DNA of 64,000 bases from Hoeflea prorocentri (GTDB lineage Bacteria; Pseudomonadota; Alphaproteobacteria; Rhizobiales; Rhizobiaceae): the NCBI RefSeq assembly GCF_027944115.1, contig NZ_JAPJZI010000001.1, forward strand, positions 248,001 to 312,000, given 5' to 3'. Position numbers and translations under genes: made by a program. The notes under the pieces are model-generated. The model was not told the origin of the DNA. It did no database searches and worked only from the letters and a program-made list of their open reading frames with translations. Shown here one piece after another: positions 1 through 64,000 of the stretch. How positions within the stretch are numbered: position 1 is the stretch's first letter; each line of letters begins with the position of its first letter.

Positions 1-120
1 AAGGGCAATCTGGTGATTTTCGAAGGCAACATCCAGTCCAATGCCCACAAATAGGACACCGACAAGCTCTACCAGACGACCCTCGAAACCATCACACTCA
101 GGCCCGCTGGCTGGATGTGA
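1..120 (+). pseudogene. 3' remnant of an unrecognised gene with an in-frame stop
   Basis: Frame 1 reads as protein-like sequence from the window edge, is broken by TAG at 52-54, and continues in the same frame to TGA at 118-120 with a tail ending LRPAGWM. The segments on both sides of the TAG look like one polypeptide (…NIQSNAHK, stop, DTDKLYQTTLETI…), as if a Tyr codon had become a stop. I do not recognise the family, and only about 40 codons are visible. The rest lies outside the window, so this could also be a chance open frame. Confidence 0.3.
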
Positions 121-174
121 GGATGTTTGCTCATGTTAATGGTCGGGAGCGCTCAGGTGTCGTTAGCGATTCCA

Positions 175-1656
175 TTAATGCTCGATCAGGACACTCTTTT
201 GACGACGCGACGATTTGTACGCTTCACGGCCGAGGTCTTTCCCAATTCCTGAAGCCTTGAATCCACCCGTGGGAAGAATGTGATCACGTGACCGTCCGTA
301 TCGATTGACCCAAACCGTACCAGCCTCAATGCGCTTGGTTGCCCGAAGACACTCTTTCAGGTCGCTAGAGTAAACGCCTGCCGCCAGTCCAAACGTTGGA
401 TGGTTGGCGAGTTCGTAGGCTTCTTCCTCATCGACGAAGGTTTGGATCGTAACGACTGGGCCAAAGATTTCATTACTCAATGCCGGCGAAGAGGAGTCGA
501 GATTGGTGAGAATTGTTGGTTCATAGAAATAGCCGGGATGATCCAATTGCTTGCCACCGATTGCACAACTTGCACCCTTGGCAATTGCCGCTTTCACGAT
601 TCCGTCTATACGCTGGAGTTGCGTCTCGGAGATGATGGGCGAATAGTTCGTATCGTCGACCCATGTTGCGCCGATCCTATAGTCAGACAGCTTGGTCGTG
701 ACCCGCTCCAGGATTTCTGGGGCAACACTCTCTTGAACAATGATGCGAGAGCCAGCGACGCAGGTTTGGCCGGCATTGACTTGAATGCCTCTGGCGATCG
801 CAGTCGCAGTACGCTCGATATCAGCCGATCTAAATACGACCTGTGGACTCTTGCCGCCAAGTTCGAGGGTCATGGGTTTGATGCCGGTATCAGCTATTCG
901 CTTGAGTATAGCCCCACCTGCCACCGTCGAACCCGTGAAACTGATTTTTGCGATATCCGAGTGACCAACCAAGCTCGCACCTGTCGTCGGACCGTCGCCT
1001 AGAACGATATTGACAATGCCGGAAGGTATACCTGCGCGAGTGGCAAGCTCTGCAAGATAGAGTGTGGAAAATGGCGTCATCTCGGATGGTTTGAGCACCA
1101 CCGCATTTCCAGCGGCCAGCGCCGGACCCAGTTTCCAGCCCGCCATCGAAAGCGGAACATTCCAAGGCGTGATGGCACCGACAATCCCGTATGGCTCGGT
1201 GAGAATCATGCCCAGATGGTTCCCATCGGTAGGAACGACATCTCCGCCTTCCTTATCGGCGAACTCGGCAAAGAACCGGATCTGCTCCGCCGTGACCGCA
1301 ACATCGACAGAAATCGCCTGACTGATTGGTCGTGTCGAAGCCAGAGCTTCAAGCTGACCAAGCCTTTCCGATTCCTCTTCCATAAGGTCTGCCCAACGCT
1401 GCAATAGCTGCGCGCGTTCTCTCGGGCGACAAGTCGCCCATTGACTGGTCTTCAAGGCGTGTTTTGCGCTCTGCACGGCACGGTCGACCATGCCTGGATC
1501 GGCGATTGGACAGGCGGCATAGGTTGCGCCGTTCGAAGGGTACCTTAGCTCGATATGTTCGCGATCATCCACGTATGCACCATCGATCCAGTGTCCTTTG
1601 GGCAGGTCTACATCTGCTGGGTCGAAGGAAATTGTCGAGTTTTGATTGCGTAGCAT
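175..1656 (-). CDS. NAD(P)-dependent aldehyde dehydrogenase
   Basis: A 493-residue member of the aldehyde dehydrogenase superfamily, close to the usual full length. It oxidises an aldehyde to the carboxylate with NAD(P) in the cytoplasm. Visible marks are the TPWN motif with Asn166, the cofactor-loop motif FTGSTVAGG near 240, the general base Glu265 in LELGGK, the nucleophile Cys299 in NAGQTC and the EIFGPV motif near 396. The start codon is only 2 bases downstream of the stop of the FAD-dependent oxidase gene on the same strand, so the two are surely co-transcribed. The context suggests that it removes the aldehyde made by that oxidase, as in amine and gamma-glutamyl-polyamine catabolism. 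The family is certain; the substrate is not known. Confidence 0.93.
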   Translation of the reverse strand: MLRNQNSTISFDPADVDLPKGHWIDGAYVDDREHIELRYPSNGATYAACPIADPGMVDRAVQSAKHALKTSQWATCRPRERAQLLQRWADLMEEESERLGQLEALASTRPISQAISVDVAVTAEQIRFFAEFADKEGGDVVPTDGNHLGMILTEPYGIVGAITPWNVPLSMAGWKLGPALAAGNAVVLKPSEMTPFSTLYLAELATRAGIPSGIVNIVLGDGPTTGASLVGHSDIAKISFTGSTVAGGAILKRIADTGIKPMTLELGGKSPQVVFRSADIERTATAIARGIQVNAGQTCVAGSRIIVQESVAPEILERVTTKLSDYRIGATWVDDTNYSPIISETQLQRIDGIVKAAIAKGASCAIGGKQLDHPGYFYEPTILTNLDSSSPALSNEIFGPVVTIQTFVDEEEAYELANHPTFGLAAGVYSSDLKECLRATKRIEAGTVWVNRYGRSRDHILPTGGFKASGIGKDLGREAYKSSRRQKSVLIEH

Positions 1657-1658
1657 GA

Positions 1659-2993
1659 TTACATCATTTCGGATGGCGTTATGGCAGATCCGTCGCTAAA
1701 GCGACTGAGCCTGTAAGGTTTTGGATCGACGAAGGGTTTCTCGTTAAGGATGAGTTCAGCCGCGAGACGACCGGCTCCAGGACCAAGAGCAAACCCATGG
1801 CCGCTGAAGCTGGACGCGATCACGAGCCCCTCGAGTTTTTCAGTCTTGGAGATAACAGGAATTAGGTCTGGGGACGTATCAATCATGCCACCCCAGGATC
1901 GTTCCACGCGGATCCCATTGAGAGCCGGAAATTCACTTAGCGCGGCTGCTAGCGCCCGCTTGACCAATTGCAGATCCGGTGCCGGATCGAGAACCCTGAC
2001 CTTCTCAAACGGAGAAGTTTCGTCATTGAGCCAACTCCCCCAGGCCTCAGGGCCGTTCAAGAAGCTATGGTTCAGCCGGTACTTGATTTTTTTGGCGACC
2101 CTCTTTCGGTACATCTTGTAGAACTTCGTTGCGTAACGCATCCCCTGCGGTGTGATAAACAGGGTTCCATGCCCCATGACTGCAAGGGTGTAGCCTCCAT
2201 CAATCCGCCGACGGAGGGCTAACCCCGGAATGGTGAGACAACCGGCACCGAGAACGTCAGGTGCGGACGTTGTTTGAAGAGCGGTACCGCCGATATTGGC
2301 AACCGGGAGTTCAATGCCGTGATGGCGGCATAATCTGGATGTCCACGCACCCCCCGCAAACACAGCGGCATTGGTCTTGATCAAGCCGCGTTCTGTCCAA
2401 ACACCAGCCACCCGCCTGTTAGTGACCTCAACGCCTCGCGCTGCGCAATTTTGGTGAAGGGAGACACCGATCTCCTTTGCACCTGCGGCAATGTTTGGTG
2501 CTGCAAGACCCGGCTCAGCACGCCCATCTGTGGGCGACCATACGCCACCGAGCCAAGACGATGATTTAGTTAATGCCCGTTCATTTGCTTGGGCCGACGT
2601 TAGTATCTGGTTCTGGAAACCGTATTCTTGTGCGCCTTGGCTCCATTTTGACCATTGATCGAGATCAGCCTGTTCATTGGTGCAGTACAAAATACCCGTG
2701 CGGCGGAACCCCAGTTCCTGCTGCAATTCGGGCCCGAGCTCTTCCCATCTTTGCATGCTGTATTGCGCGAGAGGGAGTTCGTGCAAATCACGGTTTTGCT
2801 GCCTCACCCAGCCCCAGTTACGACCTGATTGTTCGCCGCCAGCAGTGCCTTTTTCCACCAGTGCTACGGAAACGCCCTTTCGTGCCAATTCGTAAGCCGT
2901 GCAAACTCCGATGATGCCCGCTCCTACGACAACAACGTCTGCCTGGTTAGGAAAGTTCGGGCTGTCTTCGATCTTTTTGATTTCTATGGACAT
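1659..2993 (-). CDS. FAD-dependent oxidoreductase, D-amino-acid oxidase (DAO) family
   Basis: This 444-residue flavoprotein begins its Rossmann fold at about residue 20 with the dinucleotide motif GAGIIG (24-29). It ends with the family's C-terminal FAD-contact segment, SSFSGHGFALGPGAG, near 395-410. The family oxidises C-N bonds of amino acids, N-methyl amino acids or gamma-glutamyl amines, giving an imine or aldehyde and H2O2 or a reduced acceptor. The gene lies between the aldehyde dehydrogenase and a small cupin. That trio recurs in oxidative amine and amino-acid catabolic clusters. No signal peptide or membrane segment is seen, so it is presumably cytoplasmic. The exact substrate is unassigned. 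Confidence 0.9.
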   Translation of the reverse strand: MSIEIKKIEDSPNFPNQADVVVVGAGIIGVCTAYELARKGVSVALVEKGTAGGEQSGRNWGWVRQQNRDLHELPLAQYSMQRWEELGPELQQELGFRRTGILYCTNEQADLDQWSKWSQGAQEYGFQNQILTSAQANERALTKSSSWLGGVWSPTDGRAEPGLAAPNIAAGAKEIGVSLHQNCAARGVEVTNRRVAGVWTERGLIKTNAAVFAGGAWTSRLCRHHGIELPVANIGGTALQTTSAPDVLGAGCLTIPGLALRRRIDGGYTLAVMGHGTLFITPQGMRYATKFYKMYRKRVAKKIKYRLNHSFLNGPEAWGSWLNDETSPFEKVRVLDPAPDLQLVKRALAAALSEFPALNGIRVERSWGGMIDTSPDLIPVISKTEKLEGLVIASSFSGHGFALGPGAGRLAAELILNEKPFVDPKPYRLSRFSDGSAITPSEMM

Positions 2994-3039
2994 CTATCTT
3001 GCTTGTACAACTGGAGGCATCGAGCGGCTTTACGCCTCA

Positions 3040-3393
3040 TCAAGGAACAACGACGTAGATCTTCCGAACGGTCTCAAGTGTGCGCCACACACCTTCGAAG
3101 CCTGGCTTCATGACAAAGCTGTCGCCTGACTTGAAGACATGCGTATCACCTCCAATCTCGGAGATCTCAACGACGCCAGACAGGATGTGACAGAATTCAA
3201 AAGTTGCTCCCTTGACCGAACGAGTCTCCCCCGGCGTTGCCTCCCAAACGCCGGTTTGAACGGCTGCGTCCTTGGACTCATCTTGAGACCAGGTCTTGAA
3301 CGCTGGCCTCCCACTGATCAAGCGTTCGGGGAGAGCAGTGGACTCCTTTGGAGGAAACGATGGAGCAGTGTCGATGGAGACAAGAAGGGACAT
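3040..3393 (-). CDS. Small cupin-domain protein (Cupin_3 / DUF861 type)
   Basis: A single-domain cupin of 117 residues, the normal size for this group. The recognisable core runs from FEFCHILSGVVEI through the second motif GDSFVMKPGFEGVWRTLE to the C-terminal VRKIYVVV. Such proteins resemble the (S)-ureidoglycine aminohydrolase/EutQ cupins and are often encoded beside DAO-family oxidases and aldehyde dehydrogenases. It sits 46 bases upstream of the oxidase gene on the same strand and belongs to the minus-strand operon. A metal-dependent sensing or isomerase/hydrolase role is possible, but the biochemical function of these stand-alone cupins is poorly known. Confidence 0.85.
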   Translation of the reverse strand: MSLLVSIDTAPSFPPKESTALPERLISGRPAFKTWSQDESKDAAVQTGVWEATPGETRSVKGATFEFCHILSGVVEISEIGGDTHVFKSGDSFVMKPGFEGVWRTLETVRKIYVVVP

Positions 3394-3445
3394 GAATTAC
3401 CTCTAAAATGTGAAGATAAGAGCCCAAAGTTCGCAACGGGCCGGC

Positions 3446-4582
3446 TCACTCGGAAAGCCTCTCGCCAATGGCTTCAATGAGCACGAGACAGTTCTCGAGT
3501 TCGGGAAGAGTTATGTACTCGTTGGGTCGATGAGCACGGCCAATCTCGCCAGGGCCGCAAACAATGGCGTCTAGGCCGGCCTCTTGGAAAAGACCGGCTT
3601 CCGTCCCAAAGCTGACTGCGGGCAGCGGTCGTTTTCCCGTCAGTCCTGCCAATTGCGTGGCAAGCGGGGTGGACGCATCGAGCCGAAGCGCAGGATATGA
3701 GCTCACGATTTCCCAGCTGGTCTCGAAACCTTCTGACCGCAGACGATCTAGAGCCGCTTCGACAGGGTCCAGTAACCGCTTCGGTAAGACACCGAACATC
3801 GCGCGGGCTTCCATCTCCAGTATGCAGTTTTCGGGAACAATGTTTATTGCCTCTCCGCCTCTAATCGTGCCGATCTGCAGAGTTGAATATGGTGGTTCAA
3901 AATTTGGGTCGTGGGGGCCTTTGATGAGGTTTTGTGCTTCTTTTACAGCGGTGTCGAGAACTGGGAGAATGGCGTGAATTGCGTTCAAGCCAAGATCCGG
4001 CCGGGAGGAATGTCCTGCCTTACCTCGGACAACAGCGCGTGCGGCGACTTTTCCCTTGTGAGCGAGCACAGGAACAAGGCCGGTTGGCTCTCCAACAATG
4101 ACGCTCTCTGGAGGCGCGCATAGCCTCGGCAGCTTCGCAATAAGATGGGGGACTCCTTTACAGCCCGCCTCCTCGTCGTAGGATAAAGCGATATGGACGG
4201 GTCGAGTAAGCCTCTTGGAGCGCAGATTTGCTAGTGCGGCGAGAGCACATGCGACGAATCCCTTCATGTCGACCGTGCCGCGGCCATAAAGACGCTCTCC
4301 CTTGCGGCGAAGGATGAAGGGGTCACCCTCCCAACCGGCCTCGACCGCTGGCACTACATCCAAATGCCCAGAAAGGACGATACCGGGCACATTTCTTGGC
4401 CCGATAGAAATGAAAAGATTTGCCCGGTCACCCTCTGGTCCAGGAACGATAGAGACATCAGCGCCATGGGAGTTTGCGAACTCTCGGACCCATTCGACAA
4501 TGTCTAAATTCGATCGCCCAACGATCGATCGAAACGACACAAGTCTTTCAAGAATTCTGAGAGGGTTCAACTCTAGTTCCAT
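3446..4582 (-). CDS. M20-family metallohydrolase (ArgE/DapE-like deacylase)
   Basis: This 378-residue protein matches the acetylornithine deacetylase/succinyl-diaminopimelate desuccinylase group of di-zinc amidohydrolases. Metal ligands and catalytic residues are visible in order: His73 and the accompanying Asp75 in GHLDVVP, bridging Asp105 in GTVDMKG, the Glu137-Glu138 pair in YDEEAG, Glu165 in VGEPTG and His351 in GRAHRPNEY. The central KAGHSSRPDLGLNA segment belongs to the lid/dimerisation domain. The enzyme would hydrolyse an N-acyl amino acid or related amide. Its position between the cupin and the regulator gene suggests a catabolic rather than an arginine-biosynthetic role, releasing an amino compound for the oxidase. 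ArgE annotation is possible but less likely. Confidence 0.88.
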   Translation of the reverse strand: MELELNPLRILERLVSFRSIVGRSNLDIVEWVREFANSHGADVSIVPGPEGDRANLFISIGPRNVPGIVLSGHLDVVPAVEAGWEGDPFILRRKGERLYGRGTVDMKGFVACALAALANLRSKRLTRPVHIALSYDEEAGCKGVPHLIAKLPRLCAPPESVIVGEPTGLVPVLAHKGKVAARAVVRGKAGHSSRPDLGLNAIHAILPVLDTAVKEAQNLIKGPHDPNFEPPYSTLQIGTIRGGEAINIVPENCILEMEARAMFGVLPKRLLDPVEAALDRLRSEGFETSWEIVSSYPALRLDASTPLATQLAGLTGKRPLPAVSFGTEAGLFQEAGLDAIVCGPGEIGRAHRPNEYITLPELENCLVLIEAIGERLSE

Positions 4583-4657
4583 GGTGCATCAACTTCCCCA
4601 TTCGCCTTAGCGCTTTGAAGCGCGATATCTTTCGGAACTGCCGCTTCGTGGATGCGT

Positions 4658-5293
4658 CTATAGGTGTGTGTCCAGGACGCTCATGATCCAAAGGACCTTC
4701 GCTTCAGAATCGGAGCGGTTGACAATTTCATGGGGAATGTCGCTGGGGAATTGGAAACTGTCCCCTTCTCCCAACAGTGCGGTTTGTGAGCCAACTTTGA
4801 GGCTAACTTCCCCGGAGATTACATATCCGCCCTTCTGTCCTGTCCCGACGAGCACATCTTCACTAACGCCACCGGGTGGCAACGTGACAAACATGAAACG
4901 AAGATTCTCATCCGGTCGAGGTGAAAGTAGCTCCTTAACCAGACGCGTCTCACCAACCAGAATTCGTGGACGTTCGGCAGCCCGCCGCACAAAATTCAAC
5001 TCCGGAGTAGCTGTGGTATCCGGTGGAGGTTGCAAAAACTCCCACAAATTTACGCCAAGCGCCGCGCGAAGTCTCTGCAGGGTTTTCACTGATGGATTTG
5101 AACCGCCCCGCTCAATCTGACTCACAATCCCCGCAGAAACCTTAGCTTTGGACGCCAGTTCATTGATCGTGAGATTCTGCTCGTTACGCAGAGCGCGAAG
5201 ACGCTCTCCGATGATTCTTGTGTCACCGTCCACTGGCAGGGCATCCGCAGTATCGGGCTCCATACTCTTTTCTTTAGCCGACATCGATTCCAT
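4658..5293 (-). CDS. XRE-family regulator with C-terminal cupin domain
   Basis: An N-terminal helix-turn-helix of the Cro/C1 type (IGERLRALRNEQNLTINEL…VSAGIVSQIERG) is followed by a cupin effector domain ending near the C-terminus (KGGYVISGEVSLKVGS… FPSDIPHEIVNRS). The architecture is that of regulators of amine and amino-acid catabolism such as the PuuR group. The reading frame can be extended to a TTG at 5329, but that would place a putative operator inside the gene. ATG at 5293 or 5284 is preferred, giving about 211 residues. It is divergent from the transporter operon and adjacent to the oxidase cluster, so it probably controls both and itself. Confidence 0.85.
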   Translation of the reverse strand: MESMSAKEKSMEPDTADALPVDGDTRIIGERLRALRNEQNLTINELASKAKVSAGIVSQIERGGSNPSVKTLQRLRAALGVNLWEFLQPPPDTTATPELNFVRRAAERPRILVGETRLVKELLSPRPDENLRFMFVTLPPGGVSEDVLVGTGQKGGYVISGEVSLKVGSQTALLGEGDSFQFPSDIPHEIVNRSDSEAKVLWIMSVLDTHL

Positions 5294-5298
5294 CCATA

Positions 5299-5311
5299 CA
5301 ATATAATGAAT
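5299..5311. promoter_or_regulatory. Putative operator copy 1 upstream of the XRE-cupin gene
   Basis: CAATATAATGAAT lies 5 bases upstream of the preferred start of the regulator gene. It differs at one base from the motif at 5463-5475 on the other side of the divergent promoter region. The duplication and the placement suggest a binding site for the XRE-cupin regulator. This is inference from sequence alone. Confidence 0.45.
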
Positions 5312-5449
5312 TCCGTACAACACGCTCAACGAAGCGTCAAGATGAAGACGATCAAAGAAAGTAGGCCAAGAGCACTATTTCCTCCCAAAAAAGTAGCAAA
5401 TAAGCATTTCATCCGAGATTCGCCGCATCGCTGCTGCAAAACAGAAGGC

Positions 5450-5478
5450 TTGACACAAAATTCAATATAGTGAATATC
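5450..5478 (+). promoter_or_regulatory. Putative promoter with operator copy 2 for the transporter operon
   Basis: A perfect -35 hexamer, TTGACA, is at 5450-5455. A weak -10-like GAATAT follows at 16-bp spacing. Between them lies CAATATAGTGAAT (5463-5475), which is also part of the imperfect palindrome ATTCA-N6-TGAAT (5460-5475). A repressor bound there would block RNA polymerase. The GTG start of the first permease is about 65 bases downstream. Confidence 0.45.
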
Positions 5479-5542
5479 CTTCATTTAATCGAGATCGGGA
5501 ACGTCGAGATCGAAACCGACAGGCAATAATGGGACTGCGATA

Positions 5543-6517
5543 GTGCTGGGATACGTGCTCAAGAGAGCGATACAGGGAGTGCTCCTGGTATGGCTCATGT
5601 CAATCGTTGCTTTCGTGGCGATTTACGCGCTCGGTGATCCCCTCGCTTTGCTCATAGACCCGAACTCACCCGCCGAGGTGGTTGAACGAATAAGGCGAGA
5701 CCTCGGTTTGGACCTTCCGCTTTATGAACAATATCTACGCTTCGCGGCAGGTCTCTTGCGGGGTGACTTCGGAAACTCCTACGTGACAGGACAACCCGCG
5801 CTCGGATATATCCTCGAACGATTTCCAGCCACTCTTGAACTGACCCTTGTTGCAATGGTCATCGCCGCAACCGTGGGCTTGCCGCTCGGTCTTCTGGCGG
5901 GATACAAGCCAGATTCCATAGTTGGTCGCGGAGCCAATGCTCTCGGAATGCTCTTTCTTAGCGTTCCCGCGTTTTGGGTGGCTCTTGCCCTGATCATCGT
6001 GTTCAGTATTGAATTGCGTTTGCTTCCAACCGGCGGACGGGGCGAGGTTGGATCGTTCCTTGGAATTAAAACCAGCCTGGTCACATTGGATGGCTTGCGT
6101 CATCTACTTCTGCCCGCAATTAATCTTGCTCTCTTTCCGACAGCGTTGTTCATCCGCTTAACCGCCTCAGGAACCCAGGACGCGCTGCAATCCGTTAGTA
6201 CCAAGTTCGCTCGCGCCAAAGGCCTAAACACGAGACGCATCCTTTCGGTTTATGTGCTGCGGAGCATATTGGTACCGATCATCACGGTCATCGGGATCGT
6301 CTTCGGCATCCTATTGGCATTCGCAGTGGTTACCGAAACTATCTTCGCATGGCCGGGCAGCGGGCGCCTCATCATCGATAGTATTCGTTCATCGGATCGC
6401 CCCGTCATTATTGCGTATTTGATGTTCACGGTGACTCTTTTCGTCATCATCAACTTCACGGTCGATCTTCTGTGCGCCCTTCTGGATCCTCGAATCTCCA
6501 TCAAAGGGGGCAAGTGA
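5543..6517 (+). CDS. Peptide/nickel-type ABC transporter permease (DppB-like)
   Basis: A 324-residue inner-membrane permease starting with GTG. It has an N-terminal transmembrane segment (LLVWLMSIVAFVAIYALGD), the characteristic N-terminal domain with LGLDLPLYEQYLRF, and five further hydrophobic segments. The EAA loop, where the ATPases dock, reads FARAKGLNTRRILSVYVLRS. Length and pattern fit DppB/OppB. It is the first gene of an operon reaching the binding protein at 14055, and its stop overlaps the start of the second permease by one base. With its partner it should form the channel for import of a peptide-like or cyclic amide substrate. Substrate specificity cannot be read from the permease. 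Confidence 0.93.
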   Translation: MLGYVLKRAIQGVLLVWLMSIVAFVAIYALGDPLALLIDPNSPAEVVERIRRDLGLDLPLYEQYLRFAAGLLRGDFGNSYVTGQPALGYILERFPATLELTLVAMVIAATVGLPLGLLAGYKPDSIVGRGANALGMLFLSVPAFWVALALIIVFSIELRLLPTGGRGEVGSFLGIKTSLVTLDGLRHLLLPAINLALFPTALFIRLTASGTQDALQSVSTKFARAKGLNTRRILSVYVLRSILVPIITVIGIVFGILLAFAVVTETIFAWPGSGRLIIDSIRSSDRPVIIAYLMFTVTLFVIINFTVDLLCALLDPRISIKGGK

Positions 6518-7371
6518 TGCATAGATACTTCAAACGCCTCTTGTCCAAACCAAGCGCTGTGATCAGTTTTGCCATTTTGGTCATTCTCATTTTGGGCGCC
6601 GTTGCCGCGCCCTTGATTGCCTATCAAGACCCGTATGACCTAGCGGTGATAGACATTATGTCGTCCCGCCTTCCCCCAGGGACCCCCAGTGTCGACGGTT
6701 ACATCCATTGGATGGGCACCGATGATCAGGGGCGCGATCTCTTTTCGGCCGTCGTTTATGGCCTGAGGGTGAGCCTGATGGTTGCGACCATCGCCACGTC
6801 GATTGCCTTGGTCGTGGGTGTGTTGGTTGCCCTCGTGGCGGCTCACTTCGGCGGTATCGTCGACGCATTTCTGATGCGCCTTGTCGATCTGCAGCTGGCA
6901 TTTCCGAGCATTCTTACAGCGCTGGTTCTGGTCGCATTGTTGGGGTCCGGCCTCGATAAGGTGATCTTCGCGATCATCTTGGCCCAATGGGCCTACTTTG
7001 CCAGAACGCTGCGCAGCGCTGCGATGGTCGAGCGCACTAAGGAATACATCGACGCCGCGCGCGTCATGCGGTTCTCCAACCTCAGGATCATGTTCAAGCA
7101 TCTTCTGCCAAATTCGGTGGCGCCACTGGCCGTGGTGGTCGTCGTGGAGATTGCAGCCGCTATCGCGCTCGAAGCAACTTTGTCCTTTCTTGGAGTTGGT
7201 CTTCCTATCACAGAACCATCGCTTGGGCTGCTGATAGCGAATGGCTACTCTTACATGCTTGCGCAGCAATACTGGCTCAGCCTGTTTCCCGGTTTGGTCC
7301 TCTTGTTGCTGCTGCTCAGCATCAACCTCTTGGGCGAACGAATGCGCCAAATCAATAGTTCCAAGGGGTGA
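6517..7371 (+). CDS. Peptide/nickel-type ABC transporter permease (DppC-like)
   Basis: The second permease, 284 residues from ATG 6517, overlaps the preceding TGA by one base. An in-frame upstream start at 6472 would overlap the first gene heavily and is rejected. It carries the OppC-like N-terminal segment with one transmembrane helix, the MGTDDQGRDLFSAVVYGLR motif typical of DppC, and the EAA loop EYIDAARVMRFSNLRIMFKH near the C-terminal third. The translation start is coupled to the DppB-like gene, consistent with an equimolar heterodimer. The ATPase gene follows within a few bases. Confidence 0.93.
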   Translation: MHRYFKRLLSKPSAVISFAILVILILGAVAAPLIAYQDPYDLAVIDIMSSRLPPGTPSVDGYIHWMGTDDQGRDLFSAVVYGLRVSLMVATIATSIALVVGVLVALVAAHFGGIVDAFLMRLVDLQLAFPSILTALVLVALLGSGLDKVIFAIILAQWAYFARTLRSAAMVERTKEYIDAARVMRFSNLRIMFKHLLPNSVAPLAVVVVVEIAAAIALEATLSFLGVGLPITEPSLGLLIANGYSYMLAQQYWLSLFPGLVLLLLLLSINLLGERMRQINSSKG

Positions 7372-7377
7372 TTGTCG

Positions 7378-8400
7378 ATGCCGCACTCTCAAAAAAACAT
7401 ACACCCAAGCGAAACTGTCCTCTCGGTCCAAAACCTTGTCACCGAGTTCGGCATCGAAGATGGCGTACTGCGCGCCATTGATGATGTCAGCCTGGAAGTA
7501 AAGCAGGGAGAGGTCCTCGGAATCGTTGGCGAGAGTGGGTCCGGCAAATCAGTAACCGGCTATTCAATCCTTGGACTGATCGATGCACCCGGTGACGTCG
7601 TGGATGGCAAGGTCATGTTTCACGACACCGACCTGCGCAAGGCTGATGAGGAGACTCTTCGCCAGATTCGGGGCGATGGTATTGCCATGGTTTTCCAGGA
7701 TCCGACTGCCTCCCTTCATCCAATGCTGACGATCGGTGTTCAAATGGTCGACGCCGTGCTGGCGCATCGATCCATCAGTCGTCGCGACGCGTGGGTGCAA
7801 TCTCGCGACACGCTTGCTCGCGTTGGAATACCCTCACCGGGCGAGCGCATGCGGGCATATCCGCATGAATTGTCAGGCGGCATGCGCCAACGCGTCGCGA
7901 TAGCGATCGCTTTGTTGAACCAGCCAGATGTGATGATCGCTGATGAGCCCACGACGGGCCTTGATGTCACAATACAAGCGCAGATTCTCTACGAAGTTCA
8001 GAAACTGGTCGAAGACACCGGAACAGCGGTGATTTGGATCACCCATGATCTGTCAATCGTTGCCGGGCTCGCTGACCGTGTTGCAGTAATGTATGCGGGG
8101 CGAATTGTGGAAGAGGGCAGAATTGCCGACGTGATCGATCGGCCGGCTCATCCCTACACAGCAGGGTTGCTCGCCTCAGTTCCCGATAGCAACCGCGATC
8201 GCCGCAGACTTCCACAAATTACCGGGTCAATCGGCGAGGCACACAAGCTTCCTGGGTGTCGCTTCGCACCACGTTGCAAGTTTGCCAGCGAAGCATGTGA
8301 AGTCCGGCCCGTTTTTGAAGAAATCGCTCCAGGCCACAAAGTCGCGTGCGTCGAAACACACCGTTTGGCTTCGGAATTCGCGGAGGGCGCCAATGTCTGA
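7378..8400 (+). CDS. Peptide-type ABC transporter ATPase (DppD-like)
   Basis: An ABC ATPase of about 340 residues. It has Walker A GESGSGKS, the signature LSGGMRQRVAIA, Walker B VMIADEPTTGLD and the switch histidine in WITHDLS. A C-terminal oligopeptide-transporter extension has paired cysteines (GCRFAPRC…C). ATG at 7378 is chosen because AAGGGG at 7363-7368 is correctly spaced; an in-frame TTG at 7372 would leave only 3 bases. The last 8 bases overlap the next ATPase gene. It powers uptake through the two permeases from the cytoplasmic face. Confidence 0.93.
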   Translation: MPHSQKNIHPSETVLSVQNLVTEFGIEDGVLRAIDDVSLEVKQGEVLGIVGESGSGKSVTGYSILGLIDAPGDVVDGKVMFHDTDLRKADEETLRQIRGDGIAMVFQDPTASLHPMLTIGVQMVDAVLAHRSISRRDAWVQSRDTLARVGIPSPGERMRAYPHELSGGMRQRVAIAIALLNQPDVMIADEPTTGLDVTIQAQILYEVQKLVEDTGTAVIWITHDLSIVAGLADRVAVMYAGRIVEEGRIADVIDRPAHPYTAGLLASVPDSNRDRRRLPQITGSIGEAHKLPGCRFAPRCKFASEACEVRPVFEEIAPGHKVACVETHRLASEFAEGANV

Positions 8401-9451
8401 GATCGCTCCCTACGATAATCAGCCTGTCCTCTTGAGGATTGCAAATGTCAGCAAGACTTTCGAGCTTGGGCGAAGTCATATGGGACTTGGCCCAAAACGC
8501 AGGCTTCAGGCGCTTGACAACATCAATTTGGAGATCAGGCGTGGCGAAATTTTGGGGCTGGTTGGAGAGTCCGGTTCTGGAAAATCAACGCTCGGTCGGA
8601 CTGTCGTCGGGTTGACCGCTCCGACTGAAGGCCAGATCAAATTCGTAAGCTCAAACGACACATCAGAGCTCCGCTCCAAGCGGTTCGGTGCTCAGATGGT
8701 TTTCCAAAACCCCTATTTGTCGCTCAATCCGCGCCAAAAGGTGAAAAACATAATCGGCGAGCCGATTGAGGTACACCACATCGAAGGGGATGTTCACCAG
8801 CGCGTATCCGAATTGATGGCCCAAGTAGGGCTTTCGCCGCAATTTGCTGAACGTCGACCGAGCGAAATGTCAGGCGGTCAGGCGCAGCGGGTTGGTATTG
8901 CACGCGCCTTGGCGTTGTCGCCCGAGTTGATCGTCTGTGACGAAGCCATCTCAGCACTGGACGTTTCCATTCAAGCACAAGTGCTGAACCTGTTTTCAGA
9001 GATCCAGGAACAAACCGGCTGCAGCTATCTCTTCATCAGCCATGACCTGCCGGTCGTTGAGCGACTGAGCCACAGAGTAGCGATAATGTATCTGGGCCGC
9101 ATCGTCGAGGTGGCCGAGACGACCGACTTGTTTGCACATCCAAGGCATCCATACACACGCGCGCTCATCGGAAGCGCGCCACGCCTTGAAGCCAAGAAGC
9201 TCAAATTCGAACCAATCAAGGGCGAAATCCCTTCTCCCATAAACCCACCGATCGGTTGCCACTTTCACCCGCGCTGTCCACTGGCGATCGACCGTTGCCG
9301 TGTCGAAAGGCCGGCACTCGTTGCAAGTGAAGCTGGACACCTAGCCGCCTGTCATCGTGCCGAAGAAGTCGTCAAGCTTCCCCACCCAAACGAGGCACAG
9401 TCCGGCGACGCTGCCAGTTCTTCCTCCTTCAGCGAAAGGCACCAAAAATGA
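8393..9451 (+). CDS. Peptide-type ABC transporter ATPase (DppF-like)
   Basis: The second ATPase, 352 residues from ATG 8393, overlaps the end of the DppD-like gene. The longer in-frame start at 8282 would lie inside that gene and is rejected. It has Walker A GESGSGKS, the signature MSGGQAQRVGIARAL, Walker B LIVCDEAISALD and SHDLPVVE, followed by the oligopeptide C-terminal domain with the cysteine pattern GCHFHPRC…C. Paired D and F ATPases are typical of oligopeptide and dipeptide importers. Its stop overlaps the ATG of the acetyltransferase gene by the four bases ATGA. Confidence 0.93.
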   Translation: MSEIAPYDNQPVLLRIANVSKTFELGRSHMGLGPKRRLQALDNINLEIRRGEILGLVGESGSGKSTLGRTVVGLTAPTEGQIKFVSSNDTSELRSKRFGAQMVFQNPYLSLNPRQKVKNIIGEPIEVHHIEGDVHQRVSELMAQVGLSPQFAERRPSEMSGGQAQRVGIARALALSPELIVCDEAISALDVSIQAQVLNLFSEIQEQTGCSYLFISHDLPVVERLSHRVAIMYLGRIVEVAETTDLFAHPRHPYTRALIGSAPRLEAKKLKFEPIKGEIPSPINPPIGCHFHPRCPLAIDRCRVERPALVASEAGHLAACHRAEEVVKLPHPNEAQSGDAASSSSFSERHQK

Positions 9452-9867
9452 TGCTGCAGGAGAACGAAACCGGCGTCGTAGAATGGTACATGGGGCCATA
9501 CACACTCAGCACCGATCGAGCTCGGATTGATTTGAACCACGTCTATAGGTTTCTCGCAGAAGATTCCTACTGGGCTCGCGACGTGTCGAAGGATTTCATC
9601 GTCCGCTCCGCTTATCTCCTGGATGTCTACGTCGATCAGGCGCATCGCGGCCTTGGACTGGGAACCTGGCTGGCCCAGGTCATCCAAACTCATCCCGATC
9701 TTAAGAGTGTCACCCGCTGGCTCCTAACCACGATCGATGCCCACGCGGTTTATGGAAATGCTGGCTTCAAGCCTATCGCACATCCTGAATGGTTGATGGA
9801 GGTCGTCTTGCCCATGCCCGAAGACGGCGCCGAGCTCCGGTCAGCTCACGCCGAGAACAGAAAGTAG
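9448..9867 (+). CDS. GNAT-family N-acetyltransferase
   Basis: A compact 139-residue GNAT domain. It has the acetyl-CoA loop AHRGLGLGTWLAQ, preceded by the beta-4 strand SAYLLDVYVDQ, and the C-terminal AVYGNAGFKPI segment that marks the last conserved motif. It is translationally coupled to the ATPase gene by an ATGA overlap and followed 7 bases later by hyuA. A GNAT inside an uptake-plus-hydrolase operon suggests acetylation of the imported amine or of a pathway intermediate, perhaps as detoxification. The M20 deacylase on the divergent strand could reverse such an acylation. The substrate is unknown. Confidence 0.85.
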   Translation: MMLQENETGVVEWYMGPYTLSTDRARIDLNHVYRFLAEDSYWARDVSKDFIVRSAYLLDVYVDQAHRGLGLGTWLAQVIQTHPDLKSVTRWLLTTIDAHAVYGNAGFKPIAHPEWLMEVVLPMPEDGAELRSAHAENRK

Positions 9868-9874
9868 TCGACTT

Positions 9875-11920
9875 ATGGTCTATCGAATAGGTGTCGATAT
9901 TGGCGGTTCATTCACGGATTTTGCAGTGCTGGATGAGCGTGACAACTCGATCCGCACGCTGAAGGTCCTGTCTCGCCCTGACCAACCTGGCAATGAGATT
10001 AGAACCGGCCTGAGTTCCTTGCAGGAACGTTATCATATCGCTCCTGGCGAAGTGAGTTACTTCACCCATGGCACCACGGTGGGCATTAACTCGGTCATCC
10101 AACGTCATGGTGTGAAACTCGCTTTGTTTACCACCGAGAATTTTCAGGATGTGCTGGAGGTGGCACGTCTAAAGATCCCGCATATCCATGACTTGTTCAG
10201 CCGCCGTCCCGCGCCGTTGATCCCACGTGACATGGTGTTCCCCATAGCGGAACGGACGGATCGCAATGGTAGGATTCTTAAGTCAGTTGATCGTGACAGC
10301 GTTGTTGCTGCTGTAGAGGGCGCACTAGACGCAGGCGCTGAGGGCATCGTTGTCTCCTTGCTGCACAGCTATCGCAACGGTGAGAATGAAGCCCGCGTGC
10401 GGGACATCGTAGCAGAATTTGCGCCACAGCTGCTGACATCCTGTTCCGCGGAGATATGGCCCATTATCCGCGAATATGAGCGAACCATCACAGCAACGAT
10501 CAACGCATATGTCCAACCCAAGGTCATCTCTTATCTGGAGTCCTTCGAGACGGCGCTGACCGAAATGGGCGTATCGGCCCCTCCGCTGATCACCAAATCC
10601 AACGGTGGTGTCATGGCCGTCCAACAAGCCAAGGCCGAGTGTGTGCAGATGATCTTGTCTGGCACAGCCTCCGGAGTGATTGGTGCGAGCTTTATCGCTG
10701 AAGCCTGTGACTTTCCCAAGCTGTTGAGTATGGACATTGGCGGCACGTCAGCTGATGTCGCGGTGATCGAAAATGGCGAGGCGCAATATGGCACAGGCGA
10801 GATCATCGGGGATTTTCAGATTCATATCCCGTCCGTTTCGGTCACTTCGGTCGGACAAGGTGGGGGGTCCATCGCCTGGATTGATGATCTAGGCGTGTTG
10901 TGTGTCGGGCCCGATAGCGCAGGCTCGTTACCTGGTCCTGTTTGCTATCAGCGAGGTGGTACCCGTCCGACGGTGACTGACGCATTCGTCGTGTGCGGCA
11001 TGATTGGACACGGCGACCTAGGATACAACGCGGTGAAGGTCGATGTCGACGCCTCCCGTCGTGCCATGGCTGACCTTGCCGGTCCGCTTGGAATTTCGAT
11101 CGAAGAGACCGCCGAAAACATTATCCAAATCGCGACATCGTCCATGTACACCGGAGTTTCCGGGCTGTTATCGCGATTTGGTATCGATCCCCGCGAGTAT
11201 CATTTTTTAGCGTTTGGCGGTGCAGGACCAATGATGACCTGCTTTCTCGCCCGCGAAATGAACATGAAGGGTGTCATTGTCCCACCCACGCCAGGTGTTC
11301 TCTCGGCGCTTGGCGGGCTCGTCGCAGATCTGAAAAATGACTTTATTCAGACCCTCTTTGCCGACCTGACCCCAGAGCTCTCTGGCGAATTGAGAGACAT
11401 TGCAAAAAAACTGGCCGACGATGCGATCAGTTGGCTCGAGCGTGAGCATGGCAAAGGTTTAGACTATAGGCTGAGCTTCTTGAGCGACATGCGTTATCGC
11501 GGTCAGAGCTTCGAAATTGAGGTGCCGCTTGAACAAAACTGGATCGAGCAAGATGATTTTGCAGCAATCCGCTCAGCATTCGATGCACAACATGAAAAGC
11601 TCTTTGGTCATGCCGACAGCACCGCACCTGTGCAGATTATCAGTCTTCGCTTGGTGATTGCGTCACCCACTCCCAAGCCACGACTGCTCCAAATTGCGAC
11701 GGGAATTGGCCGTCCGGAGCCGCACGGCAATGTCAATTGCCGCATGGATGGGCAGAGCCTGAATGTTCCACTCTATTTGCGCGAGAAAGTTCTGGCCGCG
11801 CAGGTCATTCCGGGCCCAGCCATCATCGCACAGGACGATACGACCACATGCGTTCCACCAGGAATGCAGGTTGATGTCGATCCCTTCGGCAATCTCATCA
11901 TCACTCCGAAAACGAACTGA
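9875..11920 (+). CDS. hyuA: Hydantoinase/oxoprolinase subunit A (HyuA family)
   Basis: This 681-residue protein has the HyuA architecture. An N-terminal hydantoinase A domain has the actin-like ATP-binding motif RIGVDIGGSFTDFAVLD and THGTTVGINSVI near 65. The central domain has SMDIGGTSADVAVIENG near 285 and SVTSVGQGGGSIAWID. FGGAGPMMTC lies near 450, followed by the C-terminal part. Family members hydrolyse hydantoins, 5-oxoproline or similar cyclic amides with ATP, and act together with HyuB. It is placed 11 bases before hyuB in the same operon as the importer, so the imported compound is probably ring-opened here. Whether the ring is oxoproline, hydantoin, N-methylhydantoin or something else cannot be decided. 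Confidence 0.93.
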   Translation: MVYRIGVDIGGSFTDFAVLDERDNSIRTLKVLSRPDQPGNEIRTGLSSLQERYHIAPGEVSYFTHGTTVGINSVIQRHGVKLALFTTENFQDVLEVARLKIPHIHDLFSRRPAPLIPRDMVFPIAERTDRNGRILKSVDRDSVVAAVEGALDAGAEGIVVSLLHSYRNGENEARVRDIVAEFAPQLLTSCSAEIWPIIREYERTITATINAYVQPKVISYLESFETALTEMGVSAPPLITKSNGGVMAVQQAKAECVQMILSGTASGVIGASFIAEACDFPKLLSMDIGGTSADVAVIENGEAQYGTGEIIGDFQIHIPSVSVTSVGQGGGSIAWIDDLGVLCVGPDSAGSLPGPVCYQRGGTRPTVTDAFVVCGMIGHGDLGYNAVKVDVDASRRAMADLAGPLGISIEETAENIIQIATSSMYTGVSGLLSRFGIDPREYHFLAFGGAGPMMTCFLAREMNMKGVIVPPTPGVLSALGGLVADLKNDFIQTLFADLTPELSGELRDIAKKLADDAISWLEREHGKGLDYRLSFLSDMRYRGQSFEIEVPLEQNWIEQDDFAAIRSAFDAQHEKLFGHADSTAPVQIISLRLVIASPTPKPRLLQIATGIGRPEPHGNVNCRMDGQSLNVPLYLREKVLAAQVIPGPAIIAQDDTTTCVPPGMQVDVDPFGNLIITPKTN

Positions 11921-11931
11921 GCGCAACGACC

Positions 11932-13926
11932 ATGGCTATTGACGGACGTAACCTACAGATCCTCGCCAACTACTGCGCTGCAGCCGCAGATGCCATGGCC
12001 TTCACCTTGATGCGCACCGCACATTCGACCTTTGTCAAGGAGACCGAGGACTTTTCGTGCCAGATTGTAACACCTGATGGCTTGGCCTTCGCCTCGCCTC
12101 GCAGCTTTGGTGCGCCTTGGTACAGCGGCATCAACTACAAGCCTGTCATTGATCTGATCGAAGAGTATCAAGAAGGTGATATCTGTATCACCAACGATAG
12201 CTATGCTGGAAACGTCGCAACACACTCTCCGGACATTCACATCTGGAAGCCCGTCTATTTCGAAGGGCGAATTGTTTGCTTTGTCGTTGGGCACATTCAC
12301 AACACGGACGTGGGCGGTGCGGTACCGGCTTCTCTGTCACGCTCGCTGACGGAAATCGTCCAGGAAGGTATCCGTATTCCGCCGTTGAAGATCGTTTCCG
12401 GTGGAAAAATGGACGAGAACGTTGCGTGCATCATGCGGTTAAATGTGCGTGCGCCCGAGCAAAACTGGGGTGACTTCAACGCTCAGATCGCTTCGGTGAA
12501 CATTGGTGAACGTAAGATCAAGGAGATCGTCGAGAGATTTGGAGTTGATGACTTCTGCTCAGGCATTGAAGACATTCTAAACTATGGTGAGGCGCAAGCT
12601 CGCCGCATCATCGCAACAATCCCAGACGGCGAATATTTCTACGCCGATTATGCCGATGAGGACAGTGATAACGGCTATCCATGTCGCATTGCCATCACCA
12701 TGCGGATCGAGGGGGGCCAGCTTGAGCTTGACTACACAGGCTCAGATCCGCAACTGACGTCATCCCTCAATATGCCTACCGGCGGCCGTGAGCGGCATCC
12801 GCTTGCCTTGATCGGTGTAACTTATGCCCTGTCGACGCTCGATCCCGATCTTCTGCTGAATGCAGGCACACTGCGTCCGACACGGGCCATTCTGCCCGAA
12901 GGCACTGTAATGAATTGCGAGGCACCCGCTGCGGTTGGCATGCGCTCATTAACAAGTGTTGTTGCGCAGATCGCAACGTTGGGCTGCTTCTCACTTGCAG
13001 TTCCTGACCGGATGCCTTCGCCTTCGCCTGGTGGCAATTCAATCATGAATGTTCGGACTGTGGATGAGAAGAACCGCGTCGTAGTTGCATCAATCGGCCC
13101 GGTTGGTGGCGGGGGTGGCGGCACACCGAAACACGACGGTCCGGATGGTTCTGGTGGTCTTTCAGGCTTTCTCAAGAACACGCCCGTCGAAATCAATGAG
13201 GCTGAAGTCCCCATCCTCTTCAATCGCTATGGCTTACAGCCCGATACGGCAGGAGCCGGGCGTTACCGCGGCGGACTGGCGACAGTAATGGAGTTTTCCG
13301 TTTCTGCGCCAAACACGATCGTAACAGCGCGGAATCGAGATCGCTCGCATTTTGCCTCGGCTGGTGTCCTGGGCGGGCACTCTGGCGCCAATTCGTCCTT
13401 CACGATCAATCCCGACACGGCACAGGAAGTACAGCTCGACAACACGGATCTGGTGAAATGCGAACCAGGCGATGTGGTGCGTGTGATTGGGCCGGGTGCC
13501 GGTGGATACGGCGCCCCAATCGAGCGCGACCCGCAAGCGGTCTTGTATGACTGGCATTGCGGCTTTGTCAGCATCGAAACCGCTCGAGACGACTATGGCG
13601 TAGCCATTGTCGCCGGCATGGTCGATGTCGCTCAGACTGCGCGTCTGCGCTCCCAAATGCAGAGCCAACCAACAGGCCATTTCGAATTTGGACCCACCCG
13701 AACGGAGTTTGAAAACATTTGGACACCAGAGCGCTACGGCACTCTGACCACTTTCCTCGCTCAGAGCCCCATCGTATGGCGCCATTTTCTCAAACACCAG
13801 GTGTTCTCGGCAGTAGAGGCTCAAAAGGGCACTCAAGTGCCGATTGAAACACAGATGCAAAGGATCTTCTCCGATCTGCGTGATCGGTACCCTGCAATCA
13901 CAAAGGAGGCTCTCTTGAACCAATGA
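11932..13926 (+). CDS. hyuB: Hydantoinase/oxoprolinase subunit B (HyuB family)
   Basis: The partner subunit, 664 residues. It starts with the typical N-terminus MAIDGRNLQILANYCAAAADAM, followed by AHSTFVKETEDFSCQI. The core segments GDICITNDSY, HIHNTDVGG and VGMRSLTSVV and a glycine-rich loop near 390 (PVGGGGGGTP) follow. The C-terminal part contains RYRGGLATVMEFSV and VIGPGAGGYGAP, all landmarks of the hydantoinase B domain. It acts with HyuA in ATP-dependent opening of a cyclic amide. The length is slightly above the usual 520-600 residues because of a C-terminal extension. The gene ends about 130 bases before the binding-protein start. Confidence 0.93.
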   Translation: MAIDGRNLQILANYCAAAADAMAFTLMRTAHSTFVKETEDFSCQIVTPDGLAFASPRSFGAPWYSGINYKPVIDLIEEYQEGDICITNDSYAGNVATHSPDIHIWKPVYFEGRIVCFVVGHIHNTDVGGAVPASLSRSLTEIVQEGIRIPPLKIVSGGKMDENVACIMRLNVRAPEQNWGDFNAQIASVNIGERKIKEIVERFGVDDFCSGIEDILNYGEAQARRIIATIPDGEYFYADYADEDSDNGYPCRIAITMRIEGGQLELDYTGSDPQLTSSLNMPTGGRERHPLALIGVTYALSTLDPDLLLNAGTLRPTRAILPEGTVMNCEAPAAVGMRSLTSVVAQIATLGCFSLAVPDRMPSPSPGGNSIMNVRTVDEKNRVVVASIGPVGGGGGGTPKHDGPDGSGGLSGFLKNTPVEINEAEVPILFNRYGLQPDTAGAGRYRGGLATVMEFSVSAPNTIVTARNRDRSHFASAGVLGGHSGANSSFTINPDTAQEVQLDNTDLVKCEPGDVVRVIGPGAGGYGAPIERDPQAVLYDWHCGFVSIETARDDYGVAIVAGMVDVAQTARLRSQMQSQPTGHFEFGPTRTEFENIWTPERYGTLTTFLAQSPIVWRHFLKHQVFSAVEAQKGTQVPIETQMQRIFSDLRDRYPAITKEALLNQ

Positions 13927-14054
13927 GGTTCAAATGTGCCTCCTGCGCAATCAGCGGGGTGCGGGGCAGGTGCCACCCATCGCGGCCGATGCCCGATGAG
14001 AAACAGGAAATATGCCAATTCAAGAGGAAACCAACAATTAGGAGGAACGACAAA

Positions 14055-15617
14055 ATGACAACACTTAGAAAATGGATTGCAGCTGCAGTCATCGCAGTAG
14101 CGCCTTGCACTGCGATGGCCGAAGATCTCACAATAGGGATGCCAATCGAACCTGTGATGGATCCCCACTATTTTTGGTCAAGCAAGTACCTGCAATACTA
14201 TCGGCACTACCTCGGATTTCTCGTGACTCTTGACCTTGATGCACAGGTCTCGCCGGCATTGGCCGAAAGTTGGGAAGCTGCCGAGGATGGGTGGACGTTC
14301 AAACTTCGCCCGGATGTCCGCTTTTCCGATGGCTCATCTGTCGATGCAGAAGATGTCGTGGCGTCCTACGAGCGTGCCCGCAATTATCCGCAGGCCGCCG
14401 GATCATACGCTGGACTGTTCAACAATGTTGACGACATTGTAGCCGTGGACGCCAATACGGTAAGGCTTGAGACCAGCAGCCCTTACCCCTCTCTCGGCTT
14501 TGCGATGACGCAAGTCCCGATTATTCCATCAGAAATTGCGAAAAGTGCAGAACAGGCTGATTTCAACGATATTGCGACATCGGTTTCGGCCGGTCCGTAC
14601 AAGCTGGCCAGTTACCTGGCGGGGCAGAATATCGTGCTTGAGCGGAACCCCGACTATTGGGGCGAACCTGCCAAGTTTGACAATGTTACGCTTCGGATAC
14701 TCCCGGAAAACTCAGCTCGCATGGCTGCTTTGTTGGCCGGAGATGTGGACGTAATTGGTGAGGTGCCGCCGGAGTTTGTCGATCGAATCCGTGAGAACGA
14801 AGCCCTTGAGGTTCATGCTGGTCCGTCGATGCGTACCGTTTATCTCGTCGTTGATCAAGCGAGCGAGGACACAACACCGTTTGCAACGGACATGGATGGC
14901 GCACCACTGTCTCAGAACCCGTTCGCGGACAAACGAGTGCGCGAAGCACTGTCCTTGGCGATTGATCGTGAAGCGATCAGGGATCGCGTAATGAACGGAT
15001 TGTCGTTTCCGACCGGGCAGCTCGTTGCAAAGGGTGTTGGCGGTTATTCCGACGACATCGCAATTCCACCATATGACCCAGAAAAGGCCAAGGCGCTGTT
15101 GGCTGAGGCAGGTTATCCAAATGGGTTCAAGACAAAGATTCACTGCACAAATGACCGCTATGTGAATGACGGGAAGATCTGTCAGGCACTTGGCCAGATG
15201 TTTTCACGCATCGGTGTTTTGACCGAAGTCGAGACCTTGCCAAGTTCCGCCTTTTTCCCAATTGTCAACCAGCATCCCTCTGGTGCGAGCATGCTTCTGT
15301 TGGCGTGGAGTTCAGCTGGCAGCGGAGAGGCCGACGTTCTGGCTCAGACTCTGCGCACCTATGATGCCGACGAAAAGAAGGGTGTTTGGAACCTCGCCAG
15401 CTATAGCAACCCAGAGCTCGATGCACTCATTGCTCGTTATGAAACGACCATCGACAAGGACGAGCGTTGGGCACTTGCAAGGGAAGCCATGCAGCTTGCG
15501 GTAGAAGACTTCGCGCAGATTCCAATTCATGACCAAAGCGTGATTGTGGGTACGCGCCGGGATATCGAATACAAGACAACGCCAGAAGAACTGACAACAG
15601 CAATATCCGTCCAATAG
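14055..15617 (+). CDS. Peptide-type ABC transporter substrate-binding protein (SBP_bac_5)
   Basis: ATG 14055 follows AGGAGGA at 14040-14046 and gives a 520-residue precursor. Its signal peptide is MTTLRK…CTAMA, with cleavage expected after about residue 22. The frame extends upstream to 13923, but that would precede the signal peptide with unrelated residues. The mature protein shows the family's features: LAESWEAAEDGWTFKLRPDVRF near 75, the ERNPDYWG box and FADKRVREALSLAIDREAI. It is the last gene of the operon, so its mRNA is near the terminator. As the periplasmic receptor it sets transporter specificity, but the ligand cannot be predicted here. Confidence 0.92.
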   Translation: MTTLRKWIAAAVIAVAPCTAMAEDLTIGMPIEPVMDPHYFWSSKYLQYYRHYLGFLVTLDLDAQVSPALAESWEAAEDGWTFKLRPDVRFSDGSSVDAEDVVASYERARNYPQAAGSYAGLFNNVDDIVAVDANTVRLETSSPYPSLGFAMTQVPIIPSEIAKSAEQADFNDIATSVSAGPYKLASYLAGQNIVLERNPDYWGEPAKFDNVTLRILPENSARMAALLAGDVDVIGEVPPEFVDRIRENEALEVHAGPSMRTVYLVVDQASEDTTPFATDMDGAPLSQNPFADKRVREALSLAIDREAIRDRVMNGLSFPTGQLVAKGVGGYSDDIAIPPYDPEKAKALLAEAGYPNGFKTKIHCTNDRYVNDGKICQALGQMFSRIGVLTEVETLPSSAFFPIVNQHPSGASMLLLAWSSAGSGEADVLAQTLRTYDADEKKGVWNLASYSNPELDALIARYETTIDKDERWALAREAMQLAVEDFAQIPIHDQSVIVGTRRDIEYKTTPEELTTAISVQ

Positions 15618-15637
15618 TCTGTTCAATTCGCTGTTGA

Positions 15638-15664
15638 TGCGCCGAGGAGAACAACCTCGGCGCA
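15638..15664 (+). terminator. Hairpin terminator after the transporter/hyu operon
   Basis: A perfect 10-bp stem, TGCGCCGAGG with CCTCGGCGCA, encloses a 7-base loop 20 bases after the binding-protein stop. The following bases are only moderately T-rich (a TTTTTA run lies about 12 bases further), so termination efficiency is uncertain. Confidence 0.7.
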
Positions 15665-15855
15665 TTACCACCAGTTTTTAGAAGCGCTCAGCCGTTAAAT
15701 GGTTACCTCCCAAGCCGCTCGCGGCGACTCGGGTCAGTAGGCGGAACGAGATTTTCACTCACCGCCTGCTGACCTTCTTTCTTAGTATTGTTTGCGCATC
15801 AAGACCGCGGACCAGGCGCAACCGATCGATTGGTAGCACAGAAGGAAATCTTGCG

Positions 15856-15996
15856 ATGTCGCTGACGCGCCGTGATTTGACCCTGAGAATTGCGCGGGAG
15901 TTCGCGATTTCGAATACGGAGGCGAAGCGACTTGTAGATGGCATGTTCGATCTGATCGCTGATGCGCTTGGCAATAGGTCGTCAAATTTGGAATAA
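15856..15996 (+). pseudogene. Truncated IHF/HU-like DNA-binding protein remnant
   Basis: The 46-codon frame begins MSLTRRDLTLRIAREF and continues SNTEAKRLVDGMFDLIADAL, the N-terminal helical half of integration-host-factor alpha-type proteins (normally about 100 residues). After the ADAL segment the expected beta-arm part is missing. The frame runs about 6 codons into unrelated sequence and stops at TAA 15994. A Shine-Dalgarno-like AGAAGGA precedes ATG 15856. The break coincides with the end of the GNAT remnant on the other strand, so a deletion or rearrangement joined two gene fragments here. A functional short protein is unlikely because the DNA-bending arms are absent. Confidence 0.6.
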
Positions 15997-16203
15997 TCAC
16001 CAAGGTGCACGTCGTAACAATCTGATCACCGCGTTCGACAATGAGCACCGTGCCCGCCCCTCGTATTTCTTGAGCACGGAAATGTTGTTTTTGGCGCGAT
16101 CGATTGGACATCTCTCGTTGTCAGAAGGAAGATGTGTGTAGAGATCCAGAAGCGCCTCTATATCACTTGTCGATGCGGCACGAAACAACACGTCTGCTTT
16201 CAT
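15973..16203 (-). pseudogene. Frameshifted, truncated GNAT acetyltransferase remnant
   Basis: The frame from ATG 16203 starts MKADVLFRAASTSDIEALL, a GNAT N-terminus, and runs to about KKYEG. A shift of frame near 16045-16065 then continues the fold as GTVLIVERGDQIVTTCTL followed by VIIPNLT, the beta-2/beta-3 region that is very typical of this GNAT subgroup. Homology then stops abruptly at about 15975, where the IHF-like remnant of the opposite strand ends. The acetyl-CoA-binding loop and everything after it are missing, so this is clearly a dead gene. Confidence 0.6.
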
Positions 16204-16366
16204 CGGCGGGAAATACACATTATTGCCCTTGCACAATTGAACAACTGGGCGCTGTCGGGTCCGTCGTTGCGTGATGGATGAACCCACAGAATTCTATATG
16301 AATTACTGTGCGATGGTCTCTTCATGATCATCACATTACCGCTTGGAAAAGAACCCGCTAACAGTG

Positions 16367-18025
16367 TTAGTTGCGGGCCCCCGCAACCACTGAGACCGAC
16401 ATTCCCGAAGAGGGCATGTCGGTTTTTTGGTTTTTGTCGTTATTTACCGCCCATTCAAGGATCGTCCTGAAGTCACCGTGTAAGGTGGCGTCGATCTCGC
16501 CACGCTTAGGACCCGGACTGAGCGTGATGCGCTCAATCAGACCACGAATGGCTGCTGCCGCCTCGTCTCGCTCTTGAGGATTCTGGAGTGCCTCAGCAAG
16601 CCGCTCCACCTTACGCCGGTAAACGCCGGCAACGTTCGGATGAATGTCCGGGATGTCAGTATGGATGTTTGAGAGCCGCTCGGTCAGTTCGTCCTGCTCG
16701 GCCTCCAGCTTGCGGAGCCGGTCCGCTAGGGCGCGGCTATAGCCTCCGTCTTCAATGACAGCGACGATCTCCTCAAGCTTCTTCTCGATGTTCACCAGGG
16801 TCTTGCGATCTGCTTCCTCGGAAGCACGTCGTTCCCGGTTCAGCCGATTGGTCTCCTCGACATAGGCACGCATTGCTTCGGCTGCGACCTCCGGGGCCAT
16901 GAGTCTGTCGCGAAGTCCGACCAGCATGCGCTCCTCCAACGACTTTCGAGCAATGGTGCGGCTGTTCTTGCAGCTGCCGTTCATGATGTGGTTGGAGCAG
17001 GCATATCGATCCTGGCCCCGCAGGGAATAGGTTCCGCCGCAGCAACCGCAGAAGATCAGGCCAGAAAGCAAAGCGCGGGGCCGATGGGTTTGGTTCAGCC
17101 GATTGGCATGGGCAGCACGGGTGGCGTTAATAACCTTGGCATATTTGCTTGCCAGATTTTTCTGTTGGTCTTTGACGGATTGCCACAACTCATCATCGAT
17201 GATGCGCAATTCCGGCACCTCTTTTACAATCCACTCTTCGGGTGGATTGATGCGCGAGACCCGCTTTCCGGTCGCTGGGTTCTTTATGTAGCGCAGTCGG
17301 TTCCAGACTAATCGTCCGATATAGAGCTCGTTGTTGATAAGGCCGGTACCGCGTTTGGCATGACCGCGTATGGTCGAATCCGTCCAAAGAGTTCCGGTTG
17401 GCCCTTGTACACCGTCCTCATTGAGACGGCGGGCCAGGGCGCGTGGACTGATCCCGGCGGCAAAGTCCCGGAAGACACGGCGGACGATCTCGGCCTCGGC
17501 CTGATTGATTGTTCTTCCGCCCCGGAGCGGCTCTCCATTGGTATCCAAGTCCTTTACGACATCATAGCCGTAGCAGAGACCTCCGCCGGACTTGCCCTGT
17601 TCTACTCGACCTCTCAAGCCTCGATGGGTCTTGGCGGCAAGATCTTTCAAGAAGAGGGCATTCATGGTGCCTTTCAAACCGACATGAAGCTCGGAGATTG
17701 CACCCTCAGCCACAGTGACGATCTCAACACCCGCAAAGCGCAAATGCTTGAAGAGGGTTGCGACATCCGCCTGATCGCGGCTTATCCTATCGAGCGCCTC
17801 AGCAAGCACCACATCGAAACGACCTGCCTGGGCCTCTTGAAGAAGCGCCTGCATGCCCGGCCTCAAGGTGACGCTTGCGCCGGAGATGGCTGCGTCCTGG
17901 TATGTCGCAGCAACTGTCCAGCCCTCACGCTCGGCTTGCTCGCGGCAAAGGCGGAACTGATCTTCGATAGAGGCAGCATTCTGATTGTCCGAAGAATAGC
18001 GGGCGTAAAAGGCAACACGGGTCAT
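16367..18025 (-). CDS. Large serine recombinase (site-specific integrase/resolvase)
   Basis: About 552 residues from ATG 18025, chosen because AGGAAG is well spaced upstream and the frame begins MTRVAFYARYSSDNQ, the canonical resolvase N-terminus with the catalytic serine. The order is resolvase domain (about 1-150, with EALDRISRDQADV), recombinase domain (GLCYGYDVV…), a zinc ribbon with cysteine pairs (IFCGCCGG… CSNHIMNGSC) and a coiled coil before the C-terminus. The last residues VSVVAGARN are encoded by a GC-rich, tRNA-tail-like sequence, a known signature of integration at such sites. It probably mobilised, or once mobilised, the neighbouring cargo. Its stop lies in the putative attachment hairpin. 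Confidence 0.9.
   Translation of the reverse strand: MTRVAFYARYSSDNQNAASIEDQFRLCREQAEREGWTVAATYQDAAISGASVTLRPGMQALLQEAQAGRFDVVLAEALDRISRDQADVATLFKHLRFAGVEIVTVAEGAISELHVGLKGTMNALFLKDLAAKTHRGLRGRVEQGKSGGGLCYGYDVVKDLDTNGEPLRGGRTINQAEAEIVRRVFRDFAAGISPRALARRLNEDGVQGPTGTLWTDSTIRGHAKRGTGLINNELYIGRLVWNRLRYIKNPATGKRVSRINPPEEWIVKEVPELRIIDDELWQSVKDQQKNLASKYAKVINATRAAHANRLNQTHRPRALLSGLIFCGCCGGTYSLRGQDRYACSNHIMNGSCKNSRTIARKSLEERMLVGLRDRLMAPEVAAEAMRAYVEETNRLNRERRASEEADRKTLVNIEKKLEEIVAVIEDGGYSRALADRLRKLEAEQDELTERLSNIHTDIPDIHPNVAGVYRRKVERLAEALQNPQERDEAAAAIRGLIERITLSPGPKRGEIDATLHGDFRTILEWAVNNDKNQKTDMPSSGMSVSVVAGARN
16370..16387 (-). terminator. GC-rich hairpin at the 3' end of the recombinase gene
   Basis: GTTGCGGG pairs with CCCGCAAC around a two-base loop. 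It overlaps the last codons of the recombinase gene, and the palindrome CTAACA-G-TGTTAG follows at 16358-16370. No T-run is present, so it may be an attachment-site structure rather than a terminator. Confidence 0.4.
16383..16400. repeat. 18-bp repeat shared with 42839-42856 and 55438-55455
   Basis: GCAACCACTGAGACCGAC is the reverse complement, with one mismatch, of GTCGGTCTCGGTGGTTGC found at both other positions. With the bases before it, it reads GCCCCCGCAACCA, which is also how the 3' end of alphaproteobacterial initiator tRNA genes reads. It lies inside the 3' end of the serine recombinase gene and may be a former attachment site. Confidence 0.45.
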
Positions 18026-18038
18026 AAGATCAGGCTTC

Positions 18039-18236
18039 CTATTCCTCATCGGCCCTGGGCGCAGGACGGTTGTCGTTATCCGGGCTTGGCTGCTCGAATG
18101 CTTCACGTGCGATCTGTCGCCCGATAAGACGAGCGAGCGTCAGGACCGTCGCGTTACACCGCGTTGCTGCATCACCGTTGTCGTTTGCTGCAGAACTCCG
18201 GCTGCTGCCAATCGGTCTGTCCTCGTCTTCGACCAT
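18039..18236 (-). CDS. Small hypothetical protein preceding the recombinase
   Basis: A 65-residue acidic-ended protein from ATG 18236 (a GTG lies one codon earlier). It contains the segment TVLTLARLIGRQIAREAFEQ, which recurs in short ORFs found just upstream of serine recombinases in Rhizobiales. Its stop codon lies in the ribosome-binding region of the recombinase, 13 bases before that start, so the pair is likely co-translated. A helix around residues 30-46 could contact DNA or the recombinase, for example as an accessory factor. This is inference, since no known domain is recognisable. Confidence 0.65.
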   Translation of the reverse strand: MVEDEDRPIGSSRSSAANDNGDAATRCNATVLTLARLIGRQIAREAFEQPSPDNDNRPAPRADEE

Positions 18237-18239
18237 CAC

Positions 18240-18604
18240 TGACCCTTTCCCAAGAGGCTCTTGGTTGCGTGTCAGATTTAAGTCCGGAAATTCGACCGAT
18301 CAACGGCAAAACCTGCTTAAAAATATACACTTACGTCCATCATCAACCAGCTTAACTCCTTTCAGGGAAAGCCCCGAACACTCCAGCAATTTCCATCTAA
18401 TATTCTTTTTTCAATGCTTAAAGAGATTCTCGCCGGGCCGAAGAAGGCGGGCTGTCAAGGGCGGGCCACAGGACCGCCGCCTTTGGCGGGCGCAGCCCCT
18501 TGACTGACCGCTGCGGCCCGGCAGGCTTGCTTGCAAGCAGCAAAAACAGTCTTCTGATCCACCGAAAGATTCTGCCAATATCGACATGCGGCCTGACAAG
18601 GGCG
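18240..18604. other. Intergenic region with an inverted repeat
   Basis: No convincing gene is seen. GTCAAGGGC near 18457 and GCCCCTTGAC near 18493 form an imperfect inverted repeat around the GC-rich stretch 18440-18540. The flanks on the recombinase side are AT-richer. Confidence 0.4.
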
Positions 18605-19099
18605 CTATTCACGATCTGCAATGCGCCTAAGGTCCGTAAGGACGGCATCCAACCACGCGCGGTCCTCGTACATGTAGACCCGCGCTGCATCTTGCCGCGT
18701 TGCAATTGCTCCAAGACTGAGCTTGGCATGGACGCCAGCTACCGTCAGTGCCGGAACGGCAACGGCTTCACGTACGGCCTTCGCGTAGCCTTCAAAGGAT
18801 TTCCAGCATTCAAGCCATGCATCCGCATGATTGTCCCTGATAGGGCGGGGCATGAGATCGTTTCGTCTACCTGCGGCGCGAAGACGCTTCAGTATTCGCC
18901 GTGCCCTGGCGTTCTGATTTCGAAATTGTACAGCTACCGCGATACGGCGGAACAACTCGGCATCGAGATCGAAGTCGGGTGATGGAAGGCTTGGTGCATC
19001 TATGGCGTTGAATACCGGAACCGCCAATGCCGGCGCTGCGATGCTACCGGCCAGTATGGCACGGCGGGAAAGTCTTGTGTTAAGGGTAGGGGTAGCCAT
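18605..19099 (-). CDS. Hypothetical protein with Tat-like N-terminus
   Basis: A 164-residue protein whose N-terminus LSRRAILAGSIAAPALAVP has the twin-arginine and hydrophobic stretch of a Tat signal. The remainder is helical and charged, with RARRILKRLRAAGRRNDLMPRP and a C-terminal DAVLTDLRRIADRE. I recognise no enzymatic domain. Similar short proteins are carried near phage- or recombinase-type genes in Rhizobiales, which fits its place between the recombinase and a small XRE protein. Export is predicted only from the N-terminus. It appears to be transcribed alone. Confidence 0.6.
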   Translation of the reverse strand: MATPTLNTRLSRRAILAGSIAAPALAVPVFNAIDAPSLPSPDFDLDAELFRRIAVAVQFRNQNARARRILKRLRAAGRRNDLMPRPIRDNHADAWLECWKSFEGYAKAVREAVAVPALTVAGVHAKLSLGAIATRQDAARVYMYEDRAWLDAVLTDLRRIADRE

Positions 19100-19256
19100 G
19101 ACCAGACTCCTCTAAGTCAGGTTGTGGTCAGGCGTGGGAGGGTGTACCAGCACCCTCTCTCGCCGTTTTGAGCGTGATTGCATCTACTTCTATATTAGAC
19201 TATTACATTGACTTGAGCTCATTTGAAAGTCAATGAAAAAGTAAGGTTTTTCCAAA

Positions 19257-19484
19257 TTGATCACTCGAGATCAGTGTAGGGCCGCACGTGCGTTGGTCCA
19301 GATGAGTCAAGTCGACCTTGCGACAGCGGCAGGACTTTCAAAGCAAACTGTTATTGATTTCGAACGCGGCGCCCGAAATCCGCATAAAAAAAATCTTATG
19401 ACTATACGCACCGTCCTTGAGGCCGCCGGAGTGGAGTTCATTGACCCGAATGGCGGTGGGCCCGGTGTGCGATTGCGTGAATGA
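19257..19484 (+). CDS. Small XRE-type helix-turn-helix protein
   Basis: A 75-residue protein with TTG start and a GTAAGG ribosome-binding site at 19241-19246. The helix-turn-helix is QVDLATAAGLSKQTVIDFERG, followed by the tail RTVLEAAGVEFIDPNGGGPG, common in small phage- and plasmid-type repressors. It stands alone, divergent from the Tat-like hypothetical gene, and may act as a local repressor of the mobile region. The region between the two genes is AT-rich and could hold both promoters. Confidence 0.75.
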   Translation: MITRDQCRAARALVQMSQVDLATAAGLSKQTVIDFERGARNPHKKNLMTIRTVLEAAGVEFIDPNGGGPGVRLRE

Positions 19485-19860
19485 TGTCTACAGGACGGAA
19501 CTATTCCACCATAAGTATTTTACACCCTATGCTATTGTGGTGCTGAACGGATAACTCAGTCAGTTTTGGTAAGGCCTTGAATGAAGGGTTGCACCGACTG
19601 TTTGATGGTTACACCCATCGTTGCAGGTAATGACACCTTGTCCACCCACAGTTTGGGTCACGATAAGAGGTTGTTATGACGAGTTAGATTTTAAGGAGTT
19701 TACCAGCGCAAAAAATGAGAGCTTAAATGTTTTAAGAACGTAAGCGCGATGCAGCCTTGTTGTTCGGCCCTGCGTTGCTGCTAATCGTTGCATCTGCAAT
19801 TTGGACATTCAGCAAAGTGAGCGGGACACGCAATCGCGTTAGGGGTTTCTAAGGGTTCAT
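19485..19860. other. Intergenic region, no gene seen
   Basis: The stretch is AT-richer than its surroundings. A short open frame near 19750-19850 encodes a hydrophobic segment (LLLIVASAIWTF) but has no good start or ribosome-binding site, so it is not called as a gene. Confidence 0.4.
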
Positions 19861-20652
19861 ATGCCAATTTGGGGTATTTCATATCCCAGGGCCAATACTA
19901 TGAACGAAGACCTGATTGAAACACTGCCGGCCGCCCTCTCGGTAAAGGTGCGCGAAACAATTGATAGTGGCGAAACCATAATCGTAGCGCTGAAAGGTTC
20001 ATTCAAAGAGGCGCTCGTTTGTACAGATAGAAGGGTCATAATTGTAAAAACTGGTTTTATGACCGGCAATTCCTTTGGCGTTAATGTATTTCAACTTCCC
20101 TATAAAAACATAAGCAGTGTCGAAGTTAAATATGGGGCGCTGACGGGGTATTTTGAGCTTTCGGCCAGCGGCGTAGCGAACACGATAAAAAGCTACTGGA
20201 CAATCGGCGGAGAGGGTGACGCTACACAAGCGCCTAACAGCGTATCTCTTAATACAAGACAAATGGCCGAGCGTTTTCAGGCCGCGTGCAATCTCATTAC
20301 GTCAAAAATGTCCAGCGGCGATACACACCAGTCCGGGCCCGCCTGTGCGCCCGCCTCTTTGGCTGATGAAATTTCCAAGCTAGCAGCACTGGTACGTGAT
20401 GGATTTCTCACACAGGCGGAATTTGAAACCCAAAAGGAAGCGTTACTTGGGGCGGGTAGTGCGCCTGCTGCAGCTCTACCCGAAGCCACACCGACGGCAA
20501 CCGATCGCCTAGATGACGATCCTCAGGATGAGGTTGATGCCAAGTGGGGGCGATTTGACAAGATAATTGCCGCAGAGGTCGAAAAACGAAAAGAAATGGC
20601 TGAACAGCCCTCACACTCCACATCTCGTCCAGCGTTTGGCAAACGCCGATAA
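19861..20652 (+). CDS. PH-like domain protein with SHOCT motif
   Basis: 263 residues from ATG 19861, or about 250 from ATG 19900, where the conserved part MNEDLIETLPAAL begins. Residues about 30-140 resemble the bacterial pleckstrin-homology-like fold (KGSFKEALVCTDRRVIIVKTG, then VKYGALTGYFEL). Near 170-195 is a short C-terminal-type oligomerisation motif (ISKLAALVRDGFLTQAEF). A low-complexity Ala/Pro linker and a charged tail ending RPAFGKRR follow. Such proteins are soluble or membrane-associated and their role is mostly unknown. The gene is isolated and fits the cargo of the adjacent recombinase region. Function cannot be assigned. Confidence 0.75.
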   Translation: MPIWGISYPRANTMNEDLIETLPAALSVKVRETIDSGETIIVALKGSFKEALVCTDRRVIIVKTGFMTGNSFGVNVFQLPYKNISSVEVKYGALTGYFELSASGVANTIKSYWTIGGEGDATQAPNSVSLNTRQMAERFQAACNLITSKMSSGDTHQSGPACAPASLADEISKLAALVRDGFLTQAEFETQKEALLGAGSAPAAALPEATPTATDRLDDDPQDEVDAKWGRFDKIIAAEVEKRKEMAEQPSHSTSRPAFGKRR

Positions 20653-21019
20653 CCGATCACTGCTTTTCGCTTGGCGCTTCGCACATAGGCAGATGCGTTC
20701 AATTAACCGATTGCCGTCGTGTCTTCTCATCTGAGAAAATTCGGGAAGTGCCGCCTTTATCAAGCGACCGTTTTTCCCTGCACCATAAATTTCCCTACAT
20801 AAACAGCGCTTTGACACTACCCGCCTGCACATGGCTCATAACGACATGTGCAGGTAAACCGGTTGTGCAGACAAGGGGTTAGGGTGCTTTTGCACCATGA
20901 CCTTTTATCTTGCCCTCTTAAATGCACTCCCAACCCGCTGTTTCTTCATGGCTATTCTTTCCTCTATTTGGATACTTCGTTTCAGAACTGAGGACATACT
21001 CCCAGACTACTTCGGTGAT
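20653..21019. other. Non-coding stretch with a perfect inverted repeat
   Basis: No gene is supported. A 10-bp perfect inverted repeat, CCTGCACATG (20824-20833) with CATGTGCAGG (20845-20854), surrounds an 11-base loop. A shorter hairpin GGTGC-TTTT-GCACC lies near 20882-20897. The region ends at the IS-derived palindrome. Confidence 0.5.
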
Positions 21020-21063
21020 TGTCTAGCCCCCAATTCAGTGGTGCTGAAACTGGGGGCTAGACA
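21020..21063. repeat. 44-bp palindrome derived from an IS3-family end
   Basis: Arms TGTCTAGCCCCCA (21020-21032) and TGGGGGCTAGACA (21051-21063) are perfectly complementary around an 18-base loop. In reverse complement, its first 37 bases are identical to the left end of the IS3 element at 31485-31521. It then ends in an inverted copy of the 7-base tip instead of continuing into the element. It supplies the stop codon of the cyclase remnant. Confidence 0.75.
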
Positions 21064-21494
21064 ATAACACCCCTTGTCTGGATCGCCGCTTCGGCAAATG
21101 TCTCGATTCCCAACGGCATGACGTAGGCATCATCGCGCTTGGCTGGAGGGATAATATCGCGATCGGCCACATAGCCGTTGTAGAAGCACAACTGTGGTTC
21201 ACCCGTGCCGGTCAGATCGAACTCATAGCCAATATGAGCGAGGCTGTCCCACTGCGTTGAATACTGAGTACTCAACGTGACCCGGTCATCACAACCCCCA
21301 ACGCAGCAGCCAGGAGTTTCGTCTCTAAAGCGATAGTTGAAGTAGGGGCGACCTTAGGACCGGCCCTCAGTAACCGATTGCGTCGCTTCCACTACGCGTT
21401 CTGGCGTAATGTAGTTCAGGCTCCCCAGTTGATCATCTTCGCCGAAGTCACCCCAGTTGGATCCCTTCGGACGATGCGTCCAACGTTTACTCAT
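21057..21494 (-). pseudogene. Broken cyclase-family (kynurenine-formamidase-like) gene
   Basis: ATG 21494, with GAGGAG before it, starts MSKRWTHRPKGSNWGDFG and continues through DDQLGSLNYITPERVVEA, the N-terminus of the putative cyclase family (Mn-dependent hydrolases related to kynurenine formamidase). A TAA near 21352 interrupts the frame and an internal segment of some tens of residues is absent. The same frame then resumes with RPYFNYRF, STQYSTQWDSLAHIGYEFD and CFYNGYVADRD. It is cut at QTRGVIV by the IS-derived palindrome, losing the C-terminal third. Its start is 10 bases beyond the SDR stop, so it was the second gene of that operon. The product would have hydrolysed a cyclic or amide substrate. 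Confidence 0.75.
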
Positions 21495-21504
21495 CGTGCA
21501 CTCC

Positions 21505-22230
21505 TCAAACCGCAACGCCACCGATCGTCAGGCCGCCACAGACAAACAATGTCTGCCCGGTCACAAATCCGCTTTCCCGTGACAGAAAATAGTCCGCTGC
21601 GGATGCTACATCCTCAGGCTTTCCAAGCCTCTTGACGGGAACGGATGCGACAACTTGCTTCGTTACGTCGCTGTCTGGCGGGTTCGCGGCGCGATACAAT
21701 TCGGTTTCGATCGGACCCGGTCCAATCGCGTTGACCGTAATGCCGTGCTCGCCAAGCTCGAGCGCCCAGACGCGGGTGGCGGAAATCAGGGCACCTTTTG
21801 ACGCGGCATAGGACGTGCGCAAACCTCGGCCAAGAGCGGAGCGGCTGGAAACATTGACCACTCGGCCGAAACCGGCGTGGATCATTGCCGGAACCGCGGC
21901 TTTCACGATCAGAGAGGGAGCAAGGACGTTGATCTCCATCGTTCTCGAAAAATCACCTTCGTTGAGTTCGGTCAGGGGAGACAAGGCGGCAATGCCCGCG
22001 CAGTTGACGACCCGTGTGACCGAGTGCTTTGAAACCACATCTTCCAGAGTTGCCTTCAAGGCCGGTAGGTCGCCGAGATCGGTTTCGAAATAGACCCCAC
22101 CGCATTGGTCGTCAGGTGCCACCCGATCGAGATTGATGACAGTTTCATCCTTCTTCAGTCTCGATTGAACGATCGCCGCACCAATCCCGTTTGATCCTCC
22201 GGTGACAAGGGTTGCCTCAGGCTCTCGCAT
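21505..22230 (-). CDS. SDR-family oxidoreductase (module A)
   Basis: A short-chain dehydrogenase of about 241 residues from ATG 22230, which overlaps the 3' end of the IclR gene by 14 bases. An upstream TTG at 22263 is possible. It shows the cofactor motif TGGSNGIGAA, NCAGIAALS, the catalytic serine in VVNVSSRSAL, the YAASK catalytic tetrad and the NAIGPGPIETEL segment. By eye it is paralogous to the SDR at 37841-38653, sharing the SSRxALG, TRVWALEL and GLT-type C-termini. The reaction is presumably NAD(P)-dependent oxidation of a secondary alcohol or the reverse. It is followed by the broken cyclase gene. Confidence 0.9.
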   Translation of the reverse strand: MREPEATLVTGGSNGIGAAIVQSRLKKDETVINLDRVAPDDQCGGVYFETDLGDLPALKATLEDVVSKHSVTRVVNCAGIAALSPLTELNEGDFSRTMEINVLAPSLIVKAAVPAMIHAGFGRVVNVSSRSALGRGLRTSYAASKGALISATRVWALELGEHGITVNAIGPGPIETELYRAANPPDSDVTKQVVASVPVKRLGKPEDVASAADYFLSRESGFVTGQTLFVCGGLTIGGVAV

Positions 22231-23053
22231 TCCTCGGTGCCTTTCTCGATAGTCTCTTGGCAAAGGGCGTATCCAACAATGGCCCCGCCGTTTTTTGAAT
22301 TAGTTCGACCTCGACTTTCAGCGCATCGATTGCCTCATCAAGGCGCTCGCCCGAAATCCTCGAATTAATTGCCGCGACGGTTACCGCGGCCACACCTTGT
22401 CCTGTCGACCGACATATCGGCACGGCCACAGCGGACATGCCCTCAATGACCCGTGCATCGTTGAGCGCGTAGCCGTTGTTCCGCACCGCATCGATGCTCA
22501 TTTCCAACCAGTTCTGGTTGATGCCAAACTCCATACGACGATCCCGATCTTCCCTAAGTATGGTTTCCACGACCTCGTCGCTTTGTGTGGCCAACAGCGC
22601 GAGGCTTGCGGCGCCGACGCCCAACGGCCGATGATCGCCAATTTCCAGGGTTAGCGTTTTGATCGGGTATGTGCCTTCTCGGCGGTCGACACAGATAGAG
22701 TCACGCCCCGAAAGCAGGCTGAAGAAAATGGTGTCTTCCGTCTGCTCGCAAAGCCGATCCAGACTTTCGTCAACAAATGGCGCGAGACCGTAGCGTTCGC
22801 TCGCTGTAGCGCTCCAAGACAACATCCTCATTCCCAGAAAGTAGCGGTTGTTGTCCGCATCCTGATCCACAAACCCATGCGCGGTGAGGCCCGACAAAAG
22901 CCGGAAAATAACGGCCGTGCCGAGGCCGGTTTTTTCAACCAGGTCAATCTGTCTTAACCCACGTTCTTTTGCTTGCGCCAAAGCTTCCAGGACCATGGCC
23001 ACACGCGCCACGTTCTGATGCTCACCTTTTCCTGACTGCCCGGTTTTCTTCAT
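22217..23053 (-). CDS. IclR-family transcriptional regulator (module A)
   Basis: ATG 23053, preceded by GAGGAG, gives 278 residues. The frame extends to 23113, but that would approach the operator. The N-terminal winged helix (HQNVARVAMVLEALAQAKERG… VIFRLLSGLTAHGFV) is followed by the IclR effector domain (TYPIKTLTLEIGDHRPLGVG and VIEGMSAVAVPICRS). It is strongly similar by eye to the regulator at 32941-33780. It is the first gene of the minus-strand operon (IclR, SDR, cyclase) and faces the two-repeat protein gene. It probably binds the palindrome at 23130-23165 and answers to an organic acid. Confidence 0.9.
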   Translation of the reverse strand: MKKTGQSGKGEHQNVARVAMVLEALAQAKERGLRQIDLVEKTGLGTAVIFRLLSGLTAHGFVDQDADNNRYFLGMRMLSWSATASERYGLAPFVDESLDRLCEQTEDTIFFSLLSGRDSICVDRREGTYPIKTLTLEIGDHRPLGVGAASLALLATQSDEVVETILREDRDRRMEFGINQNWLEMSIDAVRNNGYALNDARVIEGMSAVAVPICRSTGQGVAAVTVAAINSRISGERLDEAIDALKVEVELIQKTAGPLLDTPFAKRLSRKAPRNARA

Positions 23054-23129
23054 TTCTGTCTCCTCACCTGCGCCTCTCTTTCTAACGCAAACCGGGCTCG
23101 CCTTGACAGCCAAGCCATATCATGGGAAA

Positions 23130-23165
23130 TTCCGATTAACAATAGATAAATTCCGTTTATCGGAA
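23130..23165. promoter_or_regulatory. Putative IclR operator in the divergent promoter
   Basis: The perfect palindrome TTCCGTTTATCGGAA occupies 23151-23165, and a second, half-conserved copy TTCCGATTAAC begins at 23130. Variants occur upstream of other genes of this region at 30578, 32790 and 38682. It lies between the divergent starts at 23053 and 23179. Confidence 0.6.
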
Positions 23166-23178
23166 ATTAAGGGAGAGA

Positions 23179-24027
23179 ATGGGTTCAGTAATGCTGGGAT
23201 CGATCACTGATCTGACGTCTAAGAGTTTCGACCAGATCGTTTTGGCTGGCTCGCATTGCGGGCTGGCAACGGGTCAGTTTGCGTTGTCGTGTAATGTCCG
23301 TGCGCTGGTGTGCAGCGATGCCGGAATCGGTCTGGATCAGGCAGGTATCTCAGGGCTTCAACTACTGAACGGCCACAAAATACCGGCCGTCAGCGTATCT
23401 CACATGTCCGCGAGGATCGGTGACCCGCACGATATGCTCAGACGCGGCAGGATCTCCCATGTGAATGGCGCTGCCGCTGAACTCGGTATCAAGCCCGGGC
23501 ATGCGGTTTCAACCACTGTCAGGACACTCACGGATACCGCTCCACGGCGTAAAGAGGGTCAACTCAAAAATCATCACGGTAAGGATTTTACGCGGCGTTT
23601 ACTGACAGACCCAAACGGCGGCATCGATGTTGTGATCATGGATTCTGCTTCACTCATCGGATCGAGTGACGATGGGTGTATCGTGGTCACCGGGTCTCAC
23701 GGCAGCCTTCCTGACAACAACAAAGAGCGGGCTTTGAAAGCTCGTCCCATTTTGGCCGTCTTCAATGACGCCGGCGTCGGCATCGACAAGGCCGGGATCA
23801 GTCGTATCCGTGCGCTCAACGCAATAGGTGTTGCCGCAGTTTGCGTCGATGCGGACAGCGCAAGGATTGGAGATGGATCGTCGACCTATGAAACCGGTGT
23901 GATCTCGCATCTCAACGAAGAAGCCAAGGCCTTGTTCCTTGAAGTGGGAATGTCCGTCCGAACCGCAATCGAACTCATCCAAAAAGGCTCTTCTGCTGGC
24001 GAAGTCCACTCGCCCCATGGCGCCTAG
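23179..24027 (+). CDS. Unrecognised protein with an internal tandem duplication
   Basis: 282 residues. I do not recognise the family. Two halves of about 90 residues repeat the same pattern. Residues 18-108 have VLAGSHCG, SDAGIGLDQAGIS, SARIGD and RISHVN. Residues 167-260 have VVTGSHGS, NDAGVGIDKAGIS, SARIGDG and GVISHLN. The conserved Gly-Ser-His, Asp-Ala-Gly and Ser-Ala-Arg-Ile-Gly-Asp blocks look like an active site or ligand site rather than mere structure. There is no signal peptide or membrane helix. It is the first gene of a plus-strand operon, 30 bases before the ThDP enzyme and directly behind the IclR operator, so it should serve the same pathway. A hydrolase, isomerase or synthase role is speculation. 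Confidence 0.75.
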   Translation: MGSVMLGSITDLTSKSFDQIVLAGSHCGLATGQFALSCNVRALVCSDAGIGLDQAGISGLQLLNGHKIPAVSVSHMSARIGDPHDMLRRGRISHVNGAAAELGIKPGHAVSTTVRTLTDTAPRRKEGQLKNHHGKDFTRRLLTDPNGGIDVVIMDSASLIGSSDDGCIVVTGSHGSLPDNNKERALKARPILAVFNDAGVGIDKAGISRIRALNAIGVAAVCVDADSARIGDGSSTYETGVISHLNEEAKALFLEVGMSVRTAIELIQKGSSAGEVHSPHGA

Positions 24028-24057
24028 TCATCTGCATGCAATTGGGAAAACGAATAC

Positions 24058-25818
24058 ATGACCACCATCCAAGCAGTCGATCCTTCCGCGACTAACAATA
24101 CGATGTCTCTGACCGGTGCGGAGGCGATTGTTGAAATTCTGGAGCAAGCAAATGTCGGTCCGATGTTCGGCATGGGCGGGTTTCAGCTGCTCCCCTTCTA
24201 TGAAGCTGTTCGTGTTAAAGGTCTCACACATTTTCTGATCAACGATGAGAGATGCGGTGTGTTCGCATCGGATGCCTATGCGCGTGTCGCCGGAAAACCC
24301 GGGGTTTGCGATGCGACGCTCGGTCCGGGCGCAACGAACCTCGTCACCGGTTTGGTCGAGAGTCTGAACGCGGGCATTCCGCAGGTGGTTTTTGTAGGCA
24401 ACACCCACCGCGATCATTCCTGGAAAAATATGACTCAGGAATCTCGCCAGATCGATATTCTGCGACCCGCCGTCAAGGAAGTCATCCGCATAGAGCGTTC
24501 TTCCAGGGTTCCCGAACTGGTGCGCCGTGCCTTTGCCGTTGCGACATCGGGCCGGCCTGGCCCGGTCGTTGTCGACGTGCCGGAGGATATCGCCCACGAT
24601 GTCTATGACTATCCTGTCGATGACTTCTGGATCGATCCCGTAACAACAGCATCTCCCGCATACCGCTCCCACCCGGCAGCGGAGGACGTCGCCAAAGCTG
24701 CCCAGGCGATCGCGAAAGCAAAACGTCCTCTGCTGCTGGTCGGAGGCGGCATTCACAATGCCGGCGCCTACAAGGAACTACTGAACCTTGCCGAAGCGCA
24801 AGCCATTCCGGTTGCGCATACACTCTCAGGCAAAGGGGCAATTGCCTGCACACATGAGCTTTCGGCCGGTCTGTTCGGTCGTTATTCGCGGATCGCCAAC
24901 GATCTTATCGATACCGCGGATTGCCTGATCGTTGTTGGGTGCAAACTCGGTGAGATCGCCACCAAACGGTTTGCTCTGTTCAACAAAAACGTCCCGCTGA
25001 TTCATCTCGATGTCCTGCCTGAGGAAATCGGGCGAACAACGCCCGCCGACGTAGCCCTGATTGGCGACGCAAAGTGTGGGCTTGGCGATCTCAGCACTGC
25101 ACTTTGTGACGAGAGTGGCAAGGCGATCCGCGACCGCGCGTCCTATGTACAGGAAATTCCGGCTCGCATGACCAAATGGCGTGAGGGCGCGAAGGATAAG
25201 CTGACGGATACCAGCAGTCCCATTGGCATGGGACGCATGCTGACAGAACTCAACAAAGCCATGCCGGCTGAATCGGTGTTGATCGCCGATGGCGGCTTTG
25301 CGGCTCACTGGGGTGGCCTTCTCTATGATACGAAAAGAGCCGGCCGGCGCTTTGTGGCCGACCGCGGTTTTGCATCCATCGGCTACGGCCTTCCCGGCGC
25401 AATGGGTGTTCAGCTGGCAGTGCCCGAGCAGCCCGTCGTCGCCATCACCGGCGATGGCGGATTCAACATGGTGATCGGGGAACTGGAGACCGCACTGCGC
25501 GCCAAGACGCCGTTCACCCTGATGATCGTGAACAATGCTGCATCCGGTTACATCAAATCGCTACAGCACGCGATGTACGGCAACTACCAGTCCTCAGATC
25601 TCGTTGAAATGAACTATGCCAACATCGCCGAGAGCTTTGGCTGCCATGGCGTTCGGGTCGAGGATCCGGAGGAGTTGGGGCCGGCCATAAGGGTCGCCAA
25701 CGCGGAGCGCTCGAAACCGTCCGTCGTGGATGTCGTGGTCACGCGCGACCCGGCCAAGATGTTGCCCGGCGTCGACAGCAGAACCTTGAAAATCAAGAAA
25801 GGCGATCGACCGGTCTGA
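24058..25818 (+). CDS. Thiamine-diphosphate-dependent enzyme (module A)
   Basis: 586 residues with the three-domain layout of acetolactate-synthase-like enzymes. The N-terminal PYR domain has TGAEAIVEILE and the cofactor-activating Glu64 in NDERCG. The central domain is near 200-330 (RPLLLVGGGIHNAGAY). The C-terminal PP domain has the ThDP motif GDGGFNMVIGE at about 464 ending in IVNN. No small regulatory subunit gene follows, so it is not a biosynthetic acetohydroxyacid synthase. By eye it is a close paralogue of the enzyme at 38787-40544. Plausible reactions are decarboxylation of a 2-oxoacid, cleavage of a cyclic dione or acyl transfer; the substrate is unknown. It lies between the two-repeat gene and a TRAP transporter. 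Confidence 0.88.
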   Translation: MTTIQAVDPSATNNTMSLTGAEAIVEILEQANVGPMFGMGGFQLLPFYEAVRVKGLTHFLINDERCGVFASDAYARVAGKPGVCDATLGPGATNLVTGLVESLNAGIPQVVFVGNTHRDHSWKNMTQESRQIDILRPAVKEVIRIERSSRVPELVRRAFAVATSGRPGPVVVDVPEDIAHDVYDYPVDDFWIDPVTTASPAYRSHPAAEDVAKAAQAIAKAKRPLLLVGGGIHNAGAYKELLNLAEAQAIPVAHTLSGKGAIACTHELSAGLFGRYSRIANDLIDTADCLIVVGCKLGEIATKRFALFNKNVPLIHLDVLPEEIGRTTPADVALIGDAKCGLGDLSTALCDESGKAIRDRASYVQEIPARMTKWREGAKDKLTDTSSPIGMGRMLTELNKAMPAESVLIADGGFAAHWGGLLYDTKRAGRRFVADRGFASIGYGLPGAMGVQLAVPEQPVVAITGDGGFNMVIGELETALRAKTPFTLMIVNNAASGYIKSLQHAMYGNYQSSDLVEMNYANIAESFGCHGVRVEDPEELGPAIRVANAERSKPSVVDVVVTRDPAKMLPGVDSRTLKIKKGDRPV

Positions 25819-25896
25819 TCCCGGTGGAAGGAGTCATTCTTGAAATAGTGGAGCTTGCCACCTGAAGATTTTTCGCTGAACCGAAGGGAGGAACAT

Positions 25897-26130
25897 ATGC
25901 GAAATTTACTCAAGACACTCACCTGTGCAGTAACAGCCGCATTTCTGTCCGGTACGGCTTCCATCACACCGCCCATCGGCATCAACATCTTCACCATCGC
26001 CAGCATTGGAGACGTCGACATTCGGCGGATCGCTCTTCAGATCGCACCATTCCTTCTCATGATCGTTGCTCTGATGTTCATCGTCATTTTCTTCGAGGAG
26101 ATTGCGGCATGGCTGCCAAGCATGATGTAG
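25897..26130 (+). pseudogene. Scar of a deleted TRAP transporter: DctP start fused to DctM end
   Basis: The 77-codon frame has GGGAGGA before ATG 25897. It begins MRNLLKTLTCAVTAAFLSG, a signal peptide of a TRAP solute-binding protein. At about residue 22 it switches to ITPPIGINIFTIASI, followed by a hydrophobic helix and AAWLPSMM, which is the C-terminus of a TRAP large permease (compare LITPPIGLN and the terminal EIVLWLP of the intact DctM ending at 28051). The intervening binding protein, small permease and most of the large permease have been lost in one in-frame deletion. The product, if made, would be a short membrane peptide. A complete TRAP set follows immediately. Confidence 0.75.
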
Positions 26131-26184
26131 CGGCGAAGCTTCGCGCCTTCGACGATAAACACCTTGGGAAAGGACCTTGATTGA

Positions 26185-26745
26185 ATGAAGGGCCTATTTT
26201 TAGCTTTCAGGCGTTTTGAGGACGGCCTAACAGCCGTCGCCGCCGCAGCCGTGTTCTTTGTCATGTCCTTGGGTGTCGCGGAAATTGCAGGGCGCAGTGT
26301 CTTCAACGCACCAATCCAGGGGCACACCGATCTCGTGATTGTTGCGATGCCGGTTATCGTCTTCCTTGGCATCTCCCAGTGTCTTCGCAAAGACAGCCAC
26401 ATCCAGATGTCTCTGATCATCGACATGTTGCCGTACCGCGCAGCCGCTGCAGTCAAATCGATCGGGTGCCTGATCAGTTCGGTGACGATCCTCTGTATTT
26501 CGATTGGTGCCTATCGAAACTTCGAACGGGCTCTCACTTTCAATGACAACACCGCAGACCTGCGCTTGATAACATGGCCGTTCAAACTGATCGTGGCCGG
26601 CAGTCTCTTGTTGCTCGCGATCCGATTTGCAGTTTTTGCGATTGGGTACACCCGCGAGGCCTTCGCGATGAAGACGGAGGCCGACGGAAACCTCCTCCCG
26701 GAAGCACACGACGAGCTTGATCTGGAGACTGTCCGCGATGACTGA
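26185..26745 (+). CDS. dctQ: TRAP transporter small permease (DctQ type)
   Basis: 186 residues with four hydrophobic segments, the first at about residues 15-40 (AAAAVFFVMSLGVAEIAGR) and the others around 48-65, 90-110 and 133-155. The VFNAPIQGHTDLV segment after the first helix is typical of DctQ. A ribosome-binding site, AAAGGA, precedes ATG 26185. It forms the membrane complex with the large permease, whose start overlaps its stop by 8 bases. The system imports organic acids driven by the sodium or proton gradient. Confidence 0.88.
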   Translation: MKGLFLAFRRFEDGLTAVAAAAVFFVMSLGVAEIAGRSVFNAPIQGHTDLVIVAMPVIVFLGISQCLRKDSHIQMSLIIDMLPYRAAAAVKSIGCLISSVTILCISIGAYRNFERALTFNDNTADLRLITWPFKLIVAGSLLLLAIRFAVFAIGYTREAFAMKTEADGNLLPEAHDELDLETVRDD

Positions 26746-28051
26746 TCTGGATACCTCAACACTCGGACTCTTGAGTGTCGTCTTTCTCATGGCCCTCGTT
26801 GCGGGCGGGATTCGTATTTTCGTCGCCGCGGCGCTTGTCGGTTTCCTTGGACTGGCTTCACTCAGAGGATGGGATGCCGCAATCGGATTGGCCGGACTTA
26901 CACCCTATGCGAAGGCGGCCTCATATCAGTTCAGTGTCCTGCCGATGTTCATTCTTATTGGCTTCTTGGCCTTCCACGCCGGTCTTACGAGAAATGTCTT
27001 TGAGGCCGCCAGGATCTGGGTCGGTAGGCTTCCAGGAGGATTGGCTGTCGCGACAATTCTTGCAACGGCGGGCTTTTCGGCGGTCTCCGGAGCAAGCACG
27101 GCGACGTCGGCCGTCTTTTCCAGGATCGCTCTGCCCGAGATGCTTGGCCGCGGCTACAAGGTCGCGATTTCCGCCGGCGTCGTAGCCGCTGGCGGCACAC
27201 TGGCCTCGCTCATCCCGCCGAGCGGTATTTTGGTTATCTACGGGATCATTGCGGAAACATCGATTGGAAAGCTCCTCATTGCAGGTTTTGTCCCGGGCTT
27301 TCTGTCTGCCGCGATCTACGTGCTTTTGCTCGTCTTCCTGTTTAAACGAAACCCCGGCCTGGGACCGGCGGGCACAGCCTTTCCTCTGCGCGAAAAGATC
27401 GCGTCCATTCGCAAGGTGAGCGGCATCGCTGTCGTCATCATGATCGTGCTCGGGGGTCTCTATACCGGCCTCCTGACGCCGACAGAAACCGGCGCCGCCG
27501 GCGCCTTCGTGATGTTGCTTTTTTGCGTCTTTCGAGCCGATTTCAAACTCGAAAACATGGCCCATGCCTTCATGGAAACCGTGAAGGTATCCTCGATGAT
27601 TTTCGCGGTGATTTGGGCCGTCCTCATATATGTCCGGTTTCTCGGTTTCACAGGTTTGCCCAACGACATCGCAGCCTATGTGCTGAGCTTTGATGTCAAT
27701 CGCTACGTCATCCTAATCGCGATCCTGCTGTTTTATGTCGTCCTCGGCATGTTCATGGATGCGATCGGCATGTTGCTCCTCACCTTGCCGATCGTCATCC
27801 CGACGATCATCGGTCTGGGTTTTAACGAAATCTGGTTCGGCATCATCCTCGTTAAAATGGCCGAGATTTGCCTGATAACTCCCCCGATCGGGCTGAACTG
27901 CTTCGTGGTCCACGGGGTGCGGCCGGACATTCCCATGAACAAAATCTTTCAAGGAGCGGCTCCGTTTTTCGTCGCCGACGTCGCTACCGTCGGCCTTCTG
28001 ATCGCAGTTCCTGAAATCGTCCTCTGGTTGCCTAACCAGATGGCGAACTGA
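26738..28051 (+). CDS. dctM: TRAP transporter large permease (DctM type)
   Basis: ATG 26738, inside the end of dctQ, gives 437 residues. The frame reaches back to 26717, but this start fits the coupled overlap. About twelve hydrophobic segments follow the DctM pattern, with the conserved blocks SGASTATSAVFSRIALPEM, GGTLASLIPPSGILVIYG, TPTETGAAGAF and the C-terminal EICLITPPIGLNCFV. It is the transport subunit. The organic acid is unknown, but the position directly after the ThDP enzyme indicates that it feeds that pathway. Confidence 0.92.
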   Translation: MTDLDTSTLGLLSVVFLMALVAGGIRIFVAAALVGFLGLASLRGWDAAIGLAGLTPYAKAASYQFSVLPMFILIGFLAFHAGLTRNVFEAARIWVGRLPGGLAVATILATAGFSAVSGASTATSAVFSRIALPEMLGRGYKVAISAGVVAAGGTLASLIPPSGILVIYGIIAETSIGKLLIAGFVPGFLSAAIYVLLLVFLFKRNPGLGPAGTAFPLREKIASIRKVSGIAVVIMIVLGGLYTGLLTPTETGAAGAFVMLLFCVFRADFKLENMAHAFMETVKVSSMIFAVIWAVLIYVRFLGFTGLPNDIAAYVLSFDVNRYVILIAILLFYVVLGMFMDAIGMLLLTLPIVIPTIIGLGFNEIWFGIILVKMAEICLITPPIGLNCFVVHGVRPDIPMNKIFQGAAPFFVADVATVGLLIAVPEIVLWLPNQMAN

Positions 28052-28085
28052 GCAATAGAGAGAGCACCTAACAGGAGGAATTACT

Positions 28086-29117
28086 ATGGGTATGAAATCA
28101 CTAATCATTGCTGCGGTTGCCACTTTATGTATCGCCGTTGCGCCGGCGGTTGCGGCAGACACCGTCGATGGTCCCGAAGTCAATTGGAAGCTGTCCCTTT
28201 GGGGCAAACCTCGCGCATTTACTGCCGGCATTGATAAGTTCAGCGAGCTTGTCTCCGAACGCACGGGTGGAAGATTCAAGATCGAGGTCGTCTATGGCGG
28301 GCAGCTCGCATCTCCGCGCGAAAACCTTGATGGCTTACAGATCGGCGCTTTTGAATCCGCTGTTCTGGCTGCTGCCTTCCATCCAGGTAAGATGCCGCTT
28401 TCACTCGGATTGGATCTTCCCTTCCTGCCGGTGCCGGACCTTGAGACCCGGCAAAAAGTGGTTGAAGCATATTTCGCCCATCCGGCGATGAAGGAAGAAC
28501 TCAAGAACCTTGGCGTTCGTCACCTCTACACAGTCCTCGCTCCACAGTTCGAATTCATGGGGGGCGGGGAGCCGCCGGAAACCCTTGACGACTGGAACGG
28601 CAAGCGCGTTCGAGCTCTGGCCGGTATCGGCGAGGCTATGGCGATATTAGGGGCTGTACCGATCTCGATTTCCCCGACCGAAGTCTATACCGGTCTGGAG
28701 CGCGGAACAGTGGATGCCGCCTCCTTTCCATTCAGCTACGCTCATGGTGCCTACGGCTTGCATGAGATTTCGAACTGGTACACGTCAAACCTCAATCCGG
28801 GTGTGACGCACGCGCAACTTCTTGTGAGTCTGGGTGCGTATGGAGCCCTTCCTGAGCAATATCGGAAGGTCTTGGAGGAGGTGAAAGCGGAAGCCTATGC
28901 GTTCAATATCCAAGCCATGGCTGACGCTGATGCCAAGTGGATCCCATTGTTCAAGGAAGCCGGTCTAAAGGATGTGACCTACACCGACGAAGAGCGTCAG
29001 CAATGGATCGATTCCGCTGCCAAACCCGTTTGGACCAATTGGCTGAAAGAAGGCGCAGATGCGGGCAAACCAAGTCAGGAACTACTCGATCTGATTTTGA
29101 CTACGGCCAAGCAGTAG
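28086..29117 (+). CDS. dctP: TRAP transporter substrate-binding protein (DctP type)
   Basis: 343 residues with an AGGAGGA ribosome-binding site. A signal peptide (MGMKSLIIAAVATLCIAVAPAVAA) is cleaved after about residue 23, followed by the DctP fold with SERTGGRFKIEVVYGGQLA, KRVRALAGIGEAMAILGAVP and TEVYTGLERGTVDAASFP. The periplasmic receptor captures an organic acid for the DctQM permease. The order Q-M-P is less common than P-Q-M and may reflect the nearby deletion of an older P-Q-M set. It is the last gene of the operon. Confidence 0.92.
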   Translation: MGMKSLIIAAVATLCIAVAPAVAADTVDGPEVNWKLSLWGKPRAFTAGIDKFSELVSERTGGRFKIEVVYGGQLASPRENLDGLQIGAFESAVLAAAFHPGKMPLSLGLDLPFLPVPDLETRQKVVEAYFAHPAMKEELKNLGVRHLYTVLAPQFEFMGGGEPPETLDDWNGKRVRALAGIGEAMAILGAVPISISPTEVYTGLERGTVDAASFPFSYAHGAYGLHEISNWYTSNLNPGVTHAQLLVSLGAYGALPEQYRKVLEEVKAEAYAFNIQAMADADAKWIPLFKEAGLKDVTYTDEERQQWIDSAAKPVWTNWLKEGADAGKPSQELLDLILTTAKQ

Positions 29118-29433
29118 TGCGGTCGTGACTGGCCGGCGCTCTCATCGTCGGCCGGTTACGCGTGATCAAACGAAGTCGGGTAGCAAATCTTGCCGGAATG
29201 AGGCACTCCAGATATGCAGTTGGCTTTTGCGATGTTTTTCCTGCCCGAAAACCACGCCCATGCAGGTGGGTCGATGGGAAAGCTATAGGCGTACCCACTA
29301 AGATCTTTCCGAGGCCCGATGCGCGTGTGTGAAACAGGTGATTTCCGCATTCGGTCCTTTTGGCCTCAAGGGTCTTTCTCCAAAGTCGGGACGTCTGGCA
29401 CCAACGAGCCCAGCCTGTCTCCAACACCAGGCA
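29118..29433. other. Intergenic region, no gene seen
   Basis: Between the convergent dctP and zinc dehydrogenase genes only short, unconvincing frames exist. A GC-rich inverted repeat, CTGGCCG with CGGCCGG, near 29130-29155 could act as a weak terminator for dctP. Confidence 0.4.
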
Positions 29434-30483
29434 CTATCTCCGGACATCAAACACCACTTTGCCGGATTGCCCCGACCGGGCCATCTGGATCGCGTACTCG
29501 AAGTCTTCCAAGTCGTAGGTGTCTGTAATCAAAGGTGAGATGTCCAGACCAGCCTCCAGGAGCGATGTGGTTCTGTCCCACGTCTCCGCCAGCAGGCGGC
29601 CATATATTCCCTTGAGGGTTATTTCCCGCAGCACAATTTGCCCGGCGATATCAACGGAAACGGCGCCCGCCGGCAATCCGGCCATAACAGCGGTCCCGCC
29701 TACAGCCGTCGCTTGAAGTGCCGCGGTGATGGCATTTGAAGCACCGGACGTTTCAATTGTCGCCCCAACACCTTCGCCATTCGTCTCTTTTTGAACGGTT
29801 TCGATCGGGTTTTCCTCCCGGGGATCAATTGCTATCCGAGCGCCAGCCTTCAATGCCAATTTTCGTCTCGACTTCGAGAGATCTGAAGCAATAATCAGTT
29901 CCGCACCAAGGGCCTTTAGGGCAGCAACTGCGAAGAGGCCTATCGGCCCGCAACCTGAGACCAATACAGAACCGGCAACATTATGGGCCAGGGTCGCAGC
30001 ACGAACCGAAATTCCAAGCGGCTCCATACAGGCTCCAACACTATCTGAAACTTCACGCGGAACTTTGCGCAGGAGTGGAAATGGCACAGCGGTGTAATCG
30101 CAAAATGCGCCGGCCCCGATTCTGCTGAAGGTCTTCAGGCGAATACAGGTATGCCCGCGTCCGGCGACGCACTGACTGCAAGTGCCGCATGCCAGGTGCG
30201 TTTCGCAGCTTACGCGGTCACCGATACGAAAGTCCGCGTCTCCCTGAATATCGCATATCTCACCGCATAGCTCATGTCCAAGCGCGAATGGTGGCTTGTA
30301 CACCTTGGACGCCCATTCATTCCATCCGACGATATGTAAGTCCGTTCCGCAAATCCCAGCCTTCTCAACCCGGACCAAGGCTTCGCCTTCACCAAGAACA
30401 GGAAGTGGCTTGCGGACTAACTCGACAGCATCCGGCTGGGGGGCGGCCATGAGCAGCACACGATTTTTTCTATCGACTTTCAT
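29434..30483 (-). CDS. Zinc-dependent alcohol dehydrogenase, threonine-dehydrogenase-like
   Basis: 349 residues of the medium-chain zinc dehydrogenase family. The catalytic zinc Cys lies in GICGTDLHI. GHELCGE and the four-cysteine structural zinc loop (CGTCSQCVAGRGHTC) follow, and the Rossmann motif is SGCGPIGLFA. The insert VGWNEWAS and the C-terminal LKGIYGRLLAETW and SGQSGKVVFD resemble L-threonine 3-dehydrogenase. The substrate may nevertheless be another secondary alcohol, since it lies among organic-acid catabolic genes. It is divergent from the SGNH hydrolase gene, with a palindromic operator between them. Confidence 0.9.
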   Translation of the reverse strand: MKVDRKNRVLLMAAPQPDAVELVRKPLPVLGEGEALVRVEKAGICGTDLHIVGWNEWASKVYKPPFALGHELCGEICDIQGDADFRIGDRVSCETHLACGTCSQCVAGRGHTCIRLKTFSRIGAGAFCDYTAVPFPLLRKVPREVSDSVGACMEPLGISVRAATLAHNVAGSVLVSGCGPIGLFAVAALKALGAELIIASDLSKSRRKLALKAGARIAIDPREENPIETVQKETNGEGVGATIETSGASNAITAALQATAVGGTAVMAGLPAGAVSVDIAGQIVLREITLKGIYGRLLAETWDRTTSLLEAGLDISPLITDTYDLEDFEYAIQMARSGQSGKVVFDVRR

Positions 30484-30577
30484 TCAAAATGCTCTTTGTA
30501 GATTCGGCTTCAATGAAACGAATTGCATATTGAACAATTAGCCAATCACTGTAAACTTTTGATTATCGATATCATTT

Positions 30578-30592
30578 TTTCGTTTAACGGAA
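30578..30592. promoter_or_regulatory. Putative IclR operator between the dehydrogenase and SGNH genes
   Basis: TTTCGTTTAACGGAA departs at one base from the perfect palindrome TTCCGTTTAACGGAA. It lies 19 bases before the SGNH start and 95 bases before the dehydrogenase start, so it could control both. Confidence 0.55.
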
Positions 30593-30610
30593 AATAAGAA
30601 AACAACGCTT

Positions 30611-31243
30611 ATGCAGCCAGCTTTCTTCTCAAATCAGTTGAAAATTACCGGACGACCGATACTTTGCTTCGGCGATTCCAACACCTGGGGCTACGAGCCG
30701 GGCTCAGCTCGGCAAATCAAGAAAGCCGACCGATGGCCCACGCAGCTCGGTCGGCTCATTGGTAAAGCCGTTGTTCAGGACGGTGTTTGCGGACGGACGG
30801 CGACCGTCGAAGACACGGTTGGCGGGCGGCCCACAGCCGAGCCAGCCCTTACGCGCGTGCTTGAAGCACAGGGTCCATTCGACACAGTGTTCCTTATGCT
30901 CGGGACCAATGACCTCAAGGCGCATCTCGACCAATCAGCAGATGAGATCGTGAGCGCCATGTTGATTCATGCATCAAAAGCTAAATAATACGCCGAGCGT
31001 ACCATCATTTTGACCCCACCTCGGATTTCGCGGTTGGTCGGACATCGGCAAGTCCTGTTTGCAGGAGCGCTTAAAAAATCAGTCGCCTTAGAACACGGTT
31101 TGCTGTCCTCGTCCAAGACCCGAGGCGTTCGAGTTGCCAGGACATCCCAATGCGTCTCACCCAGCACCATCAACGGCATCCATTTGGATCAGGCAGCTCA
31201 TTGCAAACTTGCGGTGTTTTTGTCTGAGTCTTTTGAGAACTGA
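30611..31243 (+). pseudogene. SGNH/GDSL hydrolase interrupted by one in-frame TAA
   Basis: The first part, to TAA 30986-30988, contains the nucleophile block LCFGDSNTWG and the third block FLMLGTNDLK. The same frame continues without further stops to 31243, through ERTIILTPPRI and ending with the Asp-His block GIHLDQAAH near the C-terminus. All catalytic residues of an SGNH esterase are thus present in one frame, separated only by the stop codon. The full length would be about 210 residues, the normal size. Either the gene has a recent nonsense mutation or a sequencing error is present. It was probably an esterase or deacylase of the same pathway. Confidence 0.7.
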
Positions 31244-31373
31244 CACACCGAAATCATATGGGCGGTAGTGTGAAGTTCCCTACTGAAACGATTTCACACA
31301 AGCTGCGACCGACTTAAGACTTCTAACGTAGAGCATTGGTCGTTTCGTCACGATGCGTAGAAAGGACAGGCAA

Positions 31374-31484
31374 ATGAAGAATGGGTTCTCGCTTCGTGAA
31401 GTGCTTCACCGTCGTGAGCTTTTGATTGAGGCTGCGTACATTGGTGGAGAGTGGAGGCAAGCAGAACACAACCGTAGCAATTTC
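31374..31484 (+). pseudogene. 5' fragment of an aldehyde dehydrogenase cut by an IS3 element
   Basis: ATG 31374, with AGGACAGG upstream, begins MKNGFSLREVLHRRELL, followed by EAAYIGGEWRQAEHNRSNF. This is the N-terminal segment of a succinate-semialdehyde-type dehydrogenase and parallels the N-terminus of the intact gene at 40622 (NSELLCNSALIGNRWVQA). After 37 codons the insertion sequence begins. No continuation of the gene is seen beyond the far end of the element, so the remainder was deleted. Confidence 0.6.
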
Positions 31485-31500
31485 TGTCTAGCCCCCAGTT

Positions 31501-32268
31501 TCAGCACCACTGAATTGGGGGTTTCTCTAATAAGGTTTCAGGCACTGGTGGGCGCATCCCAAGCGCATGATGTGGCCGGATTTGGTTATATTGTCTGAGC
31601 CAGATGTTGATGGCGACCTGGGCTTGTTTTGTGCTGTGGAACCATTCTGCATTGAGGACTTCGCGACGGAGTGTTCCGTTAAATCGCTCGTTGTATCCAT
31701 TCTCCCAGGGAAAGCCGGGATAGATCTGCATCGGTTGGATGCCGACGCGTCTGAGCCAGTCCTGAAGCGGTGCGGCGATGAACTCCGGGCCGTTGTCCGA
31801 ACGTATGTATTCCGGCTTGCCGTGCTTCATCAGCAGCCGGTGTAGAATATCCAGAACATCGCTTGCATTCATCTTGGGCCGTACCGCCACGCAGAGCGCT
31901 TCACGGGTGTACTCATCGAGCACAGTCAGCATCTTGTAGGAGCGTCCGTTGCTCAGTTTGTCATGCACGAAGTCTATCGCCCAGACGTGGTTGAGATGCG
32001 TAGGCCTCAGCCTAATGACAGAGCTGTCCTTGTGATAGAGCCGCCGTCGCTTCTTGTGTCGGTGTGGAAGCTGCAGACCTTCTTCGTCCCACAAAGGCTC
32101 AACCTTCTTGTGATTGACCTGCCAGCCTTCCATGCGAAGTAGAGCGGTGACTTTCCGGTAGCCATATCGCCCATATTGTTTAGCCAGCCGGATCATTGCC
32201 AGGCGCAGAACATCGTCATTTGCTGGTTTGGACTGGTAGCGATGACTGGACCGGGACACACCCAACAC
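31501..32268 (-). CDS. IS3-family transposase OrfB (DDE integrase core)
   Basis: 255 residues as an open frame from ATG 32268. The same frame extends upstream as GLTREQLRQAVIHTRQKL into the OrfA end, so a frameshifted OrfAB product is likely. The retroviral-integrase-like core has the first Asp in NHVWAIDFVHD, the second in YIRSDNGPEFIA and the Glu in ENGYNERFNGTLRREVLN. The C-terminus RPHHALGMRPPVPE is characteristic. It carries out cleavage and strand transfer at the terminal repeats. No disabling mutation is seen, so the element may still be active. Confidence 0.92.
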   Translation of the reverse strand: MLGVSRSSHRYQSKPANDDVLRLAMIRLAKQYGRYGYRKVTALLRMEGWQVNHKKVEPLWDEEGLQLPHRHKKRRRLYHKDSSVIRLRPTHLNHVWAIDFVHDKLSNGRSYKMLTVLDEYTREALCVAVRPKMNASDVLDILHRLLMKHGKPEYIRSDNGPEFIAAPLQDWLRRVGIQPMQIYPGFPWENGYNERFNGTLRREVLNAEWFHSTKQAQVAINIWLRQYNQIRPHHALGMRPPVPETLLEKPPIQWC

Positions 32269-32342
32269 GGTACAGGTGCGGCGCTCGGAGGTATCCAGCT
32301 TTTGGCGGGTATGAATGACCGCCTGACGAAGTTGCTCCCGCG

Positions 32343-32630
32343 TCAGGCCTTAGGCTTTAAATGATCCAGGCTCTCCTTCAGGATCAACTTGTCGAACTGC
32401 AGATCGGCCACGATCTTCTTGAGCCGTTCATTCTCTTTCTGAAGCGCCCGCATCTCCGACAGTTGAGGCCGCCCCATCCCGCCAAACTTCTTACGCCAGT
32501 AGTAATACGTCTTGTCCGAAATCCCTGCTTTCCGACACGCACTCACAACATCCAGCCCATCATGCAAATGCACGTCGACTTCGCGCAAAAGCTTCAACGC
32601 ATCTTCATCCGAATACCGCTTCCGAGCCAT
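32343..32630 (-). CDS. IS3-family transposase OrfA
   Basis: 95 residues from ATG 32630, which follows GGAGGG. The longer frame to 32654 has no good start. The helix-turn-helix is VVSACRKAGISDKTYYYWRK, and a leucine-zipper segment (ALQKENERLKKIVADLQFDK) serves for dimerisation with OrfB. It gives the element terminal-repeat recognition. The stop at 32343 overlaps the upstream extension of orfB in another frame, the usual arrangement for programmed frameshifting. Confidence 0.9.
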   Translation of the reverse strand: MARKRYSDEDALKLLREVDVHLHDGLDVVSACRKAGISDKTYYYWRKKFGGMGRPQLSEMRALQKENERLKKIVADLQFDKLILKESLDHLKPKA

Positions 32631-32789
32631 TTCCAATCCCTCCTGTGGCACCAAAATAGTGGCACAGTTTTACGGGGCTAAGACATTTAAGCAGTCATGG
32701 TTTCGGTCTTGCTGGCTAAAACGCGATTTTCATGCCTTTACTAGGATGTTCCACTTTATAAAAACTGGGTTAAGCAGCTATTTTAGAAC

Positions 32790-32804
32790 GGAATTTTAAC
32801 GGAA
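32790..32804. promoter_or_regulatory. Putative IclR half-operator upstream of the second IclR gene
   Basis: GGAATTTTAACGGAA preserves the ten right-hand bases TTTAACGGAA of the palindrome found at 23151, 30578 and 38682, and the same half-motif, GAACGGAA, partly recurs just before it. It lies about 140 bases before the IclR start and may serve its autoregulation. Confidence 0.4.
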
Positions 32805-32940
32805 CTAAGTTTCGGTATTGAGTTGACATGTTTATCAAGATCGTAGATTTTTTGGTTTCATCGAGCCAACGATGCAAATCCTGACTTAATATCAGACGTT
32901 GCTCAATGGCTACGAAACGGCGAGAGACGATCAGAACGAT

Positions 32941-33780
32941 ATGACTATGCGGAACCTCCATGAAGAAAAAGGTGCACACCAAAACGTTGCACGAGTTACG
33001 CTCGTTTTGTCCATCCTCGCGGATGCTTCAAGGGAAGGTATGAGATTTAAGGATGTTGTGACAATATCTGGTCTTAGTAAGACCGCAGCACATCGGTTGT
33101 TGGCTGGAATGGTACAATACGGTCTGGTTGATTTTGAGGAAGCTACGGCTCGTTACTATCTTGGTCTGGACATGGCTGTCTGGTCTTCAGAAGCCAATAA
33201 TAGATATGGCTTGGCTAAGATTTCCGAAGATGAACTGCGGGAGCTTTCCGAAGAGACGGAAGACACCGTTTATTTGATGGTACGAAGTAATTCCAAGTGC
33301 ATGTGTGTAGCCCGTGTTGAAGGTTCATATCCGATCAAGACATTGACGATTGATGTCGGAGCGTATCGCCCGTTGGGTGCTGGCGCTGGACCGCTCGCAA
33401 TCCTGGCGCATCAACCCGATCCCGAAATCGACAAGATACTCAAAGAAAACGAGGTCAGTATTCGCGAGTACGGGTTTTCGATAGCAGAATTAAAAAAAAT
33501 GGTGACGGATACGAGATCGCATGGCTATGCGACAATCGACAACCGTATCGTTCCAGGCATGTCCGGCGTCTCAGTCCCAATCAAGCGTCACGATGGTGTG
33601 GCATTTGCGGCGATCAACATCGTCGCTGTTCAAGATCGTATGAACTCAGAGCGTCGTCAGTGGATTGCGTCCACAATCAAGACGAAGGTGAGCAAGATTG
33701 AGGAAAAACTGAGTAACATCCTAACAGTCGATGGCTCGGAGTTTATCATAAGCAATTCGATCGCAGAAAAGGCTCAGTAG
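32941..33780 (+). CDS. IclR-family transcriptional regulator (module B)
   Basis: 279 residues from ATG 32941; an in-frame start at 32899 lacks support. It has a winged helix (HQNVARVTLVLSILADASREG, then KTAAHRLLAGMVQYGLV) and an effector-binding domain (SYPIKTLTIDVGAYRPLG, then IVPGMSGVSVPIKR). It is paralogous by eye to the regulator at 22217-23053. The gene points toward the convergent TctABC operon and stands next to the IS element. The ligand is presumably the carboxylate imported by the adjacent transporters. Confidence 0.9.
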   Translation: MTMRNLHEEKGAHQNVARVTLVLSILADASREGMRFKDVVTISGLSKTAAHRLLAGMVQYGLVDFEEATARYYLGLDMAVWSSEANNRYGLAKISEDELRELSEETEDTVYLMVRSNSKCMCVARVEGSYPIKTLTIDVGAYRPLGAGAGPLAILAHQPDPEIDKILKENEVSIREYGFSIAELKKMVTDTRSHGYATIDNRIVPGMSGVSVPIKRHDGVAFAAINIVAVQDRMNSERRQWIASTIKTKVSKIEEKLSNILTVDGSEFIISNSIAEKAQ

Positions 33781-33792
33781 TTAAAAGCCAAT

Positions 33793-35286
33793 TCAACTTT
33801 GCGGTCCTTGACGATCAATTTTTGCATCTTTGATCTCATGCCGTGCTGACCACACAAGCGACGCGACAAACAGCACTATGAACACCCAGCAAATCGGACT
33901 GCGGAAAAAGTAAGTCCAATCGTCAGCTATCAACAAGCTTCGACGCAGGTTGTCTTCAAACTTGGGTGCCAAAATGAATGCTAGAATAAATGGTGCAATT
34001 GGGATCTGTGTCTTCTTGAATGCAAAACCAATGACACCGAAAAACAGCATCACACCGACATCAAATAGATTGTTTGCAACCGCATAGCTGCCAAACAGAC
34101 AGAACAAGAAGACTATTGGCATAAGCAACTCGCCCGGTACACGCGTGATAACTGCAAACGACTTCATAACGAAACGGCCAGCAATCAGCAGCACGATTGA
34201 ACTGAACATCACACCCAAAAAGATAGCGTAGACAATGTCGGCGTTCGTTTGAAACAGGAGGGGGCCGGGAGCCAAATTATGTATCGTGAAAGCCCCAAGG
34301 ATCACTGCGGTAACAACATCGCCTGGCACTCCAAGGGCCAATAAAGGGATCATTGTTGCGCCAGCGACACCGTTGTTTCCTGCTTCTGAAGCACAAACGC
34401 CCTCCACCTCACCCTTACCGAATTTGTCGCCATTCGGAGAAAACCTCTTCGCCAAACCGTAAGAAAGAAAGGCCGCAGCTGTCGCTCCCGCACCCGGAAT
34501 GGCTCCGACAATGACCCCAATAAAACTGCCTCTAAAGATTGAAGGTGCACACTTACGGTAGTCCTCAAGAGTGAACTTGGACCTATCCAATGCGCGAGCC
34601 GAATGTTCCTGTGCCCTTTTGTGATAGAATTCTAGGATTTCTGGCAAGGCAAACAAACCGACCAGCATCGGGATGAAACTTATACCGCTCATCAGGTTCA
34701 GATTGCCGAACGTCAGACGTTCAGTTCCATAAACAAGATCCAGACCTACCAAAGAAAATATCACGCCAATCAATGCAGATATCATTCCTTTCACTTGTGA
34801 CCCCGATGAAATCGCAATGACAATCGTGAGTGAAAACGCGATAAGCCACAGAAATTCCGGTGGACCAAATTTTAAGGCTATCGAAGCCAAAACCCCTGCG
34901 AACAATATCAGGCAGATGTTTGAGACCAGATCGGCAGTACAGGAAGCGTAAAGTGCGCCCATTAATGCGCGCGTTGCTTGCCCATTCTGTGTCATCGGGT
35001 ATCCATCAAGCGTGGTACATGCGGCCGCGGGTGTTCCGGGTGTGCGAATGAGAATTGCGGAAATAGATCCTCCAAGAACGCCACCTTTGTAAATCCCAAC
35101 AAGCAGCAGGATGGATGTCACCGGGTCCATATGGAACGTGAACGGAAGGACAAGGGCCACACCCATGACCGCAGATAATCCTGGAATAGCCCCGATGAAC
35201 AACCCGATGAGGACACCCGCTGCTATGGCCAGGAAATTTTGCAGCTGGAAGAAAACATCAACTGCGCCTTGAAGGTTAGCAAGCAT
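33793..35286 (-). CDS. tctA: Tripartite tricarboxylate transporter, large permease TctA
   Basis: 497 residues, close to the family norm, with about twelve hydrophobic segments. Conserved blocks are the N-terminal GAIPGLSAVMGVALVLPFTF and GIYKGGVLGGSISAILIRTP, and the second-half GAIPGAGATAAAFLSYG and EAGNNGVAGATMIPLLALG. It forms the sodium- or proton-coupled membrane channel of the TTT system. It is encoded 12 bases after tctB in a minus-strand operon with tctC. The TctC receptor determines specificity, usually di- or tricarboxylates. Confidence 0.94.
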   Translation of the reverse strand: MLANLQGAVDVFFQLQNFLAIAAGVLIGLFIGAIPGLSAVMGVALVLPFTFHMDPVTSILLLVGIYKGGVLGGSISAILIRTPGTPAAACTTLDGYPMTQNGQATRALMGALYASCTADLVSNICLILFAGVLASIALKFGPPEFLWLIAFSLTIVIAISSGSQVKGMISALIGVIFSLVGLDLVYGTERLTFGNLNLMSGISFIPMLVGLFALPEILEFYHKRAQEHSARALDRSKFTLEDYRKCAPSIFRGSFIGVIVGAIPGAGATAAAFLSYGLAKRFSPNGDKFGKGEVEGVCASEAGNNGVAGATMIPLLALGVPGDVVTAVILGAFTIHNLAPGPLLFQTNADIVYAIFLGVMFSSIVLLIAGRFVMKSFAVITRVPGELLMPIVFLFCLFGSYAVANNLFDVGVMLFFGVIGFAFKKTQIPIAPFILAFILAPKFEDNLRRSLLIADDWTYFFRSPICWVFIVLFVASLVWSARHEIKDAKIDRQGPQS

Positions 35287-35298
35287 GCCGAAAAGTTC

Positions 35299-35781
35299 CT
35301 AGAATAGACCTAAAGGGATTGGCACGCTCAGAATGAGGCCGAAAAACCCCGAAACAATGAGTGGAAATATCAAGCCAACAACTGCGTAAGAGGTTAGGTG
35401 CGCGCGTCCAGACAACTTCAGCAACCCTATCCCCACAACGGCGCCTGCGAGAGGTAAACCGATCAAGTAAGAGAGTGGCAGGCTTGCAAGTAACAGCAAC
35501 AATCCAAGAAACTCGTTTAGTGATACAGCGCCGAACCGTGTGGTTAATTCGGTGTTTCGTGCACCAGCTCGAAATGTTCCCACAAAACCTATGATCGCAA
35601 ACAGACCAACAAGTATTGTGCTGCAGTATGCGAGGAAACGTGGGCTTGATGGGTCAAAGACTGACCCATCATTGTCCGCCGGTAAATTGATGCCATAGGG
35701 AATTCCGATGGCGGAAAATCCCACTGAAATGGCGAAAAGCGAGACGTAAAGTAGGCCATCACCGCTAATTTTGGTCTTCAT
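35299..35781 (-). CDS. tctB: Tripartite tricarboxylate transporter, small permease TctB
   Basis: 160 residues with four hydrophobic segments, the usual TctB layout. There is an N-terminal helix ending IGIPYGINLP, a second around residues 45-65, and the last two in LLLLLASLPLSYLIGLPLAG and VGLIFPLIVSGFFGLI. It is the weakly conserved small subunit that pairs with TctA, recognised mainly by size, topology and position between tctC and tctA. Confidence 0.88.
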   Translation of the reverse strand: MKTKISGDGLLYVSLFAISVGFSAIGIPYGINLPADNDGSVFDPSSPRFLAYCSTILVGLFAIIGFVGTFRAGARNTELTTRFGAVSLNEFLGLLLLLASLPLSYLIGLPLAGAVVGIGLLKLSGRAHLTSYAVVGLIFPLIVSGFFGLILSVPIPLGLF

Positions 35782-35823
35782 GGCTTGGCCTTCCCCGCCT
35801 CGCTCTTCGCCTTGTTGAGCGGT

Positions 35824-36804
35824 TTATTTTTTAGGAATGCCTGCAGTGTTCACGACATCATTCCACTTTGCTAATTCATTTGCCACATGCGCGCGCAGAT
35901 CTTCAGGCGAACCGCCGTCAATTGTTGCTGCTCGACTTACGGCGAAATCCCGGAAGTCATCCGTTTCAAAAACCGCGTTAAGTGCCTTATTGATCTCTGC
36001 GACCTTTTCGTCTGAGATTCCCTTTGGTGCAAACATCCCGAACCAAGCCTGAACTTCGAAATCCGACATCGAAGCTCCGCCGACTTCTTGGATCGTTGGG
36101 ACATCTGGAAGCTGAGGAGAGCGCTCCGCAGTAGTGACCGCCAGCGCTTTTACTGCACCTGACTGGATATGTTTGATAGCAGAAGGCGCGTTGTCGAACA
36201 TCATATCGACCTGTGCACCAAGCAAAGCTGGAATGGCTTCACCACTACCTTTGTAGGGAACGTGAACGATATCAAGGCCCGTATTGGCCTTGAATAGTTC
36301 GCCGGACAAATGAACGGAACTACCTACGCCTGAGGAAGCAAAAGTGAGCTTCTCTGATTTAGCGAGTTCGAGCAATTCTTCATAAGTGTCTGCGGGAGAA
36401 CTCGCAGGTACAACCAAAACGTTCGGGACGGAATATACCCGCCCGATAGGCTCAAAGCTGTCGACTGGATCATACTGCAATGAGGTGTAGATCGCTGGAG
36501 CGATGCCATGGGATGAGATCTGACCCAAGAAGAGGGTATTGCCGTCATTAGGCGCGCCAGCTGCTTTTGTTGTTCCGAGCGTGCCGCCTGCGCCTGGAAA
36601 ATTCTGAACGACAATGCTCTCACCCGTCTGACTTGACAAAATGTCTGCAATTTTGCGGGCGGTCGTGTCCGTTGAACCACCGGCTCCATAGGAGACGATC
36701 AGTTCTATTGTTTCTGTTGGCCATTCATCCGCGGCGGATACCGCTGGGAACATCATTGTCGAGGCAATGATTGCTGCACTTAAACTCTTAACTGTTAGCT
36801 TCAT
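35824..36804 (-). CDS. tctC: Tripartite tricarboxylate transporter receptor TctC (Bug family)
   Basis: 326 residues with a signal peptide (MKLTVKSLSAAIIASTMMF, ending AVSAA), then the TctC fold: the ligand-loop IVSYGAGGSTDTTARKIA near 34, NFPGAGGTLGTTKAAGA near 65 and VPYKGSGEAIPALLGAQVDM near 185. It binds a carboxylate in the periplasm. It is the first gene of the tctC-tctB-tctA operon. Its promoter region contains TTCCGATAAAA at 36830, reminiscent of the IclR half-operator. Confidence 0.93.
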   Translation of the reverse strand: MKLTVKSLSAAIIASTMMFPAVSAADEWPTETIELIVSYGAGGSTDTTARKIADILSSQTGESIVVQNFPGAGGTLGTTKAAGAPNDGNTLFLGQISSHGIAPAIYTSLQYDPVDSFEPIGRVYSVPNVLVVPASSPADTYEELLELAKSEKLTFASSGVGSSVHLSGELFKANTGLDIVHVPYKGSGEAIPALLGAQVDMMFDNAPSAIKHIQSGAVKALAVTTAERSPQLPDVPTIQEVGGASMSDFEVQAWFGMFAPKGISDEKVAEINKALNAVFETDDFRDFAVSRAATIDGGSPEDLRAHVANELAKWNDVVNTAGIPKK

Positions 36805-36997
36805 ATTTTTCCTCCCTAACGAAACAAAGTTCCGATAAAAGTTATTTTATATTTATATCAGGTGTCAAGTTCCGCGACATTGGGTCCAAAGATTTTCGAT
36901 GTTTCGGACAAGCAGAACGTCCTTGAACAATGCTCAACGGAGTGATCGTGAGACAAATTTATGTAGTTGGAACAAACTTGCACCGGTGCCTGCGCGG

Positions 36998-37804
36998 TTA
37001 ACAACGCAATGTCAGACCGCCATCTATCACGAGTTCTGTGCCCGTTATTGATTTCGCTCGATCCGAGGAGAGGAAGGAGACTGCGTGCGCCACATCCCAT
37101 GCATCTCCCATTTTTCCGATAGGGACTTTACTATCGCGCTCGGCGATGAATTTTACTGCCTCTGAGGGGTCTTTGTTTTTCATCAATCTCTCTGTGACCA
37201 ATGGAGTATTCATAAGACCGGGAATGACAGTATTGATGCGAACACCTTGGCGCGCGACACTTATTGCGGACGATCGGCCCAATTGGATGAGTGCGGCCTT
37301 TGCAGCCGAATATGCCACGGCATTGCTCTCTAGGCATCGGATGCCAGCGATTGAACCAACGTTGATTACCGAGCCGCTCTTCCGCTTTATCATAACAGGC
37401 AATACAAGCTTCAAGATTCTGAAGACGTAACCAACATTAAGCTCGAACTGCCGTAGCCAAGCTTCGGGAGCGAGTGTTAAAATATCGCCCGGAACCGAGC
37501 CGCCTACACAGTTCACCAGAATGTCTATCTGCCCGAGATGCCGCTGCGCGGCCAAAACGGAGTTTTCTAGCTCGTGTTGGTCGATGACATCGCAAACGAT
37601 CTTTTCGAACGCCCCCACATATCGTTCCGTTTCCTGCAAGGCGGAAAGGTTCTGATCTATCCCGCAAACAGCTGCACCTTCAGCGCGCAGTACTGAGACT
37701 ATCGCACGTCCATTTCCCCACCCGCTTCCGACTGATCCAGCCCCAACAATAAGTGCGCGTTTACCCGTTAGCATTGCGCCAGGCTTGTAATTTGTATCTT
37801 GCAT
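36998..37804 (-). CDS. SDR-family oxidoreductase (module B, first)
   Basis: 268 residues with GGGGAGAG upstream of ATG 37804. The cofactor motif is the less common GAGSVGSGWGNG, an insert-containing variant of TGxxxGxG. NCVGGSVPGD, the catalytic Ser in VINVGSIAGI and the YSAAK tetrad follow, and then PGLMNTPLV. By eye it differs from the other two SDRs of the region and may act on a different alcohol or ketone. It is 36 bases from the second SDR gene on the same strand, so they form one operon running toward tctC. Confidence 0.88.
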   Translation of the reverse strand: MQDTNYKPGAMLTGKRALIVGAGSVGSGWGNGRAIVSVLRAEGAAVCGIDQNLSALQETERYVGAFEKIVCDVIDQHELENSVLAAQRHLGQIDILVNCVGGSVPGDILTLAPEAWLRQFELNVGYVFRILKLVLPVMIKRKSGSVINVGSIAGIRCLESNAVAYSAAKAALIQLGRSSAISVARQGVRINTVIPGLMNTPLVTERLMKNKDPSEAVKFIAERDSKVPIGKMGDAWDVAHAVSFLSSDRAKSITGTELVIDGGLTLRC

Positions 37805-37840
37805 TCTCTCCCCTGTCTGTCGTCTCGCGTTATGCAGTGC

Positions 37841-38653
37841 TCAAATATCTGCAATTCCGGCAGTCAAACCGCCGCAGACATAGAGTGTTTGTCCGGTGAT
37901 GAAGCCTGAGGTTTCTTCAAGGAAGAACTGAACCGCCCGAGCAACATCAGCCGTCGTGCCTAACCGTCCCACTGGAATTGACGACACGAGTGCCCGCTCT
38001 TGTGGGCTTCCCTTGGGGTTAACTTTTTCAAAGAGTTCAGTTGAAATCGGGCCAGGGCCGACGGCATTTACGGTTATGTTGTGCTGTGCGAGTTCCAAAG
38101 CCCAAACCCGGGTCATCGAAATCATCGCGCCCTTCGTTGCGGCGTAAGCTGTCCGATTGGACTTCCCGAGCGCCGCCCGGCTCGAAACATTTACAATGCG
38201 CCCCCAGCCAGCTTCCTTCATTGTCTCTGCCACTGCCTTTGCGCAATAAGCCGGACCAACCATGTTCAGAGGGACCAGTTTCTCAAAATCAGCATCGGTG
38301 GTCTCTGAAAGCGAATGGGATATCGAAAATCCAGCATTATTGACCAACCCAACAATGCTGAATTCTTCCTTTAATTCTCCAACGGTATTCTCAATCTGAT
38401 GCGCGTTCGTGAGGTCGACACGACGAAAAACGCAATCCTGGTCATCGCTGGGTTTTGCAATATCAAAATTGATGACGCTTGTGCTGGAGTCTGCCAGCGC
38501 CGCAATGACTGCAGCGCCAATCCCGCGTGATCCGCCAGTTACAATCACAGCGTTCGGTTTTTGACTAGCCAAAGATTCTCCCCCTCCTTCTAAGGTCGGT
38601 CCTATGCCAGGCGTTCCTGGCGTCGGATGGTCTAGATTCCGCTCGAACTTCAT
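37841..38653 (-). CDS. SDR-family oxidoreductase (module B, second)
   Basis: 270 residues, with an N-terminal extension of about 30 residues before the Rossmann motif TGGSRGIGAA. NNAGFSISH, VNVSSRAALG and the catalytic YAATKGAMIS are present, and it ends GFITGQTLYVCGGLTAG. It parallels the module A SDR at 21505-22230 (TRVWALEL, NAVGPGPISTEL), which supports a common origin of the two modules. The start faces the ThDP enzyme gene, with a palindromic operator in between, so both are probably controlled by the IclR regulator. Confidence 0.9.
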   Translation of the reverse strand: MKFERNLDHPTPGTPGIGPTLEGGGESLASQKPNAVIVTGGSRGIGAAVIAALADSSTSVINFDIAKPSDDQDCVFRRVDLTNAHQIENTVGELKEEFSIVGLVNNAGFSISHSLSETTDADFEKLVPLNMVGPAYCAKAVAETMKEAGWGRIVNVSSRAALGKSNRTAYAATKGAMISMTRVWALELAQHNITVNAVGPGPISTELFEKVNPKGSPQERALVSSIPVGRLGTTADVARAVQFFLEETSGFITGQTLYVCGGLTAGIADI

Positions 38654-38681
38654 TGAGTAAATCGAGTGAAAATAGGAAATA

Positions 38682-38696
38682 TTCCGTTTAACAGAA
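38682..38696. promoter_or_regulatory. Putative IclR operator between SDR and ThDP enzyme genes
   Basis: TTCCGTTTAACAGAA differs at one base from the perfect palindrome TTCCGTTTAACGGAA. It lies 28 bases before the SDR start and about 90 bases before the ThDP enzyme start. Confidence 0.55.
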
Positions 38697-38786
38697 CTTT
38701 TTCCCGTTGAAAAGGTATCCGAAGTGGTTCAGTATGCGTCGAATTTTGAGGCAGAGTTTCTCTGCACGGTATCAAAAGGGAGGAAT

Positions 38787-40544
38787 ATGGCCTTGCAAAA
38801 TAACCCCATAGACAGCGCTGACACTGTCACCATGACAGGCGCTGAGGCGATAGTAGAAATTCTGGAATGCGCCAAGGTTGGCCCAATGTTTGGGATGGGT
38901 GGGTTTCAACTGCTTCCTTTCTACGAAGCAGTGCGCGTTAAGGGATTGAACCACCATCTGATCAATGATGAGCGCTGCGGATCCTTTGCTGCAGATTCCT
39001 ATGCGCGCGTGTCTGGTCGGCCGGGAATTTGCGACGCAACTCTGGGCCCAGGAGCAACCAATTTTGTTACGTCATTGGTAGAAAGTTTGAATGCGGGCAT
39101 CCCTCAAGTCGTTTTCATCGGGGATACCCATCGGGATCACTCCTGGAAAAATATGACTCAGGAATCCCGTCAGGTGGACATTCTGCGTCCTGCTGCAAAA
39201 GAAGTGATCCGCATCGAGAGGGCTTCACGTGTTCCTGAGCTTGTGCGCCGAGCATTTGCGGTGGCCACCTCTGGTCGACCGGGTCCTGTTGTCGTGGATG
39301 TGCCCGAAGATATCGCACATGATACTTACGAGTATCCTCTTTCCGATTTTTGGATCGACCTAACCACAACCCGCTTTCCCGCATACCGTTCCCGCCCAGA
39401 TGCGGCGGATGTGGCGAAAGCTGCGGTAGCAATCGCAAAATCAAAGCGTCCTTTGATCTTGGCCGGTGGCGGTGTGCACATTGCACAGGCATATGACGCC
39501 CTGCAGGCTTTTGCTGAAGCACAAGCTATCCCAGTGGCGCACACTTTGTCAGGTAAGGGTGCGATTGCTTGTACCCATCAATTGTCTGTCGGCCTATTTG
39601 GTCGCTACTCGCGCATCGCCAATGCTCTCGTTGAGAAGGCTGATTGCTTTATTGTCGTCGGCTGCAAGATGGGAGAAATTGCGACCAAACGTTTCCAACT
39701 GTTCAATGACCCCTCTATTCCTGTCGTGCACCTTGAAGTGTTGCCCGAAGAAATAGGGCGAACCACGAAGTCTGATTTTCCTTTGATCGGTGATGCGAAA
39801 TGCGGGCTGGAAGATCTCACCGCCGCACTCAGTCATTATGGCGCGGCCGCGCAGCGTGATCGGGCCGAGTACATACTTGAAATCGCGCCGCGCATGGAAA
39901 AATGGCGCAACGCCGCCAAAGACAAACTGCATGGTACAGGTAGCCCGATTGGAATGGGGCGCATGCTGACTGAGCTGAACAATGAAATGCCAGCGGAGTC
40001 CGTTCTGATCGCAGACGGTGGCTTCGCTGCGCATTGGGGTGGCCTTTTGTATGACACCAAAAAGGCCGGACGTCGGTTTGTAGCCGATCGTGGCTTTGCC
40101 TCGATCGGTTATGGTCTGCCCGGCGCAATGGGGGCCCAGCTTGCTGTTCCAGATCAGCCCGTTGTGGCCATTACAGGAGATGGTGGCTTCAACATGGTTC
40201 TTGGCGAGCTTGAAACCGCCATTCGAGCTAAAACACCGTTCACGCTGATGATCGTGAACAACGCGGCATCGGGTTATATCAAGTCGCTACAGCACGCGAT
40301 GTATGGGTCCTATCAGTCCTCAGATCTTGTTGAAATGAACTATGCCGAAATCGCTAAATCCTTCGGCGCGCATGGCATTCGTGTTGATGATCCGGAGAAG
40401 CTTGCACCCGCCATTCGCGAGGCGAATGCCGAACGGTCGAAGCCATCAGTCATCGACGTCGTGGTCACTCGCGATCCAGCGAAGATGCTGCCAGGTGTTG
40501 ATAGCAGAACAATCAAAGTCAAGAAGGGCGATCGACCCGTCTAG
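38787..40544 (+). CDS. Thiamine-diphosphate-dependent enzyme (module B)
   Basis: 585 residues from ATG 38787, which follows GGGAGGA; the frame extends to 38724 without a good start. Layout and motifs repeat those of the enzyme at 24058: TGAEAIVEILE, the activating Glu in NDERCG, HSWKNMTQESRQ, GGGVHIAQAY in the central domain, and GDGGFNMVLGELE ending IVNN. Most blocks are identical by eye, so this is a duplicated enzyme that may have diverged in substrate. No regulatory subunit gene follows. The aldehyde dehydrogenase lies 77 bases downstream, suggesting that the product is an aldehyde that is oxidised next. Confidence 0.88.
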   Translation: MALQNNPIDSADTVTMTGAEAIVEILECAKVGPMFGMGGFQLLPFYEAVRVKGLNHHLINDERCGSFAADSYARVSGRPGICDATLGPGATNFVTSLVESLNAGIPQVVFIGDTHRDHSWKNMTQESRQVDILRPAAKEVIRIERASRVPELVRRAFAVATSGRPGPVVVDVPEDIAHDTYEYPLSDFWIDLTTTRFPAYRSRPDAADVAKAAVAIAKSKRPLILAGGGVHIAQAYDALQAFAEAQAIPVAHTLSGKGAIACTHQLSVGLFGRYSRIANALVEKADCFIVVGCKMGEIATKRFQLFNDPSIPVVHLEVLPEEIGRTTKSDFPLIGDAKCGLEDLTAALSHYGAAAQRDRAEYILEIAPRMEKWRNAAKDKLHGTGSPIGMGRMLTELNNEMPAESVLIADGGFAAHWGGLLYDTKKAGRRFVADRGFASIGYGLPGAMGAQLAVPDQPVVAITGDGGFNMVLGELETAIRAKTPFTLMIVNNAASGYIKSLQHAMYGSYQSSDLVEMNYAEIAKSFGAHGIRVDDPEKLAPAIREANAERSKPSVIDVVVTRDPAKMLPGVDSRTIKVKKGDRPV

Positions 40545-40621
40545 CATCCATCTCAATGGTGAAGCGGCAGCAACTTGCGTCGCGTCACCCTTAGCTTTCA
40601 ACTTAACCGCATCCTTTCTCC

Positions 40622-42106
40622 ATGACCGAAAACTCAAATAAATTGCCCGGAACTCTCAAGAACAGTGAACTTCTCTGCAACAGCGCGCTCATTGGTAACC
40701 GCTGGGTCCAAGCAGATGAAGTCCAGGTATCCTTCAAGGTCACGAACCCGTCGACTGGTGCTGTTCTTGCGACGTTGCCTGATCTAGGTGTTTCGGAGAC
40801 GCGGGCTGCAATTGATGCCGCCCATATTGCTCAAAAGTCCTGGGCGGCGAAGACGGGTAAAGAACGCTCAGTGGTGCTGCGGCGGTGGCACGATCTCATG
40901 GTCGCCAATGTCGATGATCTCGGCGCTATCCTCTGCGCTGAGATGGGCAAACCCCTTGTCGAAGCCAAGGGAGAGATCCTCTACGGTGCGAGCTTCATCG
41001 AATGGTTTGCCGAGGAGGCAAAGCGCATCTACGGCGACATCATTCCCGGCCATCAGCCCGACAAACGCATCATGGTCCTGAAGCAGCCCGTAGGTGTTGT
41101 CGCATCCATCACGCCATGGAACTTCCCCAATGCAATGATCGCGCGTAAAGTGGCTCCTGCCCTTGCGGTCGGCTGTGCCTTTGTTGCTCGACCCGCAACT
41201 GAGACACCCCTTTCGGCACTGGCCATGGCCAAACTCGCTGAAGATGCCGGGCTGCCGGCAGGGCTCTTCTCGGTCATCACATCGACACGGAGTGCGGAGA
41301 TCGGACAGGAGTTTTGCTCCAATGAAAAGGTCCGCAAACTCACTTTCACCGGTTCAACCGAAGTCGGTCGCATCCTGATGAAGCAGTCCGCCGATCAGGT
41401 GATGAAGACCTCCATGGAACTGGGCGGCAACGCCCCCTTCATTGTCTTTGACGATGCTGATCTTGATGCGGCCGTAGAAGGCGCGATGATATCGAAATAC
41501 CGCAACAACGGGCAGACCTGCGTATGCGCAAACCGCATATATGTTCAGGCCGGAGTCTATGACGCCTTTGCCGAGAAGCTTGTTGCTGCCGTCGAGGAGA
41601 TGAAGGTCGGCGACGGATTTGAGGATGGCGTCACTGCCGGCCCGCTGATCAGTGAGAAGGCTGTCGACAAAGTCGAGGACCACATCAAAGATGCGATCTC
41701 CAAAGGCGCATCGATTGTGACGGGTGGCAAACGACACGCGCTCGGTGGAACCTTCTTCGAGCCAACCGTGTTGAGGGATGTCACCCGAGAGATGTTAATT
41801 GCATCTGATGAGACTTTTGGACCAGTTGCTCCGCTCTTTCGCTTTGAAACCGTCGAAGATGTGGTCGAACAGGCCAATGATACGATCTTTGGCCTCGCAT
41901 CTTACTTCTATGCCAATGATCTTTCGAAGGTCTGGCGTGTGGCAGAAGCGCTTGAATACGGCATGGTTGGTGTGAACACAGGATTGATCTCTACCGAGGT
42001 CGCGCCCTTCGGAGGCGTCAAGCAATCGGGCCAGGGACGTGAGGGTTCGAAATATGGTGCCGATGACTATCTCGAACTGAAATATCTCTGTCTTGGAGGC
42101 CTTTAA
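40622..42106 (+). CDS. Succinate-semialdehyde-dehydrogenase-like aldehyde dehydrogenase (GabD type)
   Basis: 494 residues with TPWNFPN (Asn167), FTGSTEVGR near 242, the base Glu266 in MELGGN and the nucleophile Cys300 in GQTCVCANR. The second cysteine two residues on is a hallmark of the GabD group. The usual KPA of the NADP site is replaced by RPA (ARPATETP). It follows the ThDP enzyme and would oxidise its semialdehyde product to a dicarboxylate that enters central metabolism. The gene truncated by the IS at 31374 appears to be its module A counterpart. The family is clear; the physiological substrate is inferred. Confidence 0.9.
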   Translation: MTENSNKLPGTLKNSELLCNSALIGNRWVQADEVQVSFKVTNPSTGAVLATLPDLGVSETRAAIDAAHIAQKSWAAKTGKERSVVLRRWHDLMVANVDDLGAILCAEMGKPLVEAKGEILYGASFIEWFAEEAKRIYGDIIPGHQPDKRIMVLKQPVGVVASITPWNFPNAMIARKVAPALAVGCAFVARPATETPLSALAMAKLAEDAGLPAGLFSVITSTRSAEIGQEFCSNEKVRKLTFTGSTEVGRILMKQSADQVMKTSMELGGNAPFIVFDDADLDAAVEGAMISKYRNNGQTCVCANRIYVQAGVYDAFAEKLVAAVEEMKVGDGFEDGVTAGPLISEKAVDKVEDHIKDAISKGASIVTGGKRHALGGTFFEPTVLRDVTREMLIASDETFGPVAPLFRFETVEDVVEQANDTIFGLASYFYANDLSKVWRVAEALEYGMVGVNTGLISTEVAPFGGVKQSGQGREGSKYGADDYLELKYLCLGGL

Positions 42107-42254
42107 GCAACGAGCTATCCCTGAACCGCGTGCTCATCTTCCCAAGCAGCATGGCCACTCGGCCGGTGGGTAAAACCTCTTCCTGCTCACCGGCTTTTTT
42201 GGCGGAGACCATTGGTCCGGAAACGACGAGTCAACGTTCACATGTCTTTCTGCG

Positions 42255-42568
42255 CTGACGTCGATCAATTCTTCGCCGGGTAGGAGACGACGACCCGTCT
42301 TCCGGGCCTCAATCAGCGCACAACGCCTGAGTTGAAGGGTAAGGTTTTGATGGTCTCCGCCGAAACCAGCCGCTATGAACTCACAGTTGCCGCTTTCTTC
42401 ACCGCCCGCCTCAAACTCCAGCCGGGTGAGGAGGAAAAGGCCAGCGGCAATATCCTGCTGCCGGGCACGCCCGTTGAGGCCCCCATCACAACCGACGACC
42501 GCACCATCCTTTCCTACCTCGTCAAACCTATTCAGGATCAAATCGCACGAGCGCTAAGGGAAGAGTGA
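42255..42568 (+). pseudogene. 3' remnant of a type I secretion HlyD gene
   Basis: The frame DVDQFFAG, TAG, then RLPGLNQRTTPELKG, and RTILSYLVKPIQDQIARAL reproduces the last 100 or so residues of the membrane fusion protein ending at 55164, with scattered substitutions and an in-frame TAG near 42284. Everything upstream of it is missing. It is part of a longer repeated block (42255-42856), so a paralogous secretion locus was probably lost here by deletion. Confidence 0.75.
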
Positions 42569-42856
42569 GGGGTGAAGAGAAATGCAATGGCTGTTGGCAG
42601 AGGGCGTCCGTAAGCGGTTTGTCGATCCGCCGCTCTGCCAACAGGTTGCCAAACGCTTTTGTGGGACTGCGAAGGGTTGGCTTTTTGAAGTCTGACAGAC
42701 AGGTATTTGACGTTGATGTTCCAACGCCGGATGACCAGGACGTCTCGATGACAAACTTCCCGAGCGGCGATACGACGGCCGATCCGGAAAGGGATCAAAC
42801 CCGCCCCTGAAGCCATTAGATTGATAAGACTATCGAGTGTCGGTCTCGGTGGTTGC
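42255..42856. repeat. About 600-bp imperfect direct repeat, left copy
   Basis: The block carries the HlyD 3' end, its stop codon and about 290 bases of downstream sequence. It matches 54852-55455 in the same order and orientation, with numerous point differences and small indels. Both copies end with GTCGGTCTCGGTGGTTGC and then diverge at once. The two copies enclose the RTX secretion locus. Confidence 0.8.
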
Positions 42857-43619
42857 CAGCCCCCGCAACCCAGTTTGGTCTAGGAATATCCAGTTGGATC
42901 AAATATCAACCAAAACGGTTGGTGGTCTGCCATTTGTTGTTTGACCAGATATCCGTGATTTGGCAAGTGGATTCAGATTGTTCTGCAACCAACAATTCTT
43001 GAGATCATTGAAGCCGGAGTGGTTTAGGATGTCTACGCATTAAGTGCGGACAACCCGGAAGCACTTGAGAGAGGTGCACGGTATGACTATGCGAGATGTG
43101 TAATTTCTACCATTGAGCACCCGAGAAACGAGTAAAATTGTCTGCTTGATGCAGGATACGTCTTCACGGCTATACATACTGCGTTTCTACCTATGCGATT
43201 GTAGATAGCGAGTCCAGCGATTAAGTCACTTTCTTTCAATAATTAGAGCATTTGGGTGGGCAGACGTGGTGTTCTGTTGTTTCGTGGGCGTTCGCATGGT
43301 GCGGGCCGCCATAAATCAAGTTTGAGTTAAATCTCTTAAAAACAAAGATTTAAAACCTGCCCGGTTACTCAAATTCATCCGGGGTCAATAGAATTTCATT
43401 CTTCCTATATGACGGAATCATGAAGATCAGCTTGGTTTTCAAGCGCCGCCTGTGACATTTTACGTGTTGAAACACGGTGTAACCGCGCTGAAGTCGATTC
43501 CCTTATTGCAACCTTGAATTTTATCCCTAAGGTTGGCGGCGAACGAATCAGATGGGATTGCCGATTACTTGCGTTTGAAACTCGTTCGTCCCGCCAATTA
43601 ACTTTGAAAGAGCTGAGAT
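42857..43619. other. 763-bp non-coding region before the RTX locus
   Basis: Just after the repeat, the sequence GTTGC-N8-GCAAC (42852-42869) forms a small hairpin around a CCCCC tract. A frame at about 42960-43134 reads like protein (KWIQIVLQPTILEIIEAGVV, a TAG, then DVYALSADNPEALERGARYD…) and could be a remnant of an unrecognised gene. From about 43320 on the composition turns AT-rich toward the small membrane protein. No other gene is seen. Confidence 0.4.
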
Positions 43620-43976
43620 GTGATCTCTTTTTCAGACATTAAGATAGTTGTTGCAGTACTTATTCGAGAACCGTTTTTCTACCTGGCTATTTCTATAGTA
43701 TCATTGAATACAATTATCAGCAATAAATATATATCAATTATTACTATATTTATATCAATTTCATTTTCTTATTCATATAAAATGTATCTAAGGTGCAATT
43801 CAAAAAATAGAAGCGGAATAGCTTCTAATGTTTCTGTAATAGTGATTTCTTCTGTTGTATATTTTTATATGATTATGTCGTATAGGAGTATTGCGGTGCA
43901 ATTATTGGTCGCAATGTCTCTTTTGATGCCAGTAATATTAGTTATGCCCGATTTAAGGGCGAAGAATAACAAGTAA
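43620..43976 (+). CDS. Small AT-rich membrane protein of unknown function
   Basis: 118 residues starting with GTG. About three or four hydrophobic stretches are seen (around 8-30, 32-52, 70-90 and 93-110: FFYLAISIVSLNTII, ISIITIFISISFSYSY, VSVIVISSVVYFYMIM, LLVAMSLLMPVILV). The codon use is far more AT-rich than in all neighbours, suggesting recent acquisition. The stop is 24 bases before the start of the giant RTX gene on the same strand, so both may be one transcript. I recognise no family. Possibilities are an immunity or regulatory membrane protein for the RTX product, or an unrelated passenger. Confidence 0.55.
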   Translation: MISFSDIKIVVAVLIREPFFYLAISIVSLNTIISNKYISIITIFISISFSYSYKMYLRCNSKNRSGIASNVSVIVISSVVYFYMIMSYRSIAVQLLVAMSLLMPVILVMPDLRAKNNK

Positions 43977-44000
43977 AAATAAATATCAAGGATATCCGGA

Positions 44001-47000
44001 ATGTCATTCAATCAAAATGATCTAGATTCTGTTTCTCAATGGATGGACAATTACTTTGAGAATGAATTTCCGATAGATAATCCGCCATACTCCTTAACAA
44101 ATTTCGCAATTTGGACGGCCGATATTTTAGCTGCAGTTGTGGATATCGGATCACATAGCATTAACACACCGCAATCGCTTGCGGCGCTCTCTCGCTTCCA
44201 GAACTTGATGGCGACGGCGGGGTTAGTGGGAGCAGTCAGTCTAGACGCAATTGCTGCAGTTCAAGCATACCATGCTGGCGATAAAGGACTAGTTGATGCC
44301 CATCTGACAAAAATTGCCACAGGTTTGGCAGGTGCCCTTGTGGCTGCAGCCACGGCCGTGGTTTTCGCTCCGGCCGCATCCGTGATTACCTGGGCCGCTG
44401 TCGGCTATGCGATTGCTACAATAATATACGACTATTGGGAATTTTCGCCGGACGAAATGCAGAGATTCGTGCATGGAATCGAGCTGGCTTTTCAGGATAG
44501 CTGGGCGTGGCTTCTAGATCAGATAGATTTTAGCTTCCTGAGTGCCCTGTTCTACGATCCTCTCGTTCTCGATCTGGATGGGGATGGCGTCGAGCTTTCA
44601 TCTCTTAACGGTTCTAACGTCTATTTTGATTTTGACGCAGACGGACGTGCGGAGCGAACAGGCTGGGTAGCGGCCGATGACGGGTTGCTGGCAATTGATC
44701 TCAACGACAATGGCATTGTCGACGGCATAGGCGAACTCTTCGGCTCGGCGCAGACGGACGGTTTTGCAGTGCTGGAAATGTTCGACAGCAATGGCGACGG
44801 CATGATCGATGCCTCGGACGAAGCCTTTTCCAAGCTGCGCATCTGGCGTGACCTCAATCAGAACGGTGTGTCCGATGCCGGCGAACTGATGACACTTGCC
44901 GAAGCGGGCATTGAGAGCATCTCGCTGATCAGCAGTGAAGTGAATGGAACCAACAACGGCAACACGGTGGCGCGGCAGGCGGTCTTCAACTTCGTCAACG
45001 GGTCGACCGGCACAATCCAGTCGATCTTTTTCCAGACTGACCGTCAGGATACGGTCCTCGACAACACGCCTATCTTTACGGTCGATCCCGAGGTTGCCAA
45101 GCTGCCATCGCTACCGGGTTCCGGTCAGATTCACTCCACAGCCTATGTAGCGACCAACGATGCGGCCTTCGCTGCTGACTGGGCGGCGCTCACGAATGCC
45201 GCACCAAGTCTCACACACACGGAACTTCGCTCGCAGTTCACGGAATTGTTGCTGCGCTGGGCCGGTGTAGACGGCGAGATCGAGGGCTCTCGCGGTATCT
45301 ATGTCGATGCGCGGCACCTCGCCTTTGTCGAAAAGTATTTTGGCAATACCTATCGTGAGGTCGATCCTCGTGACAACACTTTGACAAACTCGCCCGGTGT
45401 TCAGCGGTTCGGCGGCTATATCGAGTCAAATTTCCAATCCCTCGTGGATATCATGCTGACACTGTTCACAGCGCAGACTATGCCGAGTGCCATCCTGCGT
45501 GGCGTTGATATCGCTGATTTCCTTACCGGGCCATACTTTGCGCATGGTGTGCTCAACTTTTCTGCAGAACTGCCGGTGGATGCAGACCCATCAGCCACGC
45601 TCGGTAATGTCGGTGGCGCCGCCCAGTTGATAGCAGGCAATGTGCCTGCCGGACACGGAGACGCTGTCGCCTTTGTAGAAAAGGCCTTTGCAGCGCTCGA
45701 AGGTATGGTGCACATCTCCTTTGGCGGTGATCGAGCTGCTTATTCAGCTGCGATGGCAACAGGCATCGCCGCGATCACCGATGCTGGAGCGCGCGCAGTA
45801 GCGCAGTCGATTGTCGACGGCAAAGCGGTCTTCGGCTCGGATGATGCGGACGCCATCGTCGCTTTTGCAGGAGACAATGTTTTTTCAGGTGGGCTCGGGG
45901 ACGATGTGCTTGTCTCCCATGAGGGCAATGACAGCTTCATTTACCGTAGCGGTGACGGAACCGACTACATCCGGGAGCTCTCAACCTCCCAGGCCGAAAC
46001 CGATATGCTGGAACTCGTCGATCTGCTTCCCGATGCGCTGACCTTCGAGCGGGTTGGCGACACACTGCATATACTGACCGGCAATGCCGGCGACAGGATT
46101 GTTGTCGAGGATTTCTTCAGAAACTGGGGGTCTGAAAACCGGGGTATCGACCTGATCCGTTTTTCCGACGGTTCGGAGATGGACCGGGAGGACATACGCG
46201 CAAAGACCGTCACGGTCAGCGACGGGCGCAACAACACGGTTGTCGATTCAGCGAATGACGATGTGCTGCGCGGCGGCACCGGTCACCAGCAACTGCAGAT
46301 TTCGACCGGAAATGATACGATCCTTTACGCAGAAGGGGACGGCCACGACACGATTGTCGATTCAAGCGGGCTTCAGGCCGAAAACGACACGCTCAAGCTG
46401 GCCGGGCTTTTGCCGGAAGACATTCAACTGTCGCGAGCCGGAGATTCGCTCATCATAACCGTTGTCGCCAGCGGCGAGACCATAACCGACACCAAATTCT
46501 TCCTGGAATCGGGCAACCCGGACAGCGTGAGCGGCTGGAATAATCACGGCTGGGGTATAGATCGTATCGAATTCGCAAACGGGGTGACCTGGAACCGGGA
46601 GGCGATTGCCCAGGAAACGGTGATCATGGGCAACGACAAGGTCAACGGGCTGGGCGGGTCCGGTCTCAACGACACCTTTGACGGCGGTGGCGGCAATGAC
46701 GGTTTTTCCGGCGAAGGCGGAAGCGATACTTATCTCTGGTCCAAGGGCGACGGATCGGATTCCATCAGCGATGATGAAGCCTCGACAGTCCCGGTCGACA
46801 AGCTGGTGCTTCGGGATGTTGCTGTCAGCGAAGTCGCGATCTCGCGTGCGGGCAATACTTTGCGTGTTACTGTTCTTTCAACCGGAGAGGTGATTTCGGT
46901 CAGGGACCAGTTCGCCGGCATGGCGTCCATGACGGCCGATCCGTTCGCCAGCGGCAAGGGTATTGAATATCTGGAGTTCAAAAACGGGATAAGCTGGGAC

Positions 47001-50000
47001 CGCGCCACACTCGCGGACAAGACGAAATATGGGTCCGTCGGAAAGAAGATCGATATCAAGACGACCTATGATAGCGGTAGTACTAGCGTCGGGATTCGGT
47101 ATTTCGAAGACGAGTTCGGCCGTTATGGCGATATCGTTCTTGCAGATGAGACTGTCGGCGCGGCCGGCACCGGTGGAGGCGGTTCCCCCAGCAGCGGTGT
47201 CAGCACAATTTCGATGGCGGCGGCCGGTATTCAGGTTGGCCAGGACGCCGTAGTAGACGATCCAGGCCTAAGCATCACCATGCCGACAAATCCGGATGGT
47301 CCGCTGAACACAATAGCGATCGGCAGCGAAAAGCACGATCTGATGGTTTGGGGATGGACGGGCGCAGACCCGGGACCCATTGATCCTTATGATCCGGGGT
47401 CTGCGGAAACAGGTAGCGGCGGCAGTGGTACGATTGAATACGGCCCAACGGAAATCGAATTCAATTTCGACAACAGCGGTCACAACGTCATTTATGGCAA
47501 AGAAGGAAACGATACCCTTGTCGGCGGCGAGGGTAATGACACCCTGTTTGGCGGGGCCGACAATGATGTTCTGTTCGGCGACGGAGCTGTTGCCGGGGAC
47601 ACATCGCATGTCGGCCACGATATTCTCCACGGCGGGGATGGCAATGACATGTTGTTCGGTGGCGCCGGAAACGATGTCCTGAAGGGCGGCTATGGTGCCG
47701 ATGTGCTTTATGGCGGCGACGGCTCGGATTACCTGGAAGCCTTTGGTGTTGAAAGCGATATTTTCCATGGCGGCCGCGGGGACGACCATATCAAATCGGA
47801 TGGTTTCGGAGCGCAGGGCAGCGGAAGCGACATTTACGTGTACCGCAGCGGCGATGGCAACGATATTCTCGAGGAGACGGCATCAATCAGCGGTGAAACA
47901 GATGTCTTGAAGCTGGTTGATATCAATGCTGATGGTATCGAGCTGTCCAAGGCCAGCAACAATGATGACCTACTTATCAAGGTGATTGCAACCGGCGAAA
48001 TTATCACCGACATAGATCACTTTCTGGACCTCGATTACACCAGTCCCGGGATTGAATTGATTGAATTTGCCGATGGATCAAGCTGGGACCGCGCGACAAT
48101 ATCGTCCAAGGCCTGGAACCGGGGCACAGATCTAAACGACTATATTTCGGATCCTTCGACTGGCGACAACATATTCTATGGCGGGCTGGGCGATGACTAT
48201 CTGAAGTCCGTGAGGAACAATTGGCTTACCACGGGCAACGATACCTATCTCTACCGAAGCGGCGACGGCAATGATGTCATCGAAGACGGTTCAACAGAGT
48301 ACGGTGAGACTGACAGGATCAAATTCGTCGATATAAATGCCGATGGTGTGGAGTTTTCAAAATCGACCGACAACCATGATCTGCTCATCAAGGTGCTGGC
48401 CACCGGTGAGGTAATCACGGCGCTGGATTTCTTCACAGTGAACGAAACTTCGCCGGGACTTGGGATTGAACTGATCGAATTTGCAGATGGGACGATCTGG
48501 GATCGGTCGACGATCATTCCGAAGGCGTGGAAGCGCGGCACAGAAACCAACGATTTCATTTCTGATAACGCGACTGACGACAATGTTTTTTTTGGCGGGT
48601 TGGGGGATGACTACCTAAAGTCGGTCAGGAATGTCTGGCTCGAAACAGGAAATGATACCTATCTTTATCGCAGCGGCGACGGCAATGATATCATCGAAGA
48701 CGGTACCAGCACAGCAAGTGAAGTGGACACACTGAAATTCGTCGATATCAACTCGGACGGCGTCATGCTGTCAAAGTCGACTGACGGCGACGACCTTATT
48801 GTCAAAGTCATTGCGACCGGTGAGACAATTACCGCTCTTGACTCCTTTGAAACCGGTTTTTCGGCCGGCAAGGGGCTGGATCAGATCGAGTTCGCCGACG
48901 GCACGGTCTGGAACCGGCAAGCCATCCTTTATTGGTCGGGTCAGGGGTCTGTTTTCTTTGAGGGAACATCCGGTAACGACACTATTATCGGGTCGCGTTT
49001 CGATCAGAACCTCAGCGGTCTTGCCGGGGACGATGTGATCGATGGCCGGGACGGAAGCGATATCATCTTTGGCAATGAAGGGGATGACCGCTTGCTCCTC
49101 AGCCTTGCTAGCGTTGGTACATTGGACACGCTGGATGGCGGAGCGGACATCGATACCGTTGATTTTTCTTCCTTCAACGCGGCGGTGTCTGTTGACCTCG
49201 TTCAAAATGATGGGGAGGCGCTGACGTCAGATGGTGTTTCAGTTCATGGCAGCGTCACGCTCCGGCAAATTGCCACCTTGCAAAATATCGAGAATATTGA
49301 TGGGTCCGAACATTCTGACTCCTTGTCGGGGGACCTGGGCAATAACAAGATCTCCGGCTTGGCTGGAGACGATTTCATCGATGGCCGTTCAGGCAATGAT
49401 GTTCTGGAAGGCGGCCAGGGCAATGACACGCTCATCGGATATATCGGCAACGATACCCTCGATGGAGGAGATGGCGACGATGTACTGACAGGTGGCCTGG
49501 ACAATGATCTTCTTATAGGCGGGACAGGCAATGACATATACATTTACGCAAAGGTCGACGGTTCAGACGAAATCATAGAAAGCAATGACCAGACCGATAT
49601 AAACGAGCTTCATGTTTCTGATGCTGTTCCATTGGATATCCTTTTTGAGAAGCGAGGTCCGGATCTGGCATTGAAGTTTCACGAAACCGGTAATCAGATC
49701 ATGATCCGGGATCAGTTCGCGACGGGCAAGCCTGGCATTTCGGTCTTCAAGTTCTCAGACGGTACGATTTGGGGAGTTGCTGATTTGTTGATCGCGGTGG
49801 CCGCAGGGCCGCGCCCGGAAAGCGACGATGTCATTGTCGGTGATAATGGAGCCAATGTCCTGGATGCCGGATTGGGCAATGACAGGCTGCACGGCAATGA
49901 CGGCTCTGATACTTATATATTCTATCGCGGTGACGGTCAGAACCTGATTGAGGACAATGGCTGGCGCGATACCGACCGGCTGATCATTCATGACTATACG

Positions 50001-52133
50001 CCTGCGGAAACACTTTTTGCCTCCGCAAGCAACGACACCCTGATGATTACCTTCGTGGGAACCACCGACCAGATAACCATTGTCAATACTCTGGACGACA
50101 ATGGCGCGGACGAAATCGAGCAGATCGTGTTTGACGACGGCACCATTATGAATATGGACCAGGTTCGTGTCATTTTGACCGCCAATCAATCGACCGATGG
50201 CGATGACACGATCACCGGTTTTACAAATAACAATACCCTGGAAGGCGGGCTGGGCAATGACCGGCTTCACGGAAAGGATGGATCCGACACCTATGTCTTC
50301 AACGCAGGCGATGGCCAGGACCTCATTGAAGACAATGGCTGGCGCGATACGGACCGACTGGTCATTCATGGATACACACCCGCCGAAACCAGTTTTGCCC
50401 GGACGAGCAATGACACACTGGTGATTACGTTCGCCGGCAGCACGGACCAGATCAGTATTGTCAATACACTGGACGATGACGGTGCAGACGAGATCGAACA
50501 GATCGTGTTTGATGACGGCACGATCCTTAATATGGATCAGGTTCGTGCAATCATGATCGCTGATCAGTCGAGCGATGGCGATGATACGATCATTGGTTTT
50601 TCCAATAACAATACGCTGCAAGGCGGCCTGGGTAATGACACACTGCATGGCAACGACGGATCAGATACCTATGTGTTCAATGCCGGCGACGGTCAGGATG
50701 TGATCGAGGACAACGGCTGGAGAGATACTGATCGGCTGGTTATCCATGGTCACAACCCCTCAGATCTTATCCTCTCGACCAGCTCCAACAACACACTGAT
50801 TATCGGCTTCAACGGCAGCAGTGATCGAATCACGGTCGTCAACACCCTGAGCGGCGATAACCAAGATGCCATCGAGCAAGTCGTCTTCGATGATGGCACT
50901 GTTTATTCCATGTCGGATATGGCCAGCCTGGTCAGTAGTCAGGCTGCAACCGGAATGCAGATTAACGGAACTGCTGGCGACGATTCCCTAAGGGGTACCA
51001 ATGGTGGTGACGTCATAGATGGCGGATTGGGCGCTGACTCGCTAGTGGGTGGGGATGGCGACGATCGCATCATCATAGATGAGAATGACGTCTGGTATTC
51101 CGGTGATGCCGGCATCGACACCGTGGTATACAACGGATCGGCCAATATCCAGTATGCACTGGAGCAAGGCCAGTTTGAGAACGCCGAGATGGGCTCCGGA
51201 AACGATACGATCTGGGGTGGTGCCGCAGACAATATCATCCACGGTGGGGCCGGTGATGACACCTTGCACGGCAATGGCGGCAATGACATCCTTGAAGGCG
51301 GAGCCGGAGCGGATTCCCTAATGGGTGGTGATGGTGATGACCGCATCATCGTTGATGAGTTCGATGTCTGGTTTGCCGGTGATGCCGGCGTTGACACCGT
51401 TGTTTACAATGGCTCGGCGAACTTCCAGTACGACCTTGATATGGGTGGTTTTGAACACGCCGAAATGGGGTCGGGCAACGACCAGATCTGGGGTGGAGTG
51501 GTGGACAACCATATCCATGGCGGTGCCGGCGACGATACAATCCAGGGCTTTGGCGGCAACGACATCATCGAAGGTGGTGCGGGTGCCGATTCGCTGATGG
51601 GTGGTGACGGTGACGATCGCATTATTGTGGATGAATTCGATGCGTGGATTTCAGGAGATGCAGGTATCGACACCGTTGTCTACAATGGATCGGCGAACTT
51701 CCAGTATTACCTCGACACAGGCGCATTCGAGCATGCCGAGATGGGGGCCGGCAACGACACCATTTGGGGCGGCGCATCGAACAATAACATCCATGGTGGT
51801 GCAGGCAATGATACACTGCTTGCCTATGCCGGTATCGATACCTTGAATGGCGGCCTTGGCAACGATACGCTGACCGGCGGCGCGGACACTGACAACTTCA
51901 TCTTCGACGCTGATTTCGGCAATGATGTCATCACCGATTTCACGGCGGGTGCGGCGTCTGACGATGTGATCGAGTTCCGCGGGATTGCCGGTCTTGCGTC
52001 CTATGCGAACGTGCTTGTCAAAGCGGCCGACAACGGCACGGATACGACGATCACGCTGGATGTCGACAACACGATCGTCCTGCAGAACGTGCTGGTATCG
52101 GAGCTTCATTCCGACGACTTCCGCTTCGCGTAA
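44001..52133 (+). CDS. Giant RTX calcium-binding protein secreted by type I system
   Basis: 2710 residues. Residues about 80-145 are hydrophobic (AGALVAAATAVVFAPAASVI). About 186-300 is an EF-hand-like calcium segment (DPLVLDLDGDGVELSS, then DSNGDGMIDASDEAF). From about 620 on, glycine- and aspartate-rich RTX nonapeptides (GGEGNDTLFGG) alternate with hemolysin-related beta segments. Three internal tandem arrays are seen: about 411-414 bp from 47841, 378 bp from 49875 and 276 bp from 51024. The C-terminal hundred residues, with DNFIFDADFGNDVITDFTAG and ending HSDDFRFA, form the type I secretion signal region. The cognate exporter follows by 6 bases. It is likely an adhesin, biofilm matrix protein or cytolysin-like exoprotein; no catalytic domain is recognised. 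Confidence 0.92.
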   Translation: MSFNQNDLDSVSQWMDNYFENEFPIDNPPYSLTNFAIWTADILAAVVDIGSHSINTPQSLAALSRFQNLMATAGLVGAVSLDAIAAVQAYHAGDKGLVDAHLTKIATGLAGALVAAATAVVFAPAASVITWAAVGYAIATIIYDYWEFSPDEMQRFVHGIELAFQDSWAWLLDQIDFSFLSALFYDPLVLDLDGDGVELSSLNGSNVYFDFDADGRAERTGWVAADDGLLAIDLNDNGIVDGIGELFGSAQTDGFAVLEMFDSNGDGMIDASDEAFSKLRIWRDLNQNGVSDAGELMTLAEAGIESISLISSEVNGTNNGNTVARQAVFNFVNGSTGTIQSIFFQTDRQDTVLDNTPIFTVDPEVAKLPSLPGSGQIHSTAYVATNDAAFAADWAALTNAAPSLTHTELRSQFTELLLRWAGVDGEIEGSRGIYVDARHLAFVEKYFGNTYREVDPRDNTLTNSPGVQRFGGYIESNFQSLVDIMLTLFTAQTMPSAILRGVDIADFLTGPYFAHGVLNFSAELPVDADPSATLGNVGGAAQLIAGNVPAGHGDAVAFVEKAFAALEGMVHISFGGDRAAYSAAMATGIAAITDAGARAVAQSIVDGKAVFGSDDADAIVAFAGDNVFSGGLGDDVLVSHEGNDSFIYRSGDGTDYIRELSTSQAETDMLELVDLLPDALTFERVGDTLHILTGNAGDRIVVEDFFRNWGSENRGIDLIRFSDGSEMDREDIRAKTVTVSDGRNNTVVDSANDDVLRGGTGHQQLQISTGNDTILYAEGDGHDTIVDSSGLQAENDTLKLAGLLPEDIQLSRAGDSLIITVVASGETITDTKFFLESGNPDSVSGWNNHGWGIDRIEFANGVTWNREAIAQETVIMGNDKVNGLGGSGLNDTFDGGGGNDGFSGEGGSDTYLWSKGDGSDSISDDEASTVPVDKLVLRDVAVSEVAISRAGNTLRVTVLSTGEVISVRDQFAGMASMTADPFASGKGIEYLEFKNGISWDRATLADKTKYGSVGKKIDIKTTYDSGSTSVGIRYFEDEFGRYGDIVLADETVGAAGTGGGGSPSSGVSTISMAAAGIQVGQDAVVDDPGLSITMPTNPDGPLNTIAIGSEKHDLMVWGWTGADPGPIDPYDPGSAETGSGGSGTIEYGPTEIEFNFDNSGHNVIYGKEGNDTLVGGEGNDTLFGGADNDVLFGDGAVAGDTSHVGHDILHGGDGNDMLFGGAGNDVLKGGYGADVLYGGDGSDYLEAFGVESDIFHGGRGDDHIKSDGFGAQGSGSDIYVYRSGDGNDILEETASISGETDVLKLVDINADGIELSKASNNDDLLIKVIATGEIITDIDHFLDLDYTSPGIELIEFADGSSWDRATISSKAWNRGTDLNDYISDPSTGDNIFYGGLGDDYLKSVRNNWLTTGNDTYLYRSGDGNDVIEDGSTEYGETDRIKFVDINADGVEFSKSTDNHDLLIKVLATGEVITALDFFTVNETSPGLGIELIEFADGTIWDRSTIIPKAWKRGTETNDFISDNATDDNVFFGGLGDDYLKSVRNVWLETGNDTYLYRSGDGNDIIEDGTSTASEVDTLKFVDINSDGVMLSKSTDGDDLIVKVIATGETITALDSFETGFSAGKGLDQIEFADGTVWNRQAILYWSGQGSVFFEGTSGNDTIIGSRFDQNLSGLAGDDVIDGRDGSDIIFGNEGDDRLLLSLASVGTLDTLDGGADIDTVDFSSFNAAVSVDLVQNDGEALTSDGVSVHGSVTLRQIATLQNIENIDGSEHSDSLSGDLGNNKISGLAGDDFIDGRSGNDVLEGGQGNDTLIGYIGNDTLDGGDGDDVLTGGLDNDLLIGGTGNDIYIYAKVDGSDEIIESNDQTDINELHVSDAVPLDILFEKRGPDLALKFHETGNQIMIRDQFATGKPGISVFKFSDGTIWGVADLLIAVAAGPRPESDDVIVGDNGANVLDAGLGNDRLHGNDGSDTYIFYRGDGQNLIEDNGWRDTDRLIIHDYTPAETLFASASNDTLMITFVGTTDQITIVNTLDDNGADEIEQIVFDDGTIMNMDQVRVILTANQSTDGDDTITGFTNNNTLEGGLGNDRLHGKDGSDTYVFNAGDGQDLIEDNGWRDTDRLVIHGYTPAETSFARTSNDTLVITFAGSTDQISIVNTLDDDGADEIEQIVFDDGTILNMDQVRAIMIADQSSDGDDTIIGFSNNNTLQGGLGNDTLHGNDGSDTYVFNAGDGQDVIEDNGWRDTDRLVIHGHNPSDLILSTSSNNTLIIGFNGSSDRITVVNTLSGDNQDAIEQVVFDDGTVYSMSDMASLVSSQAATGMQINGTAGDDSLRGTNGGDVIDGGLGADSLVGGDGDDRIIIDENDVWYSGDAGIDTVVYNGSANIQYALEQGQFENAEMGSGNDTIWGGAADNIIHGGAGDDTLHGNGGNDILEGGAGADSLMGGDGDDRIIVDEFDVWFAGDAGVDTVVYNGSANFQYDLDMGGFEHAEMGSGNDQIWGGVVDNHIHGGAGDDTIQGFGGNDIIEGGAGADSLMGGDGDDRIIVDEFDAWISGDAGIDTVVYNGSANFQYYLDTGAFEHAEMGAGNDTIWGGASNNNIHGGAGNDTLLAYAGIDTLNGGLGNDTLTGGADTDNFIFDADFGNDVITDFTAGAASDDVIEFRGIAGLASYANVLVKAADNGTDTTITLDVDNTIVLQNVLVSELHSDDFRFA
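49875..51008 (+). repeat. 378-bp (126-residue) tandem repeat array, three units, inside the RTX gene
   Basis: Units begin at 49875, 50253 and 50631, each with GLGND…LHG, GSDTY and the RDTDRL motif, and are nearly the same by eye. They are recently amplified RTX modules. The third unit becomes less similar toward its end. Confidence 0.8.
51024..51851 (+). repeat. 276-bp (92-residue) tandem repeat array, three units, inside the RTX gene
   Basis: Units begin at 51024, 51300 and 51576 and share SLMGGDGDDRIIVDEFD-type and DTVVYNGSAN segments. The second and third are the most alike. Confidence 0.8.
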
Positions 52134-52139
52134 ACCGGT

Positions 52140-53849
52140 ATGGTTTCCGGGGCGGGTGCGAGCGGGAGCGTTATTGCGCAGTGCCTCCGGGCGCTGCGCT
52201 CCGCTTTTGCCGGCATCGGCATGCTCAGCCTGCCGATCAACTTGCTTATGCTGACCGGCCCGCTCTTCATGCTGCAGGTCTATGACCGGGTGCTGGCGAG
52301 CGGCTCTGTGCCGACACTGGTGGTGCTCGCAGGTCTTGCCGGCGGGCTTTATGTTTTCTACGGGCTGCTTGAGGGCATCCGCTCGCGGGTACTGTTGCGC
52401 ATCGGCCAGCGGCTGGACGCGCAGCTTTCTTCGACAAGCTACGCCTGTTCCGTCACGTTGCCGATCCTGATCGGCCGCAAGGCGGAAAAACTCGATCCGG
52501 TGCGCGATCTGGAATCGGTGCGCCAGTTCCTCGTCGGCCCCGGCCCGGCGGCGATCTTCGACATTCCATGGATGCCGGTCTATCTCGCCATCATCTTCAT
52601 CTTCCATCCGATCCTCGGCTTTGTGGCGACGGGCGGTGCGATCCTCATCTGCGTTCTCATAGCAGCAAACGAGTTCTTCTCGCGCAGGCCTGCGGCGGAA
52701 GCCGGTCAGCATGCAGTGGAGCGAGCGCAGCTGGTCGAACAGGGCCGGCGCAATGCCGAGGCGATTGCAGCCATGGGCATGATGGGCACGCTGACGGAAC
52801 GCTGGCAGGCCTTCAACGGCACGTTCCTTTCCAAGCAGCGGAAAGCCTCAGACGTTTCCAACGCCTTTGGCACGGCGATCAAGACCCTGCGTTTCATGCT
52901 GCAATCCGGGATTCTCGGTGTTGGTGCCTGGCTGGCGATCCTGCAGGAGATCACACCAGGTGTGATGATCGCCGCTTCGATCATGACCTCCCGGGCGCTT
53001 GCCCCGGTGGAGCAGGCCGTTGGCCAGTGGCGTGGTTTTGTGGCCGCGCGTCAGGGCTTCCGGCGGCTAAGGGAAGTGATCGAGAACCGGCCACAGGAGC
53101 CGGAGCGCATGGAACTGCCGCTGCCGGAACAGGCCCTTTCTGTTGTGAACCTCGTTGCCGGCCCGGTTGGCAATCCGGTCCTGCAGAATGTCGGCTTTGC
53201 ACTGAAGGCGGGAGACGGGCTTGGTGTCATCGGCCCGTCCGGTGCCGGCAAGACGAGCCTCGCGCGTGCGCTGGTTGGGGTTTACCCTGTCCTGCGCGGT
53301 TCTTTGCGGTTCGACGGCGCCGATCTCTATCAATGGGCGCCGGAGCGGCAAGGTGCCTTCATCGGCTACCTGCCACAGGACATCCAGCTCTTTGCCGGAA
53401 CGGTGGCGCAGAACATTGCTCGCTTCGATGGCGAGGCGGCGGCCGAGGATATCATCAAGGCGGCGCAACTTGCCGATGCGCATGATCTCATCACCGGCCT
53501 GCCAAATGGCTACGATACGGAGATTGGTGCAGGGGGCAATACGCTGTCGGGCGGTCAGATGCAGCGCATTGCATTGGCAAGAGCGCTCTATGGCAACCCG
53601 TTCCTTGTCGTTCTGGACGAGCCTAATTCGAACCTTGATGCTGACGGCGATGCGGCATTGACCAAGGCGATTGCCGCTCTTCGCGCTGCCGGGTCCATCG
53701 TCATCGTGATAGCCCACCGGCCAAGTGCACTTGCCGCCGTTGATCAAGTGCTCTTCCTGAAAGAAGGACGTGCGCAGGCCTTCGGGCCGAAGGACGAGGT
53801 TCTTGAAAAGGTGCTGGCCAAGACCGCGGTACCGGTCCGGGCGGTGTGA
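52140..53849 (+). CDS. Type I secretion ABC transporter (PrtD/HlyB-type permease-ATPase)
   Basis: 569 residues. The N-terminal membrane domain has about six hydrophobic segments between residues 25 and 290 (GIGMLSLPINLLMLTGPLFM, LPIL…, FIFHPILGFVATGG). The ATPase follows from about 330, with Walker A GPSGAGKTS, the signature LSGGQMQRIALARAL, Walker B LVVLDEPNSNLD and VIVIAHRPSAL. No N-terminal peptidase domain is present, as in the PrtD group that exports RTX proteins with a C-terminal signal. It begins 6 bases after the RTX stop and is followed 7 bases later by the fusion protein gene. No outer-membrane TolC gene lies in the window, so that must come from elsewhere. Confidence 0.93.
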   Translation: MVSGAGASGSVIAQCLRALRSAFAGIGMLSLPINLLMLTGPLFMLQVYDRVLASGSVPTLVVLAGLAGGLYVFYGLLEGIRSRVLLRIGQRLDAQLSSTSYACSVTLPILIGRKAEKLDPVRDLESVRQFLVGPGPAAIFDIPWMPVYLAIIFIFHPILGFVATGGAILICVLIAANEFFSRRPAAEAGQHAVERAQLVEQGRRNAEAIAAMGMMGTLTERWQAFNGTFLSKQRKASDVSNAFGTAIKTLRFMLQSGILGVGAWLAILQEITPGVMIAASIMTSRALAPVEQAVGQWRGFVAARQGFRRLREVIENRPQEPERMELPLPEQALSVVNLVAGPVGNPVLQNVGFALKAGDGLGVIGPSGAGKTSLARALVGVYPVLRGSLRFDGADLYQWAPERQGAFIGYLPQDIQLFAGTVAQNIARFDGEAAAEDIIKAAQLADAHDLITGLPNGYDTEIGAGGNTLSGGQMQRIALARALYGNPFLVVLDEPNSNLDADGDAALTKAIAALRAAGSIVIVIAHRPSALAAVDQVLFLKEGRAQAFGPKDEVLEKVLAKTAVPVRAV

Positions 53850-53856
53850 GGCAATC

Positions 53857-55164
53857 ATGAACGACACGGATCAAACCATTGCCGGCAGCATAAGACATCA
53901 CCTTTGGGGCGCGGGGCTCTTTCTGTGCGTGCTGCTCGTCTTCCTCTTCGGCTCGGCGGCCTGGATGCAGATCGCCGGTGCCGTGATTGCACCCGGAGCC
54001 ATCGTCGTTGAAACCAATGTCAAAACCATCAAGCACAAGGAGGGCGGCATTGTTGACGAAATTCTGGTGCGCAATGGCGACCTTGTCGAAGCGGGCGATC
54101 TGTTGCTGCGGCTTGACGATGCTGTCACACGGGCAAACCTCGCGATCGTCAGCAAGCAGATCGATGAGCTGACGGCGACGGAGGCGCGGCTTCTTGCCGA
54201 GCGGGATGATAAAGAACAAATCGACTTTCCGGATGCGTTGGCACGGAAAGCCCACGATCCGGAAATCGCCCGCATCCTTGACGGTCAGCGCCGGCTGATC
54301 CGGGCGCGCACTGCCGGCCTTGAAGGGCGTATCCGGCAGCTCGAGGAGCAGATCAACCAGCTCGGTGCCCAGATCGATAGCCTTGAAATCCAGATCACTG
54401 CCAAGGGTGAAGAGATCGCCCTGATCAAGACCGAACTTGAAGGTCTCGAGGGGCTTCTAAAGGAGCATTATGTCTCCGCCAACCGCGTGCTGGCCGTGCG
54501 GCGTGACAGGACGCGGCTTTCCGGTGAACACGGCGCTCTGATGGAGGAGCGGGCGCGGGCCGAACTCGCCATCAGCGAGCGGCGGGTGCAGATTCTGCAA
54601 TTGAAGGAAGATGCCCGCGCCGATGTGTTGCGGCAGCTACAGGAAACCCGCAGCGAGACGGCACGCCTGTCTGAACAAAGGGTGGCAGCAGAGGATCAGC
54701 TTTCCCGCATGGATATCCGCGCGCCTCGCTCAGGTTATGTCCACCAGCTGAACATCCACACCAAGGGCGGCTTCATCAGCCCGGCAGAGCCGATCCTGCT
54801 GATTGTACCGAAAGAGGATTCTCTCATCATCGAAACGCAGGTTGCCCCCACCGATGTCGATCAGCTCTTCACCGGGCAGGAGGCGACGATCCGCCTTCCG
54901 GGCCTCAACCAGCGCACCACGCCGGAGCTCAAAGGTGAGGTATTGACCGTCTCCGCCGAGACCAGCCGAGACGAGGTCACCGGCGCCGCGTTCTTCACCG
55001 CCCGCCTCAAGCTCCAGCCCGGTGAGGAGGAAAAAGTCAGCGGCAACATCCTGCTCCCCGGCATGCCGGTCGAAGCCCTCATCACCACCGATGACCGCAC
55101 CATCCTCTCCTACCTCGTCAAACCTATCCAGGATCAGATCGCAAGAGCGCTAAGAGAGGAGTGA
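53857..55164 (+). CDS. Type I secretion membrane fusion protein (PrtE/HlyD type)
   Basis: 435 residues from ATG 53857. An N-terminal transmembrane segment (LFLCVLLVFLFGSAAWMQIA) precedes a biotinyl-lipoyl-like half (KTIKHKEGGIVDEILVRNGD). A long coiled coil lies at about 95-280 (LEEQINQLGAQIDSLEIQI) and the C-terminal part ends ILSYLVKPIQDQIARALREE. It links the ABC exporter to the outer-membrane channel. The 3' third and its downstream sequence are repeated at 42255-42856, where only a pseudogene remnant exists. It is the last gene of the operon. Confidence 0.93.
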   Translation: MNDTDQTIAGSIRHHLWGAGLFLCVLLVFLFGSAAWMQIAGAVIAPGAIVVETNVKTIKHKEGGIVDEILVRNGDLVEAGDLLLRLDDAVTRANLAIVSKQIDELTATEARLLAERDDKEQIDFPDALARKAHDPEIARILDGQRRLIRARTAGLEGRIRQLEEQINQLGAQIDSLEIQITAKGEEIALIKTELEGLEGLLKEHYVSANRVLAVRRDRTRLSGEHGALMEERARAELAISERRVQILQLKEDARADVLRQLQETRSETARLSEQRVAAEDQLSRMDIRAPRSGYVHQLNIHTKGGFISPAEPILLIVPKEDSLIIETQVAPTDVDQLFTGQEATIRLPGLNQRTTPELKGEVLTVSAETSRDEVTGAAFFTARLKLQPGEEEKVSGNILLPGMPVEALITTDDRTILSYLVKPIQDQIARALREE

Positions 55165-55455
55165 AGGGTGAAGAAAATTCCAATGGCTATGGCAGAGGGC
55201 GTCCATTAGCGGTTTGTCGATCCGCCGTTATCTGCCAATATCTTGCCACACGCTTTTGTGGACTTGTGAAGGGTTAGATTCTTGAAGTCCGGCAGCCCAT
55301 GCATTGAACAAAGATATTCCAACGCCGAATGATCAGGACGTCTCGATGACAAACTCTCCGATTGGCGATGCTGCAGCCGATCAGGAAAAGGATCAAATCC
55401 CGCCCCTGAAGCCATTAGATCGATGAGACTATCGAATGTCGGTCTCGGTGGTTGC
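54852..55455. repeat. About 600-bp imperfect direct repeat, right copy
   Basis: This holds the HlyD 3' end plus about 290 bases of downstream non-coding sequence, matching 42255-42856. It terminates with GTCGGTCTCGGTGGTTGC at 55438-55455, the 18-mer also present in reverse at 16383. From 55456 on the two copies are unrelated. Confidence 0.8.
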
Positions 55456-55599
55456 GTGCCCGTGATTTGAACTTTTCAGGCACCGTTGATGCTTCATGAC
55501 CCTATTTGAGCCTACTACAGCCAAATTGCGCCAACTCCTCGACTTTGACATGTGTTTGACATCCGCCGCTTAGGTCGTTGATTTGGTTTGATTGGTGAA

Positions 55600-55647
55600 G
55601 GAATCATAATCCGCGTGTCGGGGGTTCGAGTCCCTCTCCCGCTACCA
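55600..55647 (+). tRNA. 3' half of a tRNA-Met (CAT) gene, remnant
   Basis: The sequence reads GGAATCATAATCC, then CGCGTGTCG and GGGGTTCGAGTCCC, and ends TCCCGCTACCA. It thus contains the anticodon loop ATCATAA (anticodon CAT), the variable region, a T-arm with GTTCGAGTC and the encoded CCA end. The 5' half does not fit: the anticodon stem partner should be GCGGA but AAGGA is found, and no D-arm or acceptor strand pairing with TCCCGCT is present upstream. It is thus a tRNA fragment as left at one end of an integrated element, not a functional gene. Confidence 0.65.
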
Positions 55648-55856
55648 GGACTTTCAGCAGAAATTAGCCCTGTGATGAGGCATCCGTTTTTCGGGTGACC
55701 AATTCTGATCAACCCCTATGCAGATATGCCCGTTGTTTCGATTTCGGGCCTGGCATTCGGCATCATGTCCGCCAGCTGCCGTCATGCCGGATCATCAAGT
55801 CGGCAAAAGCGATAAACGGTATCCGGATCTGTTTTCCAGCAATGTGGTTGTAAGTC

Positions 55857-55876
55857 TTGGTAAAACGCTTTACCAA
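55857..55876. promoter_or_regulatory. LacI-type operator before the sugar-acid operon
   Basis: TTGGTAAAACGCTTTACCAA is a near-perfect 20-bp palindrome (one mismatched central pair) about 50 bases before the SDR start. A close relative stands at 59018-59035 before the LacI gene. Confidence 0.7.
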
Positions 55877-55925
55877 TTATCTTGCACTGAACTTCGTAGC
55901 GACGAGCCAGGACCGGAGACGAAAA

Positions 55926-56642
55926 ATGAAAATCGCGGTGATAACCGGTGGCAACAAGGGGCTGGGGCTGGCGCAGACACGGACGTTTCTTTCCGAAGGC
56001 TGTCAGGTTCATGTCGTGGCGCGCAGCGAAGGCGATCTCGGTTCGCTGACGGGCGATGTACATTTTCATGCGCAGGACCTGAGCAATTGGAGCGACACCA
56101 GCTATCTCGACGCAGTTCACGAGCGGGCAGGGCGCATCGACATACTGGTGAACAATGCGGGCATGCATCTCAAAAAGCCGGTCTGGGAAATTGAGGCCCG
56201 AGAGCTGGAGGCCCGGCTTGATATCAACCTCAAGGCGCTGTTCGCGGCTTGTGGCCAGTTCGTCAGATTGCAATGGGATAGCGGGGGAGCGATCGTCAAT
56301 ATCTCTTCCATGGGAGGCCTGATGGCCTTGCCTTCGGCCGCGGCCTATGTGACGTCCAAGACCGCGGTGATCGGCTTGACGCGGTCGGTTGCGGTTGATG
56401 CAGCCGAATTCGGCATAAGGTGCAATGCGGTTTGCCCTGGTTTTATCGATACGCAGATGACGCGGGCAGTGCTTGAAAAGGATCCGGCCCGACGCGACAA
56501 GATCGAAGGCCGTATCCCCGGCGGAAAATTCGGAACGCCGCAGGACGTGGCCGATGCGGTCTGGTATCTCGCCTCGGACCAGTCGAAATATGTCAACGGG
56601 GTCGCGTTGCCGGTCGACGGCGGCTACTCGATCGGATTTTAG
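55926..56642 (+). CDS. SDR-family oxidoreductase (gluconate-5-dehydrogenase-like)
   Basis: 238 residues from ATG 55926; the frame extends to 55857, but this start has GGAGAC upstream and begins directly with the Rossmann strand MKIAVITGGNKGLGLAQ. It shows NNAGMHLKKPVWE, the catalytic Ser in IVNISSMGGL, the YVTSK tetrad and the NAVCPGFIDTQMTRAV segment. It probably reduces or oxidises a keto sugar acid. The downstream gene encodes an IdnD-like dehydrogenase starting only 4 bases later, so the two are translationally linked. A LacI operator precedes it. Confidence 0.88.
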   Translation: MKIAVITGGNKGLGLAQTRTFLSEGCQVHVVARSEGDLGSLTGDVHFHAQDLSNWSDTSYLDAVHERAGRIDILVNNAGMHLKKPVWEIEARELEARLDINLKALFAACGQFVRLQWDSGGAIVNISSMGGLMALPSAAAYVTSKTAVIGLTRSVAVDAAEFGIRCNAVCPGFIDTQMTRAVLEKDPARRDKIEGRIPGGKFGTPQDVADAVWYLASDQSKYVNGVALPVDGGYSIGF

Positions 56643-56646
56643 AGCC

Positions 56647-57669
56647 ATGACCTATTCAAGATCGGTTTTGCACGCGGCGCGCGATATCCGGATTGAAGTG
56701 GCCGAAATGCCCGGCGACATAGCGCCTGATCATGTCAGGCTGCGACTTGCCGTGGCCAGTATCTGCGGCACCGATATGCACTATTTCCGGCATTTTGCGA
56801 ATGCCGGTTTCTTCCTCGATAATCCGGTGACGCTCGGCCACGAGGCCTGCGCCTATATCGAGGACGCCAACGGGCACAGTTTTGAGAAGGGCGATCTTGT
56901 CGCGATCAATCCGGTGATCGAATGCGGCACCTGCGAAAAGTGCCTGACCGGCGATATCAATATGTGTCCAGCCAAGCGCTTCCCGGGTTCGGCCACGACC
57001 AAACCGCATATTGACGGGTTTTTCCGCGAATATTTCGACTTTCCGGCGCGTTGTTGCCACAAGGTCCCGGACAGCGTAGCGCCCCATCACCTTACTTTCG
57101 CTGAACCGCTCGCCTGCGCAATGCACTCGGTCAACCGGGCAGGTGTCTCGGCCGGGCAGAAAGTGCTGGTCACCGGGTGCGGGCCCATGGGGCTCTTGGC
57201 GACCATCGGCGCTGCGGCCAAAGGCGCGGAAGTCGAGGTGACGGATTTGAAACCCGAGGCCATCGCGGCAGCGCAGGCCGTCGGTGCGAAGGGCGGTTTT
57301 CCAGTTGGAACGGAAACGCCGCCCGATAGCGGTTACGATGTCGTCATTGAAGCCAGCGGTTCGCCGCATGGTTATAATCAGGCGTTGGGCGCGGTTCGCA
57401 AACAGGGCGTGATCAGTGTCCTGTCGTTGATCCAGGCTTCCGAGACGCCCATCAATCTGCACCTCAACGCGCTCAAAGAGGTGACATCGGTCGGCTCGAT
57501 CCTGTTTACCTCAGAATTTGGTGAAGCCGTGTCTCTTATCGCCGGCGGGACGGTTGATTTCGATGCGATTATCGCCGGGCGCTACCCGGTTTCCCACACG
57601 CAGGCAGCCTGTGATTTCATGGCCAATGGTGAGGCCGTCGGCAAGGTCCTCATTACGCCCGACGGTTAG
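56647..57669 (+). CDS. idnD: Zinc alcohol dehydrogenase, L-idonate-5-dehydrogenase-like
   Basis: 340 residues from ATG 56647, which immediately follows the SDR stop. Zinc-enzyme landmarks are SICGTDMHYFRHF, GHEACAYIE, the structural zinc cysteines (CGTCEKCLTGDINMC) and the Rossmann motif TGCGPMGLLA. The insert RFPGSATTKPHIDGFFREYF corresponds to the FFGSA…PHVDGGF segment of L-idonate 5-dehydrogenase, and FAEPLACAMH is also of that type. With the SDR and LacI neighbours, an idonate/ketogluconate or related sugar-acid pathway is likely. Another polyol remains possible. Confidence 0.75.
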   Translation: MTYSRSVLHAARDIRIEVAEMPGDIAPDHVRLRLAVASICGTDMHYFRHFANAGFFLDNPVTLGHEACAYIEDANGHSFEKGDLVAINPVIECGTCEKCLTGDINMCPAKRFPGSATTKPHIDGFFREYFDFPARCCHKVPDSVAPHHLTFAEPLACAMHSVNRAGVSAGQKVLVTGCGPMGLLATIGAAAKGAEVEVTDLKPEAIAAAQAVGAKGGFPVGTETPPDSGYDVVIEASGSPHGYNQALGAVRKQGVISVLSLIQASETPINLHLNALKEVTSVGSILFTSEFGEAVSLIAGGTVDFDAIIAGRYPVSHTQAACDFMANGEAVGKVLITPDG

Positions 57670-57718
57670 TGGGCGTTCCGGTTGATTTCCGATGCTCCGG
57701 CATCGCAGGCAATGCGGA

Positions 57719-58876
57719 TTATGTTCGCCACAGCCTTTGAGACGCCAGACGCGCACCCTCGGCCAGCGATTTGATCTTTGTCCAGACCACACGGTTTTCC
57801 ACTTCGGTTTTGTAAATCGCCTGGCTTGAAAACCCGCAATCCGTGGAGGCAATCACGTTCTCGCGTCCGCATCGATCGGCAAAGCGGATAATGCGCTCGG
57901 CAATATATTCCGGGTGCTCCACGACGCTTGAGGCGTGGGTAATGACGCCCGGCAGAACGAGCTTGCCGTCCGGCAATTTGACATGTTCCCAAAGATGGTA
58001 CTCGTGCTCATGTCTCGGGTTGCCGGCTTCAAACGAATAGGCTCCCGCGTTCACCTTCAGAACCTCGTTCACCATCATCGGCAGGTCGGGTTCGTGGACC
58101 CGCGGTCCCTGATTGATACCGTAGCAGGTATGGTAGCGTATTTTCTCTTCCGGAATGCCCCTGATCGAGTGGTTGACTGTCTCGACATAAAGATTCGCCT
58201 TGGCAATCCGCTGCTTGTCGTCCAGGGATTTGTCCATGTAGACATGCGGCAGAAACGGGTCGTCGACCTGCAGCAGAAAGCCGGCATCAATGATTGCATT
58301 ATACTCGACCGACAGGGCGTCGGCGACGGCGTACATGTAGTCTTCCTGGCTGTCGTAGTGTTCATTATGGCCGACACCGGTGACTGCGGCGCTTGGCATG
58401 AAAGCCTCTTCCACCCCGTATTTTGTGCATGCGTCGCGTAGGTTCTTCAGATCTTTCTGCAAGTCTTGCTGACCGACATATTCAACCGGCCCAACACAGA
58501 TCACAGGATGGGCCGGCGCTATCGCGCCGCCCAGATGCGCGCGGGCAAAGTAGTCCTCGTAATACTCCGGAAAGGCTTCCTTTTCAGCCCGGTAGTATCC
58601 GGTATCGAACCCCGGGCGCTGCTCGTACCCGGTCAGGCGTTCCTCGATGTAGATTGCATGGCCGGGCTTGGACATCTCCCCGTCGGCGACGATATCGATC
58701 CCGGCTTCAACCTGCAGGGCAATCATCTTGTCGACAGAGGCTGCAATTGCAGCGTCCAGCGCTGCGGCTTCGTATTCCAGGCCACCCGTCTTGAGCTTGA
58801 GAATGTCCAACAGCTCGTGCGGACGCGGCAGGCTGCCGACATGGGTTGTCAGGATACGATCCTTGCTGGTTCTCAT
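57719..58876 (-). CDS. Cobalamin-independent methionine-synthase-like protein
   Basis: 385 residues, about half the length of MetE and equal to its C-terminal catalytic domain. It begins with THVGSLPRPHELLDI. Zinc ligands are visible as His and Cys in YHTCYG, a possible Glu in FEAGNPRHEHE and Cys in STDCGFSSQ. The N-terminal methyltetrahydrofolate domain of MetE is absent, so it is not a complete methionine synthase. Homologues of this size include MetE-like methyltransferases and epoxyalkane:coenzyme M transferases. The gene points away from the LacI regulator with 224 bases between, and ends 50 bases from the idnD-like gene, convergently. Its substrate is unknown. Confidence 0.85.
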   Translation of the reverse strand: MRTSKDRILTTHVGSLPRPHELLDILKLKTGGLEYEAAALDAAIAASVDKMIALQVEAGIDIVADGEMSKPGHAIYIEERLTGYEQRPGFDTGYYRAEKEAFPEYYEDYFARAHLGGAIAPAHPVICVGPVEYVGQQDLQKDLKNLRDACTKYGVEEAFMPSAAVTGVGHNEHYDSQEDYMYAVADALSVEYNAIIDAGFLLQVDDPFLPHVYMDKSLDDKQRIAKANLYVETVNHSIRGIPEEKIRYHTCYGINQGPRVHEPDLPMMVNEVLKVNAGAYSFEAGNPRHEHEYHLWEHVKLPDGKLVLPGVITHASSVVEHPEYIAERIIRFADRCGRENVIASTDCGFSSQAIYKTEVENRVVWTKIKSLAEGARLASQRLWRT

Positions 58877-59017
58877 CTGTTCTTCCCCCTGCCTGTCTGC
58901 GTTTGTTTTAAAAGCGTGCCAGGCGTCATCCGATGGAGGCCGCGAAACGCATGCCGCCGGGTGTGCACAAAGCGTCCGGCATCGAGCCCCTCCCCGGATT
59001 TCTCGATTTTAATCATC

Positions 59018-59035
59018 TGGTAATGCGCTTTACCA
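59018..59035. promoter_or_regulatory. LacI-type operator before the regulator gene
   Basis: TGGTAATGCGCTTTACCA shares the GGTAAnnCGCTTTACC core with the operator at 55857. It is positioned about 65 bases before the LacI start and 140 bases from the MetE-like start, so it can control either gene. A half-site, GCGGTAAATG, follows at about 59049. Confidence 0.65.
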
Positions 59036-59100
59036 TGTTTGACTTGAGCGGTAAATGTTTAATGTAGAGACGGAATCTGGAACGAGTGTAAGGCCGGTAC

Positions 59101-60099
59101 ATGGCGACGATGGCGCAGATCGCACGCAAGGCAGGGGTGTCCCCCGCCGTGGTTTCGCGTGTGATCAGCAATGACGCAACATTGAGGATTTCCAAGGAGA
59201 CCCGGGAGAGAGTGCACGCGGCAATTCGCGAAATGAACTACTCCCCGAATGTGGCCGCCCAGTCCCTGGTTTCGTCGCGCACCGGAACGATAGCAATCGT
59301 CGTGCACGACATGGCCAACCCGGTCTATGGAGAGATTTTACGGGGCGCTCAGTCCGAGGCCGCAATTCAAAACAAGGCCATTGTTCTGGGCGATGCATCC
59401 GTCAGTCCGCAAAGCAACAGCCGGCTCGCGCAGCTGATCGGCGGGGGCGGCGTCGATGGTCTCATTCTTCAGGCGGCGGGCGTTCGCTCGGATGATTACA
59501 TCACGCGCGCGGTGCACAATAAGGTTCCGATTGTCTTGTTGCAGGCCGATCTGGAGATCGACGCTCATCTGATATCGCTGCCGGATGAAGATGCCGCGTA
59601 TTTGGCAACGCGGCATCTCCTGGACCTCGGTCATAAAAAAATCGCGTGTCTTGCCGGCGAACCCGGGCTGACATTTGCCGAAGCACGGCTGAAGGGCTGG
59701 CGTTCGGCAATGGGAGCGCTCTCACACGATCACCTGATTGCCCACTGTGCGCCCGATACAACTGCAGGTGAGGTTGCTATGCGCGAACTTCTTGAGCGTG
59801 ATCAAGATGTCACCGGACTGGTCTGTTTCAATGTGGTGTCCGCAATCGGCGCACTGCGGGTTGCGCGTGCGGCCGGCTTTCGCATTCCCGAAGACCTGTC
59901 AATCGTCGCCATACATGACGTCAAGTTCGCCGAGGATTTGAAGGTGCCGTTGACCGTTGTGGCCATGCCGCTGTCCGAGCTTGGTCAGGAAGCCGTCAAA
60001 ATGGTCTGCACACCGCCGCCCGAGCCGAAGAGCCGACTGTTGCTGGATCACAAGCCGGAACTGATCCTCAGGGAGAGCACAACCATTCCACGGACATGA
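59101..60099 (+). CDS. LacI-family transcriptional regulator
   Basis: 332 residues with the N-terminal DNA-binding domain MATMAQIARKAGVSPAVVSR and the hinge helix (NVAAQSLVSSRTG), followed by a periplasmic-binding-protein-like effector domain (IAIVVHDMANPVYGEILRG, then HLLDLGHKKIACLAG and GLVCFNVVSAIGALR). Two related palindromes, before its own gene and before the SDR-idnD operon, fit this family's operator type. It therefore probably represses the sugar-acid genes and itself until the inducer is present. It may also control the divergent MetE-like gene. Confidence 0.92.
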   Translation: MATMAQIARKAGVSPAVVSRVISNDATLRISKETRERVHAAIREMNYSPNVAAQSLVSSRTGTIAIVVHDMANPVYGEILRGAQSEAAIQNKAIVLGDASVSPQSNSRLAQLIGGGGVDGLILQAAGVRSDDYITRAVHNKVPIVLLQADLEIDAHLISLPDEDAAYLATRHLLDLGHKKIACLAGEPGLTFAEARLKGWRSAMGALSHDHLIAHCAPDTTAGEVAMRELLERDQDVTGLVCFNVVSAIGALRVARAAGFRIPEDLSIVAIHDVKFAEDLKVPLTVVAMPLSELGQEAVKMVCTPPPEPKSRLLLDHKPELILRESTTIPRT

Positions 60100-60475
60100 A
60101 ACAAGGTTTTTTTGATTGAAGTCAGCATCATTGACATGGGTTTGATTAGCCGCATAATAAGTGCGCAAAGTATTGAATACAATTATCGCTTGAAATTTTA
60201 ACGATTTGCGTGCATCCTATAGTAGGTTCTCCAATGAACGCGGGTACGAAGTGGCGGAAGTGACCCTGTTTATTGACGACGTGTCGGCCAGTACCTTGGC
60301 GATCCCCAAACGCGTCATTCTATTCTGCCAACATCGTGAAACGCTGTGAGAACTGTAAGAGTTCGTAAGGTACAGCTCGCGACGATCCTTCAATGATTGA
60401 TTGGCCGGCGCTTGGTCTTTTCACCGCAGTCCGGCGGTATGATACCGCCAGACTCGCAAAGACGAGTGTTTTGGG
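60100..60475. other. Intergenic region, no gene seen
   Basis: The region is AT-rich after the LacI stop (60110-60220), then mixed. Only short frames without good starts exist. The promoter of the large exoprotein gene should lie here, but no clear hexamers stand out. CCGGCGGTATGATACCGCCAG at 60431 contains the 7-bp inverted repeat GGCGGTA / TACCGCC. Confidence 0.4.
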
Positions 60476-63400
60476 GTGTCTACAAAGAAGCGGTATGGTT
60501 CCGGGATTCGTCCCGGCTATTTGGCGCAATCGCTAATTGGGGTGAGCGTTGCAACGGCATTGATGCAGGGACGACCCGCCGGTGCGGGCGATGTTCCAGA
60601 AAATCCGGTTGTGACCGTCGGTGATGTCGCTATTTCCAGGCAGGCGAACGAGCTGACAATCACCCAGTCCTCGCGGCGTGGTATTATCGAGTGGGGCAGC
60701 TTTTCGATCGGGTCCGGCGTCGAGGTGTCGTTTGACAACGGCAGTGGTGCAACGCTCAACCGGGTCACCGGTTCCAGCATCTCCGCGATCCGAGGCAGGC
60801 TGACCGCGACCGGAGACCTCTTCCTGATCAACAGGAACGGCCTTGTTGTCGGCGCCAATGGCGTGATCGAGACGGGCGGCCGTTTCGTTGCCTCGACACT
60901 CGATATCGACAATCCCGATTTTCTTGATGCAGGCGACAACACATTTGCCGGCGACGGCGATGCTTCGGTGGTCAATCTCGGACGTATCGGCTCGCTGGGC
61001 GGCGACGTGGCGTTGATAGCGCATACCGTTGTCAACGCAGGAGCTATCAGCGCGCCGGGCGGCACGGTCGGCCTCGTCGCAGGGCGCGAAGTCCTGATGC
61101 GGGACGCTGCACTTGATAACGGTCTGTTCTCAGTCAAGCTTGGCGATGCCGATTCGTCGGTGAGCGAACAGGGCATGATCGCAGCCGCTGCTGCCGAACT
61201 GCGGGCAAATGGCGGCAATGTCTACGCTTTAGCAGGCAATACCGGAGGCACGATCAGCGCCAGCGGCGTTTCCTCGTCAGGCGGACGTATTTTCCTGACA
61301 GCGGGCAAGGGTGGCACGGTTAGGGTGACGAAGACCGTGAAAGCCACACGCGGGAACAATGGCGGATCCGTGTTCCTCAATGCCGACATCGTTTCGATTG
61401 CCGGCTTGCTCGATGCCAGCGGTGACGCCGGTTATGGCGGCTCCATCGATATCGGTGCAGACGACACGATCTCGCTTGCCGGCGCGAGGCTGGATGCCAG
61501 CGGTGTGTTTTCAGGCGGTGCCGTTCGTGTAGGTGGTGAACTTCGCGGTGGTCACGACATTGTTGAAGACGAGATCGACAATGCCCAAAGAGTGCTTGTG
61601 GATGCGGGCACGGTGATCGACACCAGTGCATCCGGCGGAGAGGGCGGCCTGGCCATCCTGTGGTCCGAAGCCGAGACTATATTCGCGGGGTCCATCGTGG
61701 GCGGCGGCGGCAAGGGCGGTTTTGCCGAAGTGTCCTCGCGCGGTCACCTGGCATTCACTGGAACTGTCGACACGGGCGGCGGCATGTTGCTGCTTGATCC
61801 GGAAAATATCGAGATTGGTGACAGCAGCACCTATGCCGGCTATTCGCTCATCACGCCAGCCGGATTGACGGCGGCGCTGGCGAGCAATGATGTCGTCGTG
61901 TCCACAGCGAACAACAGTGGCGGCGAGGGCCATATCGTCGTGACGTCCGGTGTTGTGTATGCAAGCGCCTATGACCTGACGCTTCTTGCGCATGGCGATA
62001 TCACGCTGCTGAATTCGATCCAGAACTTCTATGACCCCAATCCCGCTGGTGATGGATTGACCTTCATTGACGGCGGAGATGTCAATCTCATCGCCGGCTG
62101 GGACGGCGCGAGCGGCTTTGCCGCTACGGGCGGCATGGAAACCGGTATGTTCAACTGGGGGTCGTTCGACATGTCGATTACCGGCGCCGCATTCGGTAAC
62201 AGCTATGATGGTGGCCCGAGTTTCGGCTCGGTTGTTATCGGTGGTGGTGTACAAACGGTCGGTGTTACGGCCGGGTCACGATCGGGTGCAACAAATGTAT
62301 ATGGTTACGATGTTTCGCTGAGGGCAAACACCGGCGGCAACTACAGAAGCGCGCAGATCGGCTACCGGATCCGAAATGCATTTGCCACCCATTATGTGAC
62401 CGGCGACGTTTCTGTTTCCGCCGTGAACGACATCACCGCGACCGGCGGGCCCGGCTCTCAGTACAACTTCGCGCAGATTGGTCATGTGGGGTCGGACACG
62501 TGGGTGAACAACACCGCCAAAAAGAGGGTTGAAGCCACTGTTCACCAGGCTGACGTGACCGTTGTTGCCGGTAACGATCTGTCGTTAACGGGTGGCAGAG
62601 TATTCAGCTACGCGCAAATCGGTAATGGCGGATATGCGGCCCGCGGCAACCATTCGGGCAATGTGGCGGTGACTGTCGGCGGAGACCTTTCCCTGAGCGG
62701 TGGCCTGGCTCATACATCCTTCACCCAGATTGGCCATGGTGGCCGTCGTTCGATCGGCAACCATGCGGGCACGATCATGGTTGATGTGGGTGGAAACCTG
62801 TCGCTTGCCGGGGGCAGGCCGCAAGCTCCCGCTCAAATCGGACATGGCGGCTATCAAGCTAGCGGAGACCGGTCCGGAGATATCACGGTTGATGTCGACG
62901 GCGATCTGTCTTTGAGGGGTGGTGCTTATGCCGATACCTATACGCAGATCGGTCATGGGGATGTAGCGTTGAGTTCCGCCGGCGACCGATCCGGTGCAAT
63001 AGCGGTCACCGCTCTCGGAGAAGCCAGCATAGAGGACGGTTTAGGTTCGAATGCCAAAGCGCGCATCGGTCATGTGAGTGCGTTGGGCACTATATCCGGC
63101 GCCGCCCTGTGGTTGGAAGCTGCGGCGCTGGACGCCGACAGTTTCGCCACGGTCGGCTCCGGTGGAAGCGGCACCATTGCGTCGGGATTGCTCCCCACCA
63201 TGCTGGCGGGCGGCGATGCGACGATCCTGCTAACGGATAGCGGTGCGACATTTGACGGTGTGCATGCGATCAATTCGGGTAATCTGCTGGTTGTGCGCGC
63301 GGCAAACGATTTGACATTTTCCTCCGGATCGAGCCTGTCCAATACCGGTGGCGGCGACATTGTTCTGGCCGCGGGTCAGAATTTTCACAATGACGGCGGT

Positions 63401-64000
63401 TCAATGACGCCAATCTCGACGACAGGCGGACGCTGGCTTGTCTATTCGACCCGGCCGGATTCAAACAACAATGACACGCAGATAACCAACTACGATTTCG
63501 CCGCCTTTGGTGCCAACTTCAACGCGGCATACCCGAGCCCGGCAAGCTATACCGGCAGCGGACTGATTTATTCCGTGTCACCGTCGCTTACGATCCTGGC
63601 CAATGACCAGTCGTTTGCCTATGGCGGCAGCTACGATGCCAGCAGCTGGTCCGTGGCGGCGACCATCGGGGGCATTCCGGTGCCCGATGCATCGGACTAC
63701 GAGACGCTGGTTACCTTTGCAGGGGGCGTTACGGTGGGCGACACCCTTTCTTCCGGTGCCTACAGCGCTGACGGTTTCGTAAACGTCGGAACATACGCCA
63801 ACGCCCTTGCCGTCAATGGTGTGGCGTCGCTCAGCGGAGTGAGTGGCTGGTCGCTTGCAACGCAGACCGGAACACTCGCCGTCAATCAGGCGCCCATCGC
63901 GGTTGCACTTTCGGATCGCTCAAAAACATATGATGGCGCGGTATATGGCGCAGGTTTCGGCCCTTCCTATTCCGGGTGGGTCGGAACGGACACGGCGGCG
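60476..64000 (+). CDS. Filamentous-haemagglutinin-type exoprotein (TpsA), incomplete at 3' end
   Basis: An open frame of 1175 codons starts at GTG 60476 and still runs at the window end. The signal-like N-terminus MSTKKRYGSGIRPGYLAQSL leads to the haemagglutination-activity (TPS) domain: TITQSSRRGIIEWGSFSIGS, LFLINRNGLVVGANGVIETG, FVASTLDI and AHTVVNAGAISAPGG. A beta-helical body follows, containing LLLDPENIEI. Between about 62550 and 63070 there are four or five repeats of GGxLSLxGG and QIGHGG. The end contains MBG-like segments (ALSDRSKTYDG). Such proteins are exported by a TpsB partner and act in adhesion or contact-dependent competition. No TpsB gene is in the window. The start is a guess, since no clear ribosome-binding site precedes it. 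Confidence 0.85.
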   Translation, partial: MSTKKRYGSGIRPGYLAQSLIGVSVATALMQGRPAGAGDVPENPVVTVGDVAISRQANELTITQSSRRGIIEWGSFSIGSGVEVSFDNGSGATLNRVTGSSISAIRGRLTATGDLFLINRNGLVVGANGVIETGGRFVASTLDIDNPDFLDAGDNTFAGDGDASVVNLGRIGSLGGDVALIAHTVVNAGAISAPGGTVGLVAGREVLMRDAALDNGLFSVKLGDADSSVSEQGMIAAAAAELRANGGNVYALAGNTGGTISASGVSSSGGRIFLTAGKGGTVRVTKTVKATRGNNGGSVFLNADIVSIAGLLDASGDAGYGGSIDIGADDTISLAGARLDASGVFSGGAVRVGGELRGGHDIVEDEIDNAQRVLVDAGTVIDTSASGGEGGLAILWSEAETIFAGSIVGGGGKGGFAEVSSRGHLAFTGTVDTGGGMLLLDPENIEIGDSSTYAGYSLITPAGLTAALASNDVVVSTANNSGGEGHIVVTSGVVYASAYDLTLLAHGDITLLNSIQNFYDPNPAGDGLTFIDGGDVNLIAGWDGASGFAATGGMETGMFNWGSFDMSITGAAFGNSYDGGPSFGSVVIGGGVQTVGVTAGSRSGATNVYGYDVSLRANTGGNYRSAQIGYRIRNAFATHYVTGDVSVSAVNDITATGGPGSQYNFAQIGHVGSDTWVNNTAKKRVEATVHQADVTVVAGNDLSLTGGRVFSYAQIGNGGYAARGNHSGNVAVTVGGDLSLSGGLAHTSFTQIGHGGRRSIGNHAGTIMVDVGGNLSLAGGRPQAPAQIGHGGYQASGDRSGDITVDVDGDLSLRGGAYADTYTQIGHGDVALSSAGDRSGAIAVTALGEASIEDGLGSNAKARIGHVSALGTISGAALWLEAAALDADSFATVGSGGSGTIASGLLPTMLAGGDATILLTDSGATFDGVHAINSGNLLVVRAANDLTFSSGSSLSNTGGGDIVLAAGQNFHNDGGSMTPISTTGGRWLVYSTRPDSNNNDTQITNYDFAAFGANFNAAYPSPASYTGSGLIYSVSPSLTILANDQSFAYGGSYDASSWSVAATIGGIPVPDASDYETLVTFAGGVTVGDTLSSGAYSADGFVNVGTYANALAVNGVASLSGVSGWSLATQTGTLAVNQAPIAVALSDRSKTYDGAVYGAGFGPSYSGWVGTDTAA
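62550..63070 (+). repeat. Repeats of about 37 residues inside the exoprotein gene
   Basis: Four to five units carry a beta-strand pair with VxVxGDLSLxGG followed by QIGHGG or QIGNGG, spaced by about 105-120 bases. They look like coils of a beta-helix rather than recent duplications, since the DNA differs between units. Confidence 0.6.

Follow-up and report, generated by a model that had tools for sequence, protein, structure and literature searches.

A putative composite catabolic locus of Hoeflea prorocentri around an uncharacterised ThDP-enzyme subfamily and a tandem DUF1805-like protein

Described relatives and the placement of the two ThDP enzymes

The closest described systems include ThDP enzymes and acid-sugar pathways. 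Cyclohexane-1,2-dione hydrolase is presented in PMC12247030 as a ThDP enzyme that cleaves a carbon-carbon bond in catabolism, and acid-sugar pathways of the D-apiose type, having a RuBisCO-like protein and a four-carbon acid sugar kinase, are credited to Carter et al. 2018 in PMC6302742. The window, i.e. the whole stretch of 64,000 nucleotides of Hoeflea prorocentri DNA that was analysed, encodes two ThDP enzymes, ThDP_A (24058..25818, + strand; PF02775, PF00205 and PF02776) and ThDP_B (38724..40544, + strand), which are 81% identical over 580 aa and have three ThDP domains in common with acetolactate/acetohydroxyacid synthase. Their best NCBIfam matches are TIGR00118 and PRK06112, both for the large subunit of that synthase, but the two enzymes stay below the cut-offs of these families (405 and 394 bits versus 538 for TIGR00118, and 389 and 397 of 673 for PRK06112), as well as below that of glyoxylate carboligase NF008431 (291 and 281 bits versus 791). 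Where yeast acetohydroxyacid synthase has the RFDDR stretch and a Trp, ThDP_A reads KLGEI and a Leu; the RFDDR-type Arg and the pocket Trp are presumably features of acetohydroxyacid synthases. The sequence-only reading had considered the two enzymes not to be biosynthetic, a view supported by the low TIGR00118 scores and the unmatched RFDDR and Trp. The ThDP enzyme is present in 26 of the 289 sampled genomes of the class, yet it reaches no curated cut-off among its best 25 of 55 families, and both copies appear to belong to one uncharacterised subfamily.

Among the solved relatives, cyclohexane-1,2-dione hydrolase of Azoarcus (2pgn) reaches a whole-sequence score of 165 bits, less than several other ThDP families, with 211-256 bits for BbmA, the acetohydroxyacid synthases and the glyoxylate carboligases. 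As the higher-scoring relatives include carboligases (acetohydroxyacid synthase and glyoxylate carboligase), the ThDP enzyme could be a carboligase making an acyloin or a branched hydroxy-keto acid that is degraded later, with the two-repeat protein TWO (see below) rearranging the product. This we judge improbable: the scores fall under the cut-offs of both carboligase families, and a setting of importers, dehydrogenases and IclR regulators looks catabolic.

Gene content, decay and ancestry of the two modules

The two gene sets proposed in the sequence-only reading are present at about the positions it gave, and their IclR, SDR and ThDP pairs are recognisable. Module A starts with a remnant of a PF04199-type cyclase (21060..21527, - strand), followed by SDR_A (21505..22263, -; PF13561, PF00106), the regulator IclR_A (22217..23113, -; PF01614, PF09339), TWO (23179..24027, +) and ThDP_A. 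Downstream are the remnant of a second TRAP transporter (25849..26127, +), which shares 72% identity with the DctM of a related locus, L020 (16531-17802), in its final 57 residues, and a TRAP transporter (26185..29117, +; PF04290, PF06808, PF03480) composed of DctQ (26185-26745), DctM (26717-28051) and DctP (28086-29117), all three scoring above the gathering thresholds that define the family. The module is completed by a zinc-dependent alcohol dehydrogenase (29434..30483, -; PF08240, PF00107; 57% identical to that of L020), an SGNH/GDSL hydrolase cut by a stop (30611..30988, +; PF13472 profile positions 1-85 of 178) and an N-terminal ALDH stub (about 31377..31500, +). The stub lies in front of an insertion sequence with two reading frames (31501..32669, -; PF00665 and PF13276 in the second frame), which we take to be IS3-like and for which no further full copy was found in the genome.

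Module B consists of the regulator IclR_B (32899..33780, +; PF01614, PF09339), the genes of a tripartite tricarboxylate transporter (33793..36804, -; PF01970, PF03401), SDR_B2 (36998..37804, -), SDR_B1 (37841..38653, -), ThDP_B and a whole succinate-semialdehyde-dehydrogenase-like ALDH (40622..42106, +; PF00171). Both regulators match the HTH_IclR and IclR_C domains above gathering, which places them in the IclR family. The TRAP transporter of module A and the TctABC transporter of module B had been named beforehand; TRAP, TctA (33793-35286, -) and TctC (35824-36804, -) were borne out by profile matches, and TctB (35299-35781, -) is putative, from its position and size. The extra SDR of module B is likewise real, since SDR_B2 matches SDR models and is 28-31% identical to SDR_A and SDR_B1. 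The ALDH of module B belongs to the TIGR01780 subfamily (713 bits, cut-off 646) and stays below the stricter NF008415 equivalog (762 of 828).

Module A is partly decayed, its cyclase, SGNH hydrolase, ALDH and second TRAP transporter being remnants. The cyclase remnant is 49% identical to the L020 cyclase frame, whose protein matches PF04199, and aligns solely to residues 23-202 of the 365 aa of that frame; it is interrupted by a stop and a gap of 29 residues and lacks its end. The SGNH frame stops after 125 aa. Both genes had been noticed beforehand but are not whole. The truncated ALDH proposed for this module amounts to a weak N-terminal stub (tblastn E 0.003 to the ALDH of module B). Of the two modules, only B has a whole ALDH, and only A has TWO.

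The paralogy between the modules is beyond chance: besides the ThDP enzymes, SDR_A and SDR_B1 are 47% identical over 236 aa, and IclR_A and IclR_B 41% over 252 aa. By the sequence-only reading's own criterion, gene trees separating the partners of a pair would refute it, and this proved half true: the partners stay together for ThDP_A and ThDP_B, sisters in the gene tree with a support of 100/99 (tree with 18 of the 80 loci; another ThDP tree was made with 40), but not for the SDR and IclR pairs, tested as originally paired: sister trees were rejected for the SDRs (AU p 2.8e-5; 14 loci) and for the regulators (AU p 0.0022; without L047, which has a long branch). SDR_A clusters with L020, L022 and L023, SDR_B1 has its nearest relative in L029, and among the 80 loci SDR_B2 is also nearest to L029 (45%). 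The two ThDP groupings tested with the 18-locus tree gave p values of 0.0024 and 0.0146, which weigh less because these groupings were named after quick trees. Since neither the SDRs nor the IclR regulators pair as sisters, no block was duplicated. The regulators, SDRs and transporters of the two modules are of different ancestry. A recent duplication or conversion of the ThDP gene is unsupported as well, with only 32% identity at fourfold sites overall. Fourfold sites are 57% identical in alignment columns 500-550, where an old exchange is possible, and the repeats of at least 40 bases between the modules fall into two families, both within the ThDP genes.

The four broken genes of module A, the different transporters and the different ancestry of the SDR and IclR pairs would fit two separate pathways, module A being a dying relic and module B acting independently on another acid, with TWO having no part in it. 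We consider this doubtful, because the frames of TWO, ThDP_A, SDR_A, IclR_A, the zinc dehydrogenase and DctQMP are whole, and because L029 unites in a single locus relatives of genes from module A (TRAP, zinc dehydrogenase) and from module B (SDR_B1, SDR_B2). The 81% identity of the ThDP enzymes and their position as sisters support the view that both modules rely on one and the same ThDP reaction.

The two-repeat protein and its recurrence with the ThDP enzyme

TWO is encoded once in the whole genome. An identity of 35% between its two halves over 117 aa (E 2e-16) confirms the two-repeat protein of the sequence-only reading, and its architecture is best described as a probable tandem of DUF1805-like domains. 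The window copy scores 23.7 bits against DUF1805 (PF08827), below the gathering cut-off of 29.5, and 40 of the 62 family members match this profile at E 0.01 or better. The nearest solved structure appears to be TA1206 (1qw2), which we take to be a DUF1805 protein itself; TWO differs from it in having two domains in tandem and in the sub-gathering Pfam score of the window copy. No Foldseek match reached E 0.001 for either the whole protein or its second half. Matches to IMS in 21 of the 62 members, and short Foldseek hits, some over 26-34 columns only, were taken as a local likeness rather than as kinship with Y-family polymerases. TWO has invariant Ser-His and Asp residues. Two alignments were made, A1 with the window protein and 61 of the 63 TWO matches (two were too short) and A2 with 50 of the 62 second halves.

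Instead of being an extra specific to module A, as it had first appeared, TWO is a recurring partner of the ThDP enzyme. In the 289-genome class sample it is present in 24 of the 26 genomes with the ThDP enzyme (Fisher 1e-26), the two genes lying within 10 kb of each other in 19 of these 24 and being unlinked in five; seven of the 31 TWO-bearing genomes are without the ThDP enzyme. Among 101 relatives, TWO accompanies the enzyme in seven of nine ThDP genomes. Across the 80 loci it lies inside the locus in 65 and elsewhere in the genome for 13 of the remaining 15 (78 of 80 in total); only L021 and L027 come from genomes without it. In the class sample and among the relatives, the ThDP genomes from which TWO is missing are G153, G187, G011 (probably the genome of L021) and G033, which has a stop within its ThDP gene. 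The class, relatives and 80-locus counts are not independent because the samples overlap (G011 with L021, G041 with L066), and the TWO matches of G396, G399 and G403 (L053, L075 and L099) coincide in position with the matches of G144, G295 and G180. Neighbours were counted from open reading frames rather than curated genes, and metagenome bins or short contigs account for many of the loci. Culturable carriers of the ThDP enzyme are, for instance, Stella (L060 and L080) and Falsiroseomonas (L055). A phylum-wide sample, with the ThDP enzyme in one of 299 genomes (the window's own) and TWO in four, was uninformative. The part of the literature that was searched held no description of the pair.

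An E1 pair resembling that of acetoin dehydrogenase is present in 23 of the 26 ThDP genomes of the class, and 48 of 65 wider-clade loci have at least one of its alpha and beta genes next to TWO and the ThDP enzyme. Such genes, of the acetoin/pyruvate dehydrogenase type, do not adjoin the pair here, and the window's genome has no member of the E1 beta family at E 1e-90; unlike in those dehydrogenases, a motif scan saw no lipoyl-motif E2 in the loci.

An ALDH of the module B type is found in only one of 15 close-clade loci, as is the cyclase. Of the pathway that had been proposed as common to both modules, the ThDP step is supported, but semialdehyde oxidation is not conserved. In L020, an A-type set includes two TRAP sets, an intact cyclase frame and an ALDH with 59% identity to that of module B, and L085 has a similar cyclase frame. 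These cyclases, and the place of cyclohexane-1,2-dione hydrolase among the solved relatives, would suit a ring cleavage in which a cyclic 1,2-dione, formed by an SDR or the zinc dehydrogenase, is opened by the ThDP enzyme in the manner of cyclohexane-1,2-dione hydrolase; the resulting semialdehyde would go to the ALDH for oxidation, and the cyclase would formerly have opened the ring of a related compound. Such a route seems unlikely, given that other ThDP families outscore the hydrolase and that the cyclase is broken here and rare in the close clade. Cleavage of a cyclic or branched diketone, as suggested by the sequence-only reading, is conceivable. An isatin-type route was considered but not retained; the one PDB match of the L020 cyclase at E 0.01 or better is the uncharacterised 5ibz.

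A possible pathway

Tentatively, at a little below an even chance, we regard the two modules as a composite catabolic locus organised around an uncharacterised subfamily of ThDP enzymes together with TWO, its usual companion and perhaps the enzyme's missing partner. The likeliest role would be to cleave a carbon-carbon bond in a keto acid or acyloin derived from an imported organic acid. The TRAP transporter of module A or the Tct transporter of module B would import a small organic acid, and the zinc dehydrogenase or else an SDR would oxidise a hydroxyl. The keto acid or acyloin formed in this way would be the target of TWO, as a separate enzyme and perhaps an isomerase or tautomerase, and of the ThDP enzyme, which would cleave the carbon-carbon bond. 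The ALDH of module B would turn the semialdehyde into a dicarboxylate, a final step that may be peculiar to few genomes, given its rarity in the close clade. Judged from gene content, both modules would then share one TWO and one ALDH.

It is also conceivable, with slightly less in favour than against, that an undescribed pathway for cleaving or forming carbon-carbon bonds is spread across the Alphaproteobacteria, with a core of TWO and the ThDP enzyme that a stand-alone E1 alpha/beta pair joins in most sampled lineages. TWO would then have a novel enzymatic activity, the first one assigned to the DUF1805-like fold. The window would represent a lineage that lacks the E1 pair, has two copies of the ThDP gene and surrounds the core with genes for an SDR, a zinc dehydrogenase and an ALDH. 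The co-occurrence of TWO and the ThDP enzyme makes both approachable with few purified proteins, DctP and TctC serving as substrate guides.

A search of plasmids with ThDP_A at E 1e-100 gave no match. Homologues of TWO were found on haloarchaeal plasmids, and on the two that were examined they adjoin genes for a RuBisCO-like protein and a four-carbon acid sugar kinase, genes of the D-apiose-type pathways that were not found among the annotated frames of modules A and B; these plasmid neighbourhoods also contain TRAP, SDR and IclR genes.

Two catabolic gene sets and the decay of module A

Reading frames and family searches bear out two catabolic gene sets in the window, which covers positions 248001-312000 of its contig in a genome of 5.04 Mb. 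Module A (21060 to about 31500) begins with minus-strand genes: a cyclase remnant, SDR_A and the regulator IclR_A. Plus-strand genes follow for the tandem DUF1805-like two-repeat protein TWO (23179..24027), the ThDP enzyme ThDP_A, the remnant of a TRAP transporter and DctQ-DctM-DctP; the far end consists of a zinc dehydrogenase gene, the frame of an SGNH hydrolase and an ALDH stub ending at an insertion sequence. Module B (32899 to 42106) contains, in order, IclR_B, the Tct genes, SDR_B2, SDR_B1, ThDP_B and an ALDH. The sequence-only reading of two paralogous modules is partly confirmed: both gene sets are present, but module A holds remnants and there is no duplicated block.

Module A is decaying. 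The locus L020, found around a relative of ThDP_A in another genome, displays the order zinc dehydrogenase, cyclase, SDR, IclR, TWO, ThDP, TRAP set, second TRAP set and ALDH, and its cyclase frame matches PF04199. The window's cyclase copy aligns to residues 23-202 of this 365-residue cyclase and is interrupted by a 29-residue gap and by a stop. The piece at 25849-26127 has at its end a DctM tail 72% identical to the DctM of L020's second TRAP set, and the SGNH frame meets a stop after 125 aa. The ALDH stub, a weak match (E 0.003), is situated where the insertion sequence starts; a search from 30501 to 32950 turned up no convincing further ALDH piece. Module B has the only ALDH that is whole in either module, 59% identical to that of L020, and module A has the sole TWO of the genome (genome search). 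We infer that the two modules complement each other.

The insertion sequence (31501-32669) has only an 80-base match elsewhere in the genome and no other full copy. Adjoining hydantoinase A and B subunit genes are located at 9875-13926, and a serine-type recombinase with Resolvase and Recombinase domains (16367-18106) lies about 3 kb past the low end of module A. A 2710-aa RTX-type protein with 16 HemolysinCabind stretches is encoded within 44001-55164; ABC-transporter and HlyD-type frames come after it, an arrangement like that of type I secretion genes. The frame at 60476-64000, for a large protein that has a TPS two-partner secretion domain, continues past the window edge.

Ancestry of the paired genes and identity of the ThDP enzyme

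By BLASTP, identity is 81% between ThDP_A and ThDP_B, 47% between SDR_A and SDR_B1, 41% between IclR_A and IclR_B, and 28-31% between SDR_B2 and the other two SDRs. The ThDP genes are identical at 32% of their fourfold-degenerate sites, and both copies are therefore old; in a 20-row tree they are sisters (support 100/99). Block duplication of the modules is rejected, as are the trees pairing SDR_A with SDR_B1 (p 2.8e-5) and IclR_A with IclR_B (p 0.0022) as sisters. SDR_A grouped with the SDRs of L020, L022 and L023 (100/99), and SDR_B1 was nearest to L029 with modest support (86/89 in one tree, SH-aLRT 95 in another). The ThDP genes thus share one history, by duplication or an old conversion within the window's lineage, while those of the regulators and of the SDRs are separate; no other genome among 101 relatives and 289 genomes of the Alphaproteobacteria has a second ThDP match at E 1e-150. 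The shared pathway proposed for both modules from sequence finds partial support, in the ThDP pair but not in the SDR and IclR pairs. In alignment columns 500-550 of the ThDP genes, fourfold-site identity rises to 57%, a hint of old gene conversion between the modules.

ThDP_A possesses all three ThDP domains (profile search). Among the best 25 of 55 NCBIfam families for each protein, neither ThDP_A nor ThDP_B reached a cut-off, including those of acetolactate synthase (405 and 394 bits, cut-off 538), glyoxylate carboligase (291 and 281, cut-off 791) and, for ThDP_B, sulfoacetaldehyde acetyltransferase (262, cut-off 620). Among solved structures, ThDP_A scores highest against BbmA (256 bits) and acetohydroxyacid synthases (up to 242); cyclohexane-1,2-dione hydrolase scored 165 bits. 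Aligned with BbmA, ThDP_A has Glu where the ThDP-activating Glu usually stands; aligned with yeast acetohydroxyacid synthase, it has neither the RFDDR stretch nor the pocket Trp.

TWO, the ThDP enzyme and an E1 companion in other genomes

Interest centres on TWO paired with the ThDP enzyme and on the E1 companion of this pair, which the sequence-only reading grazed but did not name. In a one-genome-per-species scan ThDP_A had 348 relatives; the 80 best loci, at 61-79% identity, were kept. TWO is encoded inside 65 of them and elsewhere in the genome for 13 of the other 15, a genome-wide look finding none for L021 and L027. Among the 289 evenly sampled class genomes (thresholds E 1e-20 for TWO and E 1e-150 for the ThDP enzyme), 31 encode TWO, 26 the ThDP enzyme and 24 both (Fisher 1.2e-26); against strict pairing, two genomes with the ThDP enzyme (G153, G187) lack TWO, and in seven genomes the reverse holds. 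In the 101 relatives each protein occurs in nine genomes and both in seven, two of the nine TWO matches being weak; the ThDP genomes lacking TWO are G033, with a stop inside the ThDP gene, and G011, probably the genome of L021. Pooled, 30 of 34 ThDP genomes have TWO, the locus set and the samples overlapping so that these counts are not independent. Of the 24 class genomes having both genes, 19 have them within 10 kb of each other (adjacent in nine of those), one has them 1.09 Mb apart and four have them on separate contigs. Such co-occurrence without linkage argues for a function that TWO and the ThDP enzyme would share.

Outside the close clade of ThDP_A (L020-L033 and L036, 15 loci), clustering placed an E1 alpha gene, an E1 beta gene or both, of the pyruvate/acetoin dehydrogenase type, beside the pair in 48 of 65 loci; the L035 members match PF00676 and PF02779/PF02780, as well as pyruvate dehydrogenase E1 models. 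A motif scan, able to overlook one, recognised no lipoyl-type E2 in the loci. Of the 26 ThDP genomes of the class sample, 23 carry E1 beta (Fisher 1e-29), and so does one further genome, G336 (50% identity). All three genes are together in 15 of the 23; E1 beta is near TWO but away from the ThDP gene in three, TWO is near the ThDP gene but away from E1 beta in three, and all are separate in two. At E 1e-90 this E1 beta family is absent from the window's genome, and it is absent from 13 of the 15 close-clade genomes, the exceptions being those of L029, with E1 beta about 1.2 kb from TWO, and L033.

Neighbouring genes and a putative pathway

The 15 close-clade loci carry IclR (13), the SDR_A/B1 group (9), zinc dehydrogenase (4), ALDH (1) and cyclase (1). 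Clustering also revealed a class III aminotransferase in L024, L025, L028 and L030 and a branched-chain-type aminotransferase in the first three (only L024 members family-scanned), an SMP-30-type lactonase in L021, L026 and L036 (L021 scanned), and a galactarate/altronate-type dehydratase in five more distant loci (L035 scanned). Varied front ends seem to feed a single TWO/ThDP step. The single locus L029 combines an A-like TRAP set (DctM 75%), zinc dehydrogenase, IclR and relatives of SDR_B1 and SDR_B2, a mix suggesting that genes of the kinds seen in A and in B belong to one pathway.

Gene presence and TWO/ThDP co-occurrence are what the data show; from them we infer the order of steps, the substrate and the role of TWO in the most likely route. 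A compound would be imported by TRAP or Tct and then oxidised, either by the zinc dehydrogenase or by an SDR. The product would be converted by TWO together with the ThDP enzyme, a carbon-carbon bond being cleaved, and the SSADH-like ALDH would oxidise the semialdehyde released. The nearest relatives of the solute-binding proteins give no pointer to the substrate: for DctP an unnamed DctP and an isethionate-binding DctP, at low similarity (79 bits each), and for TctC BugD (205 bits).

Two haloarchaeal plasmids (L101, 8938-12475; L107, 7896-11450) also carry a TWO homologue, directly 5' of the genes for a RuBisCO-like protein and for a four-carbon acid sugar kinase; TRAP, aldolase, SDR and IclR genes lie close by. 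In the family alignment, 21 of the 62 TWO proteins match the Y-family polymerase model IMS (E 0.01 or better), and fold searches with TWO repeatedly bring up short segments of polymerases.
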